Made by a program: the position numbers and the translations under genes
Notes under the pieces: model-generated
What the model was told of the DNA's origin: nothing
The model's input: the letters and a program-made list of their open reading frames with translations, nothing else
Database searches by the model: none
Shown here: piece by piece, positions 1-60,662 of the stretch
How the letters are laid out: every line of letters starts with the position of its first letter
Position numbering within the stretch: position 1 is the stretch's first letter
Virus record (IMG/VR): IMGVR_UViG_3300005340_000041
Coordinates: 1 to 60,662 of that record
DNA: 60,662 bases
From: a virus
Strand: one strand, 5' to 3'

Positions 1-193
1 GGTGACCGGTGCCATAATGCCGTCTGTAAATCCGGCCACCTATACATACATATATACTACTTATATATACATATATAGATAGTAGGATATACTTAGTTCT
101 TTAATTATGGAGGTAATTGTTGAGAGGGTTAGCGGGGGTTGGCAAGATTTTTGGGGCTTAACCCTACATTTATAATTTTTAAAATTTTAAAAT
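1..193. other. AT-rich non-coding region
   Basis: No convincing gene is visible. Positions about 42-92 are a TA-rich stretch with repeated TATATAC-like steps. Positions 126-164 can form an imperfect hairpin (GGGTTAGC against GCTTAACCC with one bulge). Positions 182-195 are a perfect AT palindrome (AAATTTTAAAATTT) touching the stop codon of the minus-strand gene at 194. It could hold a terminator for the leftward transcript or an origin-like element; nothing distinguishes these. Confidence 0.5.
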
Positions 194-424
194 TTACAGA
201 CCTGCAGATTTTCTAACGTCCTTAACATATGCATCAAACGGATCTTCCACGAGAATAACTTCTTCAAGATATTCATTGGGATGTTGATAGTACCGGGATC
301 TACCATAACAAGACCCACAAGCGTTTAGCAGATAGCCGAATTCTTTCTCTCCTAAATATGTGATTGTGCCCGTACACCCACATCGTGTGGCTGCGGTAGT
401 TATAACATCGCCGATTTCGAACAT
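194..424 (-). CDS. small protein with FVxxVR tail
   Basis: A 76-residue protein of unknown function. It starts MFEIGDV, like the other beta-barrel-type small proteins of this phage (the proteins ending at 50113 and 49901 also start with a GDV/GDT strand), and has four cysteines in the middle (CGC, CGSC) that may bind zinc. It ends VEDPFDAYVKDVRKSAGL, a clear copy of the FVxxVR tail. AAAGGAAC lies upstream of the ATG, and a promoter candidate lies at 457-485. Last gene of the leftward cluster. Function unknown; the start is well supported. Confidence 0.75.
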   Translation of the reverse strand: MFEIGDVITTAATRCGCTGTITYLGEKEFGYLLNACGSCYGRSRYYQHPNEYLEEVILVEDPFDAYVKDVRKSAGL

Positions 425-456
425 CGGACTAGTTCCTTTCTTTTCGGGATACCCTT

Positions 457-485
457 AGTTTAGCACGAATTTTGGGTTCTGTCAA
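457..485 (-). promoter_or_regulatory. sigma70-like promoter candidate
   Basis: Reading the minus strand, a perfect TTGACA (485-480) is followed after 17 bp by TAAACT (462-457), four of six matches to TATAAT. It would start transcription about 30 nt before the ATG at 424, leaving room for the visible Shine-Dalgarno sequence. The -35 box overlaps the stop region of the gene at 482-661. Seen by eye only. Confidence 0.4.
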
Positions 486-661
486 TCTTCAGGGTCCCAC
501 AAATCGCGGCCAAAATCGGCACGAACAAATTTAATGAACGTTTCAAACTCGTCTTCTGGGCCGTGAGGATAGGTGAGCGCTTCGTACAAGGTCCATGAAT
601 CGATCATACCCATTCTATACATCTGCAAAACAGTAAGTGGGCTTAGTCCTCTGGGTCCCAT
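482..661 (-). CDS. 59-residue FVxxVR-tail protein
   Basis: Small protein of unknown function. A GGGAGAG sequence precedes the ATG. The C-terminal half reads EDEFETFIKFVR and then GRDLWDPED at the end. The neighbouring gene (643-807) ends in nearly the same way (EFDEFVKYAR, GRELWDPED), so the two are tandem paralogues. This pair carries a longer extension after the tail motif than the other members of the family in this phage. Confidence 0.65.
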   Translation of the reverse strand: MGPRGLSPLTVLQMYRMGMIDSWTLYEALTYPHGPEDEFETFIKFVRADFGRDLWDPED

Positions 662-807
662 AGCTCTCTCCCATATTCTGCCCTTGCGTATTTTACAAAC
701 TCGTCAAATTCATCAGGCTCTTCCTATACACTTGCCGCTTCATAGCAAAGCTGTAGATAGTCATAGCTCATCGGCCGATCTATCAGGATCTTGTATGCGT
801 CCTCCAT
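643..807 (-). pseudogene. FVxxVR-tail paralogue interrupted by an in-frame amber
   Basis: The reading frame starts at ATG 807 after AGGAGGGAGA, runs MEDAYKILIDRP..., hits TAG at 726-724, then continues in the same frame as EEPDEFDEFVKYAR...LWDPED to a TAA at 645-643. The part after the amber aligns with the paralogue at 482-661, and the part before also matches its LYEA region, so this is one gene with a nonsense codon. No start codon exists after the amber in frame. Either a recent point mutation or read-through; TAG is an ordinary stop elsewhere in the genome (for example at 35185 and 27981). Confidence 0.55.
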
Positions 808-1138
808 TCTCCCTCCTAACTTCTTTGACCCATCTATAAAACGGATCTTCAGCGAAATCTTGCAGCATTTGTATAGCCGTATCCAAGCGTTGTTTTGTAA
901 GCTCCGCAAGTCCTGTATTGTGTATGAAGAGTAAATCTGTGCGATCTATAACTATGGTCGTATAATACCACTCATTGTTATAGGTTTGGCCGTATAAACT
1001 TGCTACAATCTGAGTAGATGCTTGCTCGGGTTTAAAGCCGCTAAAGTACGTGTGCTCAAACGTAAGACCTTTAGCATTGTTCTTTATGTATTGATGGCTG
1101 ATAGTGGTTAGAGTGTCCAGACTTTGATCTATTTTCAT
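761..1138 (-). CDS. FVxxVR-tail protein, first leftward gene
   Basis: 125 residues, function unknown. The middle looks like a small alpha/beta or beta domain (YFSGFKPEQASTQIVASLYG, then a strand-rich stretch). It ends EDPFYRWVKEVRRENG, a clear tail motif with a short extension. It is the first gene of the leftward arm, diverging from the small terminase across a 27-bp gap. There is no Shine-Dalgarno sequence; TATAAG lies 7 nt before the ATG, so it may be leaderless. Its 3' end overlaps the interrupted gene at 643-807. Confidence 0.7.
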   Translation of the reverse strand: MKIDQSLDTLTTISHQYIKNNAKGLTFEHTYFSGFKPEQASTQIVASLYGQTYNNEWYYTTIVIDRTDLLFIHNTGLAELTKQRLDTAIQMLQDFAEDPFYRWVKEVRRENGGRIQDPDRSADEL

Positions 1139-1153
1139 ATTTATGCTTATACT
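1124..1153 (+). promoter_or_regulatory. rightward promoter for the late arm (candidate)
   Basis: TTGATC (1124-1129), 18 bp, TATACT (1148-1153). The terminase ATG at 1166 follows the -10 box by 12 nt and has no Shine-Dalgarno sequence, so the transcript would be almost leaderless. The spacing from -10 to ATG is the same as at 12556-12585. The -35 box lies inside the divergent minus-strand gene. Confidence 0.45.
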
Positions 1154-1165
1154 TTACAAAACTGA

Positions 1166-1810
1166 ATGCCTAGAAAGAAAAAGAGTACGACTGCGCTATC
1201 TCCACAGCACGAAGATCCGCTTTGGCAGACACTTGATTCCAAAATTGGTGGCCGGACTGGCATGCTTGAGTTGGCTCTGACTTCGGCGAATCCTAAAGCT
1301 GCTATTTTAGCAGAATTGTGCCTTGACCGGGCGTTTAGTCGCTCTGGAACCAAGGACTTGGCGCGAAAAGCAGGCATGACGGCGGATGAAGTCGTGGACA
1401 TGTATCGCAATAAGAAGTGGCTGGAGGCAACGCTCGCGCTGCATGACAAGCTGCCCGATATTCTAAGTGGAGCGGCTCAGGATGCGGCGCCTCGAATGGC
1501 CCCCTGTGAGGAATGCAAGGGCACGACCAAGGATGAGAAAGGAAACGATTGCTGGGTTTGCGGCGGATGGGGTGAGGTGCGCAAATCTGGCGACAAAGAT
1601 AAGCTTAATTTTGTGGGAGAAGCCGCTGGTATCATCAAACGCGGCGGACCGGCTGTGCAGATCAACAACAATCAACTAAACGTTAGCCAAAGCGGCTCTG
1701 AATCTTTCGAAGCTTTAATGCGACGAGCGACGATCTCCGCTAAGCGGCAGATTGAGGAGCCAAAAGATGTAAAGGAAGCGGAGATTATCAGTGAGACGAA
1801 GACCGAGTGA
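1166..1810 (+). CDS. terS: small terminase subunit (probable)
   Basis: 214 residues, directly upstream of the large terminase genes, the usual place for the DNA-recognition subunit of the packaging motor. A basic N-terminus (MPRKKK) is followed by a helix-turn-helix-like region at about 62-86 (LARKAGMTADEVVDMYRNKKW). Residues 114-132 hold a zinc-finger pattern (C114-x2-C117, C129-x2-C132, with GG/GW spacing like a DnaJ half-site), unusual in this family. The C-terminus is acidic and charged. Assignment rests on position and the HTH; sequence homology could not be tested. Confidence 0.7.
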   Translation: MPRKKKSTTALSPQHEDPLWQTLDSKIGGRTGMLELALTSANPKAAILAELCLDRAFSRSGTKDLARKAGMTADEVVDMYRNKKWLEATLALHDKLPDILSGAAQDAAPRMAPCEECKGTTKDEKGNDCWVCGGWGEVRKSGDKDKLNFVGEAAGIIKRGGPAVQINNNQLNVSQSGSESFEALMRRATISAKRQIEEPKDVKEAEIISETKTE

Positions 1811-2012
1811 TATACTTGCCGGAGTAGAGAGCCAGCTTATGCGTATAGCGGATACGTTGGACATTCTGGCTGAAATTTCTAATCCTCTTCGGCCGCTTGA
1901 ACAGGCTTTGCCCGAAGACGAGAAAACGATTCGTGCATTCTATACGGATGAGCATCAGCAACTAATCAATGAGCATCTGCGTAGAATGGGTAAGGAGCCT
2001 AAAAATCTATAG
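1791..2012 (+). CDS. small protein between terminase genes
   Basis: 73 residues from a GTG start that overlaps the end of the small terminase by 20 nt; its end overlaps the proposed start of the large terminase by 44 nt. Amphipathic helices are likely (DILAGVESQLMRIADTLDILAEI). Function unknown. The nested arrangement suggests translational coupling, or that the large terminase really starts further downstream. Confidence 0.55.
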   Translation: MRRRPSDILAGVESQLMRIADTLDILAEISNPLRPLEQALPEDEKTIRAFYTDEHQQLINEHLRRMGKEPKNL

Positions 2013-3267
2013 TGATAAGATAGTCGACCGATCTATAGCGAGCTTACAGGATACACTTGGTGTTAAGCTAACTCGCTATGACGATTCTATGGTTGATGAT
2101 ATGACTGACCATCTTCAGAAGCTCGTTAAAGCTTATGATAAAGATGGTATGCCGACCGAGTGGATTCGCCAACCGACTAAGCAGGAATGGGATTACGTCA
2201 ATAACGAACGGTTGATGTGTAAAGTAGACTATAACTACTTTTCTAATCGTTATTGCCGGATTCAGATTGTTGATCCAGAAGGTGCGCCGGTTTCCGTAGA
2301 CAGATTCGGTAAATATGGATTGATGCGTACCCAGCAAGCTCTGCTTACTCAAATCGCCAAAGAAGAAGAGCGGCTATACGATGCCTACGACCGGAAGCAA
2401 TCTATTTTCGGTATCTTGTTCTTTGTACATAAGGCACGGCAGACCGGATTTACCGCTCTTGTGCGTATGATGGAGAAACAGCGCACCCTTTTTTGGCCGG
2501 ATACAGTATCCCTTGCTGCCTCAGAGAATCTTGAAATGGTGCATGAGCTGTATCGCCGCGATAAGACCATCTACGACAATATGCCGTGGTTCTTGAAGCC
2601 TCGGGTACAGTATGACACCAAAGACGAGCAGCTTGGATTCGATGGGCTTAACTCCATTACGCTCTTCCATCAGGGAAATCAGAAGGGCGGATTGGGAACG
2701 GGTAAGACAATCTCGGTAGCCCATCTTACCGAGTGTGCGTTGTGGGATCGTAGTGCGGCAAATCATTATGATAATACCCGCAAGATTTTAGACGATCTAT
2801 ATCCCGCTATCCCCAAGTCGCTGAATACCCTATATATCATGGAGTCGACAGCTATGGGTATAGGCGGCTTCTGGTATGATCAGGTAGAGTTGATTCGAAA
2901 CGGTAATAGCCGATTCAAGCTTTTCTTTTGTCCGTGGTATGCTGCCGATGCGAAATATACACAGACTCCTCCTCCGGATTGGGAGCCTAGTGAATACGTC
3001 CAGCATGTAGCAGATGTTGTGCGGGACACGAGCTACGAATATCTTGGCTACAAGATGGAGCTTTCCCGCGAACAGATGTGTTGGTATGATCTAACTATGG
3101 CAGAGCATACAGGCCGTCTGTTTACTTTCTTCTCCAACTATCCAACGACCATCGAAGAGAGCTTTCAAAATAGCGGAGATTGTGCGTTTAGTCACGAGCT
3201 GCTGGCAGAGCTGGGCCGTAGCATTGGCCCCTTCCACGGCGCTTATGATATCACGATGGCTGCATGA
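1969..3267 (+). CDS. terL: large terminase, ATPase part (split gene)
   Basis: 432 residues forming the packaging ATPase. A deviant Walker A, KARQTGFT (155-162), is of the form seen in many large terminases, where the usual lysine is displaced. Walker B with the catalytic glutamate is at 249-260 (SVAHLTECALWD, E255), followed by the coupling motif ESTAMGIGGFW. The protein stops before any nuclease domain; that domain is a separate gene beginning in an ATGA overlap at 3264 in the -1 frame. The start at 1969 overlaps the preceding gene, and a later start such as MVDDM (residue 41) is possible. Confidence 0.85.
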   Translation: MSICVEWVRSLKIYSDKIVDRSIASLQDTLGVKLTRYDDSMVDDMTDHLQKLVKAYDKDGMPTEWIRQPTKQEWDYVNNERLMCKVDYNYFSNRYCRIQIVDPEGAPVSVDRFGKYGLMRTQQALLTQIAKEEERLYDAYDRKQSIFGILFFVHKARQTGFTALVRMMEKQRTLFWPDTVSLAASENLEMVHELYRRDKTIYDNMPWFLKPRVQYDTKDEQLGFDGLNSITLFHQGNQKGGLGTGKTISVAHLTECALWDRSAANHYDNTRKILDDLYPAIPKSLNTLYIMESTAMGIGGFWYDQVELIRNGNSRFKLFFCPWYAADAKYTQTPPPDWEPSEYVQHVADVVRDTSYEYLGYKMELSREQMCWYDLTMAEHTGRLFTFFSNYPTTIEESFQNSGDCAFSHELLAELGRSIGPFHGAYDITMAA

Positions 3268-4169
3268 GCATTCCATACCGTATAGTCGAGAGTAAACAAT
3301 CCTTTGATCCTATTGAGGATACACAAGGTTGGCAGACTCTTACCTGCGATGAAGCTCGTGGTATCGTATGGATGTTCGAGCCTCCGGTTCATAACGCCAC
3401 GTACATAATCTCGTGTGATCCAGCTCAAGGCATCAACGGCTGGGATAGGACAATCCCACAGGACGCTAAAACAGACAATTCCGCGATTGAAGTGTTCCGG
3501 ATCGGTAAGCGCGAAGTCCGGGTATTCGACGAAAAAACTAAGACAGAAAAGATCGTTGTTAAGCCGACTGATTACCAAGTGGCCGAATATGCGGGCCCGG
3601 TAGATTATGAGGCAACAGCGGCAATATTAAACGCTCTTGGACGCCTCTACCGTGGAAACGGACGAATGGGCGTAAGTCATTGCATTATAGAGATTTATCC
3701 GGGTCCGGGGTGGATGGTTGAGAAGACTTTGATATCTAAGTACGGATATCTTAACTTCTATCAGCCGAAATTTGTAAACACAATCGCGCCTGTTCCGGCT
3801 GGTAAGGGAATCGGATGGACCGCCACACGTCAATCTGTGCGGGATTTGTGGATCATGGGAACACGCCATTTGAATAACTTCAATGTCGTAATCCGCTCGC
3901 CGTGGTTGCTGAGCGAAATGAAGACAACCGATCCCATAAAGTTTCAGGAATATAGATCGGAGGCACAGAGCGGATTCAAGGACGATAGGCTGCGTGCTGC
4001 TATGTTAAATTGGTGGGCAGCACATGACATCAGCTCACAGATCAAAGTAGAAACAGAAACAACTATCGAGAAAAACGTAAAGCAGGTAAATTGGCAAGCT
4101 TCGGATCTTAGCCAAAGCTCGCTCAAGGACGAGTGGGAGCGTAGATTCGAAGAGATAGGACGGATGTGA
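3264..4169 (+). CDS. large terminase, nuclease part (split gene)
   Basis: 301 residues with the RNase H-like nuclease fold that cuts DNA at packaging. Acidic residues sit where expected: SCDPAQG (D52) with D71 in TDNSA, IIEIYPGPG (E143), and FKDDRLRAAMLNWW (D240/D241). It starts at ATG 3264, overlapping the ATPase stop by ATGA with no Shine-Dalgarno sequence, so translation probably depends on re-initiation. The two parts together are about 730 residues, longer than a typical fused terminase. Its own stop is overlapped by the GTG of the next gene. Confidence 0.85.
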   Translation: MSIPYRIVESKQSFDPIEDTQGWQTLTCDEARGIVWMFEPPVHNATYIISCDPAQGINGWDRTIPQDAKTDNSAIEVFRIGKREVRVFDEKTKTEKIVVKPTDYQVAEYAGPVDYEATAAILNALGRLYRGNGRMGVSHCIIEIYPGPGWMVEKTLISKYGYLNFYQPKFVNTIAPVPAGKGIGWTATRQSVRDLWIMGTRHLNNFNVVIRSPWLLSEMKTTDPIKFQEYRSEAQSGFKDDRLRAAMLNWWAAHDISSQIKVETETTIEKNVKQVNWQASDLSQSSLKDEWERRFEEIGRM

Positions 4170-5110
4170 GTACATATCTGGACGACAAAGTAGTTCTTGT
4201 TACTGGCGGCACCGGGTCTTTTGGTAAGGCATTTACGGACCACGTTCTAAAGACTTCGGCAGTCAAGAAGTTGATCATTCTGAGCCGTGATGAACTTAAG
4301 CAATATGAAATGCAGCAGACGTTTTCTGACGATCGTCTTCGTTACTTTCTTGGTGATGTGCGGGATAAGAGCAGGTTATATCGAGCTTTCGACGGGGTTG
4401 ACGTTGTTGTACATGCTGCGGCCTTGAAGCAGATCCAAGCAGGAGAGTATAATCCGTCAGAGTTCGTGAAAACTAATATTACTGGGACGGAGAATGTTCT
4501 TTCTTCTGCCATTGATAGAGGTGTTTCCCAAGTAGTTGTACTGTCTTCAGATAAAGCCTCCGCTCCTATATCAGCTTATGGCGCTTCCAAAGCTATGGCA
4601 GAGCATTTGACAACTTCCTACCAGAGTTATAGTTCTACTACAAAATTTGCAGTAACAAGATACGGCAACGTGGCGGGTAGTCGAGGGTCCGTGATCCCTG
4701 TTTGGAAATCCCTAGTGCAAGTACAAAAAACCTTGCCCATCACAGATATTCGAATGACTAGGTTCTTTTTTGAAATGTCTGAAGCAATAAAGCTTGTTCT
4801 ATGGGCATTAGAAAATATGCATGGCGGGGAGCTAATTGTCCCAAAGATTCCCAGTTTTTTTATAACTGATTTATGCAAGGCTTTAGAAGCACCATACCAA
4901 GTTGTTGGTATCCGAGGGGTAGAAAAGCTTGCCGAATCAATGATTTCTGTGGAGGAAGGCCCCTATTTTAGCGATATTGGAACTGCATTCATTAGGTATA
5001 GAAGTGCCATTGCTAACACTCTGCCGTATGGGTTTTGCTATCAATCAGATACGAATACCCAGTGGCTAACTATTGAAGATTTGAAGCGGATTCTTCATAC
5101 TCATGGATAG
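4166..5110 (+). CDS. UDP-sugar 4,6-dehydratase, PseB/CapD-like
   Basis: 314-residue extended short-chain dehydrogenase. NAD(P)-binding TGGTGSFG is at 13-20; the catalytic region SSDKA (127-131) and YGASK (Y138, K142) matches the PseB/FlaA1 pattern, followed by TRYGNVAGSRGS. PseB converts UDP-GlcNAc to the 4-keto-6-deoxy sugar at the first step of pseudaminic acid synthesis. The start is GTG 4166, overlapping the terminase stop as GTGA. It is about 15-20 residues shorter than typical PseB. It is a metabolic gene lodged in the packaging operon next to an HNH nuclease, which suggests insertion. Substrate is inferred. Confidence 0.85.
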   Translation: MSTYLDDKVVLVTGGTGSFGKAFTDHVLKTSAVKKLIILSRDELKQYEMQQTFSDDRLRYFLGDVRDKSRLYRAFDGVDVVVHAAALKQIQAGEYNPSEFVKTNITGTENVLSSAIDRGVSQVVVLSSDKASAPISAYGASKAMAEHLTTSYQSYSSTTKFAVTRYGNVAGSRGSVIPVWKSLVQVQKTLPITDIRMTRFFFEMSEAIKLVLWALENMHGGELIVPKIPSFFITDLCKALEAPYQVVGIRGVEKLAESMISVEEGPYFSDIGTAFIRYRSAIANTLPYGFCYQSDTNTQWLTIEDLKRILHTHG

Positions 5111-5552
5111 AAAAGAGTACATGAAACTTTGGCGACAGACACCAAAGGCAAAGGAATCAAATAGGAAGAAGAGTGCTCGCTATCGCAAAAGCCATCCCGA
5201 TAAAGTTCGCGAGATCGAGAAGCGAAGGTATCCAAAGCGTAAAAACCAGATTTTGCAACACAACGAACATAGAAGAGCCAGATTATTTTGTGCTGAAGGT
5301 GGCCATACTACTGAGGAGTGGTTACGTATTTGTGCCTTGTGCGAAGGACGCTGTCTGTATTGTAATAATTCTTGTGATAAATTCGCAAAAGATCATGTGA
5401 TCCCCCTTTCCAAAGGTGGGTCGAATTACATAGAAAATATCGTCCCTGTATGCAAATCATGTAATTCGTCTAAAGGTAGTAAGTCCCCGGAGGAATTTGC
5501 GCTATGGCTATTGCGTAAAAGAGGTGATACTTTGACAAATAGACCAATTTAA
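5103..5552 (+). CDS. HNH endonuclease, probably homing
   Basis: 149 residues. A very basic N-terminus (about 1-60) is followed by a zinc-supported HNH core: C84-x2-C87, D97-H98, N112, C117-x2-C120-N121. It overlaps the end of the dehydratase gene by 8 nt. Free-standing HNH enzymes in phages usually spread themselves and flanking DNA, so this may have carried in the sugar gene beside it. Confidence 0.9.
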   Translation: MDRKEYMKLWRQTPKAKESNRKKSARYRKSHPDKVREIEKRRYPKRKNQILQHNEHRRARLFCAEGGHTTEEWLRICALCEGRCLYCNNSCDKFAKDHVIPLSKGGSNYIENIVPVCKSCNSSKGSKSPEEFALWLLRKRGDTLTNRPI

Positions 5553-5599
5553 TATTACCTTACGCTATAGCTCAATGGGTGTGATCGGGAGGGTGTGGA

Positions 5600-6055
5600 T
5601 TGGGCCGATATCCAGCGAATAAACCGGAGCCCGGCAATGAGGCTCCTGCATTAAACGAGGGCGAAGTCCCGCAGATCATAAAACTGGCTGTTCCGCCGGA
5701 CCTTTACGCCGAGTACGAGGAACTAGCTCAGAAGCAGGGACTTACCGTAGCTGAGTTGATGATTCATCGACTCCAGCGCTGCAAAGATCACATCTCCGTT
5801 CGCCCCCTCTACTTCACAGACGCTCAGCGCACCCGCCTTGAAGCGCTAATCGGTAAACGGCCGCTCGATACTACTGAGCTGGCGCTGTCTGCCGTTTCTG
5901 CCGCCTTTAAAGTCCGTATTGATCAGTTCGACCCGATCTCCCTCACTGTGAATCAGGTTAGGCGGATTCATATGGGCGCGATCGGCGGACAAACGCCGCA
6001 GGATAAGCTTGAATTTATCATAACGCGGGCTGTGAGTAAGGAAACCGGCATCTAA
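5600..6055 (+). CDS. conserved-looking hypothetical protein
   Basis: 151 residues from a TTG start supported by GGGAGGG eight bases upstream (5587-5593). A proline-rich N-terminus (about 1-25) precedes a helical domain containing LAVPPDLYAEYEELAQKQGLT, which resembles a ribbon-helix-helix or similar DNA-binding segment. It lies in the packaging operon between the HNH gene and the portal. Role unknown. Confidence 0.65.
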   Translation: MGRYPANKPEPGNEAPALNEGEVPQIIKLAVPPDLYAEYEELAQKQGLTVAELMIHRLQRCKDHISVRPLYFTDAQRTRLEALIGKRPLDTTELALSAVSAAFKVRIDQFDPISLTVNQVRRIHMGAIGGQTPQDKLEFIITRAVSKETGI

Positions 6056-6324
6056 TGGACAACTTCGTTCGGACACGCAAAAAGAACGGTAAGCCAGTTA
6101 TATACATTCATCCTATTACTGGCGATTATAAAGTGCCTATGGAGCCGGATGCTGCAATGCCACTCCGCTATAAGATGCAGGGGTACGAGCGGCGCGAATT
6201 TAATTCTTACTTCGAGCATAACGCATGGTGTCGTAGTAAAGGACTCGTCAATCATTACGCCGAAGGTGTTCGCAATGATGATGACGTTGCACATAGTGGC
6301 AATAAGGACAGTCTAGGAAAATGA
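6055..6324 (+). CDS. hypothetical protein
   Basis: 89 residues, starting at the ATG that overlaps the preceding stop codon (TAATG). It is polar with an HPITGDYKVPMEPDAAMPLRYK segment and no recognisable motif. It ends in an ATGA overlap with the next gene and so belongs to a tightly coupled run of small genes before the portal. Confidence 0.6.
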   Translation: MDNFVRTRKKNGKPVIYIHPITGDYKVPMEPDAAMPLRYKMQGYERREFNSYFEHNAWCRSKGLVNHYAEGVRNDDDVAHSGNKDSLGK

Positions 6325-6614
6325 ATCCTAGAGGAAGCATGGACCATTACAGGCGGGAACCGTGGTACACGCACTACGTTCTAGATCAGTTAGTAAAACA
6401 TGAGATTAGCCAAAGCTATGCGGCTGAGTGTTTAGGACTTCCTCACTTTCCGGAGGGGGAGCGAGAAGAACTTCTTGCCGCTCTGGCGGTTGCTAACAAA
6501 GTTGCACATGTTCTTATCCGAGAAGATATTAGACCCCGCATTATAAGAAGTAAGCCCGTAATCTTTAGAAAAGAGTATTGGTGGAGCAAGCTATTCAGAA
6601 AGGAAGTTTCATGA
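6321..6614 (+). CDS. hypothetical protein
   Basis: 97 residues, ATGA-coupled at both ends to its neighbours. The middle (KHEISQSYAAECLGLPHF) has the look of a short helix-turn-helix; the C-terminus is strongly basic. No function can be assigned. Confidence 0.6.
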   Translation: MNPRGSMDHYRREPWYTHYVLDQLVKHEISQSYAAECLGLPHFPEGEREELLAALAVANKVAHVLIREDIRPRIIRSKPVIFRKEYWWSKLFRKEVS

Positions 6615-6898
6615 TCACTTGGGATCGAGCTAGAGGTAAACAGATTGAAAAGACAGTAGCAAAGCTGCTGGAAAGTGGCGCGTGGAAAGCAACGATGTTT
6701 CTCAGCCCTATAGAGATTGTTCGTGCTACACGGCGCCGGTATCATAAGGGTAAGGTCTTTGGAAGTGCCACTGAAGTTCTGGTGACGATTGGACGGCCTA
6801 ATTATAAAGAGCGCGAATTCGTAGCTCTGTGTAAGAAGGCTAAAGAACTTTTCCCTATCAAAGATGTTCAGCTTAAATTTGTGCCGGAGAAGCGCTAA
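6611..6898 (+). CDS. hypothetical protein
   Basis: 95 residues from ATG 6611, which overlaps the previous stop (ATGA) and has AGAAAGGAAG upstream; a longer frame from 6578 lacks this support. Mixed alpha/beta composition with KGKVFGSATEVLVTIGRPNYKEREF. Last small gene before the portal; function unknown. Confidence 0.6.
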   Translation: MITWDRARGKQIEKTVAKLLESGAWKATMFLSPIEIVRATRRRYHKGKVFGSATEVLVTIGRPNYKEREFVALCKKAKELFPIKDVQLKFVPEKR

Positions 6899-6903
6899 TC
6901 TAA

Positions 6904-8940
6904 ATGGCAGTTCCTAAGGTTGGGTTTAGTAGATCGATCATACGGTATGGGCTTGAAAAGGCTCAGCAAGGGGATCATCTTCTCCAGCAAACGCCGGGTT
7001 ATGACCTTATTCAGCCTTGCCTAGATCAAATCCTTTCCCGTAAACAGAGCGCGATTCTTCGTGGGCTTGATCGTCCTAGTGAACTTGCTACTACGACATC
7101 CAATCGCATGGGCAAAGTTCTGCGGGAGTACGTTGCGGCACAGACGGACATCAAACCTTTCTGGGAAATCAAAACGTACAATCACAAGTTCGACCAACAG
7201 GCCGAAGTTTGTGGCAAGCTCTCTACATGGTGGTATACCAATAGCCATGCCGATCAGCGCGGACTAGCAACGGCGCTTCGCTGGGCCTCCGTTGCCGGAA
7301 CCGGCTATATTCACCTGCATTGGGACCCGAGAGCCGGGGAAGACGGCGATATTCGAGCCGATGCTGTTGATCCACGCGATGTGCTCCCAATTGGCCCACT
7401 TCCGCCGTGGGATACTGTTCAAGAGTGGGATGGCGTGATCATCAGGGAGCGGAAGACTGTCGAATATATCCGTGATTTGACGACAGATGATGGTCTTAAA
7501 GATTTGATCGTACAGGATCGCGGTGCGGATGAAGGCGGTCCGCTTGAATCAACTCGTGCTGGGCGGTTGCTGGCCGAGATTAATGCTCAGGCTCGGTCTC
7601 CGCTTGCTGATGTCCTCTTTTCGGATCAGCCTAAGTCCGACATTGGCAAACAACCGCAATGCGATCTCTTTACAATGTATATTAAAGATCGTACGAAGAA
7701 TGAGCTGGGCAAGTCTGTAGAAATGGGCCAGTTTATGGATGATCCTACATGGGTCAATCCGGGCGGTGTTACGGGCATGTTTGCCAAACCGCCGCGAATT
7801 CCGGCTAATAGCTGGTCATATCTTGTCGAACCGGATGAACCCCTTTATCCACGGCATAGGATGGTGGTATTCACCCGCTCAGTCGTTATATACGATGGGC
7901 CATCATTCTACTGGCACGGCAAATTCCCGGTCCTTAAGCTGACACCGGAACCGTGGCCTACGTCATTGCTTGGCCTCGCACCGGGCTGGGATCTGCTCTC
8001 TTTGCAGGCTTCGCTAGAGTGGAATCTGCGCGTGATCGACGATCATAATGCTCAGGTTGCACAGCCTACAGTGATTGGCGACGAAATGTCAGTTGGGTTG
8101 AACGCGCTTAAAGCGGTGAATACTCGCCGCGCTGGTTTGAAGGTCCTCCAGAATCCTATGGGGAAAGGTATTACGATCGAACCTCCTCCTCCGTTGGATG
8201 CCTCTATCACGAATCATATCGAATGGATCATGCGGGAAATGGACGATATTTCCGGCGTTGTAGATCTCAAGAATCTGAACAATCTCAATCAGATCCCTTC
8301 GACCGAGACGATCGATAAAATGATCGAATCGAAAGGCTATCTGCTTCAAGGGCGGTCCCGCGTTATAGAAGCATTTATGCGGGAATTCGCCGAGCAGATG
8401 ATGTATAACTTTTCCCAGTTCTATAACCTCAAGAAGCGCTATACGATTCTTGGAACTGGCGGTGTAACCCCGGAAGATTTTGATTTTGATCCGGGCACGT
8501 TCATTCCGGATTATGTGCATGCGGATGATTTTGACCAATCCGGCAATTTGACTGCAACTGCGTATGCTCGTGGTCCTATGCCGAAGTACGATCGCGCAAA
8601 AGAAACGATCCGACAGCTTCATTTCTATATTGCGCCGGGTTCGTTGCTTGGAGGCGCCGATGTAACCCGTAAAATGATGTATCTCCAACTTTTCCGTATG
8701 GGGATCATGGATATTTGGAGTTTGTCCGAAGTCCTCGGCATTGCCAACATGGGCGTTCCCCCGGATGGCGCCAAGACGATCCCGGAGCGTATTCAGGCTC
8801 AAATGGCATTGGGTATTACTCCTCCACCTTCTCCAGTGAATCCTACAAACCCCGGTCCGGGTAGGAAGCCCACTGGTCAGGAAATGCCTCATATGGAAAA
8901 GGGCGGGGCTACGATGTCTGAATCTAAAGGCGGGAAGTAA
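6904..8940 (+). CDS. portal protein
   Basis: 678 residues, the head-tail connector through which DNA enters and leaves the capsid. Size and order (terminase, portal, scaffold, capsid) fit a podovirus-type portal. Visible are a tryptophan-rich N-terminal region with TGYIHLHWDPRAG and DAVDPRDVLPIGP, a helical core around MREMDDISGVVDLKNL, and a Pro/Gly-rich, probably disordered C-terminus. The ATG follows the previous stop by 5 nt without a clear ribosome-binding site. Confidence 0.85.
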   Translation: MAVPKVGFSRSIIRYGLEKAQQGDHLLQQTPGYDLIQPCLDQILSRKQSAILRGLDRPSELATTTSNRMGKVLREYVAAQTDIKPFWEIKTYNHKFDQQAEVCGKLSTWWYTNSHADQRGLATALRWASVAGTGYIHLHWDPRAGEDGDIRADAVDPRDVLPIGPLPPWDTVQEWDGVIIRERKTVEYIRDLTTDDGLKDLIVQDRGADEGGPLESTRAGRLLAEINAQARSPLADVLFSDQPKSDIGKQPQCDLFTMYIKDRTKNELGKSVEMGQFMDDPTWVNPGGVTGMFAKPPRIPANSWSYLVEPDEPLYPRHRMVVFTRSVVIYDGPSFYWHGKFPVLKLTPEPWPTSLLGLAPGWDLLSLQASLEWNLRVIDDHNAQVAQPTVIGDEMSVGLNALKAVNTRRAGLKVLQNPMGKGITIEPPPPLDASITNHIEWIMREMDDISGVVDLKNLNNLNQIPSTETIDKMIESKGYLLQGRSRVIEAFMREFAEQMMYNFSQFYNLKKRYTILGTGGVTPEDFDFDPGTFIPDYVHADDFDQSGNLTATAYARGPMPKYDRAKETIRQLHFYIAPGSLLGGADVTRKMMYLQLFRMGIMDIWSLSEVLGIANMGVPPDGAKTIPERIQAQMALGITPPPSPVNPTNPGPGRKPTGQEMPHMEKGGATMSESKGGK

Positions 8941-8953
8941 GAAAGGATATTGA

Positions 8954-9811
8954 GTGGAATTTAGTTTATTAAATGGCAAGAAACCTAAGCATATCGCATT
9001 GGTGGGATTTGCGGAATCAACTCGCCATCTAGCACCATACAGCGATCCGGACGTCTGTATTATGGCCATGAACCAGCTTTACAGGCATATACCGCGTGCC
9101 AATGTATGGTGGGAAGTGCATAAGCGCGAAGAGTATCTTGCGGACCAAGTTCCGGGTACGGACTACCTCAAGTGGCTACAGGAATGCCCGATTCCGATCA
9201 TGATGATCGATACGGCCCCTGATATCCCGAATTCTGTTCGTATGCCTATAGAAGACTGGTCAGCCGAATTTGGAGACTATTTCTATTCCACGATTTCCTA
9301 CATGCTGGCATATGCTATTATGCAGCAGCCAGAAGAGATTAGTATTTGGGGTATTGATCTCGCCCATGATTCGGAATACGAATATCAGAAGCCATCTGCG
9401 GAGTATCTAATCGGCATAGCCCGAGGTCGAGGAATCAAAGTCACGATCCCACCAGAATCAGCTCTTGTTCGTGGGATGTACCGATATGGATATCAATCTA
9501 TGCCGTCGAACGAGGATATTCAATGGTTGACGGTTTATAAAGACCGAGTATCTACAAAAGCAAACGAAGTTGTCGGCCAGCTCAATCAGACACAAGGTAA
9601 GCTTAATTTGGTTGAGGAGCTGAATATAGGCGGCAAGGTTTACGACGACCTTGATCAGCTTCGTCAGCAGCAGATTGGGCTTATGAACATGCTTCAGGGC
9701 CAACTTGCGGCTGCTGAAGAATTTCTTATGTGGGCACGTTCAAAGCGCCGGGGAAGTGCTCCTCCTGACCCTAACATGCCGAATCCGGATTTGACGGCAA
9801 AGGACACCTAA
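8954..9811 (+). CDS. DUF115/GT42-like Rossmann protein
   Basis: 285 residues from GTG 8954, with GAAAGGATA upstream. The N-terminal 180 residues look like a Rossmann-type glycosyltransferase-like or MptE/DUF115 domain: KHIALVGFAES opening strand, an AMNQLYRHIP segment, then FYSTISYMLAYAI and the pattern ISIWGIDLAHDSEY followed by RGRGIKVTIPP. The NQxY and GID...Y segments recall GT42 sialyltransferases such as Cst-II. A coiled-coil C-terminus (about 200-265) is rich in Gln. It sits between portal and surface-protein genes. It could decorate virion or host with sugars, or simply be a structural protein of this fold. Confidence 0.55.
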   Translation: MEFSLLNGKKPKHIALVGFAESTRHLAPYSDPDVCIMAMNQLYRHIPRANVWWEVHKREEYLADQVPGTDYLKWLQECPIPIMMIDTAPDIPNSVRMPIEDWSAEFGDYFYSTISYMLAYAIMQQPEEISIWGIDLAHDSEYEYQKPSAEYLIGIARGRGIKVTIPPESALVRGMYRYGYQSMPSNEDIQWLTVYKDRVSTKANEVVGQLNQTQGKLNLVEELNIGGKVYDDLDQLRQQQIGLMNMLQGQLAAAEEFLMWARSKRRGSAPPDPNMPNPDLTAKDT

Positions 9812-10170
9812 TGCCCTCTTCACTTACTACATATCGTGTTGTCACCCTTTCGACTTCTACACCATACAATTTTGTCACAGGGACAACGGCCACTAATACA
9901 GGCGTTCCTCTCGCAGCGAATAAGGGCGTAGAAGTTACCTTTCAGAACCAATCCACGGGTGCTACTAACATTTACGTGGGTGGATCTGATCTAACTATTT
10001 CGGTTGGTGCGACCTCGACCACCGGCGTGGGTGGTATCGTAATTAGCCAGAATGGTGCTTATACCGTTGGAAAGCGTTCGAATGCCTCTGCCATCCAAAT
10101 GCAGGACTGGTTCGTAATTAGCACCTCTAGCAATGCTATCTGTGTTGCACAACTGAGTAAGGCAGTTTAA
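9811..10170 (+). CDS. small beta-rich virion protein
   Basis: 119 residues, Thr/Ser/Val-rich and probably all beta (repeated TxxTGV and GVGGIVIS segments), typical of phage capsid-decoration or fibre-associated proteins. It overlaps the preceding stop by one base and is coupled to the next gene by TAATG. No signal peptide. Function inferred from composition and place only. Confidence 0.6.
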   Translation: MPSSLTTYRVVTLSTSTPYNFVTGTTATNTGVPLAANKGVEVTFQNQSTGATNIYVGGSDLTISVGATSTTGVGGIVISQNGAYTVGKRSNASAIQMQDWFVISTSSNAICVAQLSKAV

Positions 10171-10670
10171 TGCGTAAGCTGCTACTTGTAATACTAATAG
10201 CTGTGCCGTTATACGGCCAAATTTGGTATCCAGTGAATTCTGGTGCTACTGTGCTTAAAGCGACGAACTCTGCACAGTTTAACAAAGTCAATAATACTTT
10301 GGCAGACGTCACCGGCATATCTATAACTCTAACGCCGGGAGTCTGGATTATACAAGCTCATATTCCGATAACTACCAACGGACTCACAGGGTACAAAGTC
10401 GGAATTGGTGGCACTGCTAGTAGAACAGCGACCAATTTAGAATTAGCCGCATTTGACTACAGCTTGCCGGGATTTGAAGCCGCAGCTATGTATAATGACC
10501 TCGTGGGTAACGTGATAACTGGCGCTACTACGCAAGGTTCCGTGAAAATTATAGGGTCTGTAACTATCTCCTCAGGCGGCACTTTAACGATAACCTTTGC
10601 TCAGAATGTAACAGACGCAGGTAACCCGGCATCTGTGCTTACAGGAGCAGTGCTTACTGGAACCCAGTAA
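10170..10670 (+). CDS. secreted beta-sandwich-like protein
   Basis: 166 residues with a clear Sec signal peptide (MRKLLLVILIAVPLYGQ, likely cut near residue 16-17). The rest is beta-rich (NTLADVTGISITLTPGVW...SGGTLTITFAQNV), in the style of jelly-roll or C1q/TNF-like phage surface domains. A signal peptide is unusual for a gene among virion genes; the product may be exported from the infected cell. It precedes the beta-helix spike gene, which also has a signal. Confidence 0.65.
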   Translation: MRKLLLVILIAVPLYGQIWYPVNSGATVLKATNSAQFNKVNNTLADVTGISITLTPGVWIIQAHIPITTNGLTGYKVGIGGTASRTATNLELAAFDYSLPGFEAAAMYNDLVGNVITGATTQGSVKIIGSVTISSGGTLTITFAQNVTDAGNPASVLTGAVLTGTQ

Positions 10671-10679
10671 AATTTTGAT

Positions 10680-12548
10680 ATGAAGAAACTATTTTTAATT
10701 CTACTCCTTCTTTGTTCGGTAAAAGTGGTAGCACGAGGACAGTTCTTCTCGTACGCACAGAAAGGTGGACAGTCTATATCTGTAGCCGGGTTTAGTTCTA
10801 CTACGAAGGCACAACGCTCGTTTCCCGGAGCTACGGTATCAGTCTATACGACGGGTACGTCAAATCTGGCAACGCTCTACTCCGATTCTGCTGGTACTTC
10901 TAAGGCAAACCCCTTTACGGCTTCGACGGACGCATCCTTTACTTTCTTTGTAGATAATGGCACGTATGATATAACGTTCTCTGGGACGGGTATTACTACC
11001 GGTTGTGGTGGAGCGGGACAGCTTCCTTGCCTTTCTGCGTTTACGTGGTCTGGCATTGCTATCTCGACCGGCCAAGTTGGATTCCCTCTGTCCGGATTTG
11101 GTGCTCGCTGCGATGGAACCACAGACGATACAATCGCGATCACTGCTGCGTGGAACGCCGCAATCGCTGTCTGGCCTGCCGCTCGCTCATCTATCTCCGT
11201 TCCGGCTGGTGACTGCAAAGTTACTAACGCACTACCGACCTTTGTAGGCATCCCTGTTCGTGTCTATGGGGAAGGACAGGGAATTAGCGGATTCACGTGG
11301 GCGCCAACGAGCGGTACAAATCCCGCCTTAATGACATGGCAGCCGCTTTCCAATCAGAGCGCATTAAATTTTGTGGAAGCTGACCATTTCTATATCGATT
11401 CCGGCAGCTCGTATACCAAGACTGGGATTCGCTCTATCGGCACATCGTATGAATCCCACTTTCACGATTTACGCATTGAGCTATTCCATACTGGAGATAC
11501 AGCTCACGAAATTCAAGGTTGGGATCAAACAGCTCTCACCAGCGTATTTTATGAAGCGACATACCCTATTTATATTAAGAAGCTTACGGCCGGAGCCAGT
11601 GTAGGAGCAGGATCGTTCGATCACTTCAACTTTCATAATGTATCCCTCTTTTCGTATGATGATACTCAGCCCCTCATAAGCTTTGAGAGTGGTATTACCT
11701 GTTCTAATTGGTCTGTGTCTGGCAATGCTATTTATGTTGGCGGGACGGATGCTATCAAATTCGTTTCTACCGGAGCCTTCAATAATAACTCCTTTCAAAA
11801 CATTCGCTGGGAGAATGGCATTGTGCAGTCAGTTACTCCTGTTCTGCATGGCTACTTGCTGGATATTGAGCCCTCCGTATCAAGTGCAGAACTTACGGTA
11901 ATTAACTGTTCTGGAAGTTCTCAAGGTGCTCAGGGCTTTAAATTCCGCAACATGCAGCGAATCAATATGATTGGCTCTAGTTTTGTTGGGTCATGGGCCA
12001 GTTCGTTTACTCAGTTTGATGCAGATAATACATGTGACAAGCTGGTGTTTAACAACTTTGCACTCGCGAATTCTGCGAATGCTGTTCGGACGATTGGATC
12101 TCAGCTCAAGCTTGTAAGCTCAAACCTCGAATCTACTACATCCGGTTGGTATTTTACGGCTGTGTGGGAAAAGCCGGATGCTAGCGCTGATCTCAATAAT
12201 AACTACGTTAGTGGCCTGCCTCAGTCTAAAACGCTCGTTGTCTCTCTCGCCGCTGGGGCATCCCAAACAATCGCTAGTCCGGGGCATTTGGATGCGACAA
12301 GTGGAACGGCTTATAGTCTCTGCCGAATCTTTGTCTCTGCTGAACACGCTACTAAATCAGATGCTACGTTCGAGTATGGAACGTTTGCCACTGTTTATTA
12401 TGGTATCGCCCTAGTCAGCGGAAGCGCAAATATTAGTGTAACGGATACCCCAGCGAAGTTGTGCGTTCTCTTTACCGGTGGGGCTAATGCGCTTACCATT
12501 AAGAATAATCTTGCAGTGCCCGTAAGAGTAAAGGTTCTCATAGATTAG
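10680..12548 (+). CDS. beta-helix tailspike/depolymerase-like protein with signal peptide
   Basis: 622 residues. Residues 1-20 form a strong Sec signal (MKKLFLILLLLCSVKVVARG). Around 140-180 stands GFGARCDGTTDDTIAITAAWNAA, the entry motif of right-handed beta-helix pectate-lyase-like tailspikes, followed by long beta-helix sequence and a C-terminal beta-sandwich. Such proteins bind or cleave surface polysaccharides. The Sec signal does not fit an ordinary virion spike and suggests secretion of the enzyme. TAAAAT lies 6 nt before the ATG and there is no Shine-Dalgarno sequence. Confidence 0.75.
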   Translation: MKKLFLILLLLCSVKVVARGQFFSYAQKGGQSISVAGFSSTTKAQRSFPGATVSVYTTGTSNLATLYSDSAGTSKANPFTASTDASFTFFVDNGTYDITFSGTGITTGCGGAGQLPCLSAFTWSGIAISTGQVGFPLSGFGARCDGTTDDTIAITAAWNAAIAVWPAARSSISVPAGDCKVTNALPTFVGIPVRVYGEGQGISGFTWAPTSGTNPALMTWQPLSNQSALNFVEADHFYIDSGSSYTKTGIRSIGTSYESHFHDLRIELFHTGDTAHEIQGWDQTALTSVFYEATYPIYIKKLTAGASVGAGSFDHFNFHNVSLFSYDDTQPLISFESGITCSNWSVSGNAIYVGGTDAIKFVSTGAFNNNSFQNIRWENGIVQSVTPVLHGYLLDIEPSVSSAELTVINCSGSSQGAQGFKFRNMQRINMIGSSFVGSWASSFTQFDADNTCDKLVFNNFALANSANAVRTIGSQLKLVSSNLESTTSGWYFTAVWEKPDASADLNNNYVSGLPQSKTLVVSLAAGASQTIASPGHLDATSGTAYSLCRIFVSAEHATKSDATFEYGTFATVYYGIALVSGSANISVTDTPAKLCVLFTGGANALTIKNNLAVPVRVKVLID

Positions 12549-12555
12549 CTATACT

Positions 12556-12585
12556 TTGACAGCGTGTATTCGTATATGCTATATA
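12556..12585 (+). promoter_or_regulatory. sigma70-like promoter for the capsid genes (candidate)
   Basis: A perfect TTGACA (12556-12561), 18 bp, then TATATA (12580-12585). The ATG at 12598 follows by 12 nt and lacks a Shine-Dalgarno sequence, so the transcript would be near-leaderless. It lies in the only intergenic gap between the spike gene and the scaffold/capsid block. Confidence 0.5.
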
Positions 12586-12597
12586 CCGTTATAGAAT

Positions 12598-12795
12598 ATG
12601 CCAAGCAGCAAAAATCCAGCAATTGAGTCTGCATTTAGCGAAGTAAGCAGCAACCCACCTAAAGTGCTGTCCAGCACACTTAAGAAGTTCGGCCCAGACC
12701 GCATGAAGCGCCAAAGAGTCGCAATAGCGCTTTCGAAGGCACGCAGATCAGGGGCAAAGCTTCCCAATTCCAGAATAAACACCAAAGCCTACTAA
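12598..12795 (+). CDS. small basic protein
   Basis: 65 residues, basic, with the segment KRQRVAIALSKARRSG, a pattern found in short phage proteins of the capsid region whose function is unknown. It begins right after the promoter candidate at 12556-12585. No Shine-Dalgarno sequence, so possibly translated as a leaderless message. Confidence 0.6.
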   Translation: MPSSKNPAIESAFSEVSSNPPKVLSSTLKKFGPDRMKRQRVAIALSKARRSGAKLPNSRINTKAY

Positions 12796-12808
12796 TAGGA
12801 GCTTTCAC

Positions 12809-12934
12809 ATGGCAGCGAAAATGGGTTCAGCGATTCTCAATAAAACTAAGGGCAATTTTGGTAGCACAAAGTCAGCCCTGAATAACAAATTGTTTCACGG
12901 CCCTCTCTCGAAGCGTCCTTCCAAATCCCGCTAA
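12809..12934 (+). CDS. 41-residue basic protein
   Basis: A very short gene: MAAKMGSAILNKTKGNF..., ending PSKSR. TAGGAG lies 7-8 nt before the ATG, and its TAA overlaps the ATG of the following gene (TAATG), which supports it as real. Lysine/serine-rich; role unknown. Confidence 0.6.
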   Translation: MAAKMGSAILNKTKGNFGSTKSALNNKLFHGPLSKRPSKSR

Positions 12935-13425
12935 TGCCTCCGCAGAATACTACAATCCAGTCTATTGGGGATAAAGATCCCGCTGATGGGGGCGATAAGA
13001 AGTCAGCATCCGGGCCAAAAGGCCCTCCGGCACAGTTTCCCAAACCACGTACGTCGTCTGCTGATGCTTCCCTATACTCTTCTGTAGGACAGAATGCGCA
13101 GCAGAATGGTCAGGCAGGATTAGGGGCTGAGGGCAGCTCGACTGCTATGACCGGTATGCAAGGACTGGCGCTTGTGCAGCGTGGGCTTCAGATGCTTAAT
13201 CTGGCTTTCCCCGACAACCCCGGTCTATCCGCTATTCTGGCCGATCTAACCGGTAGATTGCAGAGCATTATCCCACAGCTTGTAGCCCAACAGTCTAACG
13301 GTATGGGCATGGGTTTGTTTCCACAGCCGCCCGCTCCTCTTCCGGGCGCTCCACCTATGGGTGGGGCTCCGCCGATGGGAGGTGCACCAACGCCGCCTAT
13401 GGGACCTTCGGGTCCGCCTATGTAG
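12934..13425 (+). CDS. Pro/Gly-rich protein before scaffold
   Basis: 163 residues. The N-terminal third is polar and disordered, a helical stretch at about 70-115 (GLALVQRGLQMLNLAF...LTGRLQSIIPQL) follows, and the end is a low-complexity run of PPMGGA repeats. Coupled to the previous gene by TAATG. Possibly an accessory head-assembly protein; this is inferred from place only. Confidence 0.6.
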   Translation: MPPQNTTIQSIGDKDPADGGDKKSASGPKGPPAQFPKPRTSSADASLYSSVGQNAQQNGQAGLGAEGSSTAMTGMQGLALVQRGLQMLNLAFPDNPGLSAILADLTGRLQSIIPQLVAQQSNGMGMGLFPQPPAPLPGAPPMGGAPPMGGAPTPPMGPSGPPM

Positions 13426-13455
13426 CAATAGCGTAATCGCAGAAAGGAAGACGAT

Positions 13456-13644
13456 ATGTCAGAGGTGGTCGCCGAGCATACATTGAATAGGCTGAATTCG
13501 CTGATGACTCTCTATACTGCTCGTAGATTTGAAAGCGATACTGATAAAGAATGGAAATCTCAAATTCCAGAGAAGCTAATAGGTATGCCTCCTCTCGGCG
13601 GCGCGTATATCTGTGGTTCCGGCTGGGCTAAAGAATCGGAATAG
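13456..13644 (+). CDS. hypothetical small protein
   Basis: 62 residues with GAAAGGAAGAC upstream of the ATG. Helical N-terminus, then GMPPLGGAYICGSGW. The following gene has the same leader sequence (GAAAGGAAGACAC). No recognisable function. Confidence 0.6.
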   Translation: MSEVVAEHTLNRLNSLMTLYTARRFESDTDKEWKSQIPEKLIGMPPLGGAYICGSGWAKESE

Positions 13645-13656
13645 AAAGGAAGACAC

Positions 13657-14406
13657 ATGTCAAAGGTCTCAGACGCAAAGGGCAAGCTTACTGCCTATTT
13701 TAAAGGCAAAGGGCTTGATCCCAGCGAAATTAAGGATGCATTTGCGGAGCTTGATGCCGCAGACGTAGATTTGGAGAAGCTGGCCGAATCGACGAACCGG
13801 AATACGCAGTGGCAGACGTTTTGGGAAAAGACGGCTGTACCGGAGTTCCAGCAGGTTAGTGCTGAGCGCGATGAGCTGAAGGCGCGCCTTGCAAAATTGG
13901 AAGCTGCTTGGGCTGGTAAAGAGCCAGACGAGCTAAAGGAGCCTCCGGGCAATCACGGCAATTGGAAGCCGGAAGAGTTTGAGCGCAAGCTTGCCACGGC
14001 TACCAGCTCTGTCCTCAAGTCGGCGTTGGGAATCGGCTTTAAGCATTATAAGCGGTTTGGTAGCGAGCCAGATTATAACGCTATGGAACAGCTTATGGCG
14101 GAAGGCAAGGCTAGTTCAATCGAGGATGCCTATCGTGTTTGGTCTCAGCCTATGCAGGATGAGCTAGATGAGAAGAATAAGAAAGACGAAATCGACCGCC
14201 GCGTAAAGGAGGCAATTCAGGCCGAACGCTCAAAGCTTGGCATTGTTGGTACTCGCAAGAAGGACACCGACATCGAAGTTGAGTCGTATACCAAGATTGC
14301 CGAAGATCATGCCCGCAAAGAAAAGGGCAAGGTGCCTTCGTCCGACGAGCTTCGTAACGCATTCCTTAGTGATCTTAACGAAACCGCAAGTGGTGTAGTC
14401 CACTAA
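13657..14406 (+). CDS. scaffolding protein (probable)
   Basis: 249 residues, rich in charged residues and coiled coil (SAERDELKARLAKLEAAW; DEKNKKDEIDRRVKEAIQAER), directly upstream of the major capsid protein. This is the normal place and composition of the internal scaffold that guides procapsid assembly and is then lost. No protease motif was seen. A good GAAAGGAAGA ribosome-binding site precedes the ATG. Confidence 0.75.
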   Translation: MSKVSDAKGKLTAYFKGKGLDPSEIKDAFAELDAADVDLEKLAESTNRNTQWQTFWEKTAVPEFQQVSAERDELKARLAKLEAAWAGKEPDELKEPPGNHGNWKPEEFERKLATATSSVLKSALGIGFKHYKRFGSEPDYNAMEQLMAEGKASSIEDAYRVWSQPMQDELDEKNKKDEIDRRVKEAIQAERSKLGIVGTRKKDTDIEVESYTKIAEDHARKEKGKVPSSDELRNAFLSDLNETASGVVH

Positions 14407-14473
14407 TAATAGTTATATAACCACACAGTTCAGCCGATAGGCACTGGGGTGGATGGGAGGGGAGGAATAGCCA

Positions 14474-15580
14474 ATGGCTGAACTTGATCAAATTACAGTA
14501 AGCACTCGGCGTTTTATTGCTCGTGCTCGCCGTAAGCTGGTTGACAATATCTTTAACGTCAGCCCGCTCATGGCGTATATGAAGTCCAACCTTAAGGAAG
14601 ACTTCACAGGCGGGCGTCTTATTCAGGAAAACTTCCTGTATGATGCCTCGTATGGCGGACCGTATGCCAAGGGCGGAACGTTTAATATCGCCCAGAAGCA
14701 GGTTGAGCAGGCCATGCAGTTCGTGCCGAAGTATTTCTATGCCAATATCACTCTTTACAAAGAGGATATTCAGGTTCTGAATAAGGGCACGGATACCCAG
14801 ATTTTTGATATCGTGCAGAGCCGTACTGAGTTAGCATACCAGACTCTTGGCGCGCATCTGTCGATTGGTATGTACAACGAAGGTCAGGGCAGCTTGGCCG
14901 GTTATTGGAATACCAATATCAACGGACTGGCCGAAGCACTCAACGATAATTCTGTTGCGTCGTGGAACAATACTACGTATTCCACGTATGGCACGATTAC
15001 TCGTGGCGGGGCGGTTGGTACTGCACTGAATACCACACCGGTTAATGTCAATGGCGTTATCGACTATCCGACGCTGGAAGAGCAGTATGGCAACGCCTGC
15101 TTTGGTGCAGTCGAGCCGAATTTGCTCGTTACGACCGTCCTCGGCTACTCCTATCTGAAGGAAAAGTTTCAGGCACAGCAGCGCTATGAGTCAGTGACCG
15201 ATCTCAACCTCGGCATCACTGGTATGAAATTCAATGGCGCAACGATCCTCAAAGATCGCTATTGCCCGGGTTCGTATCTTGCCGGATCTAATGGCCGCGC
15301 CGACGTCGTTGCTAACTCTTTTATGGATGCAATCAGCGGCGTTGCTGGTACCGCATATCCGTCGCTGGCAGTTGCTAGCTCGGAGTCGCTCTTTATCCTT
15401 ACCGCAAAGAAGCCGTTCATTAACTTCTATATTACGGACGATCCGGAGTTTGGCTTTGGCTTCACCGGCTTCAAGCCTGCTCAGGATAACACCGTGATTG
15501 CGGGTCAGGTGCTCTTTGCCGGTAACATGACTGTTCCGGGTCCTCGCTATCATCGTCAGCTGTATGGCATCACCGGCTAA
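14474..15580 (+). CDS. major capsid protein
   Basis: 368 residues, with GGGAGGGGAGGAA upstream, the strongest ribosome-binding site of the region. The sequence has an N-terminal arm (RRFIARARRKLVDNIFNVSPLMAYMK), GGRLIQENFLYD, and a long beta-rich body with aromatic residues, in keeping with HK97-type shell proteins. Size, expression signal and position after the scaffold support the call; no capsid-specific motif can be proved by eye. Confidence 0.85.
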   Translation: MAELDQITVSTRRFIARARRKLVDNIFNVSPLMAYMKSNLKEDFTGGRLIQENFLYDASYGGPYAKGGTFNIAQKQVEQAMQFVPKYFYANITLYKEDIQVLNKGTDTQIFDIVQSRTELAYQTLGAHLSIGMYNEGQGSLAGYWNTNINGLAEALNDNSVASWNNTTYSTYGTITRGGAVGTALNTTPVNVNGVIDYPTLEEQYGNACFGAVEPNLLVTTVLGYSYLKEKFQAQQRYESVTDLNLGITGMKFNGATILKDRYCPGSYLAGSNGRADVVANSFMDAISGVAGTAYPSLAVASSESLFILTAKKPFINFYITDDPEFGFGFTGFKPAQDNTVIAGQVLFAGNMTVPGPRYHRQLYGITG

Positions 15581-15600
15581 TCTAATAGGAGATACTTATT

Positions 15601-16209
15601 ATGCCTCGTCGTGTAGGTCGTGAAATCAAAGGCCCGGTGATTACAAGCGGAAATCCCGATTCCGTTAATGATGCACCGGTAACCGTCACCACAGTAGGCT
15701 CTGCCTATGATCTTTCGGGTCAGCTTGGCGCGATCTATCGCACCGCCGATGGGCTGTCTGAGTATATCTATGTGCGTTTCAGCTCCACTAGCACGGGTAA
15801 GACTCCGTCGTCCAATCAGATTTGTTATTGGTGGAGTTCGACTAGCACTTCTACCACGAATAACTATCTGTGGACGGTAGATAATCAGACGTCTGCCGGT
15901 AATTCCAATAAGGTTTCGCAGGTTGCGGGTATTCTGCGCTGTGCTCCGACACGCGGTAACTACGTGTGGTTGCTCCGGCGTTCTCCGTCGTGTAATGTTG
16001 TGTCTACAGCCACCGGTTTTGTTACTGGCAATGCCGTAATCGCAACTACGGCGTCGGGCGAGGCGTCGTTCATCAACTCCACGTCCACTGCTGCTCCGGC
16101 TGCTGGCATTGGCGCCTCGGATTGGTTCCTTGGCAAGCCAATTCTCGGCTATGTCAATTCGACGACCACCAGCTCGGTTGCTATTGATACGGCGCTCGAT
16201 ATTGAATAA
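15601..16209 (+). CDS. head decoration-like protein
   Basis: 202 residues, very rich in Ser/Thr and aromatic residues with SSTSTSTTNNYLW and STSTAAPAAG segments and two internal cysteines. It follows the major capsid protein with its own AATAGGAG ribosome-binding site. Probably a beta-rich surface or decoration protein of the head. No family recognised. Confidence 0.6.
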   Translation: MPRRVGREIKGPVITSGNPDSVNDAPVTVTTVGSAYDLSGQLGAIYRTADGLSEYIYVRFSSTSTGKTPSSNQICYWWSSTSTSTTNNYLWTVDNQTSAGNSNKVSQVAGILRCAPTRGNYVWLLRRSPSCNVVSTATGFVTGNAVIATTASGEASFINSTSTAAPAAGIGASDWFLGKPILGYVNSTTTSSVAIDTALDIE

Positions 16210-16224
16210 GGGGGATAATCAATA

Positions 16225-16494
16225 ATGGCTATCACTCCTTCTAAGCCGGATCGTGAGGATGTCACCAGCATCGCGAAAGTGCGTGTGTGGCTGAAGCCTA
16301 CGATTTCGGCCGGTGGTGATACGCTTACCGTTGCCGGTATTAAGGAAGTGTGGAGTGTAGACGTTGCAAATCGTCCCGCTACCACCTTCACCTACACCAC
16401 GACGGGAGCGTCAAATTCTGCTGTTGTTCTGACGGTGACTGTTACTGCAAGCTGTACTGGTGGTGTTACGCCTCTTGTAGTGTACGGTCGCTAA
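16225..16494 (+). CDS. small beta-rich virion protein
   Basis: 89 residues, Thr/Val-rich and probably a single beta-sandwich (TTTGASNSAVVLTVTVTASC). AAGGGGG lies ahead of the ATG. It may be a second head protein. Similar in composition to its upstream neighbour, but no family can be named. Confidence 0.55.
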   Translation: MAITPSKPDREDVTSIAKVRVWLKPTISAGGDTLTVAGIKEVWSVDVANRPATTFTYTTTGASNSAVVLTVTVTASCTGGVTPLVVYGR

Positions 16495-16521
16495 TGTTAT
16501 GTATTTGGGAGGGCACAAAGC

Positions 16522-17454
16522 TTGGCCACTGATTCCCTCGTGGGTATCGCAGGCAAACTGCTTTTGCGGTGTCCTTCCGCTACCACGACCCTTGCCCGCG
16601 ATTGGGTCCGGTCAGCGTTTCACGATATTGTAGAGCGTAAACGGTGGAGCTGGCTCCTTAAACGGGGTCAGCTCTTCACCACCAACCAATACAATACGGG
16701 AACTGCGACTGTTCTTGCAGGCACCACTACCGTTACCATTATTGCGCCCGGAGTTGTTAGCGCGACTATGGTCGGACAGCAATTCCGCATCGGTACAACG
16801 TTGCCTATTGTTACAATCACGGATTTTGACGCGGGCACGAATACGCTAACGATTGATCAGACTTGGTATCCGTCCGATCAAACCGCACAGCCATACGCTA
16901 TCTATCAAGCTTATGTAGCATTACCGTCTGATTTCCATTCCTTTGTTAGCGTTATTGATCCAAATTTTGCACAGCCAATTCCATATGACGCGTCCGTAGC
17001 ACAGATTGATAATATTGATCCGCAGCGCAATGCGTCAGGATCACCTCCGAGCGGACTGGCATATTTTGATTACTTCAATGGCTTTCCACGTTATGAGCTG
17101 TGGCCGCATCAGCGCACTGCCTATGTCTATCCTATAGTATATGAATCGCGACCCGTAGATCCCTTTGATGCCGGAGCCGCCGTTCCGCCCCTGTTCCCAG
17201 ACGATCTCATTCTTGAACGAGCATTGATGTACTGCGCGCAGTGGCCGGGGAGTGGGCCTGATAACGTAAATCCATATTATAATATCAAACTCGCGGCTAT
17301 GCATAAGGTAGAATACGAACGACGCTTGGCAATTATGGAACGGCAGGATAACGAGCATATGCAGCAGGCTGTATGGTATCAGGCAGATCAGATGCGACGT
17401 ACGGCCATTGTTAGCGGGAGTTGGTTACAATCTCATGACATGGGAGGTCTGTAA
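16522..17454 (+). CDS. head-tail adaptor / tail tubular A-like protein
   Basis: 310 residues from TTG 16522, with GGGAGGG 8 nt upstream. The N-terminal helix (LARDWVRSAFHDIVERKRWSWL) and the later helical region (DDLILERALMYCAQW) match the layout of T7 gp11-like tubular or adaptor proteins, with a beta insert between them. It would sit under the portal and form the first ring of the tail. It is followed by small structural genes and the large nozzle protein. Confidence 0.7.
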   Translation: MATDSLVGIAGKLLLRCPSATTTLARDWVRSAFHDIVERKRWSWLLKRGQLFTTNQYNTGTATVLAGTTTVTIIAPGVVSATMVGQQFRIGTTLPIVTITDFDAGTNTLTIDQTWYPSDQTAQPYAIYQAYVALPSDFHSFVSVIDPNFAQPIPYDASVAQIDNIDPQRNASGSPPSGLAYFDYFNGFPRYELWPHQRTAYVYPIVYESRPVDPFDAGAAVPPLFPDDLILERALMYCAQWPGSGPDNVNPYYNIKLAAMHKVEYERRLAIMERQDNEHMQQAVWYQADQMRRTAIVSGSWLQSHDMGGL

Positions 17455-17651
17455 TGCTGGTATTGCACGTACATATTAAAGGTAAGCAGGGCACGATCGA
17501 ACGCTCCTATGACTTTCTGCGCAATGATGGCAAAGAAGACCTAGAAGGGGTAGATATCGTTATCCCTTATGAAACTGATAACCCGTATCCTATGCGAGAA
17601 CGTGACTGTATTGCATGGATACATAATAAAGACCTACAGGGAGAACACTAA
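17454..17651 (+). CDS. hypothetical small protein
   Basis: 65 residues, coupled to the adaptor gene (TAATG). It starts with beta strands (MLVLHVHIKGKQGTIERSYDF) and ends with KDLQGEH. Function unknown. Confidence 0.6.
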   Translation: MLVLHVHIKGKQGTIERSYDFLRNDGKEDLEGVDIVIPYETDNPYPMRERDCIAWIHNKDLQGEH

Positions 17652-17863
17652 TGGGTAAGAATTCCCCGTTCTGCGGCGCGATCGAAGACAGTTCTATCCA
17701 TAATCGCGGATATGAGCCATCCGGTTCCGTCAAGGGCGCTAAAAATCGTAAAGGTGGGGATTGCGTCGAACCGGTAATTACCAATACTAACCGCAATCCT
17801 AAAGTTCCAACTATTGATTCATTTGTGTATGACGTTCCAAGCGCAAAGGTGAAAAATGGCTAA
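17651..17863 (+). CDS. small disordered virion-region protein
   Basis: 70 residues, Asn/Gly/Ser-rich. Residues 4-19 (NSPFCGAIEDSSIHNRG) match residues 7-24 of the next gene (NNLFVGAVNDSSFKNKG), so the two are tandem paralogues. Ribosome-binding GGGAG lies upstream. Function unknown. Confidence 0.6.
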   Translation: MGKNSPFCGAIEDSSIHNRGYEPSGSVKGAKNRKGGDCVEPVITNTNRNPKVPTIDSFVYDVPSAKVKNG

Positions 17864-18053
17864 TACCAATAGTGGCAACAATCTGTTCGTTGGCGCAGTT
17901 AACGACTCCAGTTTTAAGAATAAGGGCAACGGTGCGACTCTAAGCAACCAGAGTAACGGCGAAAAGGGTTGGGCGACTCGCACCAGCAGCCCGAATGCTA
18001 AGCCGGAAGTTACCAAAGTCACGTTCGACCGCCTTCAGAAGCCGACTCGATAA
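17856..18053 (+). CDS. paralogue of the preceding small protein
   Basis: 65 residues starting inside the end of the preceding gene (8-nt overlap). It shares the NxxFxGAxxDSSxxNxG pattern with it. Polar and probably disordered outside this motif. The duplication suggests two versions of one small virion or assembly factor. Confidence 0.6.
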   Translation: MANTNSGNNLFVGAVNDSSFKNKGNGATLSNQSNGEKGWATRTSSPNAKPEVTKVTFDRLQKPTR

Positions 18054-18114
18054 AACATATGACTAAAAGGAGTTCATAGCAATCCTATAAAGATTGCATG
18101 GACTTTGTCCGTTC

Positions 18115-19491
18115 ATGCCATATTCACATACAACGTTCGCCCAACTTAAGACGGCCCTAGCCAATCGGCTTGGGGACGCCTCGGGTGTATATTGGGTGAA
18201 TGGCGTAAACGGTGCTATAACAGACGAGCTTGGCCAGTATATTATAGAAGCTCTTCGTACATGGGGCCTATTCACTGGCTATTGGCGGGATACCGGCACC
18301 TTTAACACAGCGGCTTCCATTGCATTCTACGATATTAGTACGCTTGTAAATGGTGGGGGTGAAGCTCTTCTCAGTTCGGCGGTAACAGACACCACAATAT
18401 CGGCCGATATTCAGTATCACTTACTAGAACCGGCGACGGGAAGTACGTGGACAGGCAGTGAGCAGTTTACGCTGGACGACGTTACTAACGCCATGACTAA
18501 ACGTCGGGATCTTCTGTTGGCTGAAGCCGGAGCAACCGTAACAAGACATACGCAGGCGATTGCTGCTGGAGCGAAGACGTTCGACGTGCCGGATACTACA
18601 CTGTTGATTCGAAGGATGGCATGGACAGACGTAGCCGGTGTTACGTGGCCGGTGCTGCCAGACGACATCAACAACCAGCGTAACTACGGGTTTGATTTCA
18701 TGCAGACCCCAGCAACCCCAGCTACATATTCATCGTCGTCAGTTCAGCCGCTTCGTTATGTGATTGCTCCTCCGCCGAATGCTGTAGGCACGCTGGATAT
18801 GCTGCTCATTCAAAGTGGCGCTGCCCTTACTGCTGCGGGTGTTGCCCTCGGTATACCTGACGACATGAGTTGGATCGTTAAGTGGGGCGCGATGGCTGAT
18901 TTGCTGGGGCGGGAAGGTCCGGGGCAGGATTTGCCACGTTCGTATTTTTGTGAGCGCAGGTGGCGATTAGGGCTTGAGGCGGCTAAGGCATATCCTACGG
19001 TTATCAATGTAGAAATAAACGGCGTTGATTTATCCCCGGAGTCCGTAGATCGGCTGGACATGTACAGTCCCAATTGGCAGTCAACCATTGGAGTGCCGGA
19101 TATGGTGGGATCGTATAGAAACTATCTAGCTCTTGCTACAGCGCCTGATGGTATATACTCTGTGCTATTGGACGTTGTAAGAAAAGCTATTATACCGGCT
19201 ACTGATGTAGACTACATACAAATAGGACGGGAATATCTTGATCCTATACTCGACTACGCTGAGCATCTGGCTGCTTTCAAATGTGCCGGATACGAATTCC
19301 GTAATACTTATAGGGGAGCTTCCAACTTTTTTAACGCCGCCCTTGGGTATAACCAGCGACTCGCGGCTCAATCTCCTACTATCAAAGAGCTGATTCGTCA
19401 GTCTACTTTGGATGATTCGGTTTTGGCTCGGCAGCGCGGAACAGACAATCAACTTCTTGAAGGCGCTGCACAGGCGTCTGATACACAATAA
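18115..19491 (+). CDS. tail/adaptor protein
   Basis: 458 residues from ATG 18115; an in-frame TTG at 18094 would add seven residues, and AAGGAG at 18067 suits neither start well. The N-terminus reads TTFAQLKTALANRLGD, a common opening of adaptor-type proteins, and a second helical region around DLLGREGPGQDLPRSYFCERRW recalls the tubular/adaptor protein at 16522. It lies between the adaptor and the nozzle genes and probably contributes to the short tail. Confidence 0.6.
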   Translation: MPYSHTTFAQLKTALANRLGDASGVYWVNGVNGAITDELGQYIIEALRTWGLFTGYWRDTGTFNTAASIAFYDISTLVNGGGEALLSSAVTDTTISADIQYHLLEPATGSTWTGSEQFTLDDVTNAMTKRRDLLLAEAGATVTRHTQAIAAGAKTFDVPDTTLLIRRMAWTDVAGVTWPVLPDDINNQRNYGFDFMQTPATPATYSSSSVQPLRYVIAPPPNAVGTLDMLLIQSGAALTAAGVALGIPDDMSWIVKWGAMADLLGREGPGQDLPRSYFCERRWRLGLEAAKAYPTVINVEINGVDLSPESVDRLDMYSPNWQSTIGVPDMVGSYRNYLALATAPDGIYSVLLDVVRKAIIPATDVDYIQIGREYLDPILDYAEHLAAFKCAGYEFRNTYRGASNFFNAALGYNQRLAAQSPTIKELIRQSTLDDSVLARQRGTDNQLLEGAAQASDTQ

Positions 19492-22400
19492 TGGAACAGT
19501 ACCAAAGAGCAACTGAGCGCTTTAGAGCCTACGGCATTGACTTGAATAGTCCACCGGATAGTCTGCGTCCGGGGTACTACAATATATTGGAGAATGTACG
19601 CTCCTATGCCGATGGTATTCTCCAGCCGAGACAGGGGCTCAATAGCAATGGATTAGGCACGGTTATAGCGGGTAAATCAGCCGTACACTCTATCCGCCAG
19701 CTCAATGATGCAACCTCTGGCAGCTTTATCTATGCCATAGGGACGGGCAACGCATTAGCATGGTGGGATTCCGGATTCACACAGGCGCAATACAACGCTT
19801 CTAACGTTGTCTTCTCCGGCAATCCGCTATCAATGATTCCCTATAGGCCGGATCAAAGCACAGCCAGCTGGATGTATATCGCCGATTCTACGGCTATGTA
19901 CAAGATCATAGGCTATAACTCTCAGAGTATAGCTAAAGGAACTGTTCATAAAATTGGTATCCCTCCTCCCACGACTGCGCCTGTGGTTGAACTGGACGTA
20001 GAGACTGCGGGATCATACATTAATTTTGGTGCTTTGGGAACTGCGCCTAACAACTGGGTGAGGGATAACGTTGTCCTTACCACCGCCCCGGCGGTTACTT
20101 ATAGGATTCCACCTAATGGTGCAGGATTCTACGGAGTAACCAAAATCCTATATGACTCGGGCGCGTCTGGCTGGTGTTCAATCGTTGCTCCCGCTCCTGT
20201 TATGCAGGTGCTTGGTGTCGGAGAGGCTGTAGGTATCTTGGATTCAAGTCTTGCTACTCACTTCTTGAATGTTCAGGAAATCTATAGCGCGGGCGGAGCG
20301 TCTGGTATTACTGTCGGCAGTATTTTGTACGATAACGCTCCTACTAATACTGGCGTATGCATTATACAGCCTAATCGCTCGGTCAAAGAGATAAAACGTA
20401 ACGCCGTAGTGCTTATGAATGGCACTACTTATGCTAGAGTTACGGACGTAATAGACGGCCCTGATGGCACACTATCCTTCCGTTGTAGTACAGGAGCAAC
20501 GACGATATCGGCTGGACAAACACTAACTGTCGTGGCCTCTTTTAGAACGTACGACGCAGGCGGAAGTATTGCTGCCGGAGATAGCATACAAGACTACGGC
20601 AATGGTTCTATGGGTCCCGCCGCAATTATCACTAATGGAGCCGGGACCTCTACCAATAAGACTGGTTGGGTTCAGTTCACTCCAACCGCGAATATTGATC
20701 TAACTCAGGTGCCGTCTTTCGGCGTCGGACTTAGTCGTTCTTTTACAGACGACGATTACGTGCATGTAGGAACGTTGATTAGTGATGTTAGCAAGGTGGT
20801 GCAGGGTCGTATTATGCTCGATTGTGATAATACGAGTCTCAGCATTTCTAGCACTGCGAACAACGGCGCCGGATTGATCCGCGTTACTACAACCGCAAAC
20901 CATCTTCTCGCAACCGGCGATACAGTATTTATCAATAATCACAATGCGTCCACAAATGGTACATGGATTATCACTGTGATAGCAGCGACTACATTTGATC
21001 TTAATGGATCAGCGTTTGTGGCAAACGCAGGCGCGGTAGGAACTGTTGCGCCGCAGTTTAAGAAGAACTTCTTTTATCGGGCGTTTACTCCAAGTGATCT
21101 TATTACGGCGGTTAAAGGCACACAGACCGCGATTGATAATAGAACGACCACGATTATTAAGAATCAAATTGATCGGCCATTCAATCGCCCAGAGCGGAAA
21201 TTCGATATTGCTGATCCTAACTCTCCGGGCAACAACGATGTTGGGCTCGATCTTCCTGACCCAGTAAATCACAATCCGAACGACCCCGGCGATGGGACAT
21301 CGGCAACCCGGACCACGACGGGCGACTACAATTGGTCGGATATCATCTTCCGGCGTGGGGACTTCGTTCGTGTGGGGTCCGATCCTAGTCGAGGCTTTGC
21401 CAATATCACGGCTGTGCGTGTCGAATTTACGTTCGCAGATACCACGGCTATGACTGTGGCGCTTAACTCATTTACGATGTACGGTGGTTACGAACCTGAT
21501 ACGGCCGACCTTGCACTACCTTATATATATAGATATAGATATCGTGCTTCGACAACAGGCGCTCGTTCTAATTGGTCCCCGGCGAATCGTAGTGGTGTTA
21601 TCCCACAAAGGGGACAAGTAGCAGTTACTTGTACAGCAGCGAGCGGATTGCCCGAAGTCGACCGTATTGATATACAGCGACTTGGCGGCACGTCCACCAC
21701 ATGGTTAACGATCGGCTCGACTACGAACGCCTCTCCTACATTTACAGATAAGATATCTGATATAGCGGCAGATGCAGCAGCTCCACTAAGTGAGGGAGAC
21801 ACGAACTACCAGCCGTGGCCTGTTCGTGGCAAACCAATATCGTCCGCGACTCCTGTTACTACGGTGACGGTCGTCGGGCCATATCTCAAGGATACAACCG
21901 CAGTCTTTAATACGGCATGGGCAAAGGGCACTCCTATTAAAATTGGCGGTGTGGATACCCAGATTCGGCGTGTGATCTCTACCAGCCTATTAGAGTGTGA
22001 TAACTCCATGGGATCACAGTCAAACGTATCATGGGAAATCCCTGAGCCTCTTATCGCAGGCCAACCACTGCCTCTTCTTTGGGGTCCATGGAATGGGTAT
22101 TTCTTTGCTTGTGGGGATACAAACAATCCGGGTACGTTGTATTTCTCTAACGGCACAGATCCGGATACGACCACAGATACCAATTATATAGAAGTGACTT
22201 CACCGTCTGAGCCGCTAATGAACGGCTGCACCTTTAATGGTAAATCTTATGTGTGGTCCTCAGAGCGCATGTTTGAGGTGCAGGAGATCGGCATAGGGCA
22301 GTTCTTAACGATAGAAATCCCCGGCGAGAAGGGCCTATTCAAGCGTTGGGCGCTGACAACCGGCGAGCGTATCTGGTTCTTGGCCAGAGACGGAATCTAT

Positions 22401-23771
22401 CAGACTAATGGTGGCGACCCTGTATGCATAACGGATGAAACATTGAGACCTTTATTTAAACATGAAGGTCAGATCGGAATATCTGTCAATGGCTTTAATC
22501 CGCCATCACAAAACGTAGCTTTCTCAAAGAAACAGCGACTTTCGTACTATGATGGTCGTTTATATTTCACATACACAGACTCCGCAGCAGTTCGCCGGTG
22601 TCTGTCCTATGTTCCTGCTGCCGAGAAAACCGGTTGGTGGCCTGATGTATATCTTGACGGTACAGGAGTAGAAGTGTTTTATGGCGCCGAGGGAGACGGT
22701 ATTCATACCCTACTCGCTGGTGGTAGCAATGAAAAGCTATATTTTATGCAAGGCACATCCGATGATGGCGTAGCAATTCCCTGCCATATTCGTACCCAGT
22801 ATTTCGACGCCGGTGATCGTCGCGCAGATAAACGTTGGGGCGATTTCGTGCTCGACGTTGATCCTAACAATGCTAATATTAACGCCAATCTCTATAATAA
22901 TAACGATACGACGTCGTCTCTTTCCCTCACTCCTACTACTGTAACCTCGACAACCAGAACACAAGCCTTATTCGAGATTGCGACAGGAGGCGACCCGGCT
23001 ACCGACTATTCTCGCAACATTGCATTGGATATAACGTGGACGTCAACTACAGCTACACCTAAACTATATCTGTGGGAGCCCTCGTACATAACGCGGCCCG
23101 AAGCTATGGATATGCGGGCTACTCAATGGGATGACGCAGGCGTTCCGGGTGATAAATTCTTTCAGGGCATAGAAATAGACGCCAATACAGGAAATTTGGC
23201 TAAGACAGTATTTGTGGAATACGACGGCCTTACTACCAATGTTGGCGATACGCTTACACTGACTCACAACAATAGACAGATTAAAGCGTATGCGTTTAGA
23301 CCGGCATTTACCGCAGCCACAGTCCGACTACATTCCACAGATGCCGTCTCGTGGGAACTATATAACTACAAATGGCTCTTCCAGCCAGAACCTCCGCGTG
23401 GAGATCGCTGGGAAACACAGCAGGTGTCGTTTGGAGCAAACAGCTTTGTTCATGCTCGCGAAATGTGGGTAACGATGCGTTCTACACAAGCGGTAACTCT
23501 CACGGTCAATCGTGTAGATGATAATTCGACAACCACATATACAATCCCTACAACCTCGGGCTTGCGGCTAAAACAAAGAGTTATCTTTACTGCTCCGGCT
23601 ACCAAGGGTAAAACATTTATCTTTACTTTTAGTTCTACCGGGATTGGTGGTACGTTTAGGCTGTATAAGCCAGAAACCGTCGTGCTTGTCAAGCCTTGGC
23701 AGAGCGAAGATGCGTTTACGCCTAAGAACGTATTTGGTGGAGAGAGTGGGATGGGAGAGGCACCAATTTAA
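19491..23771 (+). CDS. large tail nozzle / tubular B-like protein
   Basis: 1426 residues, the largest protein of the window. It starts RFRAYGIDLNSPPDSLRPGYY and has repeated beta-blade-like segments and, around 850-1020, the stretch WNGYFFACGDTNNPGTLYFSNG...FNGKSYVWSSERMFEV, typical of beta-propeller nozzle proteins (T7 gp12, P22 gp10 type). It is about twice the usual length, so extra beta domains are inserted, among them Asn/Thr-rich segments. It overlaps the previous stop by one base. The podovirus-type reading of the tail rests mainly on this gene. Confidence 0.7.
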   Translation: MEQYQRATERFRAYGIDLNSPPDSLRPGYYNILENVRSYADGILQPRQGLNSNGLGTVIAGKSAVHSIRQLNDATSGSFIYAIGTGNALAWWDSGFTQAQYNASNVVFSGNPLSMIPYRPDQSTASWMYIADSTAMYKIIGYNSQSIAKGTVHKIGIPPPTTAPVVELDVETAGSYINFGALGTAPNNWVRDNVVLTTAPAVTYRIPPNGAGFYGVTKILYDSGASGWCSIVAPAPVMQVLGVGEAVGILDSSLATHFLNVQEIYSAGGASGITVGSILYDNAPTNTGVCIIQPNRSVKEIKRNAVVLMNGTTYARVTDVIDGPDGTLSFRCSTGATTISAGQTLTVVASFRTYDAGGSIAAGDSIQDYGNGSMGPAAIITNGAGTSTNKTGWVQFTPTANIDLTQVPSFGVGLSRSFTDDDYVHVGTLISDVSKVVQGRIMLDCDNTSLSISSTANNGAGLIRVTTTANHLLATGDTVFINNHNASTNGTWIITVIAATTFDLNGSAFVANAGAVGTVAPQFKKNFFYRAFTPSDLITAVKGTQTAIDNRTTTIIKNQIDRPFNRPERKFDIADPNSPGNNDVGLDLPDPVNHNPNDPGDGTSATRTTTGDYNWSDIIFRRGDFVRVGSDPSRGFANITAVRVEFTFADTTAMTVALNSFTMYGGYEPDTADLALPYIYRYRYRASTTGARSNWSPANRSGVIPQRGQVAVTCTAASGLPEVDRIDIQRLGGTSTTWLTIGSTTNASPTFTDKISDIAADAAAPLSEGDTNYQPWPVRGKPISSATPVTTVTVVGPYLKDTTAVFNTAWAKGTPIKIGGVDTQIRRVISTSLLECDNSMGSQSNVSWEIPEPLIAGQPLPLLWGPWNGYFFACGDTNNPGTLYFSNGTDPDTTTDTNYIEVTSPSEPLMNGCTFNGKSYVWSSERMFEVQEIGIGQFLTIEIPGEKGLFKRWALTTGERIWFLARDGIYQTNGGDPVCITDETLRPLFKHEGQIGISVNGFNPPSQNVAFSKKQRLSYYDGRLYFTYTDSAAVRRCLSYVPAAEKTGWWPDVYLDGTGVEVFYGAEGDGIHTLLAGGSNEKLYFMQGTSDDGVAIPCHIRTQYFDAGDRRADKRWGDFVLDVDPNNANINANLYNNNDTTSSLSLTPTTVTSTTRTQALFEIATGGDPATDYSRNIALDITWTSTTATPKLYLWEPSYITRPEAMDMRATQWDDAGVPGDKFFQGIEIDANTGNLAKTVFVEYDGLTTNVGDTLTLTHNNRQIKAYAFRPAFTAATVRLHSTDAVSWELYNYKWLFQPEPPRGDRWETQQVSFGANSFVHAREMWVTMRSTQAVTLTVNRVDDNSTTTYTIPTTSGLRLKQRVIFTAPATKGKTFIFTFSSTGIGGTFRLYKPETVVLVKPWQSEDAFTPKNVFGGESGMGEAPI

Positions 23772-25036
23772 TGGCTGAAGCTCCGCTTATCGTTACCGAT
23801 ACAGATGTAGGGGAGAAGAATCTTCTGTTGAGATTCTTGCGTAAGGTCGTGGACCGCCTGCTCCAGCTTGGTAATCGAATTTCGGCAATCGAAACCAGAC
23901 CATCCAATGTTAATTCGGACGCAATCCGGCAAGCACTGGAGGCTAACGGTTCAACACCGCTGAATGTAAATGGACTACTTGGTATCCTTGCACAACCGCA
24001 ACCAGCAAACGTCACAGTTTATTCCACGGTTCCGTCCGGGCAGGTGTTACAAAACCTGAAAGATGGGCAGCTTGTCATTGTTCCGGGCACACCCAATGAC
24101 TCTTTGTATTATGTTGTTGGCGGGAATCCTAATACACTACACCTACTCAACACAACCGGCAGTGTAAATGTTGCAGATAACCAATTCACCATATATGATG
24201 ACGGTGATAATAGCAAAAAGTTTCAGTTTCAGGCGTCTGGTATTTCTCCAGCTACTACCCGCGTATATACTATGCCGGACGTTACGAGTACGGTGGCAGT
24301 TCTAGACGCTGCCCAGACATTCACTGCAAACCAGACACTACAAACGGCTTCCAATATTCCTCTTATCCTAGATGTCGTGACGTCCAATTCAACGGGGACT
24401 GCCACGTTTGGTATCATCCGCGCTCGTGGGGATTCTACCAACCTTGATCTTATAGGCTATGGAAGTGGTGTGACCACTACTCGCTGCGGGATTACCCTCG
24501 GGGCATGGAATGAATTGTTTGCACAGGCCGGTAGTGGTCTATTGGTGGATATTTTCCCGGCTGCTCCCATAGTATTTGGCAACAACAATATAGAGCGTGG
24601 AAGGCTGGACTCTTCTGGATTTTGGAATTACTTTGGTGGCACGAACGTCAACGCCGCAAAGTTTAAATTCTCCACCTACACAGAGCTAATCACTCTGAAT
24701 ACAGCGGGATTAACGACTGACTCCTCCGCCTCATTGCTTCCTACAAGTTCCCTTATTTTAGGGGTTATGGGCTATGTTCAAACCACAATCACAACCGCAA
24801 CGAGCTTAAAAGTCGGTGACCCAACTACCAACAATCGGTTCTTCACAACGGCCGGTATGACGGTAGGTAATGGATTCACAGGGCTTGATCATTGGCAAGG
24901 CGGCGTTACCACTAATGCCGCTGGACCAGTACAGTACGGCTCCGATAAGGTGCGGTTGACTACCGACGTAAACCCCGGAGCCGGAAAAGTAAGAATTGTC
25001 GTATTCGCTTTAGAGTTTACAACATCAACATCATGA
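23771..25036 (+). CDS. tail fibre-like protein
   Basis: 421 residues. An N-terminal coiled coil (LLLRFLRKVVDRLLQLGNRISAIETR, about 17-42) would trimerise the protein; the rest is Thr/Asn/Gly-rich beta structure with a TFTANQTLQTASN segment common in phage fibres. It follows the nozzle gene, as receptor-binding fibres often do. The end overlaps the next gene by ATGA. Confidence 0.65.
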   Translation: MAEAPLIVTDTDVGEKNLLLRFLRKVVDRLLQLGNRISAIETRPSNVNSDAIRQALEANGSTPLNVNGLLGILAQPQPANVTVYSTVPSGQVLQNLKDGQLVIVPGTPNDSLYYVVGGNPNTLHLLNTTGSVNVADNQFTIYDDGDNSKKFQFQASGISPATTRVYTMPDVTSTVAVLDAAQTFTANQTLQTASNIPLILDVVTSNSTGTATFGIIRARGDSTNLDLIGYGSGVTTTRCGITLGAWNELFAQAGSGLLVDIFPAAPIVFGNNNIERGRLDSSGFWNYFGGTNVNAAKFKFSTYTELITLNTAGLTTDSSASLLPTSSLILGVMGYVQTTITTATSLKVGDPTTNNRFFTTAGMTVGNGFTGLDHWQGGVTTNAAGPVQYGSDKVRLTTDVNPGAGKVRIVVFALEFTTSTS

Positions 25037-25395
25037 GACGTTTACTTCCACCAGAAGACTGGTACAAGCTTAGAGAGCCAATTAAACAGCTATTTGGAGA
25101 AGACAAAGAGCCGCCCGACCCCGGTGTAGCGCCTTTTTGCGCTGTTGAGGAAGATGATGATGGCAATATTATAGGCTTCTTATTCTTCCAACTAGCAGCA
25201 CATCTTGAACCCTTTGGCAGCGTAGGCGGCGCGTCGTTTTCTGGCCTAAGAGAGACTATAGATGATGCTTTGACAGGTATGCCGGGTATAGTGTATTACC
25301 TACATACGGACAGCCCTTTGTCACAGACTATATACGAATCAAAGGGATTCAAGTCTATCGGGACCCTTATGATGGGCACACCAAGGAATCAATAA
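25033..25395 (+). CDS. GNAT-type acetyltransferase-like protein
   Basis: 120 residues. The end, QTIYESKGFKSIGTLMMG, is the usual C-terminal strand-helix of GNAT N-acetyltransferases; CAVEEDDDGNIIGFLFFQL fits the central strands. It is short for the family, so it may be degenerate. ATGA-coupled to the fibre gene, as small GNAT-like proteins are in other podovirus tail operons. An acetylation role in the sugar pathway (PseH is also a GNAT) is possible but not supported by position. Confidence 0.55.
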   Translation: MRRLLPPEDWYKLREPIKQLFGEDKEPPDPGVAPFCAVEEDDDGNIIGFLFFQLAAHLEPFGSVGGASFSGLRETIDDALTGMPGIVYYLHTDSPLSQTIYESKGFKSIGTLMMGTPRNQ

Positions 25396-26166
25396 ATGGC
25401 ATTCATAATTCCCGCCGTTATCGCGGCCGCAGCGGCTGTCTACGGGCAGCACAAAGCTAGTAAAGAGGCTGATAAGCTACGTAAACAGCAACAGCCTCTT
25501 ATTGACCTACAGAAACAACAGGCACAAGAGCTTCAGCCTTTTGGCAAATCTTTTCTCCAACAGGGACAGGCGAACACCGACATTGTGCAGAACTATCTCC
25601 GCAGGTTAGCAAGCGGAGATAGAAACCTAACAATGGAAACGCTGGCTCCGGAGATCAACGCCGCAACTCAGGGCCAGCAAGGAGCTGTTACAGCACAACG
25701 CAACCTATTCCCACGGGGTGGGCAATCTGCTTCTGCGGCGGCTCAACAGCCCTATCAGTTTCAGGGAATGCTGAACAATCTTATGTTTGCACAGCGCCCA
25801 CAGGCTATGTCACAGCTCGCGCAGCTCGGCGGGAATCAGGCATCCCTTGGTCTCGGCGCGTACGGACAGGGAGCAGGACTCACCAACAATATGCTCAATT
25901 ACGGCCTCAATGCTCAACAGCAGATGTTTGGGCAGGGGGCAGCTATTGGGCAGGGTATTAGCTCTATGGTTGGACCGTTCCTTCAGTATTACATGATGAA
26001 CAGGCAGACGTCCCCAACGAATACCAACGCACAGATTCCTACCGGGTCTACATACAATTGGGGCTCCGGGCCGGGAGTTACGACCAGCAACTCTATGAGT
26101 GGCAGTTCTACCCCCAATACATCATCCTATGGCGCGTATACCTATCCGTCGTCTGGGAGGGGATAA
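25396..26166 (+). CDS. internal virion / ejection protein (probable)
   Basis: 256 residues. A hydrophobic N-terminus (AFIIPAVIAAAAAVYG) is followed by a Gln-rich coiled coil (about 25-60) and a Gly/Gln/Met-rich region, then Ser/Thr/Gly low complexity. The composition matches small ejection proteins (T7 gp14 or P22 gp7 style) that insert into the host envelope. It begins one base after the previous stop. Confidence 0.6.
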   Translation: MAFIIPAVIAAAAAVYGQHKASKEADKLRKQQQPLIDLQKQQAQELQPFGKSFLQQGQANTDIVQNYLRRLASGDRNLTMETLAPEINAATQGQQGAVTAQRNLFPRGGQSASAAAQQPYQFQGMLNNLMFAQRPQAMSQLAQLGGNQASLGLGAYGQGAGLTNNMLNYGLNAQQQMFGQGAAIGQGISSMVGPFLQYYMMNRQTSPTNTNAQIPTGSTYNWGSGPGVTTSNSMSGSSTPNTSSYGAYTYPSSGRG

Positions 26167-26168
26167 GT

Positions 26169-27983
26169 ATGGGTTTCCTCGCAGGGTTTACCAAAGGCAT
26201 AGGTGACGAAGCCAAGCAGTATAACCAGAATTATATGGATATGCAGCTAAAGAAATATCAGTCTGCATCCAAAATCTGGGAAGCTATGGCGAATGACCAG
26301 AACTATCATCCAGCCATTCGACAGCAGTTTGCTCAGAATGCAATGATGCTTGGCGGCGTGAATCTGTTTGATAAGAATTCACGCGCTTCTGCGGACCAGA
26401 TTCTTAAGCAGAATCCTCATGATCTTGCTACACAAGCACACGATGCTCAGCAGATGACTCAATCTGCACCGCAGCCTCCAACACAGGATCAGTCTCAGCA
26501 GGGAGGTTTCTCGCCGCAGTTTATATCTCAGATGCCACAAAGCCTATACGGACCAGAAGGGTATAAGGACCCTATGGCTGTTAATCAGGCCGAGATGGCA
26601 ACGAAAGAGCGAGAAGCATATGGGCAGGCGAATGCCCAGCATCAGGCTGTGCTGCACATGCTTCATAGCATGGGCGGAGATGCTACTACTGCTACATTTG
26701 GTGAGACGGGCGCTCCTCCGGGAAGTACACTTGATCGAATGGTGAAGGAACAGTGGACCAAGGACCTTATGTTTAAGCGCCCTCCCACTCGGCCTACGTC
26801 TACGATGCCAATTGATGGTCATCCCGCCGTATTCTTTAATGGCGGGCATTTCGTTGATGGAGAGCCGGTCAACGCCAGCGCTTCTGTTGCCGGTAAGAAT
26901 ATGCGGCTGGAGTTTGTGCAGGATAAAAATACTGGACAAACGTATTGGGATTATCTAATTCCCGGCGATCCCCGTCTGGGTCCTAACGGCGATCTCACTA
27001 AGCCAATTCTCACCCGCTCTACTGAACGCACTACGTCCACTGATCCGGCTCAGCTTACGACAACTTCTAGTGTGCGTACATCCGGATCGTACGGAGGAGG
27101 CGCTATGCCACAACCTCCTACTACCCCCTCACCTTCGGTTCCTACTCCAACCACTTCAAGTACAAATACCGGTGGGGTCGTTCCCGATCCAGCGTTGGTG
27201 AAAGCTTCTTATGGCGCCACTCCTACTGGGATGGAACAGCAAGCATGGACTGGTTTGCAGCAGTCGAGCCGTATCATCGGTTTGATTAAACAATATCCGA
27301 TGGTTGGCCCTATCCTCGGCCGCGTTGTCGAAATGGGCAATAAGATCGGTTCTAGTTGGTTGCTTAACAAAGCGGCGGAGTTTTCTGGTGTAGGCAAGCA
27401 GGCCGCTGCGGATAAAAGCTACGAAGATGCTCTAAACAATATACAGCAGGCAGCAAAAGAGGTAGGCGCTCCAAACGATGCTGCACAAGCTGCTGCTGAA
27501 TTGATTACCTCTATGCGTGCTATGAATGCCGCAGAAACGGCTATGCTGTCGGGCGGCGGGGGTCGTGGCATTACTCGCATGTACGAGATGCTTAAGCCTG
27601 CTCTTATGAACCCTACGCAGGATGAGAGTATTATTCACGGACATATGAAGTCTGTTGATAATCTCTTTGCTGGAAAACTGCGTTCGCTTTATAGACAGCG
27701 TTATGGAGATAAGGTTCCTCCGCTTTCGGCAGATCAACTACAGTATGCCAAAGAGGCGGGCATCTATGATCTTCTATTAGGCAAAGCCGCCCCTATTACC
27801 GCGCAAAATACTAGTGGCGGTGGGGCGAAAATGTACAAGCTTTATCGCAGAGACACAAAGACAGGCCAACGTTGGGGCAGCGACGATGGTGAACATTGGT
27901 TCGATGCGGCTACAGGCAAAGAATACACAGGAGCATCAACGACCGCTCCTAAACCGACAGCCACTCCCCCAGTAAACCCTTAG
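26169..27983 (+). CDS. large internal virion protein (probable)
   Basis: 604 residues from ATG 26169, preceded by GGGAGGGGATAA; a longer frame from 26058 is a shadow of the previous gene. The N-terminal part is Gln-rich and helical (KGIGDEAKQYNQNYMDMQLKKY), the middle Pro/Thr-rich, and the C-terminal part helical with a YKLYRRDTKTGQRWGSDDGEHWFD segment. It ends in a Thr/Pro-rich run at TAG 27981. The next frame continues the same type of sequence after a possible -1 slip at 27966-27971. Probably an ejection protein. Confidence 0.6.
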   Translation: MGFLAGFTKGIGDEAKQYNQNYMDMQLKKYQSASKIWEAMANDQNYHPAIRQQFAQNAMMLGGVNLFDKNSRASADQILKQNPHDLATQAHDAQQMTQSAPQPPTQDQSQQGGFSPQFISQMPQSLYGPEGYKDPMAVNQAEMATKEREAYGQANAQHQAVLHMLHSMGGDATTATFGETGAPPGSTLDRMVKEQWTKDLMFKRPPTRPTSTMPIDGHPAVFFNGGHFVDGEPVNASASVAGKNMRLEFVQDKNTGQTYWDYLIPGDPRLGPNGDLTKPILTRSTERTTSTDPAQLTTTSSVRTSGSYGGGAMPQPPTTPSPSVPTPTTSSTNTGGVVPDPALVKASYGATPTGMEQQAWTGLQQSSRIIGLIKQYPMVGPILGRVVEMGNKIGSSWLLNKAAEFSGVGKQAAADKSYEDALNNIQQAAKEVGAPNDAAQAAAELITSMRAMNAAETAMLSGGGGRGITRMYEMLKPALMNPTQDESIIHGHMKSVDNLFAGKLRSLYRQRYGDKVPPLSADQLQYAKEAGIYDLLLGKAAPITAQNTSGGGAKMYKLYRRDTKTGQRWGSDDGEHWFDAATGKEYTGASTTAPKPTATPPVNP

Positions 27984-28039
27984 TAGGGATTACACAGCCG
28001 AAGCCAGTAAGTGTAATCCCAAAACAGACTGGCCCAATA

Positions 28040-28558
28040 ATGACACAACCTACACCAAAATCTAACGTATCGCAAAAATCTGCAATCCCCGCTCCGCCCG
28101 CTGCCCCGATCAAAAAGTCTTCTACTAACAATATTTCGTGGGATAAGAACTATGTAAGAGGAGCGAATAATAATCCTACGAATCTTAAATACGGGGCTCT
28201 TACCAAGAAGTACGTTGACAACGGTCTTGCAGAGAAAGATCCAACTCCGGCCATCGACGGCGGTCATTTCCTCAGGTTTAAATCAGTCGAAGACGGCCTT
28301 AATGCTGCAAAGGAGCTGCTGAATTCTTCTGGGTATAGTAATATGGCTGTAGACAAGGCTCTTCGTAAATGGAGTAATGACTCCTACGATACAGGAGCAC
28401 TTAAACTTAAAGATCTTGGAACTAAGACAGTATCTGATCTCAACAGCGCAGAGCTGGAGACGCTGGTCAAAGCAATGGCTCATTGGGAAAGCGGGTTTAA
28501 AATGACCCCCATAGTAGCGGCTGCAACCGCCCACGGCGGAAGCCGAGGAGGGCGATAA
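28040..28558 (+). CDS. virion-associated NPxNL domain protein, perhaps a frameshift extension
   Basis: 172 residues from the first ATG. The Pro/Lys-rich start is followed by GANNNPTNLKYG, which resembles the NPGNI motif of phage peptidoglycan-degrading or muralytic domains, and by a helical domain. The open frame extends upstream to about 27956 but has no ATG, GTG or TTG before 28040, and no Shine-Dalgarno sequence precedes that ATG. It may instead be made as a -1 frameshift product of the upstream gene. A lytic role is inferred weakly. Confidence 0.5.
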   Translation: MTQPTPKSNVSQKSAIPAPPAAPIKKSSTNNISWDKNYVRGANNNPTNLKYGALTKKYVDNGLAEKDPTPAIDGGHFLRFKSVEDGLNAAKELLNSSGYSNMAVDKALRKWSNDSYDTGALKLKDLGTKTVSDLNSAELETLVKAMAHWESGFKMTPIVAAATAHGGSRGGR

Positions 28559-28559
28559 A

Positions 28560-30299
28560 ATGCCAATACCTCCGGGCACTGTTCCTGAGCCACCCGCTGC
28601 ACAGTCGGACGCAGCATACGGCGCACAACAGTATATGGCTAACCGTAAAGCAGGCGGAGACATTCCGCCTAATAGCCCACTAACGCAACCCGACGATACT
28701 CGTGGTTATTGGCATAGCTTTGCTAACGCTATGGGATTACCTACTAATATGCAGGAAATCCCGGCGTCTATAGGCAGTATTACTAGCATGATCCCCGGCG
28801 TTGGACAGTTGATGTCCTCATACAATGCTGCTAAAACCATATATAATGATCCTTCTTATGAGGGAGTAAATAGAGCATTCAATCCACTAGTCGCTCCTAT
28901 GGAACAGGCGGGAGGTGGGAACATTCCCGGCGCGTTAGGCTCTGCTACCCCTTTCGTTGGTTCTATGCTGGCGGCACCGTTTCTTCCTGCTAAGTCCGGC
29001 CCTCCGAATGTTGAGCCGGGGTTTGCTCCGGGGATCAATCTCGCTAACCCACGCCCAAGCAGCCCGTCTATTCCGATGCGGCCGATTCTCGGAGACGTGT
29101 CAACTCCACCTTCGTTTGGAGCGAGGGCACTAGAATATGGAGTGCGGGAGCCTATATCTAAAATCCCCGGCGTAGGGACAAAGCTTAGTGATATGGTAAA
29201 GGGATCGATCGCCAAACCGGGTAAGGGAACCGGAGTTACTGGTGTTGAGCCGCGTCCTCGTATGGCTACGTCTTTATCGGCTACATACCCAGAAGCACCG
29301 AAGACGGACTTCCCTTTTGAGCGCCCGTTCTCCCGTCTCACTTCTCCTGAGCCTTCTATAGGCAGTGCTCCGCTTAATAACCCACAAGATATTATGACAA
29401 AGGCAGGCCTGCCGAATCTTTGGCAGAATGAAACCCCGCCGCTTGCTACTGCGGCGTTTGGTGATGCTCCTGTCCAGCCAGTGAACCCTATTGCCGGGCC
29501 TCATCCGTCCGGTGTCAATGGATTGAATCTGCCAAATGTGGCACAGGCGAGGACTATTCCGGGAACGTACTTTCAGCCGGGAGAATTCGCACAGCTAATG
29601 GAACAGCTCCGTCAGCACGGTGCGAACCGGTCTGAAATACATGCAGCGCAGCAACAGGGTATAACCAATATCGTACGAGATGCTGTATATAAAGACGATA
29701 CTCCAAATCTTACTCTAAAGGAAGTTGCCGCCTCTAGAAAAGCGGCTTTGAAAAAAAAAATAACAAATGATCCTGAGACAGCGCGAACGAAAGCACTACA
29801 GAACATGGAACAGCCGTCCGATCCTCATCTACACGAAGCGGTAACCCGTGTTCGTTCCGACATTGTAGGGACTCTTCCCGACGTACCAGATCAAACATCC
29901 TCGATGTTTAATAAAAAGTCCGATCTCACCTCTCTTCAAGCAGGAAAAGCCTTACGGGATGCTTGGCAGCCTTTTAGAGAGGCTCTCAAAGAGTCTGGAC
30001 AGAGAACGATCAAACTGTATAGAGCAGTATCTAGCAACGATGCTAACATGCCAGAAAAGACGATTCTTCGTATGGCCGAGTCTCCAGAATGGATACGTCT
30101 TAGAGGATTTGATCAGGAAGGAAAAAGTCCGATTCAAGAATTTGAAATTCCTATCGACGATATTATCGCTGCTCCGGAGATGGATACAATAGAAGGGCAT
30201 AAAGCTTCTGGATGGGAGCCGGGCTTCCCTAAATATAGGGAATACCTTGTGTATAATCGCTTGTCTCCTTTGCTGCATGCCCTTTCCAAAAAGAACTAA
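28560..30299 (+). CDS. virion protein with possible ADP-ribosyltransferase-like end
   Basis: 579 residues, with GGAGGGCG upstream. The first half is Pro/Gly-rich with hydrophobic stretches (SMIPGVGQLMSSYNAAK; GSMLAAPFLPA). The last 110 residues form a compact domain with RTIKLYRAVSS, a serine-containing middle and PKYREYLVYN, which loosely resemble the R, S and E/Y positions of ADP-ribosyltransferase folds. If correct, it would be an injected host-modifying enzyme in the manner of T4 Alt. The domain call is tentative; placement among virion genes is firm. Confidence 0.45.
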   Translation: MPIPPGTVPEPPAAQSDAAYGAQQYMANRKAGGDIPPNSPLTQPDDTRGYWHSFANAMGLPTNMQEIPASIGSITSMIPGVGQLMSSYNAAKTIYNDPSYEGVNRAFNPLVAPMEQAGGGNIPGALGSATPFVGSMLAAPFLPAKSGPPNVEPGFAPGINLANPRPSSPSIPMRPILGDVSTPPSFGARALEYGVREPISKIPGVGTKLSDMVKGSIAKPGKGTGVTGVEPRPRMATSLSATYPEAPKTDFPFERPFSRLTSPEPSIGSAPLNNPQDIMTKAGLPNLWQNETPPLATAAFGDAPVQPVNPIAGPHPSGVNGLNLPNVAQARTIPGTYFQPGEFAQLMEQLRQHGANRSEIHAAQQQGITNIVRDAVYKDDTPNLTLKEVAASRKAALKKKITNDPETARTKALQNMEQPSDPHLHEAVTRVRSDIVGTLPDVPDQTSSMFNKKSDLTSLQAGKALRDAWQPFREALKESGQRTIKLYRAVSSNDANMPEKTILRMAESPEWIRLRGFDQEGKSPIQEFEIPIDDIIAAPEMDTIEGHKASGWEPGFPKYREYLVYNRLSPLLHALSKKN

Positions 30300-30300
30300 T

Positions 30301-30603
30301 ATGACCGAACCTAATAGCAAAATATGGACCCCGCAGTTTATCTGGCAGATCGCAACGTGGTTCTTTGCTCAACTTATAGCTGCATCTGCGATCTATGTAG
30401 CAATTTCTAATCGACTAACAGTAGTGGAAGTGTTGTTAGCTGCACAGAAAGAATCGGCTGGCATTGCAGCGCAGCAGGAGTCGGCTGCTAGACAAATGCT
30501 GGAAGCCCGCGTGGTTGTTCTGGAAAAAACTGTTGAACATCTAAAGGCATATAACGAACTAAAAGAAAATACCAACACAATCCGAGTAGGAGGAGGGAAC
30601 TAA
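30301..30603 (+). CDS. membrane-anchored coiled-coil protein (spanin/holin-like)
   Basis: 100 residues, starting one base after the previous stop. One transmembrane segment (IATWFFAQLIAASAIYVAI, about 16-35) is followed by a coiled coil (about 38-85, VVEVLLAAQKESAGIAAQQ..). This is the layout of an inner-membrane spanin or small holin-like protein. It could pair with the lipoprotein at 34336. The role is inferred. Confidence 0.55.
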   Translation: MTEPNSKIWTPQFIWQIATWFFAQLIAASAIYVAISNRLTVVEVLLAAQKESAGIAAQQESAARQMLEARVVVLEKTVEHLKAYNELKENTNTIRVGGGN

Positions 30604-30723
30604 AAATGGGCGGACCTGCGCTCAGACCGCTCCTGCTTACGGCAGTCCCTGCCCTTTCCCCTTGAAACATTAGGCAAAACGTGCTTCACTAATCCCAATG
30701 CATCAGTTTGGGAGGGTGTGAGT

Positions 30724-30921
30724 ATGGTTTGGACAGACAGGCGCCTATCGTTGCCTGAGTGGGAAGGGACGCTTGATAGCCTCAAAGAAACCCTTGAAGG
30801 GGTTGTAATGACGGTGGATCTAGGTCGCCAAGAAGGGATTCGCGCAGATATTCTGGCGTTGGAAGCCCTCGATGAATTGGATGGCTGGCTTAGTCGAATC
30901 AAGCAGGATATGGGTGTATAG
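30724..30921 (+). CDS. hypothetical helical protein
   Basis: 65 residues from ATG 30724, seven bases after GGGAGGG (30710-30716); a GTG at 30718 is too close to that site. Probably all helical with a Trp-rich start (WTDRRLSLPEWEGTL). The 120 bases before it hold no convincing gene. Role unknown. Confidence 0.55.
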   Translation: MVWTDRRLSLPEWEGTLDSLKETLEGVVMTVDLGRQEGIRADILALEALDELDGWLSRIKQDMGV

Positions 30922-30923
30922 CT

Positions 30924-31655
30924 ATGGCTCGCATCCTCTTTATTGATATAGAAACGTTCCCATTAATTTCCTATACATGGGGCGTCTATGACCAGAATGT
31001 TATCGCGGTCAAAGAGCACCAGTTGATATGTGGATATAGTGCTAAATGGCTGGGTGGTGAGCACGTTACCCGAATGCTTCCTGATACGAAATCGCTTACA
31101 GATGATCGCCAGCTTGTCAAAGAAATATGGAAGCTGTTTGATGAAGCGGACATTGTCTGCGCTCACAATGGCGATCGATTCGATATTCGCAAGATCAACA
31201 CACGATTCATCAAACACGGATTTAATCCGCCGAGCCCGTACCGCACTATAGATACCCTCAAAGTCGCCCGCAAGACGTTCGGATTTGCCACAAATAAGCT
31301 AGATGATCTCTGCCAGTTCCTTGGCCTTGGGCGAAAGATTCAAACAACCGGCTTCGATCTCTGGCAGCGCTGTATGGATAACGATCCTGAGGCGTGGCAG
31401 ACGATGAGAGTCTATAACTCTTACGACGTTATTCTGTTAGAGAAACTATACTTCAAGCTCCAACCGTGGATGAAGACTCATCCTTCAGTTGCCAATAAGC
31501 CGGACGATTGCCCAAAGTGTGGCTCGGACAAACTACAATCTCGCGGTACGATTAAAACCGCTACCCGGACATACAAGCGCTTTCAGTGTACGGATTGTTC
31601 CGGATGGAGTCGTGCGGTCAAATCTACCTCCTCTACCTCTCAAACCAATGCCTAA
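30924..31655 (+). CDS. DnaQ/RNase H-like 3'-5' exonuclease with zinc ribbon
   Basis: 243 residues. Exonuclease motifs are ExoI FIDIETFP (D8, E10), ExoII AHNGDRFD (81-87) and ExoIII YNSYDV (164-169, D168). A C-terminal zinc ribbon has C196-x2-C199 and C222-x2-C225. Nuclease domains of this type (RNase_H_2/YprB-like) trim DNA or RNA. It sits in the late operon between virion and lysis genes, unlike most replication enzymes here. Its end overlaps the next gene by 8 nt. Confidence 0.8.
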   Translation: MARILFIDIETFPLISYTWGVYDQNVIAVKEHQLICGYSAKWLGGEHVTRMLPDTKSLTDDRQLVKEIWKLFDEADIVCAHNGDRFDIRKINTRFIKHGFNPPSPYRTIDTLKVARKTFGFATNKLDDLCQFLGLGRKIQTTGFDLWQRCMDNDPEAWQTMRVYNSYDVILLEKLYFKLQPWMKTHPSVANKPDDCPKCGSDKLQSRGTIKTATRTYKRFQCTDCSGWSRAVKSTSSTSQTNA

Positions 31656-32052
31656 CAAACAGCAGATAGCAAAAATAGATAATATTATTGCCCGGTGGAA
31701 ACCTCGGCTCCTACTGGATAGTTGGAGCATTACCGTCGATCTACAAGAAGAAGAAAAACTTACTGATAAAGACCGCACACTAGCCACGATGTTAGTGCAC
31801 AAGAATTATCGGAACGCATGGCTTCGCGTATTTCCTGCATTATTCCGCGAACCAGCGGCAGCACAAGAGGTAACTATTGTACATGAGCTTTCTCATATAA
31901 TCACTTGGGAGATTAGAGAAGTATTACTCAACCAAAAACCTCTTAGTGAATCTAAATCTAATGCTATAATAGAGAATCTAACAGAGACGTACGCAAAGAT
32001 TCTATACAAAGCGTACAAGCCAAATCGCAAACCGAAAGCATATCATCTATAG
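31648..32052 (+). CDS. zinc metalloprotease-like protein
   Basis: 134 residues from ATG 31648, overlapping the exonuclease end; a longer frame from 31489 is a shadow. H79-E80-x2-H83 in VHELSHIITW is a typical metallopeptidase zinc site, and ENLTETYAK (about 109-117) could supply a third ligand. No signal peptide. It might act on virion, host or lysis proteins; its place near the DUF5675 gene suggests the last, but that is inference. Confidence 0.6.
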   Translation: MPNKQQIAKIDNIIARWKPRLLLDSWSITVDLQEEEKLTDKDRTLATMLVHKNYRNAWLRVFPALFREPAAAQEVTIVHELSHIITWEIREVLLNQKPLSESKSNAIIENLTETYAKILYKAYKPNRKPKAYHL

Positions 32053-32053
32053 T
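32048..32053 (+). promoter_or_regulatory. -10 box candidate
   Basis: TATAGT eight bases before the ATG at 32062, which has no Shine-Dalgarno sequence. No good -35 box is found 16-18 bp upstream (TCGCAA at 17). It resembles the other putative leaderless starts of this phage but is weaker. Confidence 0.25.
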
Positions 32054-32061
32054 ATCTTGCA

Positions 32062-32457
32062 ATGCAGATAGAAGTTAAACGAACTGACAAAACCAGCAAA
32101 CGCACTATCGGGTCTATGTATATAGACGGCAAATGGGCTGCCTATACATTGGAAGATCCTATCAGAAATACTAAAATAGCGGGAGATACCGCTATTCCAG
32201 CCGGGTCATATCAAGTTATTATTAATCATTCGCCTCACTTCGATAAGGATTTGCCCTTATTGTTAAACGTGCCAAACTTCGAAGGTGTACGTATACACTC
32301 CGGTAATACAACAGCGGATACCAAAGGCTGCATATTGGTCGGCCTTAATCGTACGATCGACAAAGTGGTCGAATCTCGTATTGCTATGGTTGCCATTCAA
32401 AAACAAATTCAGGATGCCTTAAATCGGAAAGAGAAGGTATTCATTGCCCTCCACTAA
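32062..32457 (+). CDS. DUF5675-like protein, possible cell-wall enzyme
   Basis: 131 residues. Segments YTLEDPIRNTKIAGDTAIPAG and VRIHSGNTTADTKGCILVG match DUF5675 proteins that phages carry near lysis genes. The HSG...KGC pair recalls the H and C of L,D-transpeptidase-type active sites; the protein may be an endolysin-like enzyme. It lacks a Shine-Dalgarno sequence. The class III aminotransferase starts within its last 14 bases. Confidence 0.7.
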   Translation: MQIEVKRTDKTSKRTIGSMYIDGKWAAYTLEDPIRNTKIAGDTAIPAGSYQVIINHSPHFDKDLPLLLNVPNFEGVRIHSGNTTADTKGCILVGLNRTIDKVVESRIAMVAIQKQIQDALNRKEKVFIALH

Positions 32458-33640
32458 AGAATTATATACAGACGCCAAGCGCCTAATTCCGGGCGGGTCG
32501 AATTTGTTCAGCAAACGAGGCGAGCTTCATGCTCCGGATCAGTGGCCGCAGTATTACAAATCCGCGAAGGGCTGCGAGATCATCGGCATGGACGACCACT
32601 CTTACCTCGATTTCAGTGGGGCAGGAGTCGGGGCATGCATCCTTGGCTACGCGGACCCTGACGTTGACACCGCCGTCATCAAGACGATCCACAGCGGGTC
32701 AACTTCGGCGCTGCTGGGGCAGGAAGAGGTCGAACTGGCTCGGATGCTGACCCACCTCCACCCGTGGGCGCAACAAGTCCGATTCGCTCGAAGCGGGGGA
32801 GAGGCGATTGCCGTCGCGATCCGAATTGCGCAGGCTAAAACTAGACGAGTTGGTATTGATTGGGATCGTGAATCCTACCATGGATGGCAAGTTAACAATC
32901 CGATAACCAAAGATAGTCATTTTCCTTGGGACCTTAGCGATTTATCTAAACTACAGTGCGGAGCTATAATCGTAGAGCCTAGACGTCTGGAAGAGCATCC
33001 GGAACTTTTGCAGCATTATCGAAGTCTGGCGACTGAATACGGAGCTGTGCTTATCTTCGATGAAATCAGTTCCGGGTTTAGGTTTAACCTTGGCGGCTCG
33101 CACCTGCAATACAAAGTCAACCCTGATGTTGCTGTATTCTCCAAAGCCATATCAAACGGCTATCCTATGGCGGCGGTTATTGGCACAGAAGAAGTGATGT
33201 CCGCCTGTAACGACACCTTTATCAGCTCTACTACGTGGAGCGAACGAATAGGCCCAACAGCGGCGATTGCTACAATCGAGAAGCTCTGGGCGAATGATGT
33301 ATTCGAGTATACTAAATACATAGGCGAGTTAGTTAAGGGCACGATCGAATGGGAAGCTAAGCAATCTGGTTTGGACGTCAAAGTTATTGGCCCACCACAG
33401 ATGCTACATTTCCAATTCGCGAATCCGGAAGTCCAGACACTCTATACTCAGATGATGCTTGATCGTGGATTCTTAGCAGGGCGAGATTTCTACCCGTCTT
33501 ATGCGCATAAGATAGATCACTGTGAGCGGTTTGCTCATACAGTCCGAGAAGTATTCCCAATCATTCAAGATGCAGTAGAACACAATTCTGTTAGCAAAAT
33601 GCTCCGTGGGCCGGTAGCCGAGTCCGGGATCAAGCGATGA
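32444..33640 (+). CDS. class III PLP aminotransferase, GSA-aminomutase-like
   Basis: 398 residues from TTG 32444 with GAGAAGG at 32431-32437. Family features are present: FSGAGVGACILGYADP, substrate/cofactor YHG (145-147), FDEISSGFRF with D206, and the PLP lysine K234 in FSKAISNGYP. Relatives of glutamate-1-semialdehyde aminomutase occur in nonulosonate clusters, where they aminate a sugar. It is followed directly by an SpsF-like cytidylyltransferase. The first 380 bases are clearly more GC-rich than the rest, with a sharp change near 32840. Substrate is inferred. Confidence 0.85.
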   Translation: MPSTKELYTDAKRLIPGGSNLFSKRGELHAPDQWPQYYKSAKGCEIIGMDDHSYLDFSGAGVGACILGYADPDVDTAVIKTIHSGSTSALLGQEEVELARMLTHLHPWAQQVRFARSGGEAIAVAIRIAQAKTRRVGIDWDRESYHGWQVNNPITKDSHFPWDLSDLSKLQCGAIIVEPRRLEEHPELLQHYRSLATEYGAVLIFDEISSGFRFNLGGSHLQYKVNPDVAVFSKAISNGYPMAAVIGTEEVMSACNDTFISSTTWSERIGPTAAIATIEKLWANDVFEYTKYIGELVKGTIEWEAKQSGLDVKVIGPPQMLHFQFANPEVQTLYTQMMLDRGFLAGRDFYPSYAHKIDHCERFAHTVREVFPIIQDAVEHNSVSKMLRGPVAESGIKR

Positions 33641-34326
33641 CTGTAGGCGTAATCGTCCAATCGCGCATGGGATCAACCCGACTGCCGGGCAAAGTCCTGC
33701 TCCCACTCGGAGGCAAGCCGTCGATCATCCGTGTTCTAGAGCGGGCCTCACAAATCAGCGGCATTGATCGCGTCATCGTTGCAACCACCACACTGCGGCA
33801 GGATTTGCAGCTTGTTGATGTCGTCCGCTCAGCTGGATATGAAGCCGTTATGCCAACCGCAACTCCAGATAATGTCCTGTCCCGCTACTACTGGACAGCA
33901 AAACAATTCAAGTTTGACACTATAGTGCGCATTACTGGGGACTGCCCGCTGCTTGATCCCGCCGTTAGCAGTAGAGTAGTCGGCGTGTCTGAATCCGGAC
34001 GTTGGGATTACGTAAGCAATCGCCAACCTGCAACCTTCCCTGATGGATTTGATACAGAGGTATTCGATTTTGACACATTAGAGCGTACATATAAGCAGGC
34101 TTCAGACAACTATAGTCGGGAGCATGTAACTCCATACATTAACCAATCTAAAGAGTTCACTGTCCAAAACGTATGGAATACAAAGGATCAGTCTATGATC
34201 CGGCTTACGCTTGACACTCACGAAGACTATGACTATATTAAATATGTCTATGACGAGCTGGGTGATAACCCACGGACGAAAGACATATTAGAATTACCTA
34301 GACAGCGAATCGTAGATAGGGTATAA
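33637..34326 (+). CDS. SpsF/CMP-sugar cytidylyltransferase
   Basis: 229 residues. The nucleotide-binding motif SRMGSTRLPGKVLLPLGGKP is at 9-28, with TGDCPLLDP (100-108) and DTHEDYDYI later, as in SpsF and NeuA/PseF-type enzymes. It activates a nonulosonic or related sugar with CTP. It overlaps the aminotransferase stop (ATGA). Together they form a two-gene sugar cassette between the lysis-type genes. Confidence 0.85.
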   Translation: MTVGVIVQSRMGSTRLPGKVLLPLGGKPSIIRVLERASQISGIDRVIVATTTLRQDLQLVDVVRSAGYEAVMPTATPDNVLSRYYWTAKQFKFDTIVRITGDCPLLDPAVSSRVVGVSESGRWDYVSNRQPATFPDGFDTEVFDFDTLERTYKQASDNYSREHVTPYINQSKEFTVQNVWNTKDQSMIRLTLDTHEDYDYIKYVYDELGDNPRTKDILELPRQRIVDRV

Positions 34327-34327
34327 T
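34299..34327 (+). promoter_or_regulatory. strong promoter before the lipoprotein gene
   Basis: TAGACA (34299-34304), 17 bp, perfect TATAAT (34322-34327). The ATG at 34336 follows the -10 box by 8 nt, so transcription would start at or just before it, giving a leaderless message. It overlaps the end of the cytidylyltransferase gene and would drive the final lysis-type genes apart from the long late transcript. Confidence 0.55.
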
Positions 34328-34335
34328 ATAGGGTA

Positions 34336-34758
34336 ATGTGGGGCACGGCATATGTGCGGATGTGGATAACCAGTATGGCCGTGATGCTGGTTATTACTTG
34401 TTCTTCAGCTCCTCCTCAGCCTACCAAAGAACATCCACTCCCTGCTTGTGCTATTTCCTGTCCCTCAGGAACTGGTGCAGACGGCGGTTTTCTCTTCCGC
34501 AGACAGCACAAATGTCGTGGGGATAAACGCTGGCTAAAAGATATCTCTATTATTGGAGAGTATACAACTCGGAGCGTGGATGGATCACAAAACACCGCCG
34601 CATGGCTCGACAATCTCGGAGAATTATATGACAAACGAGATGTGGTGTTGGGACCCTGCTCAATGTTCGTCCACTCTGAGATCAACGATAGAGACCCCAG
34701 CAAGCGGGGACAACACGAAGGCGAAAACCCAGATGGAACGCCAAAGACCCGAGATTGA
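34336..34758 (+). CDS. lipoprotein, possible outer-membrane spanin
   Basis: 140 residues. The hydrophobic start ends in the lipobox LVIT-C (C22 from this start), followed by SSAPPQP; an internal ATG at 34360 would leave the same signal. Cys-rich and charged afterwards. Paired with a nested, overlapping membrane-protein gene in another frame and a small membrane gene after it, it looks like part of a lysis cassette. A lipoprotein implies an outer membrane or at least lipid anchoring in the host. Confidence 0.6.
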   Translation: MWGTAYVRMWITSMAVMLVITCSSAPPQPTKEHPLPACAISCPSGTGADGGFLFRRQHKCRGDKRWLKDISIIGEYTTRSVDGSQNTAAWLDNLGELYDKRDVVLGPCSMFVHSEINDRDPSKRGQHEGENPDGTPKTRD

Positions 34759-34909
34759 AACTTACGCGGCTCTCGTCCACGGCGTTATGGGTTTGTGCTA
34801 TTTAATCACACTGCCATATCATATACGCCGCAAAAATCCCGGCAGAGTTGTTATGCATAGCGCTATGCTTGCCTATCATATATGGGCAGCAAAGGAGCAC
34901 ACGAAATGA
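34628..34909 (+). CDS. membrane protein overlapping the lipoprotein gene
   Basis: 93 residues from ATG 34628 with GGAG five bases upstream; an ATG at 34733 is an alternative. The first part overlaps the lipoprotein frame. The C-terminal half has a transmembrane segment (YAALVHGVMGLCYLITLPYHI). It ends in an ATGA overlap with the next gene. Possibly a holin or spanin component; the overlapping layout is typical of lysis cassettes. Confidence 0.5.
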   Translation: MTNEMWCWDPAQCSSTLRSTIETPASGDNTKAKTQMERQRPEIETYAALVHGVMGLCYLITLPYHIRRKNPGRVVMHSAMLAYHIWAAKEHTK

Positions 34910-35118
34910 AAACTTCTACTCTAATGTTTGTGGGTGCTCTGCTACTCTCTGTCACTGCATTCGTTAGCAGCCATACTGATATTCATACGTTCGCTGATCT
35001 ATTCGGCAATGTACAGAACTTTTTTGGTCTGCTCGGAGTTATCGGCGCGGTGTGCGTAGGTTGGGTGAACAAATCTCCACTGCCGGAAGCCAAGCCTGTA
35101 GATAGGTCAGTGAATTAA
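34906..35118 (+). CDS. small membrane protein, holin candidate
   Basis: 70 residues from ATG 34906, eight bases after AAAGGAG and overlapping the previous stop as ATGA. Two hydrophobic segments (STLMFVGALLLSVTAFVSS and FFGLLGVIGAVCVGWV) are separated by a short polar loop; the end is charged. Size and topology fit a class II-type holin. Last gene of the plus arm. Confidence 0.55.
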   Translation: MKTSTLMFVGALLLSVTAFVSSHTDIHTFADLFGNVQNFFGLLGVIGAVCVGWVNKSPLPEAKPVDRSVN

Positions 35119-35122
35119 AGGT

Positions 35123-35193
35123 CGTCCGTGCAGGATTCGAACCTTGCGACCTAGCTCTTATAAGGAGCTTGCTCTACCACTGAGCTAACGGAC
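35123..35193 (-). tRNA. tRNA-Ile(UAU)
   Basis: Acceptor GTCCGT pairs with ACGGAC; D arm GCTC/GAGC; a perfect anticodon stem AGCTC/GAGCT encloses CTTATAA, anticodon UAU, which reads AUA. The T arm has TTCGAAT, but the stem is imperfect (CAAGG against CCTGC, or an extra A bulged). CCA is not encoded. Its 5' end overlaps the stop of the glycoside hydrolase gene by 9 nt. It may be a poor or unusual tRNA because of the T stem. Confidence 0.75.
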
Positions 35194-36249
35194 ACTAATT
35201 GTTCTACGACGCCTTTGCAGCAAAGCTTTTAGCTCAATTCCTACATCTGTCATCTTAAAACTCTGCCAGTTAGGCGGATCGTTGGGATTGGTGCATTCAA
35301 CGAATTGCGTCCGCTCGCCGAAATTAATGTTCGTGGGCGGTTTGCCGAGATCGAACAACACCTTCGCGGTCCATTCCACGATCCTTCCTGTCCCCCCGTC
35401 GCCAATCTCGGACATCCACTCCTCTTTCGAAGGGTCACCATACTGCTTGATCACGGCCCGGAATGCGGCGATGCGATCATAGCTGTCCTCGGGGAAATCG
35501 ATCGTCCCATCCTCCCGATTCCGCCACGCATACGGATGATAACTATATGCAAAGGTCGCGGCGTTGATCTGGCTGTCCGCTCGGGAGAATTGAATCCCTC
35601 TACGCAACGCATCTTCACCGTCTGCATCTGGCAATGTGAATCGTGCCTTAGGATTAACACTTAGTATACCCTTGAAATACGGATACGCCCCTTCGTACCA
35701 CATACGAGCATAGGCTTCGTTCCATCTACTCTCCGTATGCACAAGCGGGTTATAGAAATCTCCACCCAGCTCATTGCCCCATGCATACGATGAGATATAT
35801 TCGTATAGCATCTTATCTTCTATACGTCGTCTATCACTAGCAAGCTTGCATCCATAATCATACCAGCCGGACATATGCGGCGGATCAACAACCCACGGAC
35901 GATGAGCAGCAAATTTCTGTGGCCGTCCGGGAATAGCTATACCATTCTCATCTAATTCCCATACAGTAGCTCCGGCTGTATAAGGATAGTATGTAGTCTT
36001 CCCTTCGGCCATATGAGCCGGACACCAGCTTGTATTAACATCCGGGCGAATACCGGCATGTAGAAGTGTGGCTATATTAGGAACTAAGCTCTTCCAGAAG
36101 CTCCAAATACCCTCTTCCGGATGTGAGCATGTCGCTGAATCCGCTAATCTACATGCAGTGAATCCGATATCACGAAGAACCTCCGCTTCTGCCTTTGTGA
36201 TATAAACCGGATCACTATTCATCATCCACGAGAAGCTAATATCTGTCAT
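35185..36249 (-). CDS. clan-A glycoside hydrolase-like protein
   Basis: 354 residues, TIM-barrel style. AWGNELGG holds the acid/base pair N159-E160, YSYHPYAW lies at about 235-242, and WMSEIGDGG holds the second glutamate E281, the usual arrangement in clan GH-A (GH39/GH5-like). No signal peptide. It lies inside the tRNA cluster on the minus arm rather than with the spike or lysis genes, and overlaps the tRNA-Ile. AGGATAC precedes the ATG. It could degrade host polysaccharide or peptidoglycan; the substrate is unknown. Confidence 0.7.
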   Translation of the reverse strand: MTDISFSWMMNSDPVYITKAEAEVLRDIGFTACRLADSATCSHPEEGIWSFWKSLVPNIATLLHAGIRPDVNTSWCPAHMAEGKTTYYPYTAGATVWELDENGIAIPGRPQKFAAHRPWVVDPPHMSGWYDYGCKLASDRRRIEDKMLYEYISSYAWGNELGGDFYNPLVHTESRWNEAYARMWYEGAYPYFKGILSVNPKARFTLPDADGEDALRRGIQFSRADSQINAATFAYSYHPYAWRNREDGTIDFPEDSYDRIAAFRAVIKQYGDPSKEEWMSEIGDGGTGRIVEWTAKVLFDLGKPPTNINFGERTQFVECTNPNDPPNWQSFKMTDVGIELKALLQRRRRTISVR

Positions 36250-36262
36250 TGATAGTATCCTA

Positions 36263-36344
36263 TGCGCTCGGAGAGATTCGAACTCTCATGCCTAGCGGCG
36301 TCTGAGCTTAAATCAGAGGTGTTTACCAATTTCACCACGAGCGC
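36263..36344 (-). tRNA. tRNA-Leu(UAA)
   Basis: 82 nt. Acceptor GCGCTCG/CGAGCGC pairs fully; anticodon stem TCTGA/TCAGA encloses TTTAAGC, anticodon UAA; a long variable arm is as expected for a class II tRNA; T arm GAGAG-TTCGAAT-CTCTC is perfect. CCA is not encoded. It reads UUA. Confidence 0.9.
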
Positions 36345-36355
36345 GTATCTTACAA

Positions 36356-36428
36356 AGCTTATAGCAGGACTCGAACCCGCGACCTGCTGATTACAAATCA
36401 GCTGCTCTACCAACTGAGCTATACAAGC
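36356..36428 (-). tRNA. tRNA-Thr(UGU)
   Basis: 73 nt. Acceptor GCTTGTA/TATAAGC with one G-T pair; D arm GCTC/GAGC; anticodon stem GCTGA/TCAGC around TTTGTAA, anticodon UGU; T arm GCGGG-TTCGAGT-CCTGC. CCA is not encoded. It reads ACA. Confidence 0.9.
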
Positions 36429-36433
36429 AAATC

Positions 36434-36512
36434 TGGTGGACCGGACCGGGATCGAACCGGCCTACTGTCGGCAACTTCGGGTTGCTGCATCCCCTTGATG
36501 CTTCTGCGGCCC
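36434..36512 (-). ncRNA. tRNA-like element with encoded CCA
   Basis: The 3' half is convincing: T arm GCCGG-TTCGATC-CCGGT, acceptor strand CCGGTCC, then A and an encoded CCA. A 5' strand GGGCCGC at 36512 would pair at six of seven positions and give 76 nt plus CCA. The rest is not canonical: position 8 is A, the D stem can form only as a shifted GCAT/ATGC, and the anticodon loop is either GCAAC-CCGAA-GTTGC or a seven-base loop with C instead of U33 (anticodon CGA). It may be a decayed tRNA or a tRNA mimic. No suppressor anticodon is evident. The following 94 bases hold no gene, only a GCCAG/CTGGC inverted pair. Confidence 0.5.
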
Positions 36513-36606
36513 TTGAATTTGTGCCAGTTTCGCGGCCGTATGCTGGCGGATACGTACTAAATTAGGATACATATGGCAAAACCCTAACCACCGCTATTCA
36601 GCAGCA

Positions 36607-36984
36607 CTACGACGATTCACCATCGTTCAGAGCCTGCTGAAGTTCCTGTCTCATATCCTCAAATACCCAATCAGGTATACGATATCCCGTGTCTTTAAGT
36701 CTTTGCAAGGTAACTATCATATCCGCCAACGAGGCGTCTTCAAACGTTTCGCCCGCATATGGCAGAAGAATCTCCACCATAGTAGACCCGTCAAGAAGGG
36801 ATCTAATCTGTTTGTGCCTAGCGAACCACCCTTCCGGATTTTTATCAAAATCTACTGGTGGAGGAAGGGGCTCCTTAAATACATATCTACGATTCGCGAC
36901 ATGTGTTATCCACGATTCGGAGACATCCTCATAGCAATAGACATCACACTGATAGTCATCACTGCTCCATCTGCAATATGCCAT
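36607..36984 (-). CDS. conserved-type phage hypothetical protein
   Basis: 125 residues, starting MAYCRWSSDDYQCDVYCYED, an opening found in many phage hypothetical proteins. Helical C-terminus. GGAGAAA lies before the ATG. Function unknown. Confidence 0.65.
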   Translation of the reverse strand: MAYCRWSSDDYQCDVYCYEDVSESWITHVANRRYVFKEPLPPPVDFDKNPEGWFARHKQIRSLLDGSTMVEILLPYAGETFEDASLADMIVTLQRLKDTGYRIPDWVFEDMRQELQQALNDGESS

Positions 36985-37120
36985 GAGATTTTCTCCACAA
37001 CTCTGTCCGTATCTTATTACACAACTTACAGATACGTCGTACGATGCCTCGTTTGTTGATATAGATCCGTTGGTTATCCCCGACTACGGCGTGGCCATGT
37101 TTGCAATACAGTTCGATCAT
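36959..37120 (-). CDS. small zinc-ribbon protein
   Basis: 53 residues from ATG 37120, or 68 from ATG 37165, which overlaps the homing endonuclease gene by 31 bases. A YCKHGHAV...CKLCNKI pattern gives C-x2-H/GH with C-x2-C, the small zinc-binding motif often found near HNH proteins. Probably DNA or RNA binding. It overlaps the next gene by 26 nt. Confidence 0.5.
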   Translation of the reverse strand: MIELYCKHGHAVVGDNQRIYINKRGIVRRICKLCNKIRTELWRKSHGILQMEQ

Positions 37121-37134
37121 TTCAGCTCTAGACT

Positions 37135-37578
37135 TTATTTCTCTCGATGAAGGAAAGAGGCCCAATCATCATATCGCTTTTCACTACTCACCCAGTGTTT
37201 GCCTCTTCGATAAGAAGACTTCTGAACTTTGTTTCGATTCTCCTTAAGCTCTTCCTCTCGTCCATACAACACTTCCAAAGCTGCAATTGCTCTTTCTCTT
37301 CGAGTGATTAAATACGGAAGTAACGACTCCAGTGTAGCTTTTACGAGCTCTCTTCGTGCTGTTCTGGCAACAGTTATCGGCTTGTAAGCAGGCTTGCGCT
37401 CCTTATACGTTTTTGGTGTTTCCCAACATAAAATCTCTGCAAACGTACAAACACTCTCAGGGTGGGTCATAGCAAGCTGTAGTATAACAACTAGATTAGT
37501 GTCTCTCATAGCAATCTGAATACAGCCCTCTCCATCAAATAAACCAGCACACCACGCTAGTCTATGTGAGGTTGCCAT
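37135..37578 (-). CDS. LAGLIDADG-type homing endonuclease
   Basis: 147 residues from ATG 37578. LAWCAGLFDGEGCI at 7-20 is a standard single LAGLIDADG motif; the rest is basic with VARTARRELVKATLESLLPYL. A single-motif enzyme acts as a dimer. Probably a selfish gene in the small-gene region after the tRNAs. Confidence 0.8.
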   Translation of the reverse strand: MATSHRLAWCAGLFDGEGCIQIAMRDTNLVVILQLAMTHPESVCTFAEILCWETPKTYKERKPAYKPITVARTARRELVKATLESLLPYLITRRERAIAALEVLYGREEELKENRNKVQKSSYRRGKHWVSSEKRYDDWASFLHREK

Positions 37579-37654
37579 TTTAATATCCACCCCCACACCC
37601 CCGCTCAGCAAATTTTGATTACTACAACAATCTGGCCGCGAAGTTTATTCCCGA

Positions 37655-38002
37655 CTACTTCAAATATTTCCGCTCGATATAGTATGCGATCCTCTTGAAG
37701 GAAGACCCAGAATCATTTAGCTCGCTTGCCGTTCTCGTAGTTAAAATAGGGTCATCCCACTCCAAGCCGAGCCAATCAGCAACCTTCTTCGGCAAGAAGT
37801 CAACACTACCAGCGTATTTATACGCACTATGCCCGGGAACCTTCCTCCACTGGCCTAGTTTCGATAACTCACAAGCCACGCCAAGACAACAGTAAAAATA
37901 TACTCCATCCGACTCATTCCGCAACGCGTAAGCACCTTGTTGATATTTTCCACTTCTAAGCGCGTTAACCCACTTACGGATATTCTTCTTATTTATCTTC
38001 AT
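37655..38002 (-). CDS. hypothetical protein with YCCLGV motif
   Basis: 115 residues from ATG 38002, which overlaps the previous stop (TGATG) with AGGAG just upstream. It contains KWVNALRSGKYQQGAYAL, YFYCCLGVAC and FLPKKVADWLGLEWDDP, a set found together in small phage hypothetical proteins. Function unknown. Confidence 0.65.
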   Translation of the reverse strand: MKINKKNIRKWVNALRSGKYQQGAYALRNESDGVYFYCCLGVACELSKLGQWRKVPGHSAYKYAGSVDFLPKKVADWLGLEWDDPILTTRTASELNDSGSSFKRIAYYIERKYLK

Positions 38003-38517
38003 CACTCCTCCAACTTTTTAAACGCCACGGCCTTAAACGCTTCTTCAAACCACTTAGAATATTCAAATCCAACAAGACCACCCATGTTGTAGTCGTAGAG
38101 TTCGTGGCCCACAATCCTAAGCTGCCGGACCTTTGCTTCCTGTAATAAATATGCCCACTGCGGGCTCATAGCGAGCAAAGATGCGGGAGTCCAATCGATG
38201 TAATAATATGGACTATGCGCCATAGCCGCCATAGCGGACCTCATACACCATTTAATAGCGTTCACAAGCTGCATAGTATGCATACTTGATATAGGAATAG
38301 GTTCGGAGAATTTTGCTTTCTGATTCTTACGGGCAGGACGCCAATGATCTACCGGAATATTGCTACAACTATCAACCCATTTAAGAAAATACGGTCTACG
38401 GACATCAGTGCTAGCAGACACGGCAGACACAATCTGCACCGCTTGTCCTGCTTTGACTGTTACTGTAATGGTCTTAGTCTTAGCTTTCTTTGTTCTGGAA
38501 GTCATTGGCGTCCCCAT
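38002..38517 (-). CDS. hypothetical protein
   Basis: 171 residues, with a second possible start at residue 5 (38505, after GGGGA). Lys/Thr-rich N-terminus, then an alpha-helical domain (SSMHTMQLVNAIKWCMRSAMAAMAH). Function unknown. It is ATG-coupled to its neighbour downstream. Confidence 0.6.
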   Translation of the reverse strand: MGTPMTSRTKKAKTKTITVTVKAGQAVQIVSAVSASTDVRRPYFLKWVDSCSNIPVDHWRPARKNQKAKFSEPIPISSMHTMQLVNAIKWCMRSAMAAMAHSPYYYIDWTPASLLAMSPQWAYLLQEAKVRQLRIVGHELYDYNMGGLVGFEYSKWFEEAFKAVAFKKLEE

Positions 38518-38520
38518 TTC

Positions 38521-38841
38521 TTACGCTGCAACAGTTGGGGTTGCTGGAGCAGGCGTAGGGAGGTTTCCAAGCCGTCCAAGTAGCTCCTTCTTAACCTGCG
38601 CTACGACATACTCGATCGCACCACTGATCTGCTGAATCTCAGCATCGGCAAGAGGACCACTAATCGGCTGATGAAGCGCGGTCATAACCGCTAGGGCGAT
38701 CTTCTTTTTCTCATCACCAGAAATTTCCACAGTCATTAGATAGCGGACTGTTGTTTCAAGCACATTATTCTCAACGGCGTGGAACGAATCTGTTACCGTC
38801 CCGCCGGTAATTTCGTGAAAAAGTTTACTCAGTCTAGACAT
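38521..38841 (-). CDS. hypothetical protein
   Basis: 106 residues, helical with an Ala/Pro/Thr-rich tail. SGDEKKKIALAVMTALHQPISG and an amphipathic segment IQQISGAIEYVVAQVKKELL resemble the small phage proteins sometimes placed near holins, but there is no transmembrane segment. Function unknown. Confidence 0.55.
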   Translation of the reverse strand: MSRLSKLFHEITGGTVTDSFHAVENNVLETTVRYLMTVEISGDEKKKIALAVMTALHQPISGPLADAEIQQISGAIEYVVAQVKKELLGRLGNLPTPAPATPTVAA

Positions 38842-38852
38842 TTATTTATCTC

Positions 38853-39119
38853 CTATCCAATCTTCTTGAGATTAAACTGCTTGGGAGTTTCTACCTCGTA
38901 TCGACTAACTCTAACCAGTTTGTACACTGAAAACGACTCCTCCCCATATATCTCTGGTATCTTTGGGTCTGAAGAAACCCCATCATATATGCTTTGCCGA
39001 GCTTCAGGCTCGTTTGAGTAGTACACAAAGTCGATTTCGTTACTATACTCGGTAAAGATCGTCTCATTATTATCTCGAACTGCGAAGTACCCCAAAATAT
39101 ATTCCTTCTTTGTAGCCAT
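38853..39119 (-). CDS. hypothetical protein
   Basis: 88 residues. A beta-strand start (KKEYILGYFAVRDNNETIF) and a basic end. Coupled by TAATG to the zinc-ribbon gene before it. Function unknown. Confidence 0.55.
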   Translation of the reverse strand: MATKKEYILGYFAVRDNNETIFTEYSNEIDFVYYSNEPEARQSIYDGVSSDPKIPEIYGEESFSVYKLVRVSRYEVETPKQFNLKKIG

Positions 39120-39247
39120 TATTTATCCTTTACTTGCCATTGTCGTTTGCACTTCCCGCATCTGGTAGGCATAGTTTCTTTGCGGATATTCCACGAATGT
39201 CCACAGTGTTTACACGGTCCTGCTTTGGGCAGACTAATCTTCTTCAT
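39119..39247 (-). CDS. 42-residue zinc-ribbon protein
   Basis: MKKISLPKAGPCKHCGHSW... with C-x2-C at both ends (CKHC and CGKC), the minimum of a zinc ribbon. The stop overlaps the next ATG (TAATG) and the start overlaps the previous gene end, which support it as real. A second ATG lies three bases upstream (39250). Probably nucleic-acid binding. Confidence 0.6.
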   Translation of the reverse strand: MKKISLPKAGPCKHCGHSWNIRKETMPTRCGKCKRQWQVKDK

Positions 39248-39626
39248 CATCACTTCCCAGCTTTCGTATACCAACACCCGCCTTTCCCGGCTGACCTTCT
39301 ACCGTACACGCCTGTATAACATGCGCCGGAATATTATGCTCTAACAGCTTACCTGCATCAATCGTTCGCCGAGGTTTAGAAGCCGAACGCCGATAGATTA
39401 CATACGTATCCCCGCCGTACTGCCATTTAATTTTACGCTTACCGGGTTCAACCTCCTCTCCACGAACTTCCCGTACCCAATTTTCGAATTCATCCTCGTT
39501 ACTACGATCTAATACGGCAGCAATAACTTCATCACACGCTATTACAATGGACCGTAGGCGTTTAATTTCGTTCGCAGCGTTAATTCGCTGCTTTAGAACC
39601 TCGTCGGCTTCATCCAAGGAGAACAT
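39234..39626 (-). CDS. protein with internal FVxxVR-type motif
   Basis: 130 residues. The segment NEDEFENWVREVRGEEV (about 46-62) is a copy of the tail motif, here followed by a basic domain (KIKWQYGGDTYVIYRRSASKPRRTI) and a disordered end. So the motif is not always C-terminal. The first 45 residues form helices. Function unknown. Confidence 0.65.
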   Translation of the reverse strand: MFSLDEADEVLKQRINAANEIKRLRSIVIACDEVIAAVLDRSNEDEFENWVREVRGEEVEPGKRKIKWQYGGDTYVIYRRSASKPRRTIDAGKLLEHNIPAHVIQACTVEGQPGKAGVGIRKLGSDDEED

Positions 39627-39638
39627 GCTATGATCTCA

Positions 39639-39824
39639 CTATAGTGCGTTACGTTTACGATCCCGCCTAAAATCAAAATCAGCACCCCACGTAGCAAGTG
39701 GATCTATGGAAAGCAATCCTATTGCTAACGATAGTAAATAGTTTTCACTCCACACTAGAACACCAGTATATATAGTGAAAATAATGCCCAGAGTGATAAA
39801 ATACCCAAGTCGTGACTGTCTCAT
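39639..39824 (-). CDS. small membrane protein
   Basis: 61 residues with two hydrophobic segments (YFITLGIIFTIYTGVLVW and YLLSLAIGLLSI) and a basic C-terminus (FRRDRKRNAL). An inner-membrane location is likely. Function unknown. Confidence 0.6.
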   Translation of the reverse strand: MRQSRLGYFITLGIIFTIYTGVLVWSENYLLSLAIGLLSIDPLATWGADFDFRRDRKRNAL

Positions 39825-39831
39825 TTAAGCC

Positions 39832-40179
39832 TCAAATTGTGTTTATGAACATATCCGGGCGTATAGTTAGATGTCTATGAATTTGTAGTTTACCTGTTGA
39901 TCCCCAATTACCTACGTACACGCGATCACCATTATGATCGAAATCAGATGTCCAAGCATAATGATTCCGCAAATCTTGCGTGTTATATCCGAATACATGT
40001 AGATACGCCCATGCTACAGGAGGCATTAGACTAATTTGTTGGGATTCAACATAATCACCCTTAAAGCTAATATTCGCGAATTCTTCGTCAAGATACCACG
40101 TTTGCGGATAGAACTTTTCCGGATGATTGGTGACCAACCGAAGAAGAGTTGTATTAGGTTTTATTGCGAAAAGTGCCAT
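39832..40179 (-). CDS. hypothetical protein
   Basis: 115 residues, aromatic-rich (NHYAWTSDFDHNGDRVYVGNWG). No motif recognised. It overlaps the end of the DUF218-like gene by 19 nt and so is probably co-translated with the sugar block. Confidence 0.55.
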   Translation of the reverse strand: MALFAIKPNTTLLRLVTNHPEKFYPQTWYLDEEFANISFKGDYVESQQISLMPPVAWAYLHVFGYNTQDLRNHYAWTSDFDHNGDRVYVGNWGSTGKLQIHRHLTIRPDMFINTI

Positions 40180-40610
40180 TGTAGTTGTTTCAACCCCGCA
40201 GTGTAAGAAAGAATGTCACCTTTACGCTGATACTTCCTGATCTTTTCTATTTCTACAGGATCGTCCCTAAACCCTGCTTGGTCCACTGCTATAGGAATAA
40301 TACTCACATGACCATAGAGCGCAGCAAAAGTTAAATACGCCCTATAAATATGATATCTATGCGTAACTAAAGCCATTGGTTGTCCCAAGCTGAAGTTTCG
40401 AGTCAACTCTTCCGCCTCTTCTAGAGTAGAGTTACCAAATGGCTGAATAATAGACGCCCTGTACAATTCAGCAATAGCGCCTGCTTGTATTAATCTTTCT
40501 TTGTATACTGCTAAATTTGTATGACGCAAAACAACCACTAGTTGCGGTGTTATTTCTACTTTATTAACTCTATCCAAAGTATCACAGAAAGTCTCCCGCA
40601 CGGAACGCAT
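40161..40610 (-). CDS. DUF218/YdcF-like protein
   Basis: 149 residues from ATG 40610, six bases after AAGGAGG; the ATG at 40628 overlaps that site. The pattern STLEEAEELT then LVTHRYHIYRAYLTFAALYG and IPIAV is that of DUF218 (YdcF, SanA, ElyC), proteins tied to envelope or sugar metabolism. The gene is directly downstream of the nonulosonate synthase, overlapping it by 29 nt, which suggests a shared pathway. Confidence 0.65.
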   Translation of the reverse strand: MRSVRETFCDTLDRVNKVEITPQLVVVLRHTNLAVYKERLIQAGAIAELYRASIIQPFGNSTLEEAEELTRNFSLGQPMALVTHRYHIYRAYLTFAALYGHVSIIPIAVDQAGFRDDPVEIEKIRKYQRKGDILSYTAGLKQLQWHFSQ

Positions 40611-41640
40611 CCTCAACCTCCTTATCATATTTCAAAACCCGCCCAATAAGCCGATCTATTTCATACGGCGGTAACGATCCCGAAGGGGCAGGGCGTAGTG
40701 CCACGAAATCCACCTCGGCGAGCTTCAAGCCCGCCTTGAGCGCCCTAGCAGCCCGCAGGCAACGGCGCTGGAGGACCACGGTTTCCTGCTCGTTCGCTTC
40801 AACCCGTTTCCGCCCGCCTCCTAGTGCAGCTTCAAGATTGCGAACCTCGTGGACCATTTCCTGCCATTCCTGTGGTGTGGAAGAAAATGTATGATCCGGA
40901 CCGGGGCGATGAGGGGCGTCCGTGAAGTGTTTCTCAATCACTCGTGCTCCTAGCGCAACCGCTCCCATAACTGCTGTGTAGCCAATTGTATGATCCGACA
41001 ACCCCAACACGAAGTTTGGATACATGGTTCGGAAGTGTATCAGCGTTTTAAGTTGTAGGTATTTAAAGTTGTCTGGATCGGCGGTATAGTTTGTGTTGCA
41101 CTGCATCAGACAAACATCAGAGCCGATAAATCGCCGCATTGCACGATCGACATCGTAGATATCTGAGGCCCCACAGGCTATAAATACAGGCTTGCCATTT
41201 TCTGCAATTTTATCTATAAGTCGAAGATATGTAATGTCCCCGCTGCCGATCTTAAAAGCATTCACATAAGGATCAAGATGATCTACACACTCCAGATCAT
41301 ACGGCGTAGACATAAACTCAATACCAATCTGGTCACAATATCTCTTAAGGATTGACGTCCATTCCCACGGCACGCTCAAACGCCGGAAGGCATCTACAAC
41401 ATCCTCTCTCCATCCGGCTTGATGTGCTAATTTGCCGACTTCAGCAAACCCACGCTCGGATACGATATGCTCTGCGCGAAAATGTTGAAATTTGGCACAA
41501 TCTGCGCCCGCCTTTTTGGCCAATTCACAGAGATCTAATGCTCGATTTATATCTCCATCATGATTAGCAGAAATATCAGCGATAAAATATGTGGGATGGT
41601 TATCGCCTACAAATCTATTCCCTACTTTGAATTCAGCCAT
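40582..41640 (-). CDS. NeuB/PseI-like nonulosonate synthase
   Basis: 352 residues. It condenses a six-carbon hexose or mannosamine derivative with phosphoenolpyruvate to a nine-carbon acid. Visible are IADISANHDGD (20-30), GADCAKFQ, FMSTPYD, FKIGSGD, CNTNYTADPDN, GLSDHTIGY and EKHFTDAPHRPGPDH in the TIM barrel, and a C-terminal antifreeze-like SAF domain (LRAARALKAGLKLAEVDF to the end). The 3' end (about 40680-40860) is markedly GC-rich. Which acid is made cannot be told. Confidence 0.9.
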   Translation of the reverse strand: MAEFKVGNRFVGDNHPTYFIADISANHDGDINRALDLCELAKKAGADCAKFQHFRAEHIVSERGFAEVGKLAHQAGWREDVVDAFRRLSVPWEWTSILKRYCDQIGIEFMSTPYDLECVDHLDPYVNAFKIGSGDITYLRLIDKIAENGKPVFIACGASDIYDVDRAMRRFIGSDVCLMQCNTNYTADPDNFKYLQLKTLIHFRTMYPNFVLGLSDHTIGYTAVMGAVALGARVIEKHFTDAPHRPGPDHTFSSTPQEWQEMVHEVRNLEAALGGGRKRVEANEQETVVLQRRCLRAARALKAGLKLAEVDFVALRPAPSGSLPPYEIDRLIGRVLKYDKEVEDAFRAGDFL

Positions 41641-42158
41641 TCTAATGCCTCTTTTTTGTATGAATTCAATACGGCGCCCACAGCGGCCAGTTCAAGCAGC
41701 GCTAGTCCAGAAATGAGACCGCTTCTTACAGATGCTGGAAAATCCGTGTGCCATATGGCCCAATCAAAGGACACGGCACACAGTAATGCTGCCAGCAGAA
41801 CGAAACTCCAAACCGCAAACATCGCCCATCCAACAATCGCCCTGTTCTTTGCCATTCTTGTCTCCATTACAAACTTAGTAAACTCGTCTTCTTCAATTTC
41901 TTCTTTTGTTGTAGATCTCCAAGCGCTTGCCGCAGCAGCATACGACTGCCACACTTGCGATGAGACTGCTGACGAAGAGGCTGGGTTGGAAGCCATTATA
42001 GCATTCAAGCGATTGATATAATTTTGCAGTGTTTGCTGATTTGTGGGGCTTGATGCTATTGCTGGCGCAAATCCATGACGCGGATCATTAGGCGGAGGTG
42101 TAGCTCCATGACATGCAGTAGCCAACTTTTTATCTACTTCGCTAGGATCACTTGGCAT
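41622..42158 (-). CDS. two-segment membrane protein with internal FVxxVR-type motif
   Basis: 178 residues. The N-terminal part is soluble, Ala/Ser/Pro-rich; EEDEFTKFVMETRMAK (about 88-103) is a copy of the tail motif placed just before the first of two transmembrane segments (IVGWAMFAVWSFVLLAALLCA and SGLISGLALLELAAVGAVL). It overlaps the start of the synthase gene by 19 nt and the end of the methyltransferase gene by 25 nt. The motif at a membrane boundary may be a docking site. Confidence 0.6.
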   Translation of the reverse strand: MPSDPSEVDKKLATACHGATPPPNDPRHGFAPAIASSPTNQQTLQNYINRLNAIMASNPASSSAVSSQVWQSYAAAASAWRSTTKEEIEEDEFTKFVMETRMAKNRAIVGWAMFAVWSFVLLAALLCAVSFDWAIWHTDFPASVRSGLISGLALLELAAVGAVLNSYKKEALEWLNSK

Positions 42159-42907
42159 GTGCTATTTTCCTTACTGTACAGAATCTCTTTGTATCCTGCT
42201 TCCCGCAAAAGCTCTTCAAATTCCCACAGAGAATAGTAGTAAAGCTGCTCACTTTTGCTATTATCGATTCTGCCGTCATCAGCAATGAAGTATTTATCAT
42301 GAGTCATAATACGCAAGTGATCATCCCACAACCAGCCGTGCAAATAATATCGCCAAGGGTCGCTCTCTGGCAGCAAATCCCACGTTCGAATATATTCGTC
42401 AGGAAGTACAGACAACATGCGTGCCACTTTTGGCGGCATTTTATATAACTCAAACAGGCCATAATCAGCCGTCTCGCGCATATACTTAAGGGTCTTTAAT
42501 GGCGCTTCTATGCCCATAGGCCGGAAATAATTGAAGCATCCGGTTATACACACAGCCAAATCAGCATAAGGACTATGGTTACTTGTTAATACATTCTCAA
42601 CCCGGAATCTGATGGGCCGTGTGTAGGACAAGCTGTTATACCAATCTTGTGCAAACTTTATACGGGACGCAGAAACGTCTATACCACAGCCTACGCTCAG
42701 CGATTCATCCAACGACATACCTATGAGCAATCGTCCATTTCCAGTTCCCACTTCTACAACACTAATTGGACGATTAAGAGGGTCTACTAGCCATCGATTA
42801 ATAAAATTAATTTGTGGCTGTGTTTTACCCAAAAGAGCAGCCCTATAGGCCGATAGTTGCTGCAAACTGAAACTTCTAAGGTCCTCTACACCGTCGTACG
42901 GATTCAT
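42134..42907 (-). CDS. SAM-dependent methyltransferase
   Basis: 257 residues from ATG 42907, in an ATGA overlap with the previous gene and after AAGGA. Class I Rossmann motif VVEVGTGNGRLLI (50-62) and GIDVSASRI follow. It sits two genes upstream of the NeuB-like synthase and may methylate a sugar or a carboxylate; the substrate is unknown. No DNA-methyltransferase motif was seen. Confidence 0.7.
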   Translation of the reverse strand: MNPYDGVEDLRSFSLQQLSAYRAALLGKTQPQINFINRWLVDPLNRPISVVEVGTGNGRLLIGMSLDESLSVGCGIDVSASRIKFAQDWYNSLSYTRPIRFRVENVLTSNHSPYADLAVCITGCFNYFRPMGIEAPLKTLKYMRETADYGLFELYKMPPKVARMLSVLPDEYIRTWDLLPESDPWRYYLHGWLWDDHLRIMTHDKYFIADDGRIDNSKSEQLYYYSLWEFEELLREAGYKEILYSKENSTCQVILAK

Positions 42908-43062
42908 GAGCATCCTTTTAGATTATGTATTATGTATGCAATCGATACTGCAAAAGCTATAATTAGAAACATTACTCCAAAAACGCGATCTATATCGTCC
43001 AGTATCCATTTGACAAAATCGATTAAGGTTTTCATTTTCATTGGAGACTCTTCGTATGCCAT
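42904..43062 (-). CDS. 52-residue membrane protein
   Basis: MAYEESPMKMKTL..., with GGGAG eight bases before the ATG, one transmembrane segment (VFGVMFLIIAFAVSIAYII) and a Cys near the end. Its TGA overlaps the ATG of the methyltransferase gene. Function unknown. Confidence 0.6.
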   Translation of the reverse strand: MAYEESPMKMKTLIDFVKWILDDIDRVFGVMFLIIAFAVSIAYIIHNLKGCS

Positions 43063-43709
43063 AACACTACTCCCTTAAACCACGTAATCTCGCACGGCGC
43101 AAACACACGAAACGACCAATGTGTTTGTCCCGTATCATTGTTCACAGGTACAACAAACTTGCGATCATTAATTTGAACAACCACTTCATATAAAATCTTA
43201 GAAGTCGGCCGATCTCCCTCCACTGTATATGATGTATACCAAAGCGGAGAATTATAACCGTGCCCGCACATCCACTCTAGTGGATTAATAGACGGGTCAT
43301 TAGTAAGCCGAATCTCTTCCAGCCAACCAAAAACAATCTGCCCACCACACCGTAGTGATGATTCGTATTCGGCTACAATTTTTGGATCATAACCTTTAGA
43401 TTTAATGGAAACCAACCAACTTTGCGCCTTAGCCAGATTCGCCACTGCGATAGGACTCATTTGATCATCAGAGAATTTGCAATCCGGGGAGGGAACCAAG
43501 GCGCCCGTTGAAACCGCCAACGAGGTAGCACGACGGCTAGTACGACCCGAAGGGGGTAACCAGTGATCAATCTCCGGCACTTGATCGAGCACGCCATTGC
43601 TCCTACGCGGAGCTGACAGTCCGGTTCCAACGGCTGACTGGCGCGCTCGGTCCAATGTCGGAGCTGTGGTACAGGCGAGAAGAAGGACTAAGAGCATGCT
43701 TGTTTTCAT
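43038..43709 (-). CDS. predicted lipoprotein
   Basis: 223 residues from ATG 43709, after AGGA. The signal MKTSMLLVLLLAC ends in a lipobox with C13. The mature part contains GWLEEIRLTND and a C-terminal beta region (EVVVQINDRKFVVPVNNDTG). It would be lipid-anchored outside the inner membrane. A superinfection-exclusion role is possible but untested. A longer frame upstream of the ATG is not used. Confidence 0.65.
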   Translation of the reverse strand: MKTSMLLVLLLACTTAPTLDRARQSAVGTGLSAPRRSNGVLDQVPEIDHWLPPSGRTSRRATSLAVSTGALVPSPDCKFSDDQMSPIAVANLAKAQSWLVSIKSKGYDPKIVAEYESSLRCGGQIVFGWLEEIRLTNDPSINPLEWMCGHGYNSPLWYTSYTVEGDRPTSKILYEVVVQINDRKFVVPVNNDTGQTHWSFRVFAPCEITWFKGVVLWHTKSLQ

Positions 43710-43755
43710 ACGAAAATCCTGTAAGGAGCAGGTGATGTCCCCACTCCTTTTTAGG

Positions 43756-44112
43756 TTAGAAGGCTTTACTGTTATACATAGCGGTAGAGCCAATAAATTG
43801 CTGCTTCCATCCCCACTCATCTCGGACATATGCTCGAAAATCTTGGTAAGTGAGTACAATCTCCGAATCCACGCTCATTTCAACCATATCCAATACTGCA
43901 TCATACTCTGCTGTATGATCCTGCGGCTCTACAAGACCAAGATATTGGTTAATTTTACGGCCAGCGCGGGCGTCTTCAAGGCTAGCGTCCAAAGCTTTGA
44001 TTACAGCTTTACGATACCCTTCCAATGCGTCCTCAAAAATAGCACGATGTTTAGAACGATTCGCTGTCAAGCGGTCTAGCAATTCCTCTTTTTTAACCTT
44101 GACGTTTTCCAT
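43756..44112 (-). CDS. conserved-type phage hypothetical protein
   Basis: 118 residues. The pattern LLDRLTANRSKHRAIFEDALEGYRKAVI, GLVEPQDHTAEYDAVLDM and VLTYQDFRAYVRDEWGW occurs together in many phage proteins of unknown function. The YQDFRAYVRDEW part is reminiscent of the FVxxVR tail but is probably the family's own sequence. Confidence 0.65.
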   Translation of the reverse strand: MENVKVKKEELLDRLTANRSKHRAIFEDALEGYRKAVIKALDASLEDARAGRKINQYLGLVEPQDHTAEYDAVLDMVEMSVDSEIVLTYQDFRAYVRDEWGWKQQFIGSTAMYNSKAF

Positions 44113-44114
44113 AA

Positions 44115-44411
44115 TTATTTCTTCTTTCTAGAATGCCTCTCCACCTTAACCATTGCGGTCAATTCATCGTCATCCACACCAATCACCGGCAAACCTTTTC
44201 TAAAAGACTCTCCAGAATCTCTTTGGATATTTGGAGAATTATAAATAACTTGAATGGGCTGAAATACGATGAAATGCTGACTATCATCACTCTCTGCCAA
44301 CGTTCGCACAGCTTCGATCGCCTCATCTAATGATGCGATTTTAGCACTACTTCCCTGACTATTAACATCACACATATCTTCTACTGTGTCTTCTCCTACA
44401 ACAAGATACAT
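44115..44411 (-). CDS. hypothetical protein
   Basis: 98 residues: mixed beta/alpha start (MYLVVGEDTVEDM), DEAIEAVRTLAES helix, and a basic tail (ERHSRKKK). It directly precedes the gene ending at 43756 by two bases. Function unknown. Confidence 0.55.
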   Translation of the reverse strand: MYLVVGEDTVEDMCDVNSQGSSAKIASLDEAIEAVRTLAESDDSQHFIVFQPIQVIYNSPNIQRDSGESFRKGLPVIGVDDDELTAMVKVERHSRKKK

Positions 44412-44414
44412 ACG

Positions 44415-44516
44415 TTATCCCTTCGTAGTTTTCGCCGCCGCTTTCATAATTGCGGGCTGCTGTGCCCGAGGAACGCCTTTCTTAAACCGATACTCTGCAA
44501 GCTGATCTACCTTCAT
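44415..44516 (-). CDS. 33-residue basic protein
   Basis: MKVDQLAEYRFKKGVPRAQQ..., coupled to the ParB-like gene by an ATGA overlap (start 44516, previous stop 44513-44515), which is the main support for it. Lys-rich end. Function unknown. Confidence 0.5.
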   Translation of the reverse strand: MKVDQLAEYRFKKGVPRAQQPAIMKAAAKTTKG

Positions 44517-45355
44517 CTTCTTGAGAGACGCTCGACCGACTTCAGCCTGCTTTTTTTTTGCCCCGCAGGCGTATACTTCACACGATCCCAACGATCCATA
44601 GGCAAGCGTTTCGATGACGTTGTAGCGTATCCGTAGTTATAAATCCCGGTAATAGCACGTCCCCACCCAACCCAACTACTCTGTCCACGATCACGGCGCT
44701 GGAGAGACATACCGCAAATCGTAGTTGGTGAATACTTCTTAAGCTTCTCGATTAGTATTTTGGTAACGGCTTCCGGGTATCGATGGAAGAATTGTGACAT
44801 ACCACCAATAGCCTCCGCCGAATACGCAGCATTATCGTCATATCCTTCGAATGCGGCCTGCAACGTGCCAAGCACAAGCTTCAAATGAGAAAGGCCGAAG
44901 TTGTCATACAGTTTGTAGAGAGAATTAACACTACGAATGGCCTTAGGATTGTGACTGTTGTCATGCGAGATAAGCAGGCCAAGCTCTTTAACCGTATGGC
45001 TAATAGTCTTCTCCCGTGTATTTCCGCCGATGAGATTCGCCTTAAAGCGATCAAACGTACTGACGTTGTGCTTTGTATTGAGCTGCACGAATAACCGGGC
45101 TTCCTCTTCATATGTCTTGTCGATAAAGACGAGCGCGGATAGTTCTGCCACGCCGATCTTCTGTGCGGCAAGCACACGGTGCTGACCATCAAGTACAGCG
45201 TATTCTCCGTTCTTTCGAAGATTGAGGATTACACATCCAGCAGCAGAATCATCCCACTTTGCAGCAATCTTATCAACGATATTCTGATTCACCCCGCCTT
45301 GATACTTATCAATCAACATTTCGCCTACAGGCACCCGAGCAGCAATCGTTTTCAT
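44513..45355 (-). CDS. ParB-like nuclease-domain protein
   Basis: 280 residues. EYAVLDGQHRVLAAQKIG (51-68) is the signature of the ParB/Srx-fold domain found in DGQHR-type phage proteins; the C-terminal half is helical and basic (KKSRLKSVERLSRR). Such proteins bind or nick DNA or use nucleotides. There is no obvious partition system nearby. The start at 45355 lacks a good ribosome-binding site. Confidence 0.7.
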   Translation of the reverse strand: MKTIAARVPVGEMLIDKYQGGVNQNIVDKIAAKWDDSAAGCVILNLRKNGEYAVLDGQHRVLAAQKIGVAELSALVFIDKTYEEEARLFVQLNTKHNVSTFDRFKANLIGGNTREKTISHTVKELGLLISHDNSHNPKAIRSVNSLYKLYDNFGLSHLKLVLGTLQAAFEGYDDNAAYSAEAIGGMSQFFHRYPEAVTKILIEKLKKYSPTTICGMSLQRRDRGQSSWVGWGRAITGIYNYGYATTSSKRLPMDRWDRVKYTPAGQKKSRLKSVERLSRR

Positions 45356-45369
45356 CGTCGAAAGAGGTC

Positions 45370-45597
45370 TTAAGCTTGCGCATTACTTGACTCCTTGCTC
45401 CTATTAGACCGCAAATAAAGGTTAGTACGCATTAGTTTGCTATTTAACATTGCACGCGCTCTAACCGCCCGCGTACGCCATCCCGGTTCTTTATGCTGCT
45501 CAGATCCGTATTCTGTAAGCTGAGCATCGATCTGCTGAATACGCTCCACTAGATCAATTCGTGCCAATTCAGCTTCTTCGACATTACGATAGTCCAT
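45370..45597 (-). CDS. hypothetical helical protein
   Basis: 75 residues, all-helical and basic (AELARIDLVERIQQIDAQLTEYG). It lies just before the ParB-like gene and may be a small coiled-coil protein. Function unknown. Confidence 0.55.
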   Translation of the reverse strand: MDYRNVEEAELARIDLVERIQQIDAQLTEYGSEQHKEPGWRTRAVRARAMLNSKLMRTNLYLRSNRSKESSNAQA

Positions 45598-45606
45598 ATA
45601 CTTCTC

Positions 45607-45846
45607 CTAATTTAATGGGGCAGATTCGCGCATTTGAAGCTTTTCTTTCTTCGGAGCAAATTCTTTGAGCCGCTTAATCTCCTGCCGCTGACGATAAATC
45701 CGATGAGACAGCTTACCGGATTCCATATGGGCAACCCGCGCTTCCAGCCGCAACATCTTTTCACGCGTAGAGCCATTATCAGAAAGCAAACCAATAATCC
45801 ATCCCATTGCAATTCCAATAATCAGACCACACAGAACTTCCAACAT
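45607..45846 (-). CDS. membrane-anchored coiled-coil protein
   Basis: 79 residues from ATG 45846 with AGGAG seven bases upstream. One transmembrane segment (VLCGLIIGIAMGWIIGLL) is followed by a basic coiled coil (REKMLRLEARVAHME...RQRQEIKRLKEF). Placed directly after the DNA polymerase, it may tether replication factors to the membrane; that is a guess. Confidence 0.6.
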   Translation of the reverse strand: MLEVLCGLIIGIAMGWIIGLLSDNGSTREKMLRLEARVAHMESGKLSHRIYRQRQEIKRLKEFAPKKEKLQMRESAPLN

Positions 45847-45857
45847 ACCAATTCTCC

Positions 45858-48527
45858 TTATTTCAGTGCTGCCCAATCATACGCCGAGCTTCCCTTTGCC
45901 GCGATCGGCACAGACAGCTCCATAGATTGTGCAGCTTCATATACGACTCGTTGAATTACTTCGTCCTCAACGCCTTCTTGTGTCTCTAGAATCACTTCAT
46001 CGTGTACGGTCAACAAAGGTTCACAATAAACTCCTTTCTCCCAATATTCCGGCAATACATTGTCCATAATTCGTTTGAGCCAGATTTTCAGCAAACCAGC
46101 AGCCGTCGACGTAACCGGCATATTAGCTGCCCACTTACGGGATTCTTCCCGGACACGATCAACACAGCTCCATACGCCCTGAACGTACCGACGACGGCCG
46201 AACAAATCTTCTACGTATCCAACAGATTCTGCCTGTGTATGGCAACGATCTATATAGTCTCTAACTCCGGGGTATGCTTCAAACCAATTGTTAATATAGT
46301 CAACACATTCATCTTTCGTGGTCGTAATGCCCAACAGTGCTAACTCACTATTCAACTTTCCAGCACCGCCGCCGTACATAATCAGAAAGTTGATTGTTTT
46401 ACTAAGCAAGCGTTCCTGTGTAGTAATTAGCTCCATCGGCTTATTGTAAATTAAAGACGCAGTTGCTCTGTGGATATCTTTCCCGGTACAGAATACGTCG
46501 ATCATATTTTGATCTTGGGAAAGATGCGCCGCAACGCGCAGCTCAATTTGGTCTAAATCCACAGAGACCAACCGGCATCCCGGTCGGGGGATAAATCCTT
46601 TACGTATGAGTCTTCCACGTTCTGAGCGTGTTGGCTGATTTTGTAGGTTTGGATCACGCGATGCCAACCGCCCCGTATGCGTAACATGGAGCAGAAATCG
46701 TGTATGAATCCAGCCATTAACATCCGCGTATCCCGGCAAAGTTTCAACATATGTGCCTAAAAGCTTAGATAATTCACGGTAATCGGTGATAATATCAACG
46801 GCTTCTCTAACGTCAGCGCGTCTAACATTCTTAATCTTCAGCGTTTCTAGCGTCTTTTCATCGGTAGAGCGCTTTCCGTGAAGTGTCTTAACCTTCAGAA
46901 TGTCGTATATAAACTCGGCGGTTTGTAGTGGCGAAGCAGGATTAATTGGCTTACCAGCCAATATAGTCAACTTCTTGCTCAACTCTTCCTGCTCACCACG
47001 AAACTGTACTTCTAAATTCTTAAAATGCTCTTTGTCAATCAATATGCCATTACGCTGCATACGATCGATAATAGGAATGATCCCCTTATCGATCTGATAT
47101 ACGTTCCACAAACCTTCCCGCCTAACAATCGGCGCCAGTTTATTGAACGTTCGCAGTGTAATATCTGCGTCTGCCGCTGAGTAATTCACCGCTGTTTCAA
47201 GTGGCACATCATCCAGCGTAACCTCCCTCATTCGCCCGATGTGATCTTCAACAGTCGAGCGAAGTGTGTTGTCAATCGATGTCCATCCTTCTCTAAGCCC
47301 AGTTCCACGTTCAAGTAACCCGCGTACGATTCGACCAATACTTCTAGGCTTAGTGACTCGCCCAACTCCATTGTTGTCGAAGACGAGTTTTGGAGCCGGG
47401 AGTGGCCACCCTGTTCCATCTCCTCCACATACGGAGCATTTTTGAGATTTAAGTTTGGCTGGTTGTCGTTTGTAGGGGACAAGCTCTTCTCCTGTTCCGC
47501 TACATAGGATGCATATGTTTTTGAGAACGAGTTGGAGATATTCTCGACAGATTTTCTCTTCGGCTTCTTTGACGACGTTTTCATAGTGCGGTTGTTTTAT
47601 CCCAAATAGTTTAAACGCTAACGGCTTCAATCCTCGGGGTAAGTGAGGCAGCAGATATGCCAAAAGCATCGTATCTTCAACACGATCAAGAGGAACAGGC
47701 GTATGTAACGCTTCCAATACCGGTATATCGTATAAGGCATTGTGCATTACGACTCGTTCCCGGAACGCCTGTCTTATGGCATCTTTGGCGGGACTGTCCT
47801 CACTCCCCCGAAGAACAAACGCGCGCCCCTCCTCAGCGCTGATTGAAAGACCCCACGGCTGCGAAACAGAACCTTCCGTATCCACCGCCACTAGGGCCGG
47901 TTGACCAAGTGAGAAATTGTCGTCAACCTCACTATAGTGTAGTACGCCTTGCGGCTCATAGCAAGAAATTTCACCACGGATCAGACGACCGACTTGCTGA
48001 AAATCCCAGAAAATCTGCTGATAATAACGTTCTGCCTGATGTAATCCTGCTGCCGGGTGTAAGCACACAATCATTCGCTTATCAGGATATCGTGGACAGA
48101 TCATCGGTACACCATGAATCTCGTCCATATTCACATCATCCCAATTTCCAGCACGAATATCTTTTACCCACTGTGTGAACGAATCACCATCAGACAGCAA
48201 CCAGCGTGCGGCAACCTTGCCCACTGCAATAATGATCTCTGGGTCACAGACCATTATTTCGGCCATCAGCTCTTCTTCATCACGCTGAATGTCAATTTCG
48301 GTCGGATCAGAGTCGTCTTCATCTGTACGATATTTGACTACATTAGTGATCGCAAAGTCCGACCGGCGCATTTTCGCAGCGCGTTTGAGATATACCCATT
48401 CAAGATCAGCTCCAGCGGCGCCCTGAAACGGGATACCGCTATTCGCCTCTACTTTTCCGGGTCCTTCCCCAATAATTAGATACTTACAGGGAAGCTTTCC
48501 CCAAATTGGAACCTTACGACCAATCAT
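45858..48527 (-). CDS. uracil-DNA-glycosylase/exonuclease/DNA polymerase A fusion
   Basis: 889 residues. Residues 1-185 look like a family 4 uracil-DNA glycosylase (GEGPGKVEANSGIPFQGAAG 20-39; TNVVKYR; LHPAAGL 156-162). A 3'-5' exonuclease follows (ExoI VAVDTEG 213-219, ExoII HNALYDIPVL 262-271, ExoIII YSAADAD 449-455), split by a zinc-finger insert (C339-x2-C342, C364-x2-C367). The family A polymerase has motif A SVDLDQIELR (655-664), motif B with K710 and Y718, and motif C VHDEV (841-845). The glycosylase part also holds DSFTQWVKDIR (115-125), like the FVxxVR tail. Confidence 0.9.
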   Translation of the reverse strand: MIGRKVPIWGKLPCKYLIIGEGPGKVEANSGIPFQGAAGADLEWVYLKRAAKMRRSDFAITNVVKYRTDEDDSDPTEIDIQRDEEELMAEIMVCDPEIIIAVGKVAARWLLSDGDSFTQWVKDIRAGNWDDVNMDEIHGVPMICPRYPDKRMIVCLHPAAGLHQAERYYQQIFWDFQQVGRLIRGEISCYEPQGVLHYSEVDDNFSLGQPALVAVDTEGSVSQPWGLSISAEEGRAFVLRGSEDSPAKDAIRQAFRERVVMHNALYDIPVLEALHTPVPLDRVEDTMLLAYLLPHLPRGLKPLAFKLFGIKQPHYENVVKEAEEKICREYLQLVLKNICILCSGTGEELVPYKRQPAKLKSQKCSVCGGDGTGWPLPAPKLVFDNNGVGRVTKPRSIGRIVRGLLERGTGLREGWTSIDNTLRSTVEDHIGRMREVTLDDVPLETAVNYSAADADITLRTFNKLAPIVRREGLWNVYQIDKGIIPIIDRMQRNGILIDKEHFKNLEVQFRGEQEELSKKLTILAGKPINPASPLQTAEFIYDILKVKTLHGKRSTDEKTLETLKIKNVRRADVREAVDIITDYRELSKLLGTYVETLPGYADVNGWIHTRFLLHVTHTGRLASRDPNLQNQPTRSERGRLIRKGFIPRPGCRLVSVDLDQIELRVAAHLSQDQNMIDVFCTGKDIHRATASLIYNKPMELITTQERLLSKTINFLIMYGGGAGKLNSELALLGITTTKDECVDYINNWFEAYPGVRDYIDRCHTQAESVGYVEDLFGRRRYVQGVWSCVDRVREESRKWAANMPVTSTAAGLLKIWLKRIMDNVLPEYWEKGVYCEPLLTVHDEVILETQEGVEDEVIQRVVYEAAQSMELSVPIAAKGSSAYDWAALK

Positions 48528-48810
48528 CTACAATCCCTGCCTTTTTGCGAACCTGTCTAACAAAAACCGTTAATTCATCTTCAACAAATTCCCAATACTG
48601 ACGCCGATACGCAACTTCAGGCGAATCTATCACAACTACATCCCCGATCTGATAATGATGATGCTCATATCCTACTGCTAACACCCTACCTTTTGCATTT
48701 TTAGTTTTATCCGACGGAATCTCGGTTATTCTGAACTCCGCACCAGCCTCAGCTCTCCCAAGCCAACGAATAACATCCTCAACTTGGAGCTTCCTATTGT
48801 TATCCTGCAT
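48514..48810 (-). CDS. beta-barrel-like protein with FVxxVR tail
   Basis: 98 residues. A beta-rich N-terminal part (EDVIRWLG...RITEIPSDKT...YQIGDVVVID) is followed by WEFVEDELTVFVRQVRKKAGIVDDWS, one of the best copies of the tail. It overlaps the start of the polymerase gene by 14 nt, so it is made just ahead of it. Function unknown. Confidence 0.75.
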   Translation of the reverse strand: MQDNNRKLQVEDVIRWLGRAEAGAEFRITEIPSDKTKNAKGRVLAVGYEHHHYQIGDVVVIDSPEVAYRRQYWEFVEDELTVFVRQVRKKAGIVDDWS

Positions 48811-48813
48811 CCT

Positions 48814-49257
48814 TTACTCCGATAATTCTAGTAGTACAGCTCTCGCTTCTTTCGCGCGTGTAGACTCCGTGCGAATCATAAGGCCGTCTGATACTACACG
48901 AACGCATCTCTGCGCTGTAGAGGGTTTAATTTTAACGGGAGAGTAATTCAGACAGAATTGGCAATCATTTGATGATACCGGAAAGCGCCAATTTGGACGA
49001 CTTTCGCCGCAAGTAAAGCAGCGTCTATGGGGTTCTTCACATCCGCAGAATTCACATGCACCATTCGCGCAAAATACGTGGTAGAGCAACTCACACGTAC
49101 AAGAGGTGCATACAACGCCGTTATCAGCCTCGACAGCGACATAACAAATCGCCAGCTCGATAAAGATGTCTAATAGCGGATCGTATCCTAAGGCTCTCTC
49201 AGAGATTTGTATATCTTCTGCGCCTTGGTCTTCCCAACACCCGGAATTTCCGTCCAT
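48814..49257 (-). CDS. multi-zinc-finger protein
   Basis: 147 residues from ATG 49257 (GGAG upstream), overlapping the ERCC4-type nuclease gene by 70 nt. At least three Cys pairs lie in the middle (CTSC, CEFCGC, CFTC, CQFC), which look like several small zinc knuckles or ribbons. It has no FVxxVR tail. Nucleic-acid or protein binding is likely. The long overlap makes the start uncertain. Confidence 0.5.
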   Translation of the reverse strand: MDGNSGCWEDQGAEDIQISERALGYDPLLDIFIELAICYVAVEADNGVVCTSCTCELLYHVFCANGACEFCGCEEPHRRCFTCGESRPNWRFPVSSNDCQFCLNYSPVKIKPSTAQRCVRVVSDGLMIRTESTRAKEARAVLLELSE

Positions 49258-49934
49258 GCTGATATCTCCGCATTCACCATATCTACAATCGTGGGGAAAT
49301 GAGCAGCAACACGCTTACTCAATTCATCACCAATTCCGGGAATCGAGGCCGCTATGAGCCTCTTTGTAGATGGTTTGTGGAGAAGTGTAGGCTGCTGTGA
49401 CTTATCCAGCCTAAATGCCGACGAATGCTTTTCATAGTCCTTACCCCACAAATGATACAGATTGAGAATCATTGAGGCAGACTCAGAACGATCTATAGAA
49501 CGTTTGATAACAATTCGCCCGACTTCAGCGATGGAGTTTAGCCAGTTATCAAACGCTCGATAGGTTGTTTGAGAGAATGACGACCATAACGGCTTGCCAT
49601 CTTTCCACGTCCGGAACTGTAGAATACCATTAGAACTCTCACCATACTCTCCTTCTATAAGAATGTACACCCGCTTATAGATTTGGGACATCTTCGGAAG
49701 CTGTTCGCCGGTGAGCCGCCCATCATGCATACACTGTAGCGCTTCTTTAGCCGTCTTATACTCTATACCAATAGGCATCGTAAACGGCCCCTCTGGTCCG
49801 CAGCCGAAAAACGCCGCATCGCCAGCATCTAGTGTGGTACGTTTACAAATATCTGGAGGGAGAAGAGGGATTAAACCCTTCGATCCCGCTCTACCATCAA
49901 TTAGGAGCAATTTGCTTCCTCTCTGGTTTGCCAC
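49188..49934 (-). CDS. ERCC4-type nuclease with helix-hairpin-helix motifs
   Basis: 248 residues. XPF/ERCC4-like core: LLIDGRAGS (10-18), GDAAFFG (38-44) and IGIEYKTAKE (56-65), where IEYKT replaces the classic ERKT. Two C-terminal helix-hairpin-helix motifs (IPGIGDELSKRVAAHF and IPGVGKTKAQKIY) bind DNA. It probably cuts branched or flap structures in recombination with the RecT-like and PD-(D/E)XK proteins downstream in the cluster. Confidence 0.85.
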   Translation of the reverse strand: MANQRGSKLLLIDGRAGSKGLIPLLPPDICKRTTLDAGDAAFFGCGPEGPFTMPIGIEYKTAKEALQCMHDGRLTGEQLPKMSQIYKRVYILIEGEYGESSNGILQFRTWKDGKPLWSSFSQTTYRAFDNWLNSIAEVGRIVIKRSIDRSESASMILNLYHLWGKDYEKHSSAFRLDKSQQPTLLHKPSTKRLIAASIPGIGDELSKRVAAHFPTIVDMVNAEISAWTEIPGVGKTKAQKIYKSLREP

Positions 49935-50128
49935 ACAAAAGCTTCAGAATCGTCCATCCAACGTGGATCATCCAAGGAGCGCAATTGGTATTCTACCATC
50001 CGACTAAAAGGGGTGTCTTCTAAAACTAAGCGAGCTATCAAGTACTTCCTGTCTTCCTCTATTTGCACTATCCTCCACCTAGTTCCTGATGGGGTCCATA
50101 TAATTGTATCTCCTACTTCATACGACAT
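49901..50128 (-). CDS. beta-barrel protein with FVxxVR-type end
   Basis: 75 residues, ATGA-coupled to the gene before it. It starts SYEVGDTIIWTPSGTRWRIVQIEED, a small SH3-like beta-barrel pattern, and ends WMDDSEAFVWQTREEANCS, a divergent copy of the tail. It overlaps the nuclease gene by 34 nt. Function unknown. Confidence 0.65.
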   Translation of the reverse strand: MSYEVGDTIIWTPSGTRWRIVQIEEDRKYLIARLVLEDTPFSRMVEYQLRSLDDPRWMDDSEAFVWQTREEANCS

Positions 50129-50379
50129 TTCGCTTTCCTCCGCGCTGACTTTACAAACTCTCCAAAATCGTCTAGTTCGACAAAACCTTCATCTATTGTC
50201 GGACTCCTAATAAGCTCTCCCCTCCGATACGTAACTGATCCTTCGTACTCTCTTTTATTTCTTCCGGGTCTCAAGCACTTCAATGTCCAATTATTAAACT
50301 CGTCTTTACCTACAATTTCCCATTTGGAATTATATGCACAAGCCCTCTTCCATTGATAAACGTCCCCAATCTCCGGCAT
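50113..50379 (-). CDS. beta-barrel protein with FVxxVR tail
   Basis: 88 residues. It starts PEIGDVYQWKRA..., like the 49901 and 194 proteins, then a beta-rich domain (KWEIVGKDEFNNWTLKCL) and ends VELDDFGEFVKSARRKAKCRMK. It overlaps the next gene by 16 nt. Function unknown. Confidence 0.7.
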   Translation of the reverse strand: MPEIGDVYQWKRACAYNSKWEIVGKDEFNNWTLKCLRPGRNKREYEGSVTYRRGELIRSPTIDEGFVELDDFGEFVKSARRKAKCRMK

Positions 50380-50382
50380 ACC

Positions 50383-50643
50383 TCATTCTCCGATTCCTGC
50401 CTTAGCTCTAACTTCGTGCACAAATTCTTCTAGCTCGTCTACAAGCTCCCATTGCTCACTAGGCCATTGGACCCTAGTCTGAACACCTACTTTATCCTTA
50501 TATTCCTCACTATTTCCCGCTGAAACCAGAGTTCCCATACATCCGAAACCAGTTATAGCAGTCAAATCTATATCCCATACTGTAGTATGAGCAGAACGCC
50601 TCCCTGCCCTATTCGGCTGCGGAACCATCCATCTATATAACAT
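50383..50643 (-). CDS. FVxxVR-tail protein
   Basis: 86 residues. N-terminal part with an RRSAHTTVWDIDLTAITGFG segment, probably beta-rich, and a tail WELVDELEEFVHEVRAKAGIGE. It lies immediately after the RecT-like gene. Function unknown. Confidence 0.7.
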   Translation of the reverse strand: MLYRWMVPQPNRAGRRSAHTTVWDIDLTAITGFGCMGTLVSAGNSEEYKDKVGVQTRVQWPSEQWELVDELEEFVHEVRAKAGIGE

Positions 50644-50645
50644 AC

Positions 50646-51485
50646 CTACAACCTCGCTACATTCACTACGTACTTTCCATTGATCACTGTATAATCCACA
50701 AACACACTATCCTGTTTCTTTATAGCCTCAAAGGCCGCATTCTGCGTATCCTTACCCTGAAAATACCACGTACGATTATTTGCGTCTAATACTTCGATCG
50801 TATCGTTGTTATTATCAGCCCCACGAATATCCATAACCTGTATGACATCCGATCCTGTAGGATTCTGCTTAGGAATCAGGATATTCTTTGCGTCCGCGAA
50901 GGCCGAAGTTCGAGCATTAGGAATCGTCTCAACTTCGGTCTCGTCCAGCTCGCCAAGACCACAAAGATGGAGAATCGTTCTCCGCGTCGCTTTTGTCACG
51001 GCTTTAAGGCGAGCATTGCCGAGCATATCGCCCGAAAGCCCCTCGATTTTCGCGTAGCCTTCATCCTCATGCTGCCGTCCGTCCGGATACCACGCGCGAA
51101 CTTTGACGATCAGCAACCCACTCCATTCACGCTCTTCGGTCACTGCTGTACTAATTTTGTGAATCGCACGAAGCTGAGCCGCACACGCCTTATTCGCATA
51201 TAGCACTTTTTTACCTTGCAGCGTAAGAACATCGAATGGCTTGGACGCGGGATCAAGACCCATAGACTGACAACGATATACATAATAACTGGTCAGATCG
51301 CTTTGAGAGAGCTTTGACAGATCACCGTTAAGAATAACGGAATTAATCACATCCTGAGAAATATACGGACGCGTTCTCTGCACAACGTCTTCCAACGGGT
51401 CAGGCTCATCGCCAATAATTTCCGGCTCAATTGGTTGGATCAGATTTGCTGGAGGTGTTGGAAGCTGCCGTTTCGTTGTTGCCAT
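50646..51485 (-). CDS. RecT-like single-strand annealing protein
   Basis: 279 residues. LSQSDLTSYYVYRCQSMGLDPASKPFDVL and LKAVTKATRRTILHLCGLGELDETEVET follow the RecT/phage SSAP pattern, including the KAxTKAxRRxxLxLxGLG helix. It would anneal homologous strands in recombination or replication, together with the nearby exonuclease-type proteins. The end (about 210-279) is a beta-rich domain. Its start overlaps a zinc-finger gene by 59 nt. Confidence 0.75.
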   Translation of the reverse strand: MATTKRQLPTPPANLIQPIEPEIIGDEPDPLEDVVQRTRPYISQDVINSVILNGDLSKLSQSDLTSYYVYRCQSMGLDPASKPFDVLTLQGKKVLYANKACAAQLRAIHKISTAVTEEREWSGLLIVKVRAWYPDGRQHEDEGYAKIEGLSGDMLGNARLKAVTKATRRTILHLCGLGELDETEVETIPNARTSAFADAKNILIPKQNPTGSDVIQVMDIRGADNNNDTIEVLDANNRTWYFQGKDTQNAAFEAIKKQDSVFVDYTVINGKYVVNVARL

Positions 51486-51750
51486 TATTTTCTTTCTCCC
51501 GCTCTTCTCTTAGTGCTTTACGTCGTGTGTTAATTTTATCCACAACTTCCGGGTAAAGCTCCGCCGCAATCTCTGCAATATCAGCCATAATAGAAATCGC
51601 TTTAGGAAGCTCTGTAACGAGTATATTATTAATCTGGATTGCCGCTCTAGCAGAAGCGACAGTCGAATTCATCCAATTTGTACATCCACAACGCACACAA
51701 GACTTATCGCTATGTGGACTATGCTCACACACCACACAAATCGCTTCCAT
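51427..51750 (-). CDS. zinc-finger/helical protein
   Basis: 107 residues. An N-terminal zinc motif (C5-x2-C8, C18-x2-C21) is followed by a helical bundle-like stretch and a charged, disordered C-terminus (EREKENNGNNETAASNTSS). It overlaps the RecT-like gene by 59 nt. Function unknown; a partner of the annealing protein is possible. Confidence 0.55.
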   Translation of the reverse strand: MEAICVVCEHSPHSDKSCVRCGCTNWMNSTVASARAAIQINNILVTELPKAISIMADIAEIAAELYPEVVDKINTRRKALREEREKENNGNNETAASNTSSKSDPTN

Positions 51751-51982
51751 TTTCTTCTCTTACCTCTCTTACCCAGTCAGCAAAATCATCCTCTAAGATC
51801 CAGTTTTCTGGATACAAAGGTTGTGCTGAAAAACGCAATCCTACCCGCCAATGACATTCTTTATTACTCTGTACACACCTAATAGTTGCGCCTTCAGATT
51901 CACTAATCGATTCTACTCTCCACATAGAACCGTCTTCTCTGTAAGATAAAAGGTCCCCAACTACTGGTCGACTAGTTAACAT
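51725..51982 (-). CDS. beta-barrel protein with FVxxVR tail
   Basis: 85 residues from ATG 51982. It starts SRPVVGDLLSYREDGSMWRVESI, a beta-barrel pattern like the proteins at 50113 and 49901, and ends WILEDDFADWVREVREENGSDLCGV. A longer frame from 52030 is not used. It is a clear tail-family member. Confidence 0.7.
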   Translation of the reverse strand: MLTSRPVVGDLLSYREDGSMWRVESISESEGATIRCVQSNKECHWRVGLRFSAQPLYPENWILEDDFADWVREVREENGSDLCGV

Positions 51983-51986
51983 AAAC

Positions 51987-52310
51987 TCACCAAAATTCCT
52001 TTGATTCCCGCTGTAACCCTTGTTGCACATCTAATCCGGCCTTACGCACACGATCCAAATAATTCTGCACGAAAGCAAATTCAGTCATTGGGATATCGCC
52101 GTAGCAAATAATCGTGACCATCGCTGTATTCTGAGTGCCTTCGTTAGCTTCAATCGCAATGTGAAATTCGTTCGCTTTATTAATTAGGTATTCTGCGGCA
52201 ATTTCGGCAGCAGTTTCCGTAGGATATACAACTCGTATACCGTTTGCTCCCTGCCAGATGATTACTGAATTACCGTCTGCTTCTGCCTCATATAGTTTTC
52301 TTTGCGCCAT
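51987..52310 (-). CDS. hypothetical protein
   Basis: 107 residues, alpha/beta, with TAAEIAAEYLINKANEFHIAI and a helical LDRVRKAGLDVQQGLQR end. It lies between two tail-motif proteins but has no such tail itself. Function unknown. Confidence 0.55.
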   Translation of the reverse strand: MAQRKLYEAEADGNSVIIWQGANGIRVVYPTETAAEIAAEYLINKANEFHIAIEANEGTQNTAMVTIICYGDIPMTEFAFVQNYLDRVRKAGLDVQQGLQRESKEFW

Positions 52311-52512
52311 CCACCCCTCCCTCCCGAACTTTTAAAACGAATTCCACTAAAGGATCTGTGTACTCCCAATATTCACCTACTTCATTGAAGAATTCTCTAA
52401 CCATATCACTGCACTTTGGACAAGTATCTACCAAATTACGACAACCAAACTTATCCACATGAGTCCATTCTCGTTCACACAAGTCACAATAATGCAACCT
52501 ATTGCCCCTCAT
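52288..52512 (-). CDS. zinc-finger protein with FVxxVR tail
   Basis: 74 residues. N-terminal zinc finger YCDLCEREWTH...CPKC and the ending WEYTDPLVEFVLKVREGGVDG. The ATG overlaps the previous stop (ATGA). It shares the C-x2-C-x3-W-x-H...C-x2-C core with the proteins at 55646-56676 and 58236. Confidence 0.7.
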   Translation of the reverse strand: MRGNRLHYCDLCEREWTHVDKFGCRNLVDTCPKCSDMVREFFNEVGEYWEYTDPLVEFVLKVREGGVDGAKKTI

Positions 52513-52640
52513 ACCCCAGCCTCATCACGGACATCAACAACCCACAGCGAAAACTCATCTAAAGAAATATTCAAGCGTCTACGCTCTTCGTCTGTGAGTC
52601 CCAAATTCAAGATGTCAGAAACTTTGCGCGCAGCCTGCAC
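52509..52640 (-). CDS. 43-residue FVxxVR-tail protein
   Basis: From GTG 52640, with AGGAAAG upstream: MQAARKVSDILNLGLTDEERRR..., ending SLDEFSLWVVDVRDEAGV. The short N-terminus is helical with no zinc motif, so this is almost only the tail motif. The stop overlaps the next start (ATGA). An in-frame stop lies just upstream. Confidence 0.6.
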   Translation of the reverse strand: MQAARKVSDILNLGLTDEERRRLNISLDEFSLWVVDVRDEAGV

Positions 52641-52655
52641 GCTTATACTTTCCTG

Positions 52656-52931
52656 TCAGCCCCAACCCGTATAATCGCACCCAGCGGAAATAGACAAATA
52701 GCGCCCGTCAGCAAGCTTAAACACTCCTACCCAGTCAGCTCCGTCATTTTCGCCTTCAACCAACGCAAGAATTTCGGTAACGTCCTGCAAGTAGATAAGA
52801 GCATTTACAGCTTTAGGGTCCTCTCCGAGCACAGGTTTAGGATACCCCGCATTCTCAAATATATACTTCCAGTCATAGCTTTCTAGGAAATCAGAAGGAG
52901 TCAATTCTTTAGTAAACAAACTTGTATCCAT
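52656..52931 (-). CDS. hypothetical protein
   Basis: 91 residues, acidic, alpha/beta, with VLGEDPKAVNALIYLQDVTEIL and a C-terminal beta stretch ending CDYTGWG. ATG-coupled to the nuclease gene before it (TAATG). Function unknown. Confidence 0.55.
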   Translation of the reverse strand: MDTSLFTKELTPSDFLESYDWKYIFENAGYPKPVLGEDPKAVNALIYLQDVTEILALVEGENDGADWVGVFKLADGRYLSISAGCDYTGWG

Positions 52932-53581
52932 TACGCGGTACTCCCAACTAGAATCCTACGTTCCTGCATATGCTGCCAGTGATCCCGGATATTCTGCCAA
53001 TTCTGTCGGACTTCTTCTTCTGTCCATTGTACACAAATTGGATTGATTACGTTGTCGGAAACATGCCACACGCGGAATACGGCCTTAGTCATACCAAAAA
53101 TTGCAGCATATGAACACGCCTGCCACAGCCATTCTGGGCGTCGTGCTTGTATATCAAACCCACGATAGCGCATCGCCGTAGCCTTCCATTCTTCGACGTG
53201 GAATTCTTGCGGATTGATCGCATCCGGGGTCATATAGATGCCGTCTAGTTGGCATTCCCCGGGACGGATTAGCGCGCTAGGCAGCTCGGCAACGCCAGCG
53301 GCAAAATGCTTGCTAGCGGATTCCTCGATGTTGTGCCGGGTCCATTCTTCGGTATCGCAGAACTCCTTAACCATTCGCTCCCATAGAAATCCACGTTCAT
53401 ATAGCAAATGCTGTTCTTCAGGAGTGAATTGCTTGCCTTTAACTTTCCGCTCAATCCCGGCGGTTATCAAGCGATCTTTGATAATTGAGGAAAGATGAAT
53501 GCCCTTTGATCGGGCGGCATCACGTTCTACAGACAGCGATATCGATTTAACGTCAAAAGGAATCTGTGTAATTACCGGCAT
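52931..53581 (-). CDS. PD-(D/E)XK nuclease
   Basis: 216 residues. YERGFLWERMVKEF (E68), CQLDGIYM (D113) and HVEEWKAT (E131-W-K133) form the catalytic set, followed by QACSYAAI (Q154, Y158) as in Cas4/RecB-type nucleases. Probably a processing exonuclease for the recombination or replication system. It has no Shine-Dalgarno sequence; TAAAAT lies 9 nt before the ATG, with a -35 box beyond it. Confidence 0.8.
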   Translation of the reverse strand: MPVITQIPFDVKSISLSVERDAARSKGIHLSSIIKDRLITAGIERKVKGKQFTPEEQHLLYERGFLWERMVKEFCDTEEWTRHNIEESASKHFAAGVAELPSALIRPGECQLDGIYMTPDAINPQEFHVEEWKATAMRYRGFDIQARRPEWLWQACSYAAIFGMTKAVFRVWHVSDNVINPICVQWTEEEVRQNWQNIRDHWQHMQERRILVGSTA

Positions 53582-53590
53582 AATTCTATG

Positions 53591-53619
53591 ATTTTACCAG
53601 TAATTAGCATATATTACAA
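53591..53619 (-). promoter_or_regulatory. promoter candidate before the PD-(D/E)XK gene
   Basis: Reading the minus strand: TTGTAA (53619-53614), 17 bp, TAAAAT (53596-53591), then 9 nt to the ATG at 53581. There is no Shine-Dalgarno sequence, so a near-leaderless transcript is expected. It follows a strong hairpin, making a plausible end-then-start boundary of transcription units. Confidence 0.45.
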
Positions 53620-53634
53620 GTTAGAATCTCAAAC

Positions 53635-53667
53635 CGTTGGATAAGAGGGAAGAGAGCTTATCCAACG
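53635..53667. terminator. perfect 11-bp inverted repeat, terminator or operator
   Basis: CGTTGGATAAG (53635-53645) and its exact complement (53657-53667) flank an 11-base loop. It lies between the wHTH gene that ends at 53681 and the promoter candidate at 53591-53619. No U-run follows on the minus strand, so a rho-independent terminator is only one possibility; a protein-binding operator or attenuator is another. Confidence 0.4.
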
Positions 53668-53680
53668 AATCAAACTCTAG

Positions 53681-54034
53681 CTACTCAGGCACAGCACAAT
53701 TAAAATAGTACTTCTGATCCTTCGTAAACACCGTACCCTTCTTGGTCAGATGATGCAGCGAAAGACCAATCTGACTAGCTTTCATCTTCAGCCGTTCCGC
53801 AAGCTCCGCAATCGTCCACCCGTCACTGCCCTCCTGCAACACGGGGATGATTACATCGCTGATGCTTCCTGCATGCTTCTTAGTTGGAACCGTACGCGCT
53901 GCCGGAGTACCACTAACCAAGTTATTGATCTCGCTAACGATTTCCTCCTTTTGCGTCTGAAGATCCGCAATACGAGTATTCACTGAATCCAGTTTATTAC
54001 CAAGTCGTGCAAGTCGTTCGCCATAGGTTGCCAT
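53681..54034 (-). CDS. coiled-coil winged-helix-like protein
   Basis: 117 residues. A coiled coil at about 8-45 (LARLGNKLDSVNTRIADLQTQKEEI) is followed by a C-terminal helix-turn-helix (WTIAELAERLKMKASQIGLSLHHLTKKG, about 72-99). It probably binds DNA as a dimer and may regulate early genes. The next gene upstream (54221) also ends in a wHTH-like domain. Confidence 0.65.
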   Translation of the reverse strand: MATYGERLARLGNKLDSVNTRIADLQTQKEEIVSEINNLVSGTPAARTVPTKKHAGSISDVIIPVLQEGSDGWTIAELAERLKMKASQIGLSLHHLTKKGTVFTKDQKYYFNCAVPE

Positions 54035-54048
54035 GCTTTATTCCTTTC

Positions 54049-54249
54049 CTAATCTACCAATAGATCTTTGATTATTCGCTGCGCTTTACAGTCTATACAT
54101 TCCCGCTTGGATCTATATATCAGACGGCCAGTGGACGGCCACGCTCTAAATATTTGTGGATATTTCCACTCACCAGTCCAATCACGACCACAGGCGCAGC
54201 AGTGCCAGACTTCCAACCACTTACTGCTTAAGTGAGACAGTTTCTCCAT
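54049..54249 (-). CDS. zinc-finger protein
   Basis: 66 residues. CCACGRDWT and CIDCKAQ give a zinc site, with a long central stretch between. Unlike the proteins at 55646-56676, it ends KDLLVD, without the tail motif. Function unknown. Confidence 0.6.
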   Translation of the reverse strand: MEKLSHLSSKWLEVWHCCACGRDWTGEWKYPQIFRAWPSTGRLIYRSKRECIDCKAQRIIKDLLVD

Positions 54250-55030
54250 CGAACTGGAATTGCGGGTTGCTATTCACGATACTGGTAAGCTGCTCCTTAT
54301 CCCAGAGAGCGTAGGTGATCGGCTGCCGGAAATCTTTGTCAGTTCCTTTGCCAATCGACTCAAAGTAGCCATTCAACTTTGCCGGAATCTGATTACGAGT
54401 CAGGGAATTGTTGTTTTCCATAAGGATCGAGGTCAGCGCCTGAGTAGCGGCGTCAACAACGCTCGACTCGACGGCGGGAGTCTGCGGCGGCTGATAGCTA
54501 CCGGTCATGACGGCTTCGGTCGATTCGATGCGGCTCGCCTCACGTTCGGCACGGCGGCGGAGAGTCTCTTCGAGCGCGGCTTCCCACCCTTCCGGGTGAT
54601 GCTTTTTTGGATAGATTTTGCGCGCCGATCCCTGAGAATGTGGATTCTGATCCATTGTCATAAAGAACGTCTCATTCTCAAAGACAGAGATATCATCCGT
54701 GATTCGTTCGCTCGGGAATCCGGCTTCGTTAATAGCTTTCTGGAGGAAGTAATGTGCGTCAGACTTGCTGCTAATAATCTTAGTCAGGCGCTTTCCGTCT
54801 TCAGAGACAATGCCGTCTTCCCATGGAATCCCGGTTGACCACATCCGCTCAAACGTGTTCCCTTTGGTCGTTCCCATCGTCCACTGAATAGCGACTTTAG
54901 GATTTGCGCCTTCATATTCACGTTTGGCATACCGAGATGTTTTAACATTAACTAGTGCTGCAAATTCTTGGTTGTTTGTAAAACTGCTCTTTGGCTGCGA
55001 GGCGGGGTTGATGTTCACATACTTTGACAT
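54221..55030 (-). CDS. possible DNA-binding replication protein
   Basis: 269 residues. The N-terminal part (about 1-150) is of mixed beta/alpha type with DISVFENETFFMTMDQNPH. A charged helical linker (RRRAEREASRIES) is followed by a C-terminal helix-turn-helix/winged-helix-like region (SLTRNQIPAKLNGYFESIGKG). A single-strand-binding or origin role is possible by place; no motif proves it. Part of the gene (about 54460-54600) is GC-rich. Confidence 0.5.
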   Translation of the reverse strand: MSKYVNINPASQPKSSFTNNQEFAALVNVKTSRYAKREYEGANPKVAIQWTMGTTKGNTFERMWSTGIPWEDGIVSEDGKRLTKIISSKSDAHYFLQKAINEAGFPSERITDDISVFENETFFMTMDQNPHSQGSARKIYPKKHHPEGWEAALEETLRRRAEREASRIESTEAVMTGSYQPPQTPAVESSVVDAATQALTSILMENNNSLTRNQIPAKLNGYFESIGKGTDKDFRQPITYALWDKEQLTSIVNSNPQFQFDGETVSLKQ

Positions 55031-55059
55031 ATCGCTCCTTGCTGTAGTTGAGATTCTAT

Positions 55060-55299
55060 CTATTCTAACTCAACTGAAGCAGGCGTGTCAACAATTCCAG
55101 CGACTTTTCGTGTCTCTTGTACAAAGGAAACAAACTCGTCCTCATACCACCAAAACTTGGCATCCAAAGCCCACTCATGTGGATTACACGCGGGGCAGTC
55201 CTGCGTAAAACGCATTAGGGGTCGCTTCGGAGCCTCACATCCCACGTGTCCGTACCAACCATGTTTAGAGCAATTATGACGGCAATCTTTAGACGACAT
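55060..55299 (-). CDS. zinc-finger protein with FVxxVR tail
   Basis: 79 residues. Two Cys/His clusters (CRHNCSKHGWYGHVGC and CPAC) and the ending WWYEDEFVSFVQETRKVAGIVD, followed by a short extension. Last of the tandem zinc-finger/tail genes before the helicase-side cluster. Function unknown. Confidence 0.7.
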   Translation of the reverse strand: MSSKDCRHNCSKHGWYGHVGCEAPKRPLMRFTQDCPACNPHEWALDAKFWWYEDEFVSFVQETRKVAGIVDTPASVELE

Positions 55300-55510
55300 T
55301 TGCGGCCCTTCGTACAGCTTTTACGAACGTTGTAAGCTCGTCTTCCTCAAAGAAAAAGCCCAGCCTAAATCGTGGCTCGCACTCATTACAAGGCTGAGAT
55401 ATGCCTAAGGTAGACCGAAGACTAACGCAGCAGTTGGAATGCCCCCACCAACGATCACATAGACCGCACCAATGCTTAGCTATTTGCTCCTGCTTCTCTT
55501 CAACGGCCAT
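55289..55510 (-). CDS. zinc-finger protein with FVxxVR tail
   Basis: 73 residues from ATG 55510 with GGAGGGAG upstream. WCGLCDRWWGHSNCC...CNEC is a zinc site, and the end is FFEEDELTTFVKAVRRAANVV. Overlaps the next gene by 11 nt. Confidence 0.7.
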   Translation of the reverse strand: MAVEEKQEQIAKHWCGLCDRWWGHSNCCVSLRSTLGISQPCNECEPRFRLGFFFEEDELTTFVKAVRRAANVV

Positions 55511-55662
55511 ACTCCCTCCGCTTTTGTCCATTCTTTCCGAGAATCATGAATTTCTGTGCGAGCAATATAAACCTGTATACACTGCGGGCAGAAATCGCTT
55601 CTATAATTTATGTTGTGTATAGGACAGCGTTTGCCGTAAAGCCAGCTAATCAAGGATCTCAT
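55480..55662 (-). CDS. small zinc-binding protein
   Basis: 60 residues. CPIHNINYRSDFCPQC gives a C-x2-H with C-x2-C pair. No FVxxVR tail. It overlaps both neighbours, which is usual in this cluster. Function unknown. Confidence 0.55.
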   Translation of the reverse strand: MRSLISWLYGKRCPIHNINYRSDFCPQCIQVYIARTEIHDSRKEWTKAEGVWPLKRSRSK

Positions 55663-55858
55663 TTAAAGCCTTCTCAGAAGTTTTTCGGCAAGTCTTAACG
55701 AAAACTGTAAAATCATCCTCGACATAGGACCAACCCGGTGTTCCTCGATCGTCGCATTTAGGACAAATGCGTAGACCACTATCCTTATGCCGCAAAGAGC
55801 AGCCCTCGTGCGTCCACTCATTTCCGCACAATTCACAGTCGTGGTATACACTCGCCAT
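55646..55858 (-). CDS. zinc-finger protein with FVxxVR tail
   Basis: 70 residues. Zinc core C8-x2-C-x3-W-x-H-x2-C...C-x2-C (DCELCGNEWTHEGC, CPKC) and the ending SYVEDDFTVFVKTCRKTSEK followed by a helix (ALNEILD). It is a paralogue of the proteins at 56058, 56261 and 58236. Confidence 0.75.
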   Translation of the reverse strand: MASVYHDCELCGNEWTHEGCSLRHKDSGLRICPKCDDRGTPGWSYVEDDFTVFVKTCRKTSEKALNEILD

Positions 55859-55861
55859 ACG

Positions 55862-56065
55862 CTACCCCTCTATATCCATTAGCTCGAAGATTTCATAGAA
55901 GCTCTTATCTACCGCCTCATCAAGCATATCTCTTGTCCAATGTTTATTAGGCTGCAAATCCCCGTGTTCTAGCGCGCCCTTCTTAAACTTATCAATGAAT
56001 ATAATAAGCGCGCGCTTATGCCGGGGTGAAAGGTCACCGACATAGACGTAATCAGGATTAGACAT
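55862..56065 (-). CDS. hypothetical protein, weakly MazG-like
   Basis: 67 residues from ATG 56065, just inside the previous gene. GALEHGDLQPNKHWTRDMLDEAVDKSFYEIFELMDIE recalls the second half of MazG-like nucleotide pyrophosphohydrolases (EExxD and YEI), but it is far too short to be sure. Function unknown. Confidence 0.4.
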   Translation of the reverse strand: MSNPDYVYVGDLSPRHKRALIIFIDKFKKGALEHGDLQPNKHWTRDMLDEAVDKSFYEIFELMDIEG

Positions 56066-56264
56066 TTGCGGCCTTTCGTGTTTCGCGGACAAACTTAGTT
56101 AGTTCGTCTTCTACGTACTCCCAAAAGCCTCCGCCTACAATAGCAGCCACATCAAGGCGTTCATAATCCGAATCTGCACACTCAGGACAAGTAAGGTTTG
56201 GAGATGTATTGTCGCATAAAGGATGTGTCCACTCCAAACGGCATTTATAGCACAGATGGCTCAT
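56058..56264 (-). CDS. zinc-finger protein with FVxxVR tail
   Basis: 68 residues. CYKCRLEWTHPLC...CPEC and the end FWEYVEDELTKFVRETRKAANV. ATGA-coupled to its upstream paralogue at 56261. Between finger and tail lies a variable acidic linker. Function unknown. Confidence 0.75.
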   Translation of the reverse strand: MSHLCYKCRLEWTHPLCDNTSPNLTCPECADSDYERLDVAAIVGGGFWEYVEDELTKFVRETRKAANV

Positions 56265-56479
56265 ACTTTTAATGCCTCTCTAGTCTTACGCACAAATCGG
56301 GTTAGTTCATCTTCAGTGTATTCCCACCAACCACCGCGCAGCATAACTAGTGCGTCTATGTCATACAATTCTTCCTGTGACACAGCACATTCGGGGCAAG
56401 CAGTATCCTCTTCCAGAGGTGAAGTTATACACCCACTATGCGTCCATTCAGACTTACATTTTGGGCACATATGACTCAT
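56261..56479 (-). CDS. zinc-finger protein with FVxxVR tail
   Basis: 72 residues. CPKCKSEWTHSGC...CPEC and WWEYTEDELTRFVRKTREALKV. Its nearest relative is the next gene at 56058; the two are probably a recent duplication. ATGA overlaps on both sides. Confidence 0.75.
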   Translation of the reverse strand: MSHMCPKCKSEWTHSGCITSPLEEDTACPECAVSQEELYDIDALVMLRGGWWEYTEDELTRFVRKTREALKV

Positions 56480-56676
56480 ACCAACCCCGCTTCTTTGCGT
56501 GTTTTCCGTACGTAGACTTCAAAATCGTCAACATAGTACCACAGGTCGCTAGAAGCTTCTGTAAGTACACATGACGGACATGGTAAAGGACTCCCATCAG
56601 AACGAAAACCCTGATCTAGTGTATGATTATGCTCCCAACGTTTACCACAAAACACACATTCATGTGCAATAAGCAT
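56476..56676 (-). CDS. zinc-finger protein with FVxxVR tail
   Basis: 66 residues from ATG 56676, with AGAAAGG eight bases upstream. CVFCGKRWEHNH...CPSC and the end LWYYVDDFEVYVRKTRKEAGLV. It starts two bases past the end of the helicase gene and is coupled to the two paralogues after it. Confidence 0.7.
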   Translation of the reverse strand: MLIAHECVFCGKRWEHNHTLDQGFRSDGSPLPCPSCVLTEASSDLWYYVDDFEVYVRKTRKEAGLV

Positions 56677-56677
56677 A

Positions 56678-58249
56678 TCAAAGCCTTTCTGCCGGAGTGG
56701 GCAGTTCTGTAACCCTAACAACCGCTGAGCGTATCCAATCGGGGAGCATGTTCTTATGTTGGCCCAGATAAGCGCCAAACGCTTTATCCGTAATCAAACA
56801 TTCATTTCTATCGTCTTTAGAGCGCATAGCACGGCCGATTGATTGCACTAGTTTTAATCCCGCATCGTACCATCCATAATCCGGATTATCTTCACTGCGA
56901 GCTTTGTGTAGAGGGTCTGTGATATCTGCAAAGGGGATCTTAGGAATAATCGTATATTCGGCTAATGTTCCCGGCAAATCAATCCCCGTCATCCAATTCG
57001 GGCCAACGAGAATTGCGGGGTCAGGAGCAGCTTTAAATCGCTGAAGTGTTAACGTAGACGCTGATGAAGCGGCGGATGAACTAGCAATCATGAGATTTGC
57101 ATACCGGGAGTATTTTAATAGCAGCTCAGTGCGGGCATAAGATACTGTATGTATTATCCCCTTACGATCTAACCGCTGTGAGATAAAATCGTCTACTTCT
57201 TTCACCCATTGGCGCTCTTCGTCCTCTGACATCCCATACTTCATTTTAATTACAGGATAATAGTATATAGGACGCCGCTCAATTGGGAATGTAGATGGAT
57301 AATTATAGAAATCCATATCCTGATCTAATATCCCAAGAAGCCGGAGCGTATTCGGCACCATCGTAGAAGAAGCACAGATTACTTTAGCCGCATTCGTGAA
57401 TAATAAAGGCTCGGCATACTCATGCACCCAAATCGGCTGAAATAGTATATGCTGCTTCTCGGGGAACACACGCCATTCCGACGACATCATACGCAACCGC
57501 GAAAGATGGCTCTCTACGGACTGCAAAGTACGCAGCTTAACTAATTTCTTTCTCTTTCCACGCGCAATCTCTCGCTTCTCCAACCGCACAGCAGCACGGA
57601 TTAGCGGTAGCTCACGATTCGCCCAATGAACCCACATAGCTATATTCGTATTTGTAGGCATCTTGGATGTAGTGAGATTGCCATAACATCGCGGAAACTT
57701 AACTGCCAACATACGAGTTAGCCATTGTTCCATCGTATGGCATTCGTCAGCGCATATGATATCGAACTGTCCCCAACCTTCGGTAAACATATTGGCGGAT
57801 ATCCACGCCGCATAATTAGTGACTACCAACTTCTTATACTTTGCAGCATTAATCTTATCGTAGTAAGTACATCCTCTAAGTCTAAGGCTGCATTCATCGC
57901 CGAAATGACACGGTCCTTCAGCCACAGACTTAGCTGGTGTACCATCGTAGAATTCGCCGCCGACGTCCATCGCCTTACAGCGATAGTTACTTTTTCCGCG
58001 AATATCCAAAATGTCCAAATATTTGAACTGTTCCGCATACTGTTTTTGCAACTCCTTCGACTCGGTCAGGATCAAGGCCCGCCCGCCCGATGCGAGCGCC
58101 GCCCCAACGAGGGAGATCGACTTGCCACCGCCCGTGGGCACGCAATGCGCCGAAAAGCGCCTCGCCGAAGACAGCGACCGCGCGATGACGTCAAACTGCC
58201 CTTCCCGCCATGCATCAACCAACAGACCGAGATCATTAGGAGTTGTCAA
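56678..58249 (-). CDS. XPD/DinG-like SF2 helicase with iron-sulphur cysteines
   Basis: 523 residues from TTG 58249, with AGGA upstream; a TTG at 58282 is less likely. Walker A PTGGGKS (38-44), a DECH Walker B (168-171), and four cysteines (C91, C114, C120, C127) in between, as for the FeS cluster of XPD/DinG helicases. Motif VI-like QSIGRAMRS is near the end. It probably unwinds DNA in replication or repair. The first 180 bases of the gene (about 58070-58210) are notably GC-rich. It replaces a conventional replicative helicase, which is not seen in the window. Confidence 0.85.
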   Translation of the reverse strand: MTTPNDLGLLVDAWREGQFDVIARSLSSARRFSAHCVPTGGGKSISLVGAALASGGRALILTESKELQKQYAEQFKYLDILDIRGKSNYRCKAMDVGGEFYDGTPAKSVAEGPCHFGDECSLRLRGCTYYDKINAAKYKKLVVTNYAAWISANMFTEGWGQFDIICADECHTMEQWLTRMLAVKFPRCYGNLTTSKMPTNTNIAMWVHWANRELPLIRAAVRLEKREIARGKRKKLVKLRTLQSVESHLSRLRMMSSEWRVFPEKQHILFQPIWVHEYAEPLLFTNAAKVICASSTMVPNTLRLLGILDQDMDFYNYPSTFPIERRPIYYYPVIKMKYGMSEDEERQWVKEVDDFISQRLDRKGIIHTVSYARTELLLKYSRYANLMIASSSAASSASTLTLQRFKAAPDPAILVGPNWMTGIDLPGTLAEYTIIPKIPFADITDPLHKARSEDNPDYGWYDAGLKLVQSIGRAMRSKDDRNECLITDKAFGAYLGQHKNMLPDWIRSAVVRVTELPTPAERL

Positions 58250-58475
58250 CGATTCCTGCCTTCTTTCTCGTAAAAGAAACAAACGCTGTTAGTTCGTCAT
58301 CTACATAATTCCAGCTAGAGCTAAGCAGCTTTTCTTGTGTGGGCTGTCCTTCTGGAATATCAGCATAACAAAGCGGACACGGGAAAGGATACCCACCTCT
58401 TGAGCATCCACCTACAGTGCAATCGTCGAACTTCCACTCTCTTCCACACACTCCACAAACATGAAATTGACTCAT
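58236..58475 (-). CDS. zinc-finger protein with FVxxVR tail
   Basis: 79 residues. CGVCGREWKFDDC...CPLC and SWNYVDDELTAFVSFTRKKAGIVD. GGGAG lies just before the ATG. It overlaps the start of the helicase gene by 14 nt. Family member as above. Confidence 0.75.
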   Translation of the reverse strand: MSQFHVCGVCGREWKFDDCTVGGCSRGGYPFPCPLCYADIPEGQPTQEKLLSSSWNYVDDELTAFVSFTRKKAGIVDNS

Positions 58476-58750
58476 ACTCCCGCCTTTATCCTAGTATCCT
58501 TTACCCATTGAATAAACGGATCGTACTCCTGACATTCTGTTTCTTGATCAAGATCGGCAGTCCAGAAGATGTGATCAGGTTGATATGGATACTCAGGATC
58601 AACCGTTGGGTCCCCACAATCTGGACAAACAACTCTAATAAATATCGCCTGATCAAACAGAAATAGGCCATTAGAATACCATGGTCTACGGCATTTAGGG
58701 CACTTATACCCAAAGCCTAACTTATACTTTTTCATCGTCGTCGCCGCCAT
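58472..58750 (-). CDS. zinc-ribbon protein with FVxxVR tail
   Basis: 92 residues (ATG 58735 is an alternative start). Zinc ribbon CPKCRRPW...CPDCGDP, a variable linker with PYQPDHIFW, and CQEYDPFIQWVKDTRIKAGV at the end. Overlaps the next gene downstream by ATGA. Confidence 0.7.
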   Translation of the reverse strand: MAATTMKKYKLGFGYKCPKCRRPWYSNGLFLFDQAIFIRVVCPDCGDPTVDPEYPYQPDHIFWTADLDQETECQEYDPFIQWVKDTRIKAGV

Positions 58751-59105
58751 TTGCTACATAGATACTATCGTGTAATACAATCACATGCACCCTACCGCGT
58801 TGTTTAACTTTTCTATTCGAATCAAAGAACGCATGTGGCAGAGACTCAAACAGCTTTTGCGGAATCGTATCAAACGGATATTCGCTATCTGCCCATTCCG
58901 GAATAATACTATCCTTCGGAATCTGCGTAGCCGCGTTCGCTGGCACGTGCATAGCCAATCCATACCAAATTCGCCGCTCGCACGAAGAACATGTTAGGCC
59001 TATTGTTGCCGGACGGATGGTTGTTTCATTTATATGCGCGCAATAGATACACGACCAATAAAGGACGCCATTGAATTGCACGCGAGGATAATAAATAGGT
59101 AGCAT
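58722..59105 (-). CDS. zinc-ribbon protein
   Basis: 127 residues. CIYCAHINETTIRPATIGLTCSSC gives a zinc ribbon near the start, followed by a charged domain and an acidic end (NGGDDDEKV). No tail motif. Overlaps the next gene by 29 nt. Function unknown. Confidence 0.55.
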   Translation of the reverse strand: MLPIYYPRVQFNGVLYWSCIYCAHINETTIRPATIGLTCSSCERRIWYGLAMHVPANAATQIPKDSIIPEWADSEYPFDTIPQKLFESLPHAFFDSNRKVKQRGRVHVIVLHDSIYVANGGDDDEKV

Positions 59106-59124
59106 ATTACGAATTCAGTTTTCC

Positions 59125-59367
59125 CTAAACAATCCGCTCAAGAATCATGCACTGATATCGTTCAGCTTGCTCCTTAGTAGTCCATTTCCATCGCTCGCCA
59201 GTCAAACTGCATGTACCATTACGGCAAACCAGTTCTCTACAGATAGTACACAGCTTACTAGTGCTGTCCCAAAGATCAGAGCTACACAAGCAAACGTGTC
59301 CCTCTAATTCAGCAAACACACGACTAACCTTTTGCTGTTCTTCTTTAGTGTGTTTAGATGTGCTCAT
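59125..59367 (-). CDS. small cysteine-rich protein
   Basis: 80 residues from ATG 59367, which overlaps the previous stop (ATGA). VCLCSSDLWDSTSKLCTICRELVCRNGTCSLTGERW has at least six cysteines. The next gene upstream shows the same order (CVCVSQS...LLCPVC...CGW...CRVTGE), so the pair are paralogues. Metal binding is likely. Confidence 0.6.
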   Translation of the reverse strand: MSTSKHTKEEQQKVSRVFAELEGHVCLCSSDLWDSTSKLCTICRELVCRNGTCSLTGERWKWTTKEQAERYQCMILERIV

Positions 59368-59561
59368 TGGGAAGATTCTCCGGTTACCCTGCATGGTCTA
59401 TCTTGCGTATCCCACCCGCATCCGCCCTTATAACAAACAGGACATAAAAGCCCAGCGGATTGAGATACACATACGCACTCTTCATTGTGATATAGAAATG
59501 TTAGGATTTTGTCTGCTTTTTCCCGCTCTTCTTCGCTTTTTCTTGACACTCTTTCACCCAA
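59364..59561 (-). CDS. small cysteine-rich protein, paralogue of the next gene
   Basis: 65 residues, opened by a TTG at 59561 that lies 61 bases inside the preceding gene; a GTG at 59549 is an alternative start, and no clear ribosome-binding site was found. Helical start, then the Cys-rich part ending CRVTGESSQ, like the paralogue downstream. Confidence 0.5.
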   Translation of the reverse strand: MGERVSRKSEEEREKADKILTFLYHNEECVCVSQSAGLLCPVCYKGGCGWDTQDRPCRVTGESSQ

Positions 59562-59815
59562 TATTCAAAATCATCCACTAACTCCCAACCTTCCCCATAT
59601 CCATTCTGTTTGTCTGTCCTGAAACAATCTTTGTATCCAATTTTATATTCTGAATCATACTTTACTTTAGACGCAAGGTGTTCTGGAGAACGCTCAACGA
59701 CTGTGTAATAGGCAATCGAACCCCGCACACAATCTACCCGAACAATCATGCGGTAGTAGCTACTACAAGGACTACCTCGCATCCATCTATAGTATTGTCC
59801 CTTTTTCGACACCAT
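59501..59815 (-). CDS. beta-rich protein with FVxxVR-type end
   Basis: 104 residues. Starts KKGQYYRWMRGSPCSSYYRMIVRVDCV, a beta-barrel pattern, and carries WELVDDFEYWVKECQEKAKKSG near the end, a divergent tail. AGGAATGG lies before the ATG. Function unknown. Confidence 0.65.
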   Translation of the reverse strand: MVSKKGQYYRWMRGSPCSSYYRMIVRVDCVRGSIAYYTVVERSPEHLASKVKYDSEYKIGYKDCFRTDKQNGYGEGWELVDDFEYWVKECQEKAKKSGKKQTKS

Positions 59816-59818
59816 AGT

Positions 59819-60304
59819 TTACCATTCCTGCAAACGAACTTTCGCGATTAGCTGGCCAACGCGGCGCTTTAGCTTCTTCTCTTCAGGCGTATTTTCCGGC
59901 AACTCGTCATAAAGTATCAATTCGACAATATCCGAGTAAGGGATAAAATCACGCTTGTTAGTAGCTCGTGCGAAGAGAATGTGTAGAGTATCATTGCTGG
60001 TTTGCTGAACTACGCCAATAGAGTACGTCGCAAGGCGCTCAGACGCAGTAGTGTTATAGCTATACACTGTGTCATAAACCTTGACAACTGTCCCCGGCAA
60101 AAACACATCCGCTAATCGCTCCTCCAAACTAATCTGAAGTCTTTTGGAATCTCTTTTTGCAGCCGTAAAGACAGGATCTCCAACAAGCCTCGCGTAATAC
60201 TCCTCTCTAAGTTCAGATTCCCGCTTTTGCATTCGCTTCTCTGCGGCTTTACATGCACTTTGCAATTCCAGCAGTAGCGCTGTGATCTCTTCCGCCGGGG
60301 TCAT
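59819..60304 (-). CDS. coiled-coil/beta-barrel protein
   Basis: 161 residues. An N-terminal coiled coil (LLLELQSACKAAEKRMQKRESELREEYY, about 10-38) is followed by a beta-rich domain (LPGTVVKVYDTVYSYNTTASER...SIGVVQQTSNDTLHILF), then a helical end. GAGGAG precedes the ATG. No tail motif. Function unknown. Confidence 0.6.
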   Translation of the reverse strand: MTPAEEITALLLELQSACKAAEKRMQKRESELREEYYARLVGDPVFTAAKRDSKRLQISLEERLADVFLPGTVVKVYDTVYSYNTTASERLATYSIGVVQQTSNDTLHILFARATNKRDFIPYSDIVELILYDELPENTPEEKKLKRRVGQLIAKVRLQEW

Positions 60305-60308
60305 ACAC

Positions 60309-60458
60309 TTACTCCTCGTTTACACGTTTCGTAGTAGTCGTGATATTTGATATTATTTTTATAGTCGCAAGACGATTAGAGATAATCTTTGCAGCAGTGA
60401 CGATAGCATGACCCAAGATCACGCAACCGCTTATAAAGCATAATCCTAAAGGAAGCAT
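60309..60458 (-). CDS. 49-residue membrane-type protein
   Basis: MLPLGLCFISGCVILGHAIV..., with a single hydrophobic segment and a Thr/Lys-rich tail ending KRVNEE. AGGAG lies seven bases upstream, inside the end of the preceding gene, which supports it. An ATG at 60463 gives only five codons. Function unknown. Confidence 0.55.
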   Translation of the reverse strand: MLPLGLCFISGCVILGHAIVTAAKIISNRLATIKIISNITTTTKRVNEE

Positions 60459-60462
60459 AGCA

Positions 60463-60662
60463 TTACTCCTCTATCTTTACAGTCTCGCCGTATGGTCCGA
60501 CGATATCCGTTGACGCAACCCACAGCACGGGATAGCTCGGGTCTGCGGGCCATTCGCCAAACAGCTCCATATCCGTAAGCACGATCCCTACTTGCGGCGT
60601 GATGCCCGTTTCTTTGGCAAACCAATCAAAGCATTCCGTGAATACAGTACCACCACCCGCAC
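60463..60662 (-). CDS. VWA-like (DUF2201-type) protein, C-terminal part
   Basis: Only the last 65 residues are in the window. GGGTVFTECFDWFAKE is the metal-site end of a VWA domain, and VGIVLTDMELFGEWPADPSYPVLWVAST matches the C-terminus of putative metallopeptidases with a VWA-like domain (DUF2201). Such proteins are often paired with an AAA ATPase; the partner would be outside the window. Cut by the window edge. Confidence 0.7.
   Translation of the reverse strand, partial: AGGGTVFTECFDWFAKETGITPQVGIVLTDMELFGEWPADPSYPVLWVASTDIVGPYGETVKIEE

Follow-up and report, generated by a model that had tools for sequence, protein, structure and literature searches.

The genome of a soil phage (IMG/VR record IMGVR_UViG_3300005340_000041, positions 1 to 60,662; the window is this whole 60,662-nt stretch) contains 19 small minus-strand genes whose products carry an intact C-terminal tail, with the core consensus D-x-[FL]-x-x-[FWY]-V-x-x-[VTC]-R. 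We predict, with a probability of roughly 0.5, that the tail acts as a portable helical motif for docking to one putative common partner. The motif is conserved at the protein level, is spread over different domains, is restricted to the early strand and is absent in the relatives sampled.

A conserved tail in the early gene block

The first-pass annotation listed 20 places with a shared tail; the observation is confirmed, and all of them were found; at 643 the copy is interrupted, separated from the upstream reading frame by a TAG. Among the 19 intact tails (for example, GGFWEYVEDELTKFVRETRKAANV) the D is invariant, the aromatic residue is present in 19/19, and the V and the R are each present in 18/19, with 11-23 residues between the aromatic anchor and the stop. 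The consensus first proposed is corrected to this core; the A-G end beyond it is variable.

Leave-one-out profiles run against 1,399 stop-to-stop ORFs recover each of the tails at E 3e-9 to 0.23 (18/19 at E <=0.03, with 49901 the weakest). With the full profile the tails score 26-37 bits, compared with a top score of 9.2 bits for composition-shuffled ORFs (20 rounds). An unbiased all-against-all comparison of C-terminal 36-mers gives 89 similar pairs in the genome, versus 4 when shuffled. Tail-type copies occur in 22/56 minus-strand genes and 0/47 plus-strand genes (Fisher p 2e-7), and every copy lies within the early (minus-strand) gene block.

Table 1. Genes with C-terminal tails and further copies of the motif
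Coordinates	Strand	Product	Motif copy	Source
194..424	-	SH3-like(?) protein, 76 aa	EDPFDAYVKDVRKSAGL	profile search
482..661	-	59-aa protein, portal-resembling fragment LQMYRMGMIDSWTLYEAL fused to tail	EDEFETFIKFVRADFG	profile, blastp
643..723	-	interrupted copy behind TAG stop; end nearly the same as 482 gene	PDEFDEFVKYARAEYGRELWDPED	
761..1138	-	125-aa protein	EDPFYRWVKEVRRENGG	profile search
39234..39626	-	130-aa protein, internal copy (39462-39497)	EDEFENWVREVR	profile search
41622..42158	-	178-aa membrane protein, internal copy (41856-41897)	EDEFTKFVMETR	profile search
44115..44411	-	98-aa protein, degenerate C-terminal copy	DDDELTAMVKVERHSRKKK	
45858..48527	-	DNA polymerase (UDG-like N-terminal domain, exonuclease, family A polymerase) with insertion		
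48135..48185	-	DNA polymerase residues 115-131	DSFTQWVKDIRAGNWDD (probable)	insertion relative to G006 polymerase
48514..48810	-	SH3/KOW-like protein	WEFVEDELTVFVRQVRKKAG	profile, structure model, fold search
49901..50128	-	SH3-like protein, weak tail	DDSEAFVWQTREEA	
50113..50379	-	SH3-like protein	LDDFGEFVKSARRKA	
50383..50643	-	SH3-like protein	WELVDELEEFVHEVRAKAG	
51725..52030	-	SH3-like protein	WILEDDFADWVREVREENG	
52288..52512	-	zinc-ribbon protein	WEYTDPLVEFVLKVRE	
52509..52640	-	43-aa protein, hardly more than the tail	LDEFSLWVVDVRDEAGV	
55060..55299	-	zinc-ribbon protein	WWYEDEFVSFVQETRKVAG	
55289..55531	-	zinc-ribbon protein	FFFEEDELTTFVKAVRRAAN	
55646..55858	-	zinc-ribbon protein	WSYVEDDFTVFVKTCRK	
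56058..56264	-	zinc-ribbon protein	WEYVEDELTKFVRETRKAAN	
56261..56479	-	zinc-ribbon protein	WEYTEDELTRFVRKTRE	profile, structure model
56476..56778	-	zinc-ribbon protein; start uncertain, perhaps ~56673	WYYVDDFEVYVRKTRKEAG	
58236..58475	-	zinc-ribbon protein	WNYVDDELTAFVSFTRKKAG	
58472..58750	-	zinc-ribbon protein	EYDPFIQWVKDTRIKAGV	
59501..59815	-	SH3-like protein	WELVDDFEYWVKECQEKA	

Beyond the first 20 copies there is a degenerate C-terminal one in the 44115 gene (13.8 bits, equalled by one null 12-mer among 866,000), and internal ones occur in the 41622 and 39234 genes. The copy in the 41622 gene directly precedes two apparent hydrophobic helices. At 482, the tail follows a fragment similar to the phage's own portal protein (pairwise blastp E 1e-5; N-terminal part alone, E 8e-4 against all ORFs of the genome), which shows that an unrelated piece can acquire the tail.

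Residues 115-131 of the DNA polymerase probably carry a copy as well. The segment, DSFTQWVKDIRAGNWDD, is the sole insertion of at least 10 aa relative to the polymerase of the related phage G006, which lacks these residues. With 16.2 bits it outranks each of the 865,964 null 12-mers, but the full profile HMM gives it a modest 5.8 bits. The polymerase N-terminal domain (Pfam UDG, 6.8e-18) matches the G006 polymerase and family 4 uracil-DNA glycosylases (PDB 1ui0), and the glycosylases align only as far as the insertion point. Two other candidates were rejected: EDEERQWVKEVD of the helicase scores 14.4 bits but aligns in G006 with a segment that is no insertion, and a DLTSYYVYRCQ segment in a Rad52-like protein was judged to belong to the pattern of that protein's family.

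Domains that carry the tail

Nine of the 19 tail proteins have a zinc ribbon, about seven resemble SH3/KOW barrels and the remainder are different. The carriers were first described as unrelated; several folds are indeed present, but the description was overstated, as two paralogous groups account for 16/19. Most of the nine zinc-ribbon proteins have the two knuckles, C-x2-C ... C-P-x-C, and in the 55060 member the first knuckle is changed. N-terminal similarity has a mean z of 5.1 inside the zinc-ribbon group and of 2.0 inside the SH3-like group, where relatedness is only partly apparent. Between the zinc-ribbon and SH3-like N-terminal parts the mean z is -0.01, with none above 3, which argues against a single ordinary domain family that includes the tail; for the remaining tail proteins compared with all others it is -0.04. 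Tail similarity is 25.8 between classes, on a par with the 27.9 and 27.0 within classes.

Models of the zinc-ribbon and SH3-like proteins (fair confidence, pLDDT 86 and 78) show the core as helical and following the domain, and in both classes the domain ends in a strand and a helix; in the 56261 protein the ribbon is modelled with a strand at 52-54 and a helix at 58-69. The tail of both paralogous groups supplies a predicted strand (W-x-Y/L-V), which may belong to the domain fold in these groups. In fold, the SH3-class model comes closest to the SH3/KOW-like proteins Spt5, NusG and SPbeta YorP (2heq); these matches are weak (best E 0.035, identity about 10%), and the terminal helix of the tails lies outside the SH3/KOW-like family definition. 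The fold search gave no good match for the zinc-ribbon model, and no convincing zinc-ribbon or SH3 domains without tails were found in this genome or its relatives.

The tail could simply be inherited within the two paralogous groups, which speaks against docking. It would then be an ordinary structural cap, a beta-strand and helix that pack on their own domain and were duplicated with two families. The nine tails in one zinc-ribbon family, the seven or so in SH3-like proteins and the strand and helix that end both modelled domains agree with such a cap, one of two main alternatives to docking (the other is self-association), which we nevertheless consider unlikely. The sequence recurs without either domain (482, 761, 52509, 41622, 39234 and probably the polymerase), the two classes have unrelated N-terminal parts and yet similar tails, and the near-invariant Arg and N-cap Asp are independent of the domain.

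Helix, position and codon use

The hydrophobic face of the tail helix consists of positions 2, 5, 6, 9 and 13, and most copies have an acidic first half and a basic second half. The first-pass annotation proposed an amphipathic helix; the amphipathicity is only moderate (mean z 1.06). A hydrophobic face with mixed charge might let the tail helices self-associate, so that the polymerase and the early proteins collect in one common assembly or condensate. This appears improbable given such modest amphipathicity and a core of about 12 residues, short for a stable coiled coil, and it leaves the nearly invariant Arg unexplained.

The position of the motif, at the C-terminus of about 20 proteins that are all encoded on the early strand, would suit a tag that has early proteins degraded or processed and so removed. 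We give little credence to such a tag, since the anchor lies at variable distances from the C-terminus, internal copies number two or three, and a degron is not expected on a polymerase.

Identical residues with degenerate codons use the same codon in 23.7% of pairs, where 23.4% is expected from codon usage; this agreement indicates that the peptide is conserved and is not recently copied DNA. A test for a DNA repeat or mobile element found tail nucleotide similarity not beyond the level forced by the amino acids (0.237 vs 0.234 expected), and the similarity among the tail proteins lies in the protein only, not in the DNA. Several tail genes run into or up to the start codon that follows, the purine-rich RK-x-AG codons at the tail end can be used by the downstream gene as its ribosome-binding site, and the A-G end may partly reflect this site. 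A DNA-level origin of the similarity, as a nucleotide repeat or such a ribosome-binding site, has almost no chance of being correct. For the core it is refuted by the codon comparison, in which synonymous codons are randomised; in addition, any ribosome-binding site would begin only downstream of the D-x-F-x-x-F-V core, and the internal copies have no ribosome-binding role. Such an effect could reach the A-G end at most.

Related phages and a putative common partner

None of the five related phages sampled, among them a syntenic 63-kb phage, carries the tail; in all five, C-terminal 36-mer similarity is at or near the shuffle level. Unlike the soil phage, its nearest isolated relatives (portal 24%, major capsid protein 28%), the Tunturiibacter phages Tunturi_1 and Tunturi_2, podoviruses of Acidobacteriota (PMC11924767), have no tail copies that we could find.

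As first suspected, no described family was found. The tail has no significant profile match in Pfam, PHROGs or PADLOC, its members match no Pfam family, and a PDB search with the tail profile gave a best E of 0.82, which is not significant. Literature searches returned no description of the motif, and tblastn of the tail proteins against phage records returned no credible match. Matches to a degenerate DNA pattern in IMG/VR were single and scattered and were judged to be chance; they include C-termini of terminase-neighbour proteins (L006-L015) and a lysozyme-like structural protein (L005-type contigs). Single-protein searches with the polymerase and helicase gave no match, a polymerase alignment found G006 only, and bacterial genomes searched with portal and capsid alignments contained no relatives.

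A common docking site, as first proposed, is the best-supported reading, although the carriers are not some twenty unrelated proteins. It is favoured by a helix that recurs in unrelated contexts, in the early block only, and keeps its D, aromatic, V and R, by dissimilar zinc-ribbon and SH3-like N-termini with matching tails, and by models that place the core in a post-domain helix in both classes. The invariant Asp would cap a short helix, and the face F/L-x-x-[FWY]-V-x-x-[V/T] with the near-invariant Arg would fit one groove on the common partner. The motif is placed mostly C-terminally on small early zinc-ribbon and SH3/KOW-like proteins, but it also occurs on a gene fragment, within a membrane protein and seemingly as an inserted loop of the DNA polymerase. 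Its role may be to recruit the polymerase and these small modules, which probably bind nucleic acids, to a shared hub; the likeliest hub is a protein belonging to the phage machinery for replication or transcription. We infer that the tail binds a partner, that this partner is single and that the hub is the replisome. That the tag evolved as this phage lineage's own and gathers at least two dozen early proteins of several folds, together with the polymerase into which it is inserted, at a single phage or host hub is conceivable, at somewhat less than even odds.

In T4, the DNA polymerase gp43, gp55 and gp33 have freely interchangeable short hydrophobic, acidic C-terminal peptides that bind the clamp (PMC2988020). 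As in T4, unrelated phage proteins, here probably including the DNA polymerase, bear a similar short peptide for one hub, here a putative one. There are about 20 small tails in the soil phage compared with three proteins in T4, the polymerase copy is a putative internal loop and not C-terminal, and the motif is longer and unrelated in sequence to the clamp-binding peptide. Among the genes scanned, none was recognised as coding for a sliding clamp.

For most of the small proteins that phages make early, neither a function nor a recognisable partner is, to our knowledge, known. If about two dozen of them have a tag in common, this would immediately place all of these in one process, and identifying what the tail binds would explain many orphan genes. 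We know of interchangeable docking peptides on only a few proteins, as in T4; if the docking reading is true, the soil phage would be an unusually large case of a phage using one such peptide.

The tail and its carriers

The tail, a short helical segment shared by many small minus-strand proteins of the window, was listed at 20 places by the first-pass annotation, and all 20 were located. There are 19 intact C-terminal tails, and the copy near 643 is cut from its upstream frame by TAG. The core reads D, [DEP], [FL], two free positions, [FWY], V or I, two free positions, [VTCA] and R, with D and the aromatic residue present in 19/19 tails and [FL], V (otherwise I) and R in 18/19 each. Many copies have an aromatic strand ahead of the core, such as W-E-Y-V or W-E-L-V. 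The A-G end frequently extends into the start of the following gene, possibly acting in part as its ribosome-binding site.

Random matching at the level of shuffled sequences does not account for the tails, which score 26-37 bits with a profile of all 19, against 9.2 for the best of 20 shuffled sets. Leave-one-out profiles, run against the window's 1,399 stop-to-stop ORFs, recovered 19/19 tails (E 3e-9 to 0.23), the weakest being 49901 (proteins are named by gene start). With a 12-residue matrix, again leave-one-out, every tail scored above all 51,802 12-mers of two tail-free relatives. An unbiased comparison of all C-termini gave 89 similar pairs in the window versus 4 after shuffling; the same comparison gave no excess in the related phages G006, G009, G010 and Tunturi_1, and a small one in the related G008 that comes from proline-rich ends.

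The carriers had been described as about twenty unrelated proteins, which is an overstatement. Nine have a zinc ribbon in common, and about seven look like members of a looser group of SH3-like barrels (mean N-terminal z 2.0), in which 194 and 50383 are the most doubtful. The N-terminal parts of these two classes are unrelated (mean z -0.01) and the remaining carriers differ: the 482 protein starts with a portal fragment (table), and no domain was recognised in 761 and 52509. Tail similarity between the two classes is as high as inside each. In structure models built from paralogues alone, the aromatic strand ahead of the core is predicted to close the zinc ribbon in the 56261 protein (residues 52-54), with the core in helix 58-69 (mean pLDDT 86), and to close the SH3-like barrel in the 48514 protein (residues 73-76), with the core in helix 79-91 (mean pLDDT 78). 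The SH3-like model weakly resembles the KOW domains of Spt5 and NusG, and SPbeta YorP.

We also found three copies absent from the first-pass list (table) and a candidate in the DNA polymerase. This protein aligns over its full length with the G006 polymerase (39% identity), and its sole insertion of at least 10 residues relative to it is DSFTQWVKDIRAGNWDD, located in the UDG-like N-terminal domain; the alignment to solved family 4 glycosylases also ends at this site. The 12-mer of the insertion scores 16.2, above the null maximum of 14.5 (865,964 12-mers from other contigs). Because the full tail profile gives just 5.8 bits, the insertion is a probable rather than certain tail copy.

Genome setting and distribution

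The window has 60,662 bases and lacks end repeats (IMG/VR record). Virion genes, including terminase, portal and capsid, are on the plus strand. The minus strand holds a block of mainly small genes, together with those for a DNA polymerase, a nuclease of the ERCC4 type, a helicase and a protein weakly resembling Rad52; by analogy with other phages this block may be called early. Tail carriers make up 22/56 minus-strand and 0/47 plus-strand genes in a simple gene list (p 2e-7), the count being approximate, as overlapping genes were dropped and one match that we rejected as a tail copy, the Rad52-like segment, is included.

The tail was not found in five related phages (G006, G008, G009, G010 and Tunturi_1). 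The G006 portal is 52% identical to that of the window, and its polymerase, nuclease and helicase are in the same order; the portal of G010, a partial genome, is 50% identical. No match came from 22 further records in a search that finds 23 copies in the window, pattern scans of IMG/VR gave scattered single matches only, and no relative with the tail was found among the phages and records searched. A terminase-adjacent protein in other IMG/VR contigs (L006, L007, L010-L012, L014, L015) ends in (E/A)DELMAFVKKARK, and its match to the core is apparently due to chance. The nearest isolated relatives of the window phage infect Acidobacteriota (PMC11924767), which makes a host from this group plausible.

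The terminase is likewise in two separate matching pieces in G006, G008 and G010 (gaps of ~150-600 bases) and is a single gene of 2172 bases in Tunturi_1. Four genes look like a sugar-nucleotide pathway and suggest synthesis of a nonulosonic acid, e.g. pseudaminic acid. No identity was found for the ORF between the tRNA genes.

Coordinates of tail copies and other features in the window
Feature	Position	Strand	Remarks
482 protein	482-661	-	N-terminal half corresponds to part of the phage's own portal, in diverged form (LQMYRMGMIDSWTLYEAL vs LQLFRMGIMDIWSLSEVL)
Terminase large subunit	1969-4169	+	Two ORFs, 432 and 301 aa, overlapping at 3264
Sugar-nucleotide-like genes	4166-5110, 32444-33640, 33637-34326, 40582-41640		Set includes SDR dehydratase/epimerase-like, aminotransferase-like and cytidylyltransferase-like proteins (judged from sequence) and a NeuB-family synthase (Pfam NeuB 8e-68)
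Three tRNA genes	35120-36428	-	Ile-TAT, Leu-TAA, Thr-TGT; surround the 354-aa ORF
354-aa ORF	35185-36249		
Apparent LAGLIDADG-type homing endonuclease	37135-37611	-	CAGLFDGEGCIQI, judged from sequence
Internal tail copy	in 39234-39626		EDEFENWVREVR
Internal tail copy	in 41622-42158		EDEFTKFVMETR, directly ahead of hydrophobic helices
Degenerate C-terminal tail	end of 44115-44411		DDDELTAMVKVERHSRKKK
DUF6551 protein	44513-45355	-	Weak likeness to DndB/ParB

Proposed role of the tail

The tail helix is most likely a docking motif for a single hub, in line with the common docking site proposed at first pass. The tails keep their D cap, their hydrophobic face F2-[FWY]5-V6-[VT]9 and R10 regardless of the carrier domain, which is more than a mere structural cap would need. 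Such a cap, of strand plus helix and duplicated inside two paralogous families, is the main rival, and would leave the other contexts of the tail unexplained. Self-association of the tail helices, or a role as a degradation tag, is less likely. A DNA-level origin is excluded for the core: where two tails have the same residue and its codons are degenerate, the codon is the same in 23.7% of pairs, and because this is close to the 23.4% expected from usage, recent copying of tail DNA is excluded and the conservation is at the peptide level.

The closest known way of working to the proposed docking is that of T4, in which gp43, the DNA polymerase, and two late regulators, gp55 and gp33, end in similar peptides, freely swappable with one another, that dock on the sliding clamp (PMC2988020). 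The window motif is unrelated in sequence and would be at most a putative member of this class; no sliding clamp was recognised among the window genes scanned. Small domains of the types that carry the tail are often binders of nucleic acids or polymerases. The probable copy in the DNA polymerase suggests that the docking hub belongs to the replication or transcription machinery.

Follow-up and report, generated by a model that had tools for sequence, protein, structure and literature searches.

A short tail motif common to zinc-ribbon paralogues, other small proteins and the DNA polymerase of one phage: a candidate docking peptide

Address tags for protein assembly are, to our knowledge, so far known for capsids, microcompartments and jumbo-phage nuclei. 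The capsid targeting sequence of phage T4 is N-terminal. The internal proteins of T4 are diverse defence proteins that have only a capsid targeting sequence in common (PMC3012670). In bacterial microcompartments, which are cellular, encapsulation peptides join a short helical element and a variable linker to unrelated cargo (PMC12339742, PMC11157265). The Chimalliviridae, jumbo phages with a protein shell, import chosen proteins, those of replication included, to one place, the phage nucleus (PMC11087766).

Here, we analyzed a 60,662-nucleotide stretch of DNA from a soil-type phage (positions 1 to 60,662 of IMG/VR record IMGVR_UViG_3300005340_000041, hereafter the window), a record that may be without its ends. 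Many of its small proteins carry a tail of ~15 residues with the consensus D-[EDP]-[FL]-x-x-[FWY]-V-[KR]-x-[VT]-R-x-x-A-G. See Table 1 for the features discussed. Like the T4 sequence, the tail is one short conserved sequence on diverse small proteins of a single phage, and the T4 internal proteins are the nearest described design. Unlike the T4 sequence, which is N-terminal and serves head assembly, the window tag stands at the C-terminus of about 20 proteins and within three others, and it lies on early genes and inside the DNA polymerase. The nearest biophysical counterpart is the encapsulation peptides, to which the tag is likened in its layout; these are cellular, whereas the window tag belongs to a phage in which no shell protein was recognised. 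The Chimalliviridae offer a parallel in how a phage can gather chosen proteins, but the window genome measures 61 kb, its structural relatives are podovirus-like, and genes of the nucleus-forming kind were not recognised in it. We place the tag in a known class, that of shared targeting or docking peptides. Its own sequence matches no described tag that we found: a literature search for phage proteins that have a C-terminal motif in common returned nothing relevant, and searches of Pfam, PHROGs and PDB with the tail gave no characterised relative.

Eight open reading frames in the region 55060-58750, at the coordinates given by the first-pass annotation and all on the minus strand, encode a zinc-ribbon-like head, a linker and the common C-terminal tail. 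With a ninth gene at 52288-52512, the window holds nine of this type. A comparison of the heads joins all nine in one diverged family, with a mean identity of 31% for the heads (20% without the cysteine columns) and 42% for the tails, and with variable linkers of 11-30 residues. We propose that this set grew by duplication. The pattern C-x2-C-x3-W-x-H...C-x2-C, which had been assigned to seven of the genes, is exact in five; the exceptions are 58236, with W-x-F, and 55060, with C-x2-H. Likewise, the ATGA overlap attributed to the genes holds at three junctions (58472/58236, 56476/56261 and 56261/56058), while at two more the overlap is 8-11 bases and at the remainder there is none. The array is interrupted rather than contiguous, with a gene for a DinG/YoaA-like helicase (56678-58282) inside it. 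The zinc-ligand pattern is present in the heads, which score at best E ~0.006-0.02 against the Pfam zinc-ribbon families, none reaching the gathering cut-off; among solved structures (PDB), they match generic zinc fingers only.

Table 1. Tail-bearing genes, internal motifs and doubtful members in the window
Feature	Coordinates	Strand	Tail or motif	Remark
Zinc-ribbon + tail (ribbon variant)	58472..58750	-	DPFIQWVKDTRIKAGV	
Zinc-ribbon + tail	58236..58475	-	DELTAFVSFTRKKAGIV	
Zinc-ribbon + tail	56476..56676	-	DDFEVYVRKTRKEAGLV	
Zinc-ribbon + tail	56261..56479	-	DELTRFVRKTREALKV	
Zinc-ribbon + tail	56058..56264	-	DELTKFVRETRKAANV	
Zinc-ribbon + tail	55646..55858	-	DDFTVFVKTCRKTSE	
Zinc-ribbon + tail	55289..55507	-	DELTTFVKAVRRAANVV	Start 55507 or 55531
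Zinc-ribbon + tail (C-x2-H variant)	55060..55299	-	DEFVSFVQETRKVAGIV	
Ninth zinc-ribbon + tail	52288..52512	-		Leave-one-out borderline for the tail; head a clear member of zinc-ribbon family
Small protein, other head type + tail	59501..59815	-	DDFEYWVKECQEKAK	
CDYTGW-type + tail	52509..52931	-	DEFSLWVVDVRDEAGV	In-frame TGA ~52656; end of phage homologue tail-less
Small beta-type + tail	51725..52030	-	DDFADWVREVREENG	
Small beta-type + tail	50383..50643	-	DELEEFVHEVRAKAG	
Small beta-type + tail	50113..50379	-	DDFGEFVKSARRKAK	
Small beta-type + tail	49901..50128	-	DDSEAFVWQTREEAN	
Small protein + tail	48514..48810	-	DELTVFVRQVRKKAGIV	
17-residue insertion with motif	48141..48191	-	DGDSFTQWVKDIRAGNW	In UDG-like N-terminal domain of DNA polymerase (45858-48527)
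Possible weak member	44115..44411	-	DELTAMVKVERHSRK	Fails leave-one-out
Internal motif	41622..42158	-	DEFTKFVMETR	Directly before hydrophobic, membrane-like segments
Internal motif	39234..39626	-	DEFENWVREVR	Found by motif
Small protein + tail	761..1138	-	DPFYRWVKEVRRENG	
Relic or read-through ORF	643..769	-	DEFDEFVKYAR	Tail after in-frame TAG
Head like portal C-terminal motif + tail	482..661	-	DEFETFIKFVRADFG	
Small beta-type + tail	194..424	-	DPFDAYVKDVRKSAG	Non-coding sequence follows

The tail is common to the members of the array, as had been claimed, but it is not specific to them. It also closes ~10 further small proteins with heads unrelated to zinc ribbons, and the motif lies inside three proteins: the DNA polymerase, 41622-42158 and 39234-39626. 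In this way, the tail or motif occurs with at least five unrelated head types. One group of small heads (194, 49901, 50113, 50383 and 51725), weakly similar to one another, is called beta-type here from a reading of the sequence, not from a structure prediction, and matched no solved structure. Other tail-bearing heads are of the CDYTGW type, resemble the portal C-terminus, or are without any relative. No head meets the Pfam or PHROGs cut-offs for a characterised family, anti-defence and toxin families included.

A first profile, made from seven tails, detected the same sequence in further ORFs. A second profile, trained on 21, found 23 ORFs at E < 5e-4, all on the minus strand, with the next at E = 0.54; its training set held the very sequences that it then found, and three further checks were therefore added. 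Shuffled proteins, at 20 times the ORF set, reached a best E of 0.13 against the second profile. Leave-one-out profiles, from which the close relatives of each member were also removed, recovered 20 of the 21 tails ahead of every plus-strand ORF; 52288 passed narrowly (0.62 vs 0.75), and 44115 was the failure. When all C-terminal 35-mers were compared with no motif supplied, 44 similar pairs were found, against 1 in shuffled sequence, and 16 genes formed one component. Treated in the same way, 28 other genomes stayed near the null, none with more than 4 pairs or with a component larger than three genes. In the six-frame ORFs of the window, a search for the strict motif D.[FL]..[FWY]V[KR].[VTCI]R gives 12 hits, always on the minus strand, against 0 in these comparison genomes (28 genomes, 2.63 million residues); for a loose motif, the counts are 24, again all minus strand, and 4. 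The number of tagged proteins depends on the threshold: 20 by leave-one-out, with the polymerase insertion and 39234 added by motif and with 44115 and the 643 relic doubtful. Conservation is concentrated at Asp0, Phe/Leu2, aromatic5, Val6, Val/Thr9, Arg10 and Ala13, with Asp and the aromatic residue in 21/21 tails and Val and Arg in 20/21 each.

At shared amino-acid sites, the zinc-set tails had the same synonymous codon 77 times, where codon usage alone predicts 76.6, and for all tails the figures were 599 and 570. Synonymous sites among the copies are saturated. Codon identity at the level of chance means that it is the protein sequence that has been conserved and that the copies are old. 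The earlier view that the duplicates were retained under selection is supported, as the amino acids of the tails are alike though their synonymous codons have been randomised. Recent spread of a DNA repeat was also considered and is ruled out by the same chance-level codon match.

The DNA polymerase is of family A, and its N-terminal domain matches family-4 uracil-DNA glycosylase. The motif-bearing insertion sits there between LLS and DDVNMDEIHG. In an alignment, the polymerase relatives from G001, G020, G023 and MW202455 (L004) have no residues at this site. The trained profile scores it at E = 1.3 only, and we accept it as a tag on the basis of the strict motif and the lineage-specific insertion rather than of the profile score.

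We propose, with moderate confidence, that the tail is a docking peptide private to this lineage, through which roughly two dozen early proteins, among them the polymerase, are brought to one putative common partner. The minus strand is taken to be the early strand from its replication genes. The tail would form an amphipathic helix that begins with an invariant Asp, has its Phe/Leu, Phe/Trp/Tyr, Val and Val/Thr positions along the same side, and includes a near-invariant Arg. On a helix, tail positions 2, 5, 6, 9 and 13 share one face; a test for helical periodicity gave no more than a suggestive result (p ~0.07-0.09), and the hydrophobic moments of individual tails are mostly unremarkable. 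By putting the tag on some two dozen early proteins, the phage lineage would have brought all of them to the same partner, which could be a hub encoded by the phage itself or a factor of the host located where replication takes place, and the zinc ribbons, small beta-type domains and other heads would add different binding functions. The helix, the docking, and the partner's existence and place are what we infer from these patterns. The partner most likely acts in early infection or DNA replication, because the motif is inserted in the phage DNA polymerase and is never found on a structural plus-strand gene. More tentatively, the tag may be a virus-private address code by which the early proteins and a loop of the replicative polymerase come together on a single hub. 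Such a hub would be an organising centre linked to replication, in a phage that is not one of the known nucleus-forming kind; we regard this wider scheme as possible rather than probable. Should the tag organise replication, address tags for protein assembly would be found in a small phage. According to the description of the PHROGs tool, ~87% of its phage protein families are without known function. A tag common to two dozen uncharacterised proteins and a polymerase would be one handle on them all, since its binding partner would point to their place and phase of action.

The short helix-like element, the variable linkers (11-30 residues) and the many different heads would also fit a self-association tag, in which the peptides bind each other and give mixed oligomers or a condensate, much as encapsulation peptides do with microcompartment enzymes. 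Those peptides are described as short helical domains that sit on disordered linkers and drive condensation (PMC12339742). However, no shell or compartment gene was recognised among the annotated window proteins, and the invariance of Asp and Arg points to a specific partner, so that we hold self-association to be unlikely. We give slightly less credence to a virion-targeting tag, by which the small proteins would enter the head during packaging and be injected, as the T4 internal proteins are. The design would be the same, with diverse heads and one shared targeting sequence (PMC3012670), and one tagged head resembles the portal C-terminus; but the motif is also in the DNA polymerase and on no structural-strand gene, the T4 sequence is N-terminal where the window tag is mostly C-terminal, and no prohead protease was identified.

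The first-pass annotation had favoured a zinc-finger array diversified for host targeting or anti-defence, which would leave the tail secondary. Nine zinc-ribbon paralogues whose heads vary more than their tails are in keeping with such an effector array, but the tail is also on unrelated heads, the heads match no characterised family, and the presence of the motif in the DNA polymerase argues for a docking role instead; we consider the effector array very improbable. Hardly credible is a tail that binds nothing and is a mere by-product, whether as a signal for degradation, as a constraint from the ribosome-binding site of the next, overlapping gene, or as a remnant of fusions under no selection: several tails do overlap the next start codon, which their last residues encode, but the same tail occurs with no following gene (194-424) and at internal positions, a ribosome-binding site does not account for the hydrophobic core, and the codons vary freely. 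A C-terminal degron in particular needs a free C-terminus, and the three internal motifs argue against it.

Among named phages, Tunturi 1 and 2 of Acidobacteriota come closest, with 23.7% identity in the portal and 28% in the capsid protein. The Tunturi phages are podovirus-like isolates (PMC11924767), and an acidobacterial host for the window phage is our guess from these nearest isolates. Alignments of portal and capsid drew ~100 IMG/VR loci, the closest at 65% for the capsid (G004, G020) and 52% for the portal (G001); single-protein relative searches with the helicase and the polymerase returned no relatives. The window shares with the Tunturi phages and the IMG/VR relatives a related portal and major capsid protein and a similar genome size, but the tail is in none of those examined. 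It was absent at any meaningful score from ten relatives read nearly whole and sixteen read largely or wholly. When further records were searched with the tail profile and the window was included as a positive control, the window returned 23 matches and the other records a single one, weak and partial (E = 0.03); these other records included fragments, for which absence counts weakly, while it is firm in long genomes at this sensitivity. The comparison across related phages proposed earlier gave a different answer, as ~30 long relatives carry no tail at all. Absence from relatives means that the tag is not required by this phage family as such. In the same region, G001 has small zinc-ribbon-like proteins without the tail.

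Codon-pattern scans for the tail gave 0, 4 and 2 loci in IMG/VR and 7 in genomes, none with multiple tails. A tblastn search with the consensus found a single internal match, in Pseudomonas phage Lu11 (E = 3), with no neighbouring tails. We also looked in 28 genomes for a private tail of other sequence and found none beyond weak groups of three genes, in G002, G021 and G026, whose frequency was close to the null. In G021, the genes at 2932-3168, 49321-49725 and 51494-51805 have weakly alike C-terminal cysteine-rich ends (HASDC...LDRELF). In G001 (L061-L062), three paralogues at 41154-43452 on the minus strand have a common block like FSDTVANGNGTRLAKFI...KLGxVT.

Several minor observations were made along the way. 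The portal C-terminal motif (LQMYRMGMIDSWTLYEAL) is echoed in small proteins near the small terminase gene, at 482-661 (minus strand) in the window and at 20377-20643 (minus strand) in G002, where the protein is tail-less. The ORF at 643-769 (minus strand) is a second copy of the 482-661-type protein, with a TAG before the tail, and is a relic or is read through. At the position of the in-frame TGA of 52509-52931 (minus strand), the phage homologue MW202608 (GGCDYTGWLCQSS) carries Cys; the gene may be broken, the sequence may be in error or the codon may stand for selenocysteine, and a small hairpin after this TGA is no stronger than in shuffles (z -0.85). Finally, sugar genes at 4166-5110, 32444-33640 and 33637-34326 (plus strand) and at 40582-41640 (minus strand) suggest synthesis of a nonulosonic (sialic-type) acid. 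The first three are named from sequence only, and the last matches the N-acetylneuraminate synthase NeuB (E 6e-75).
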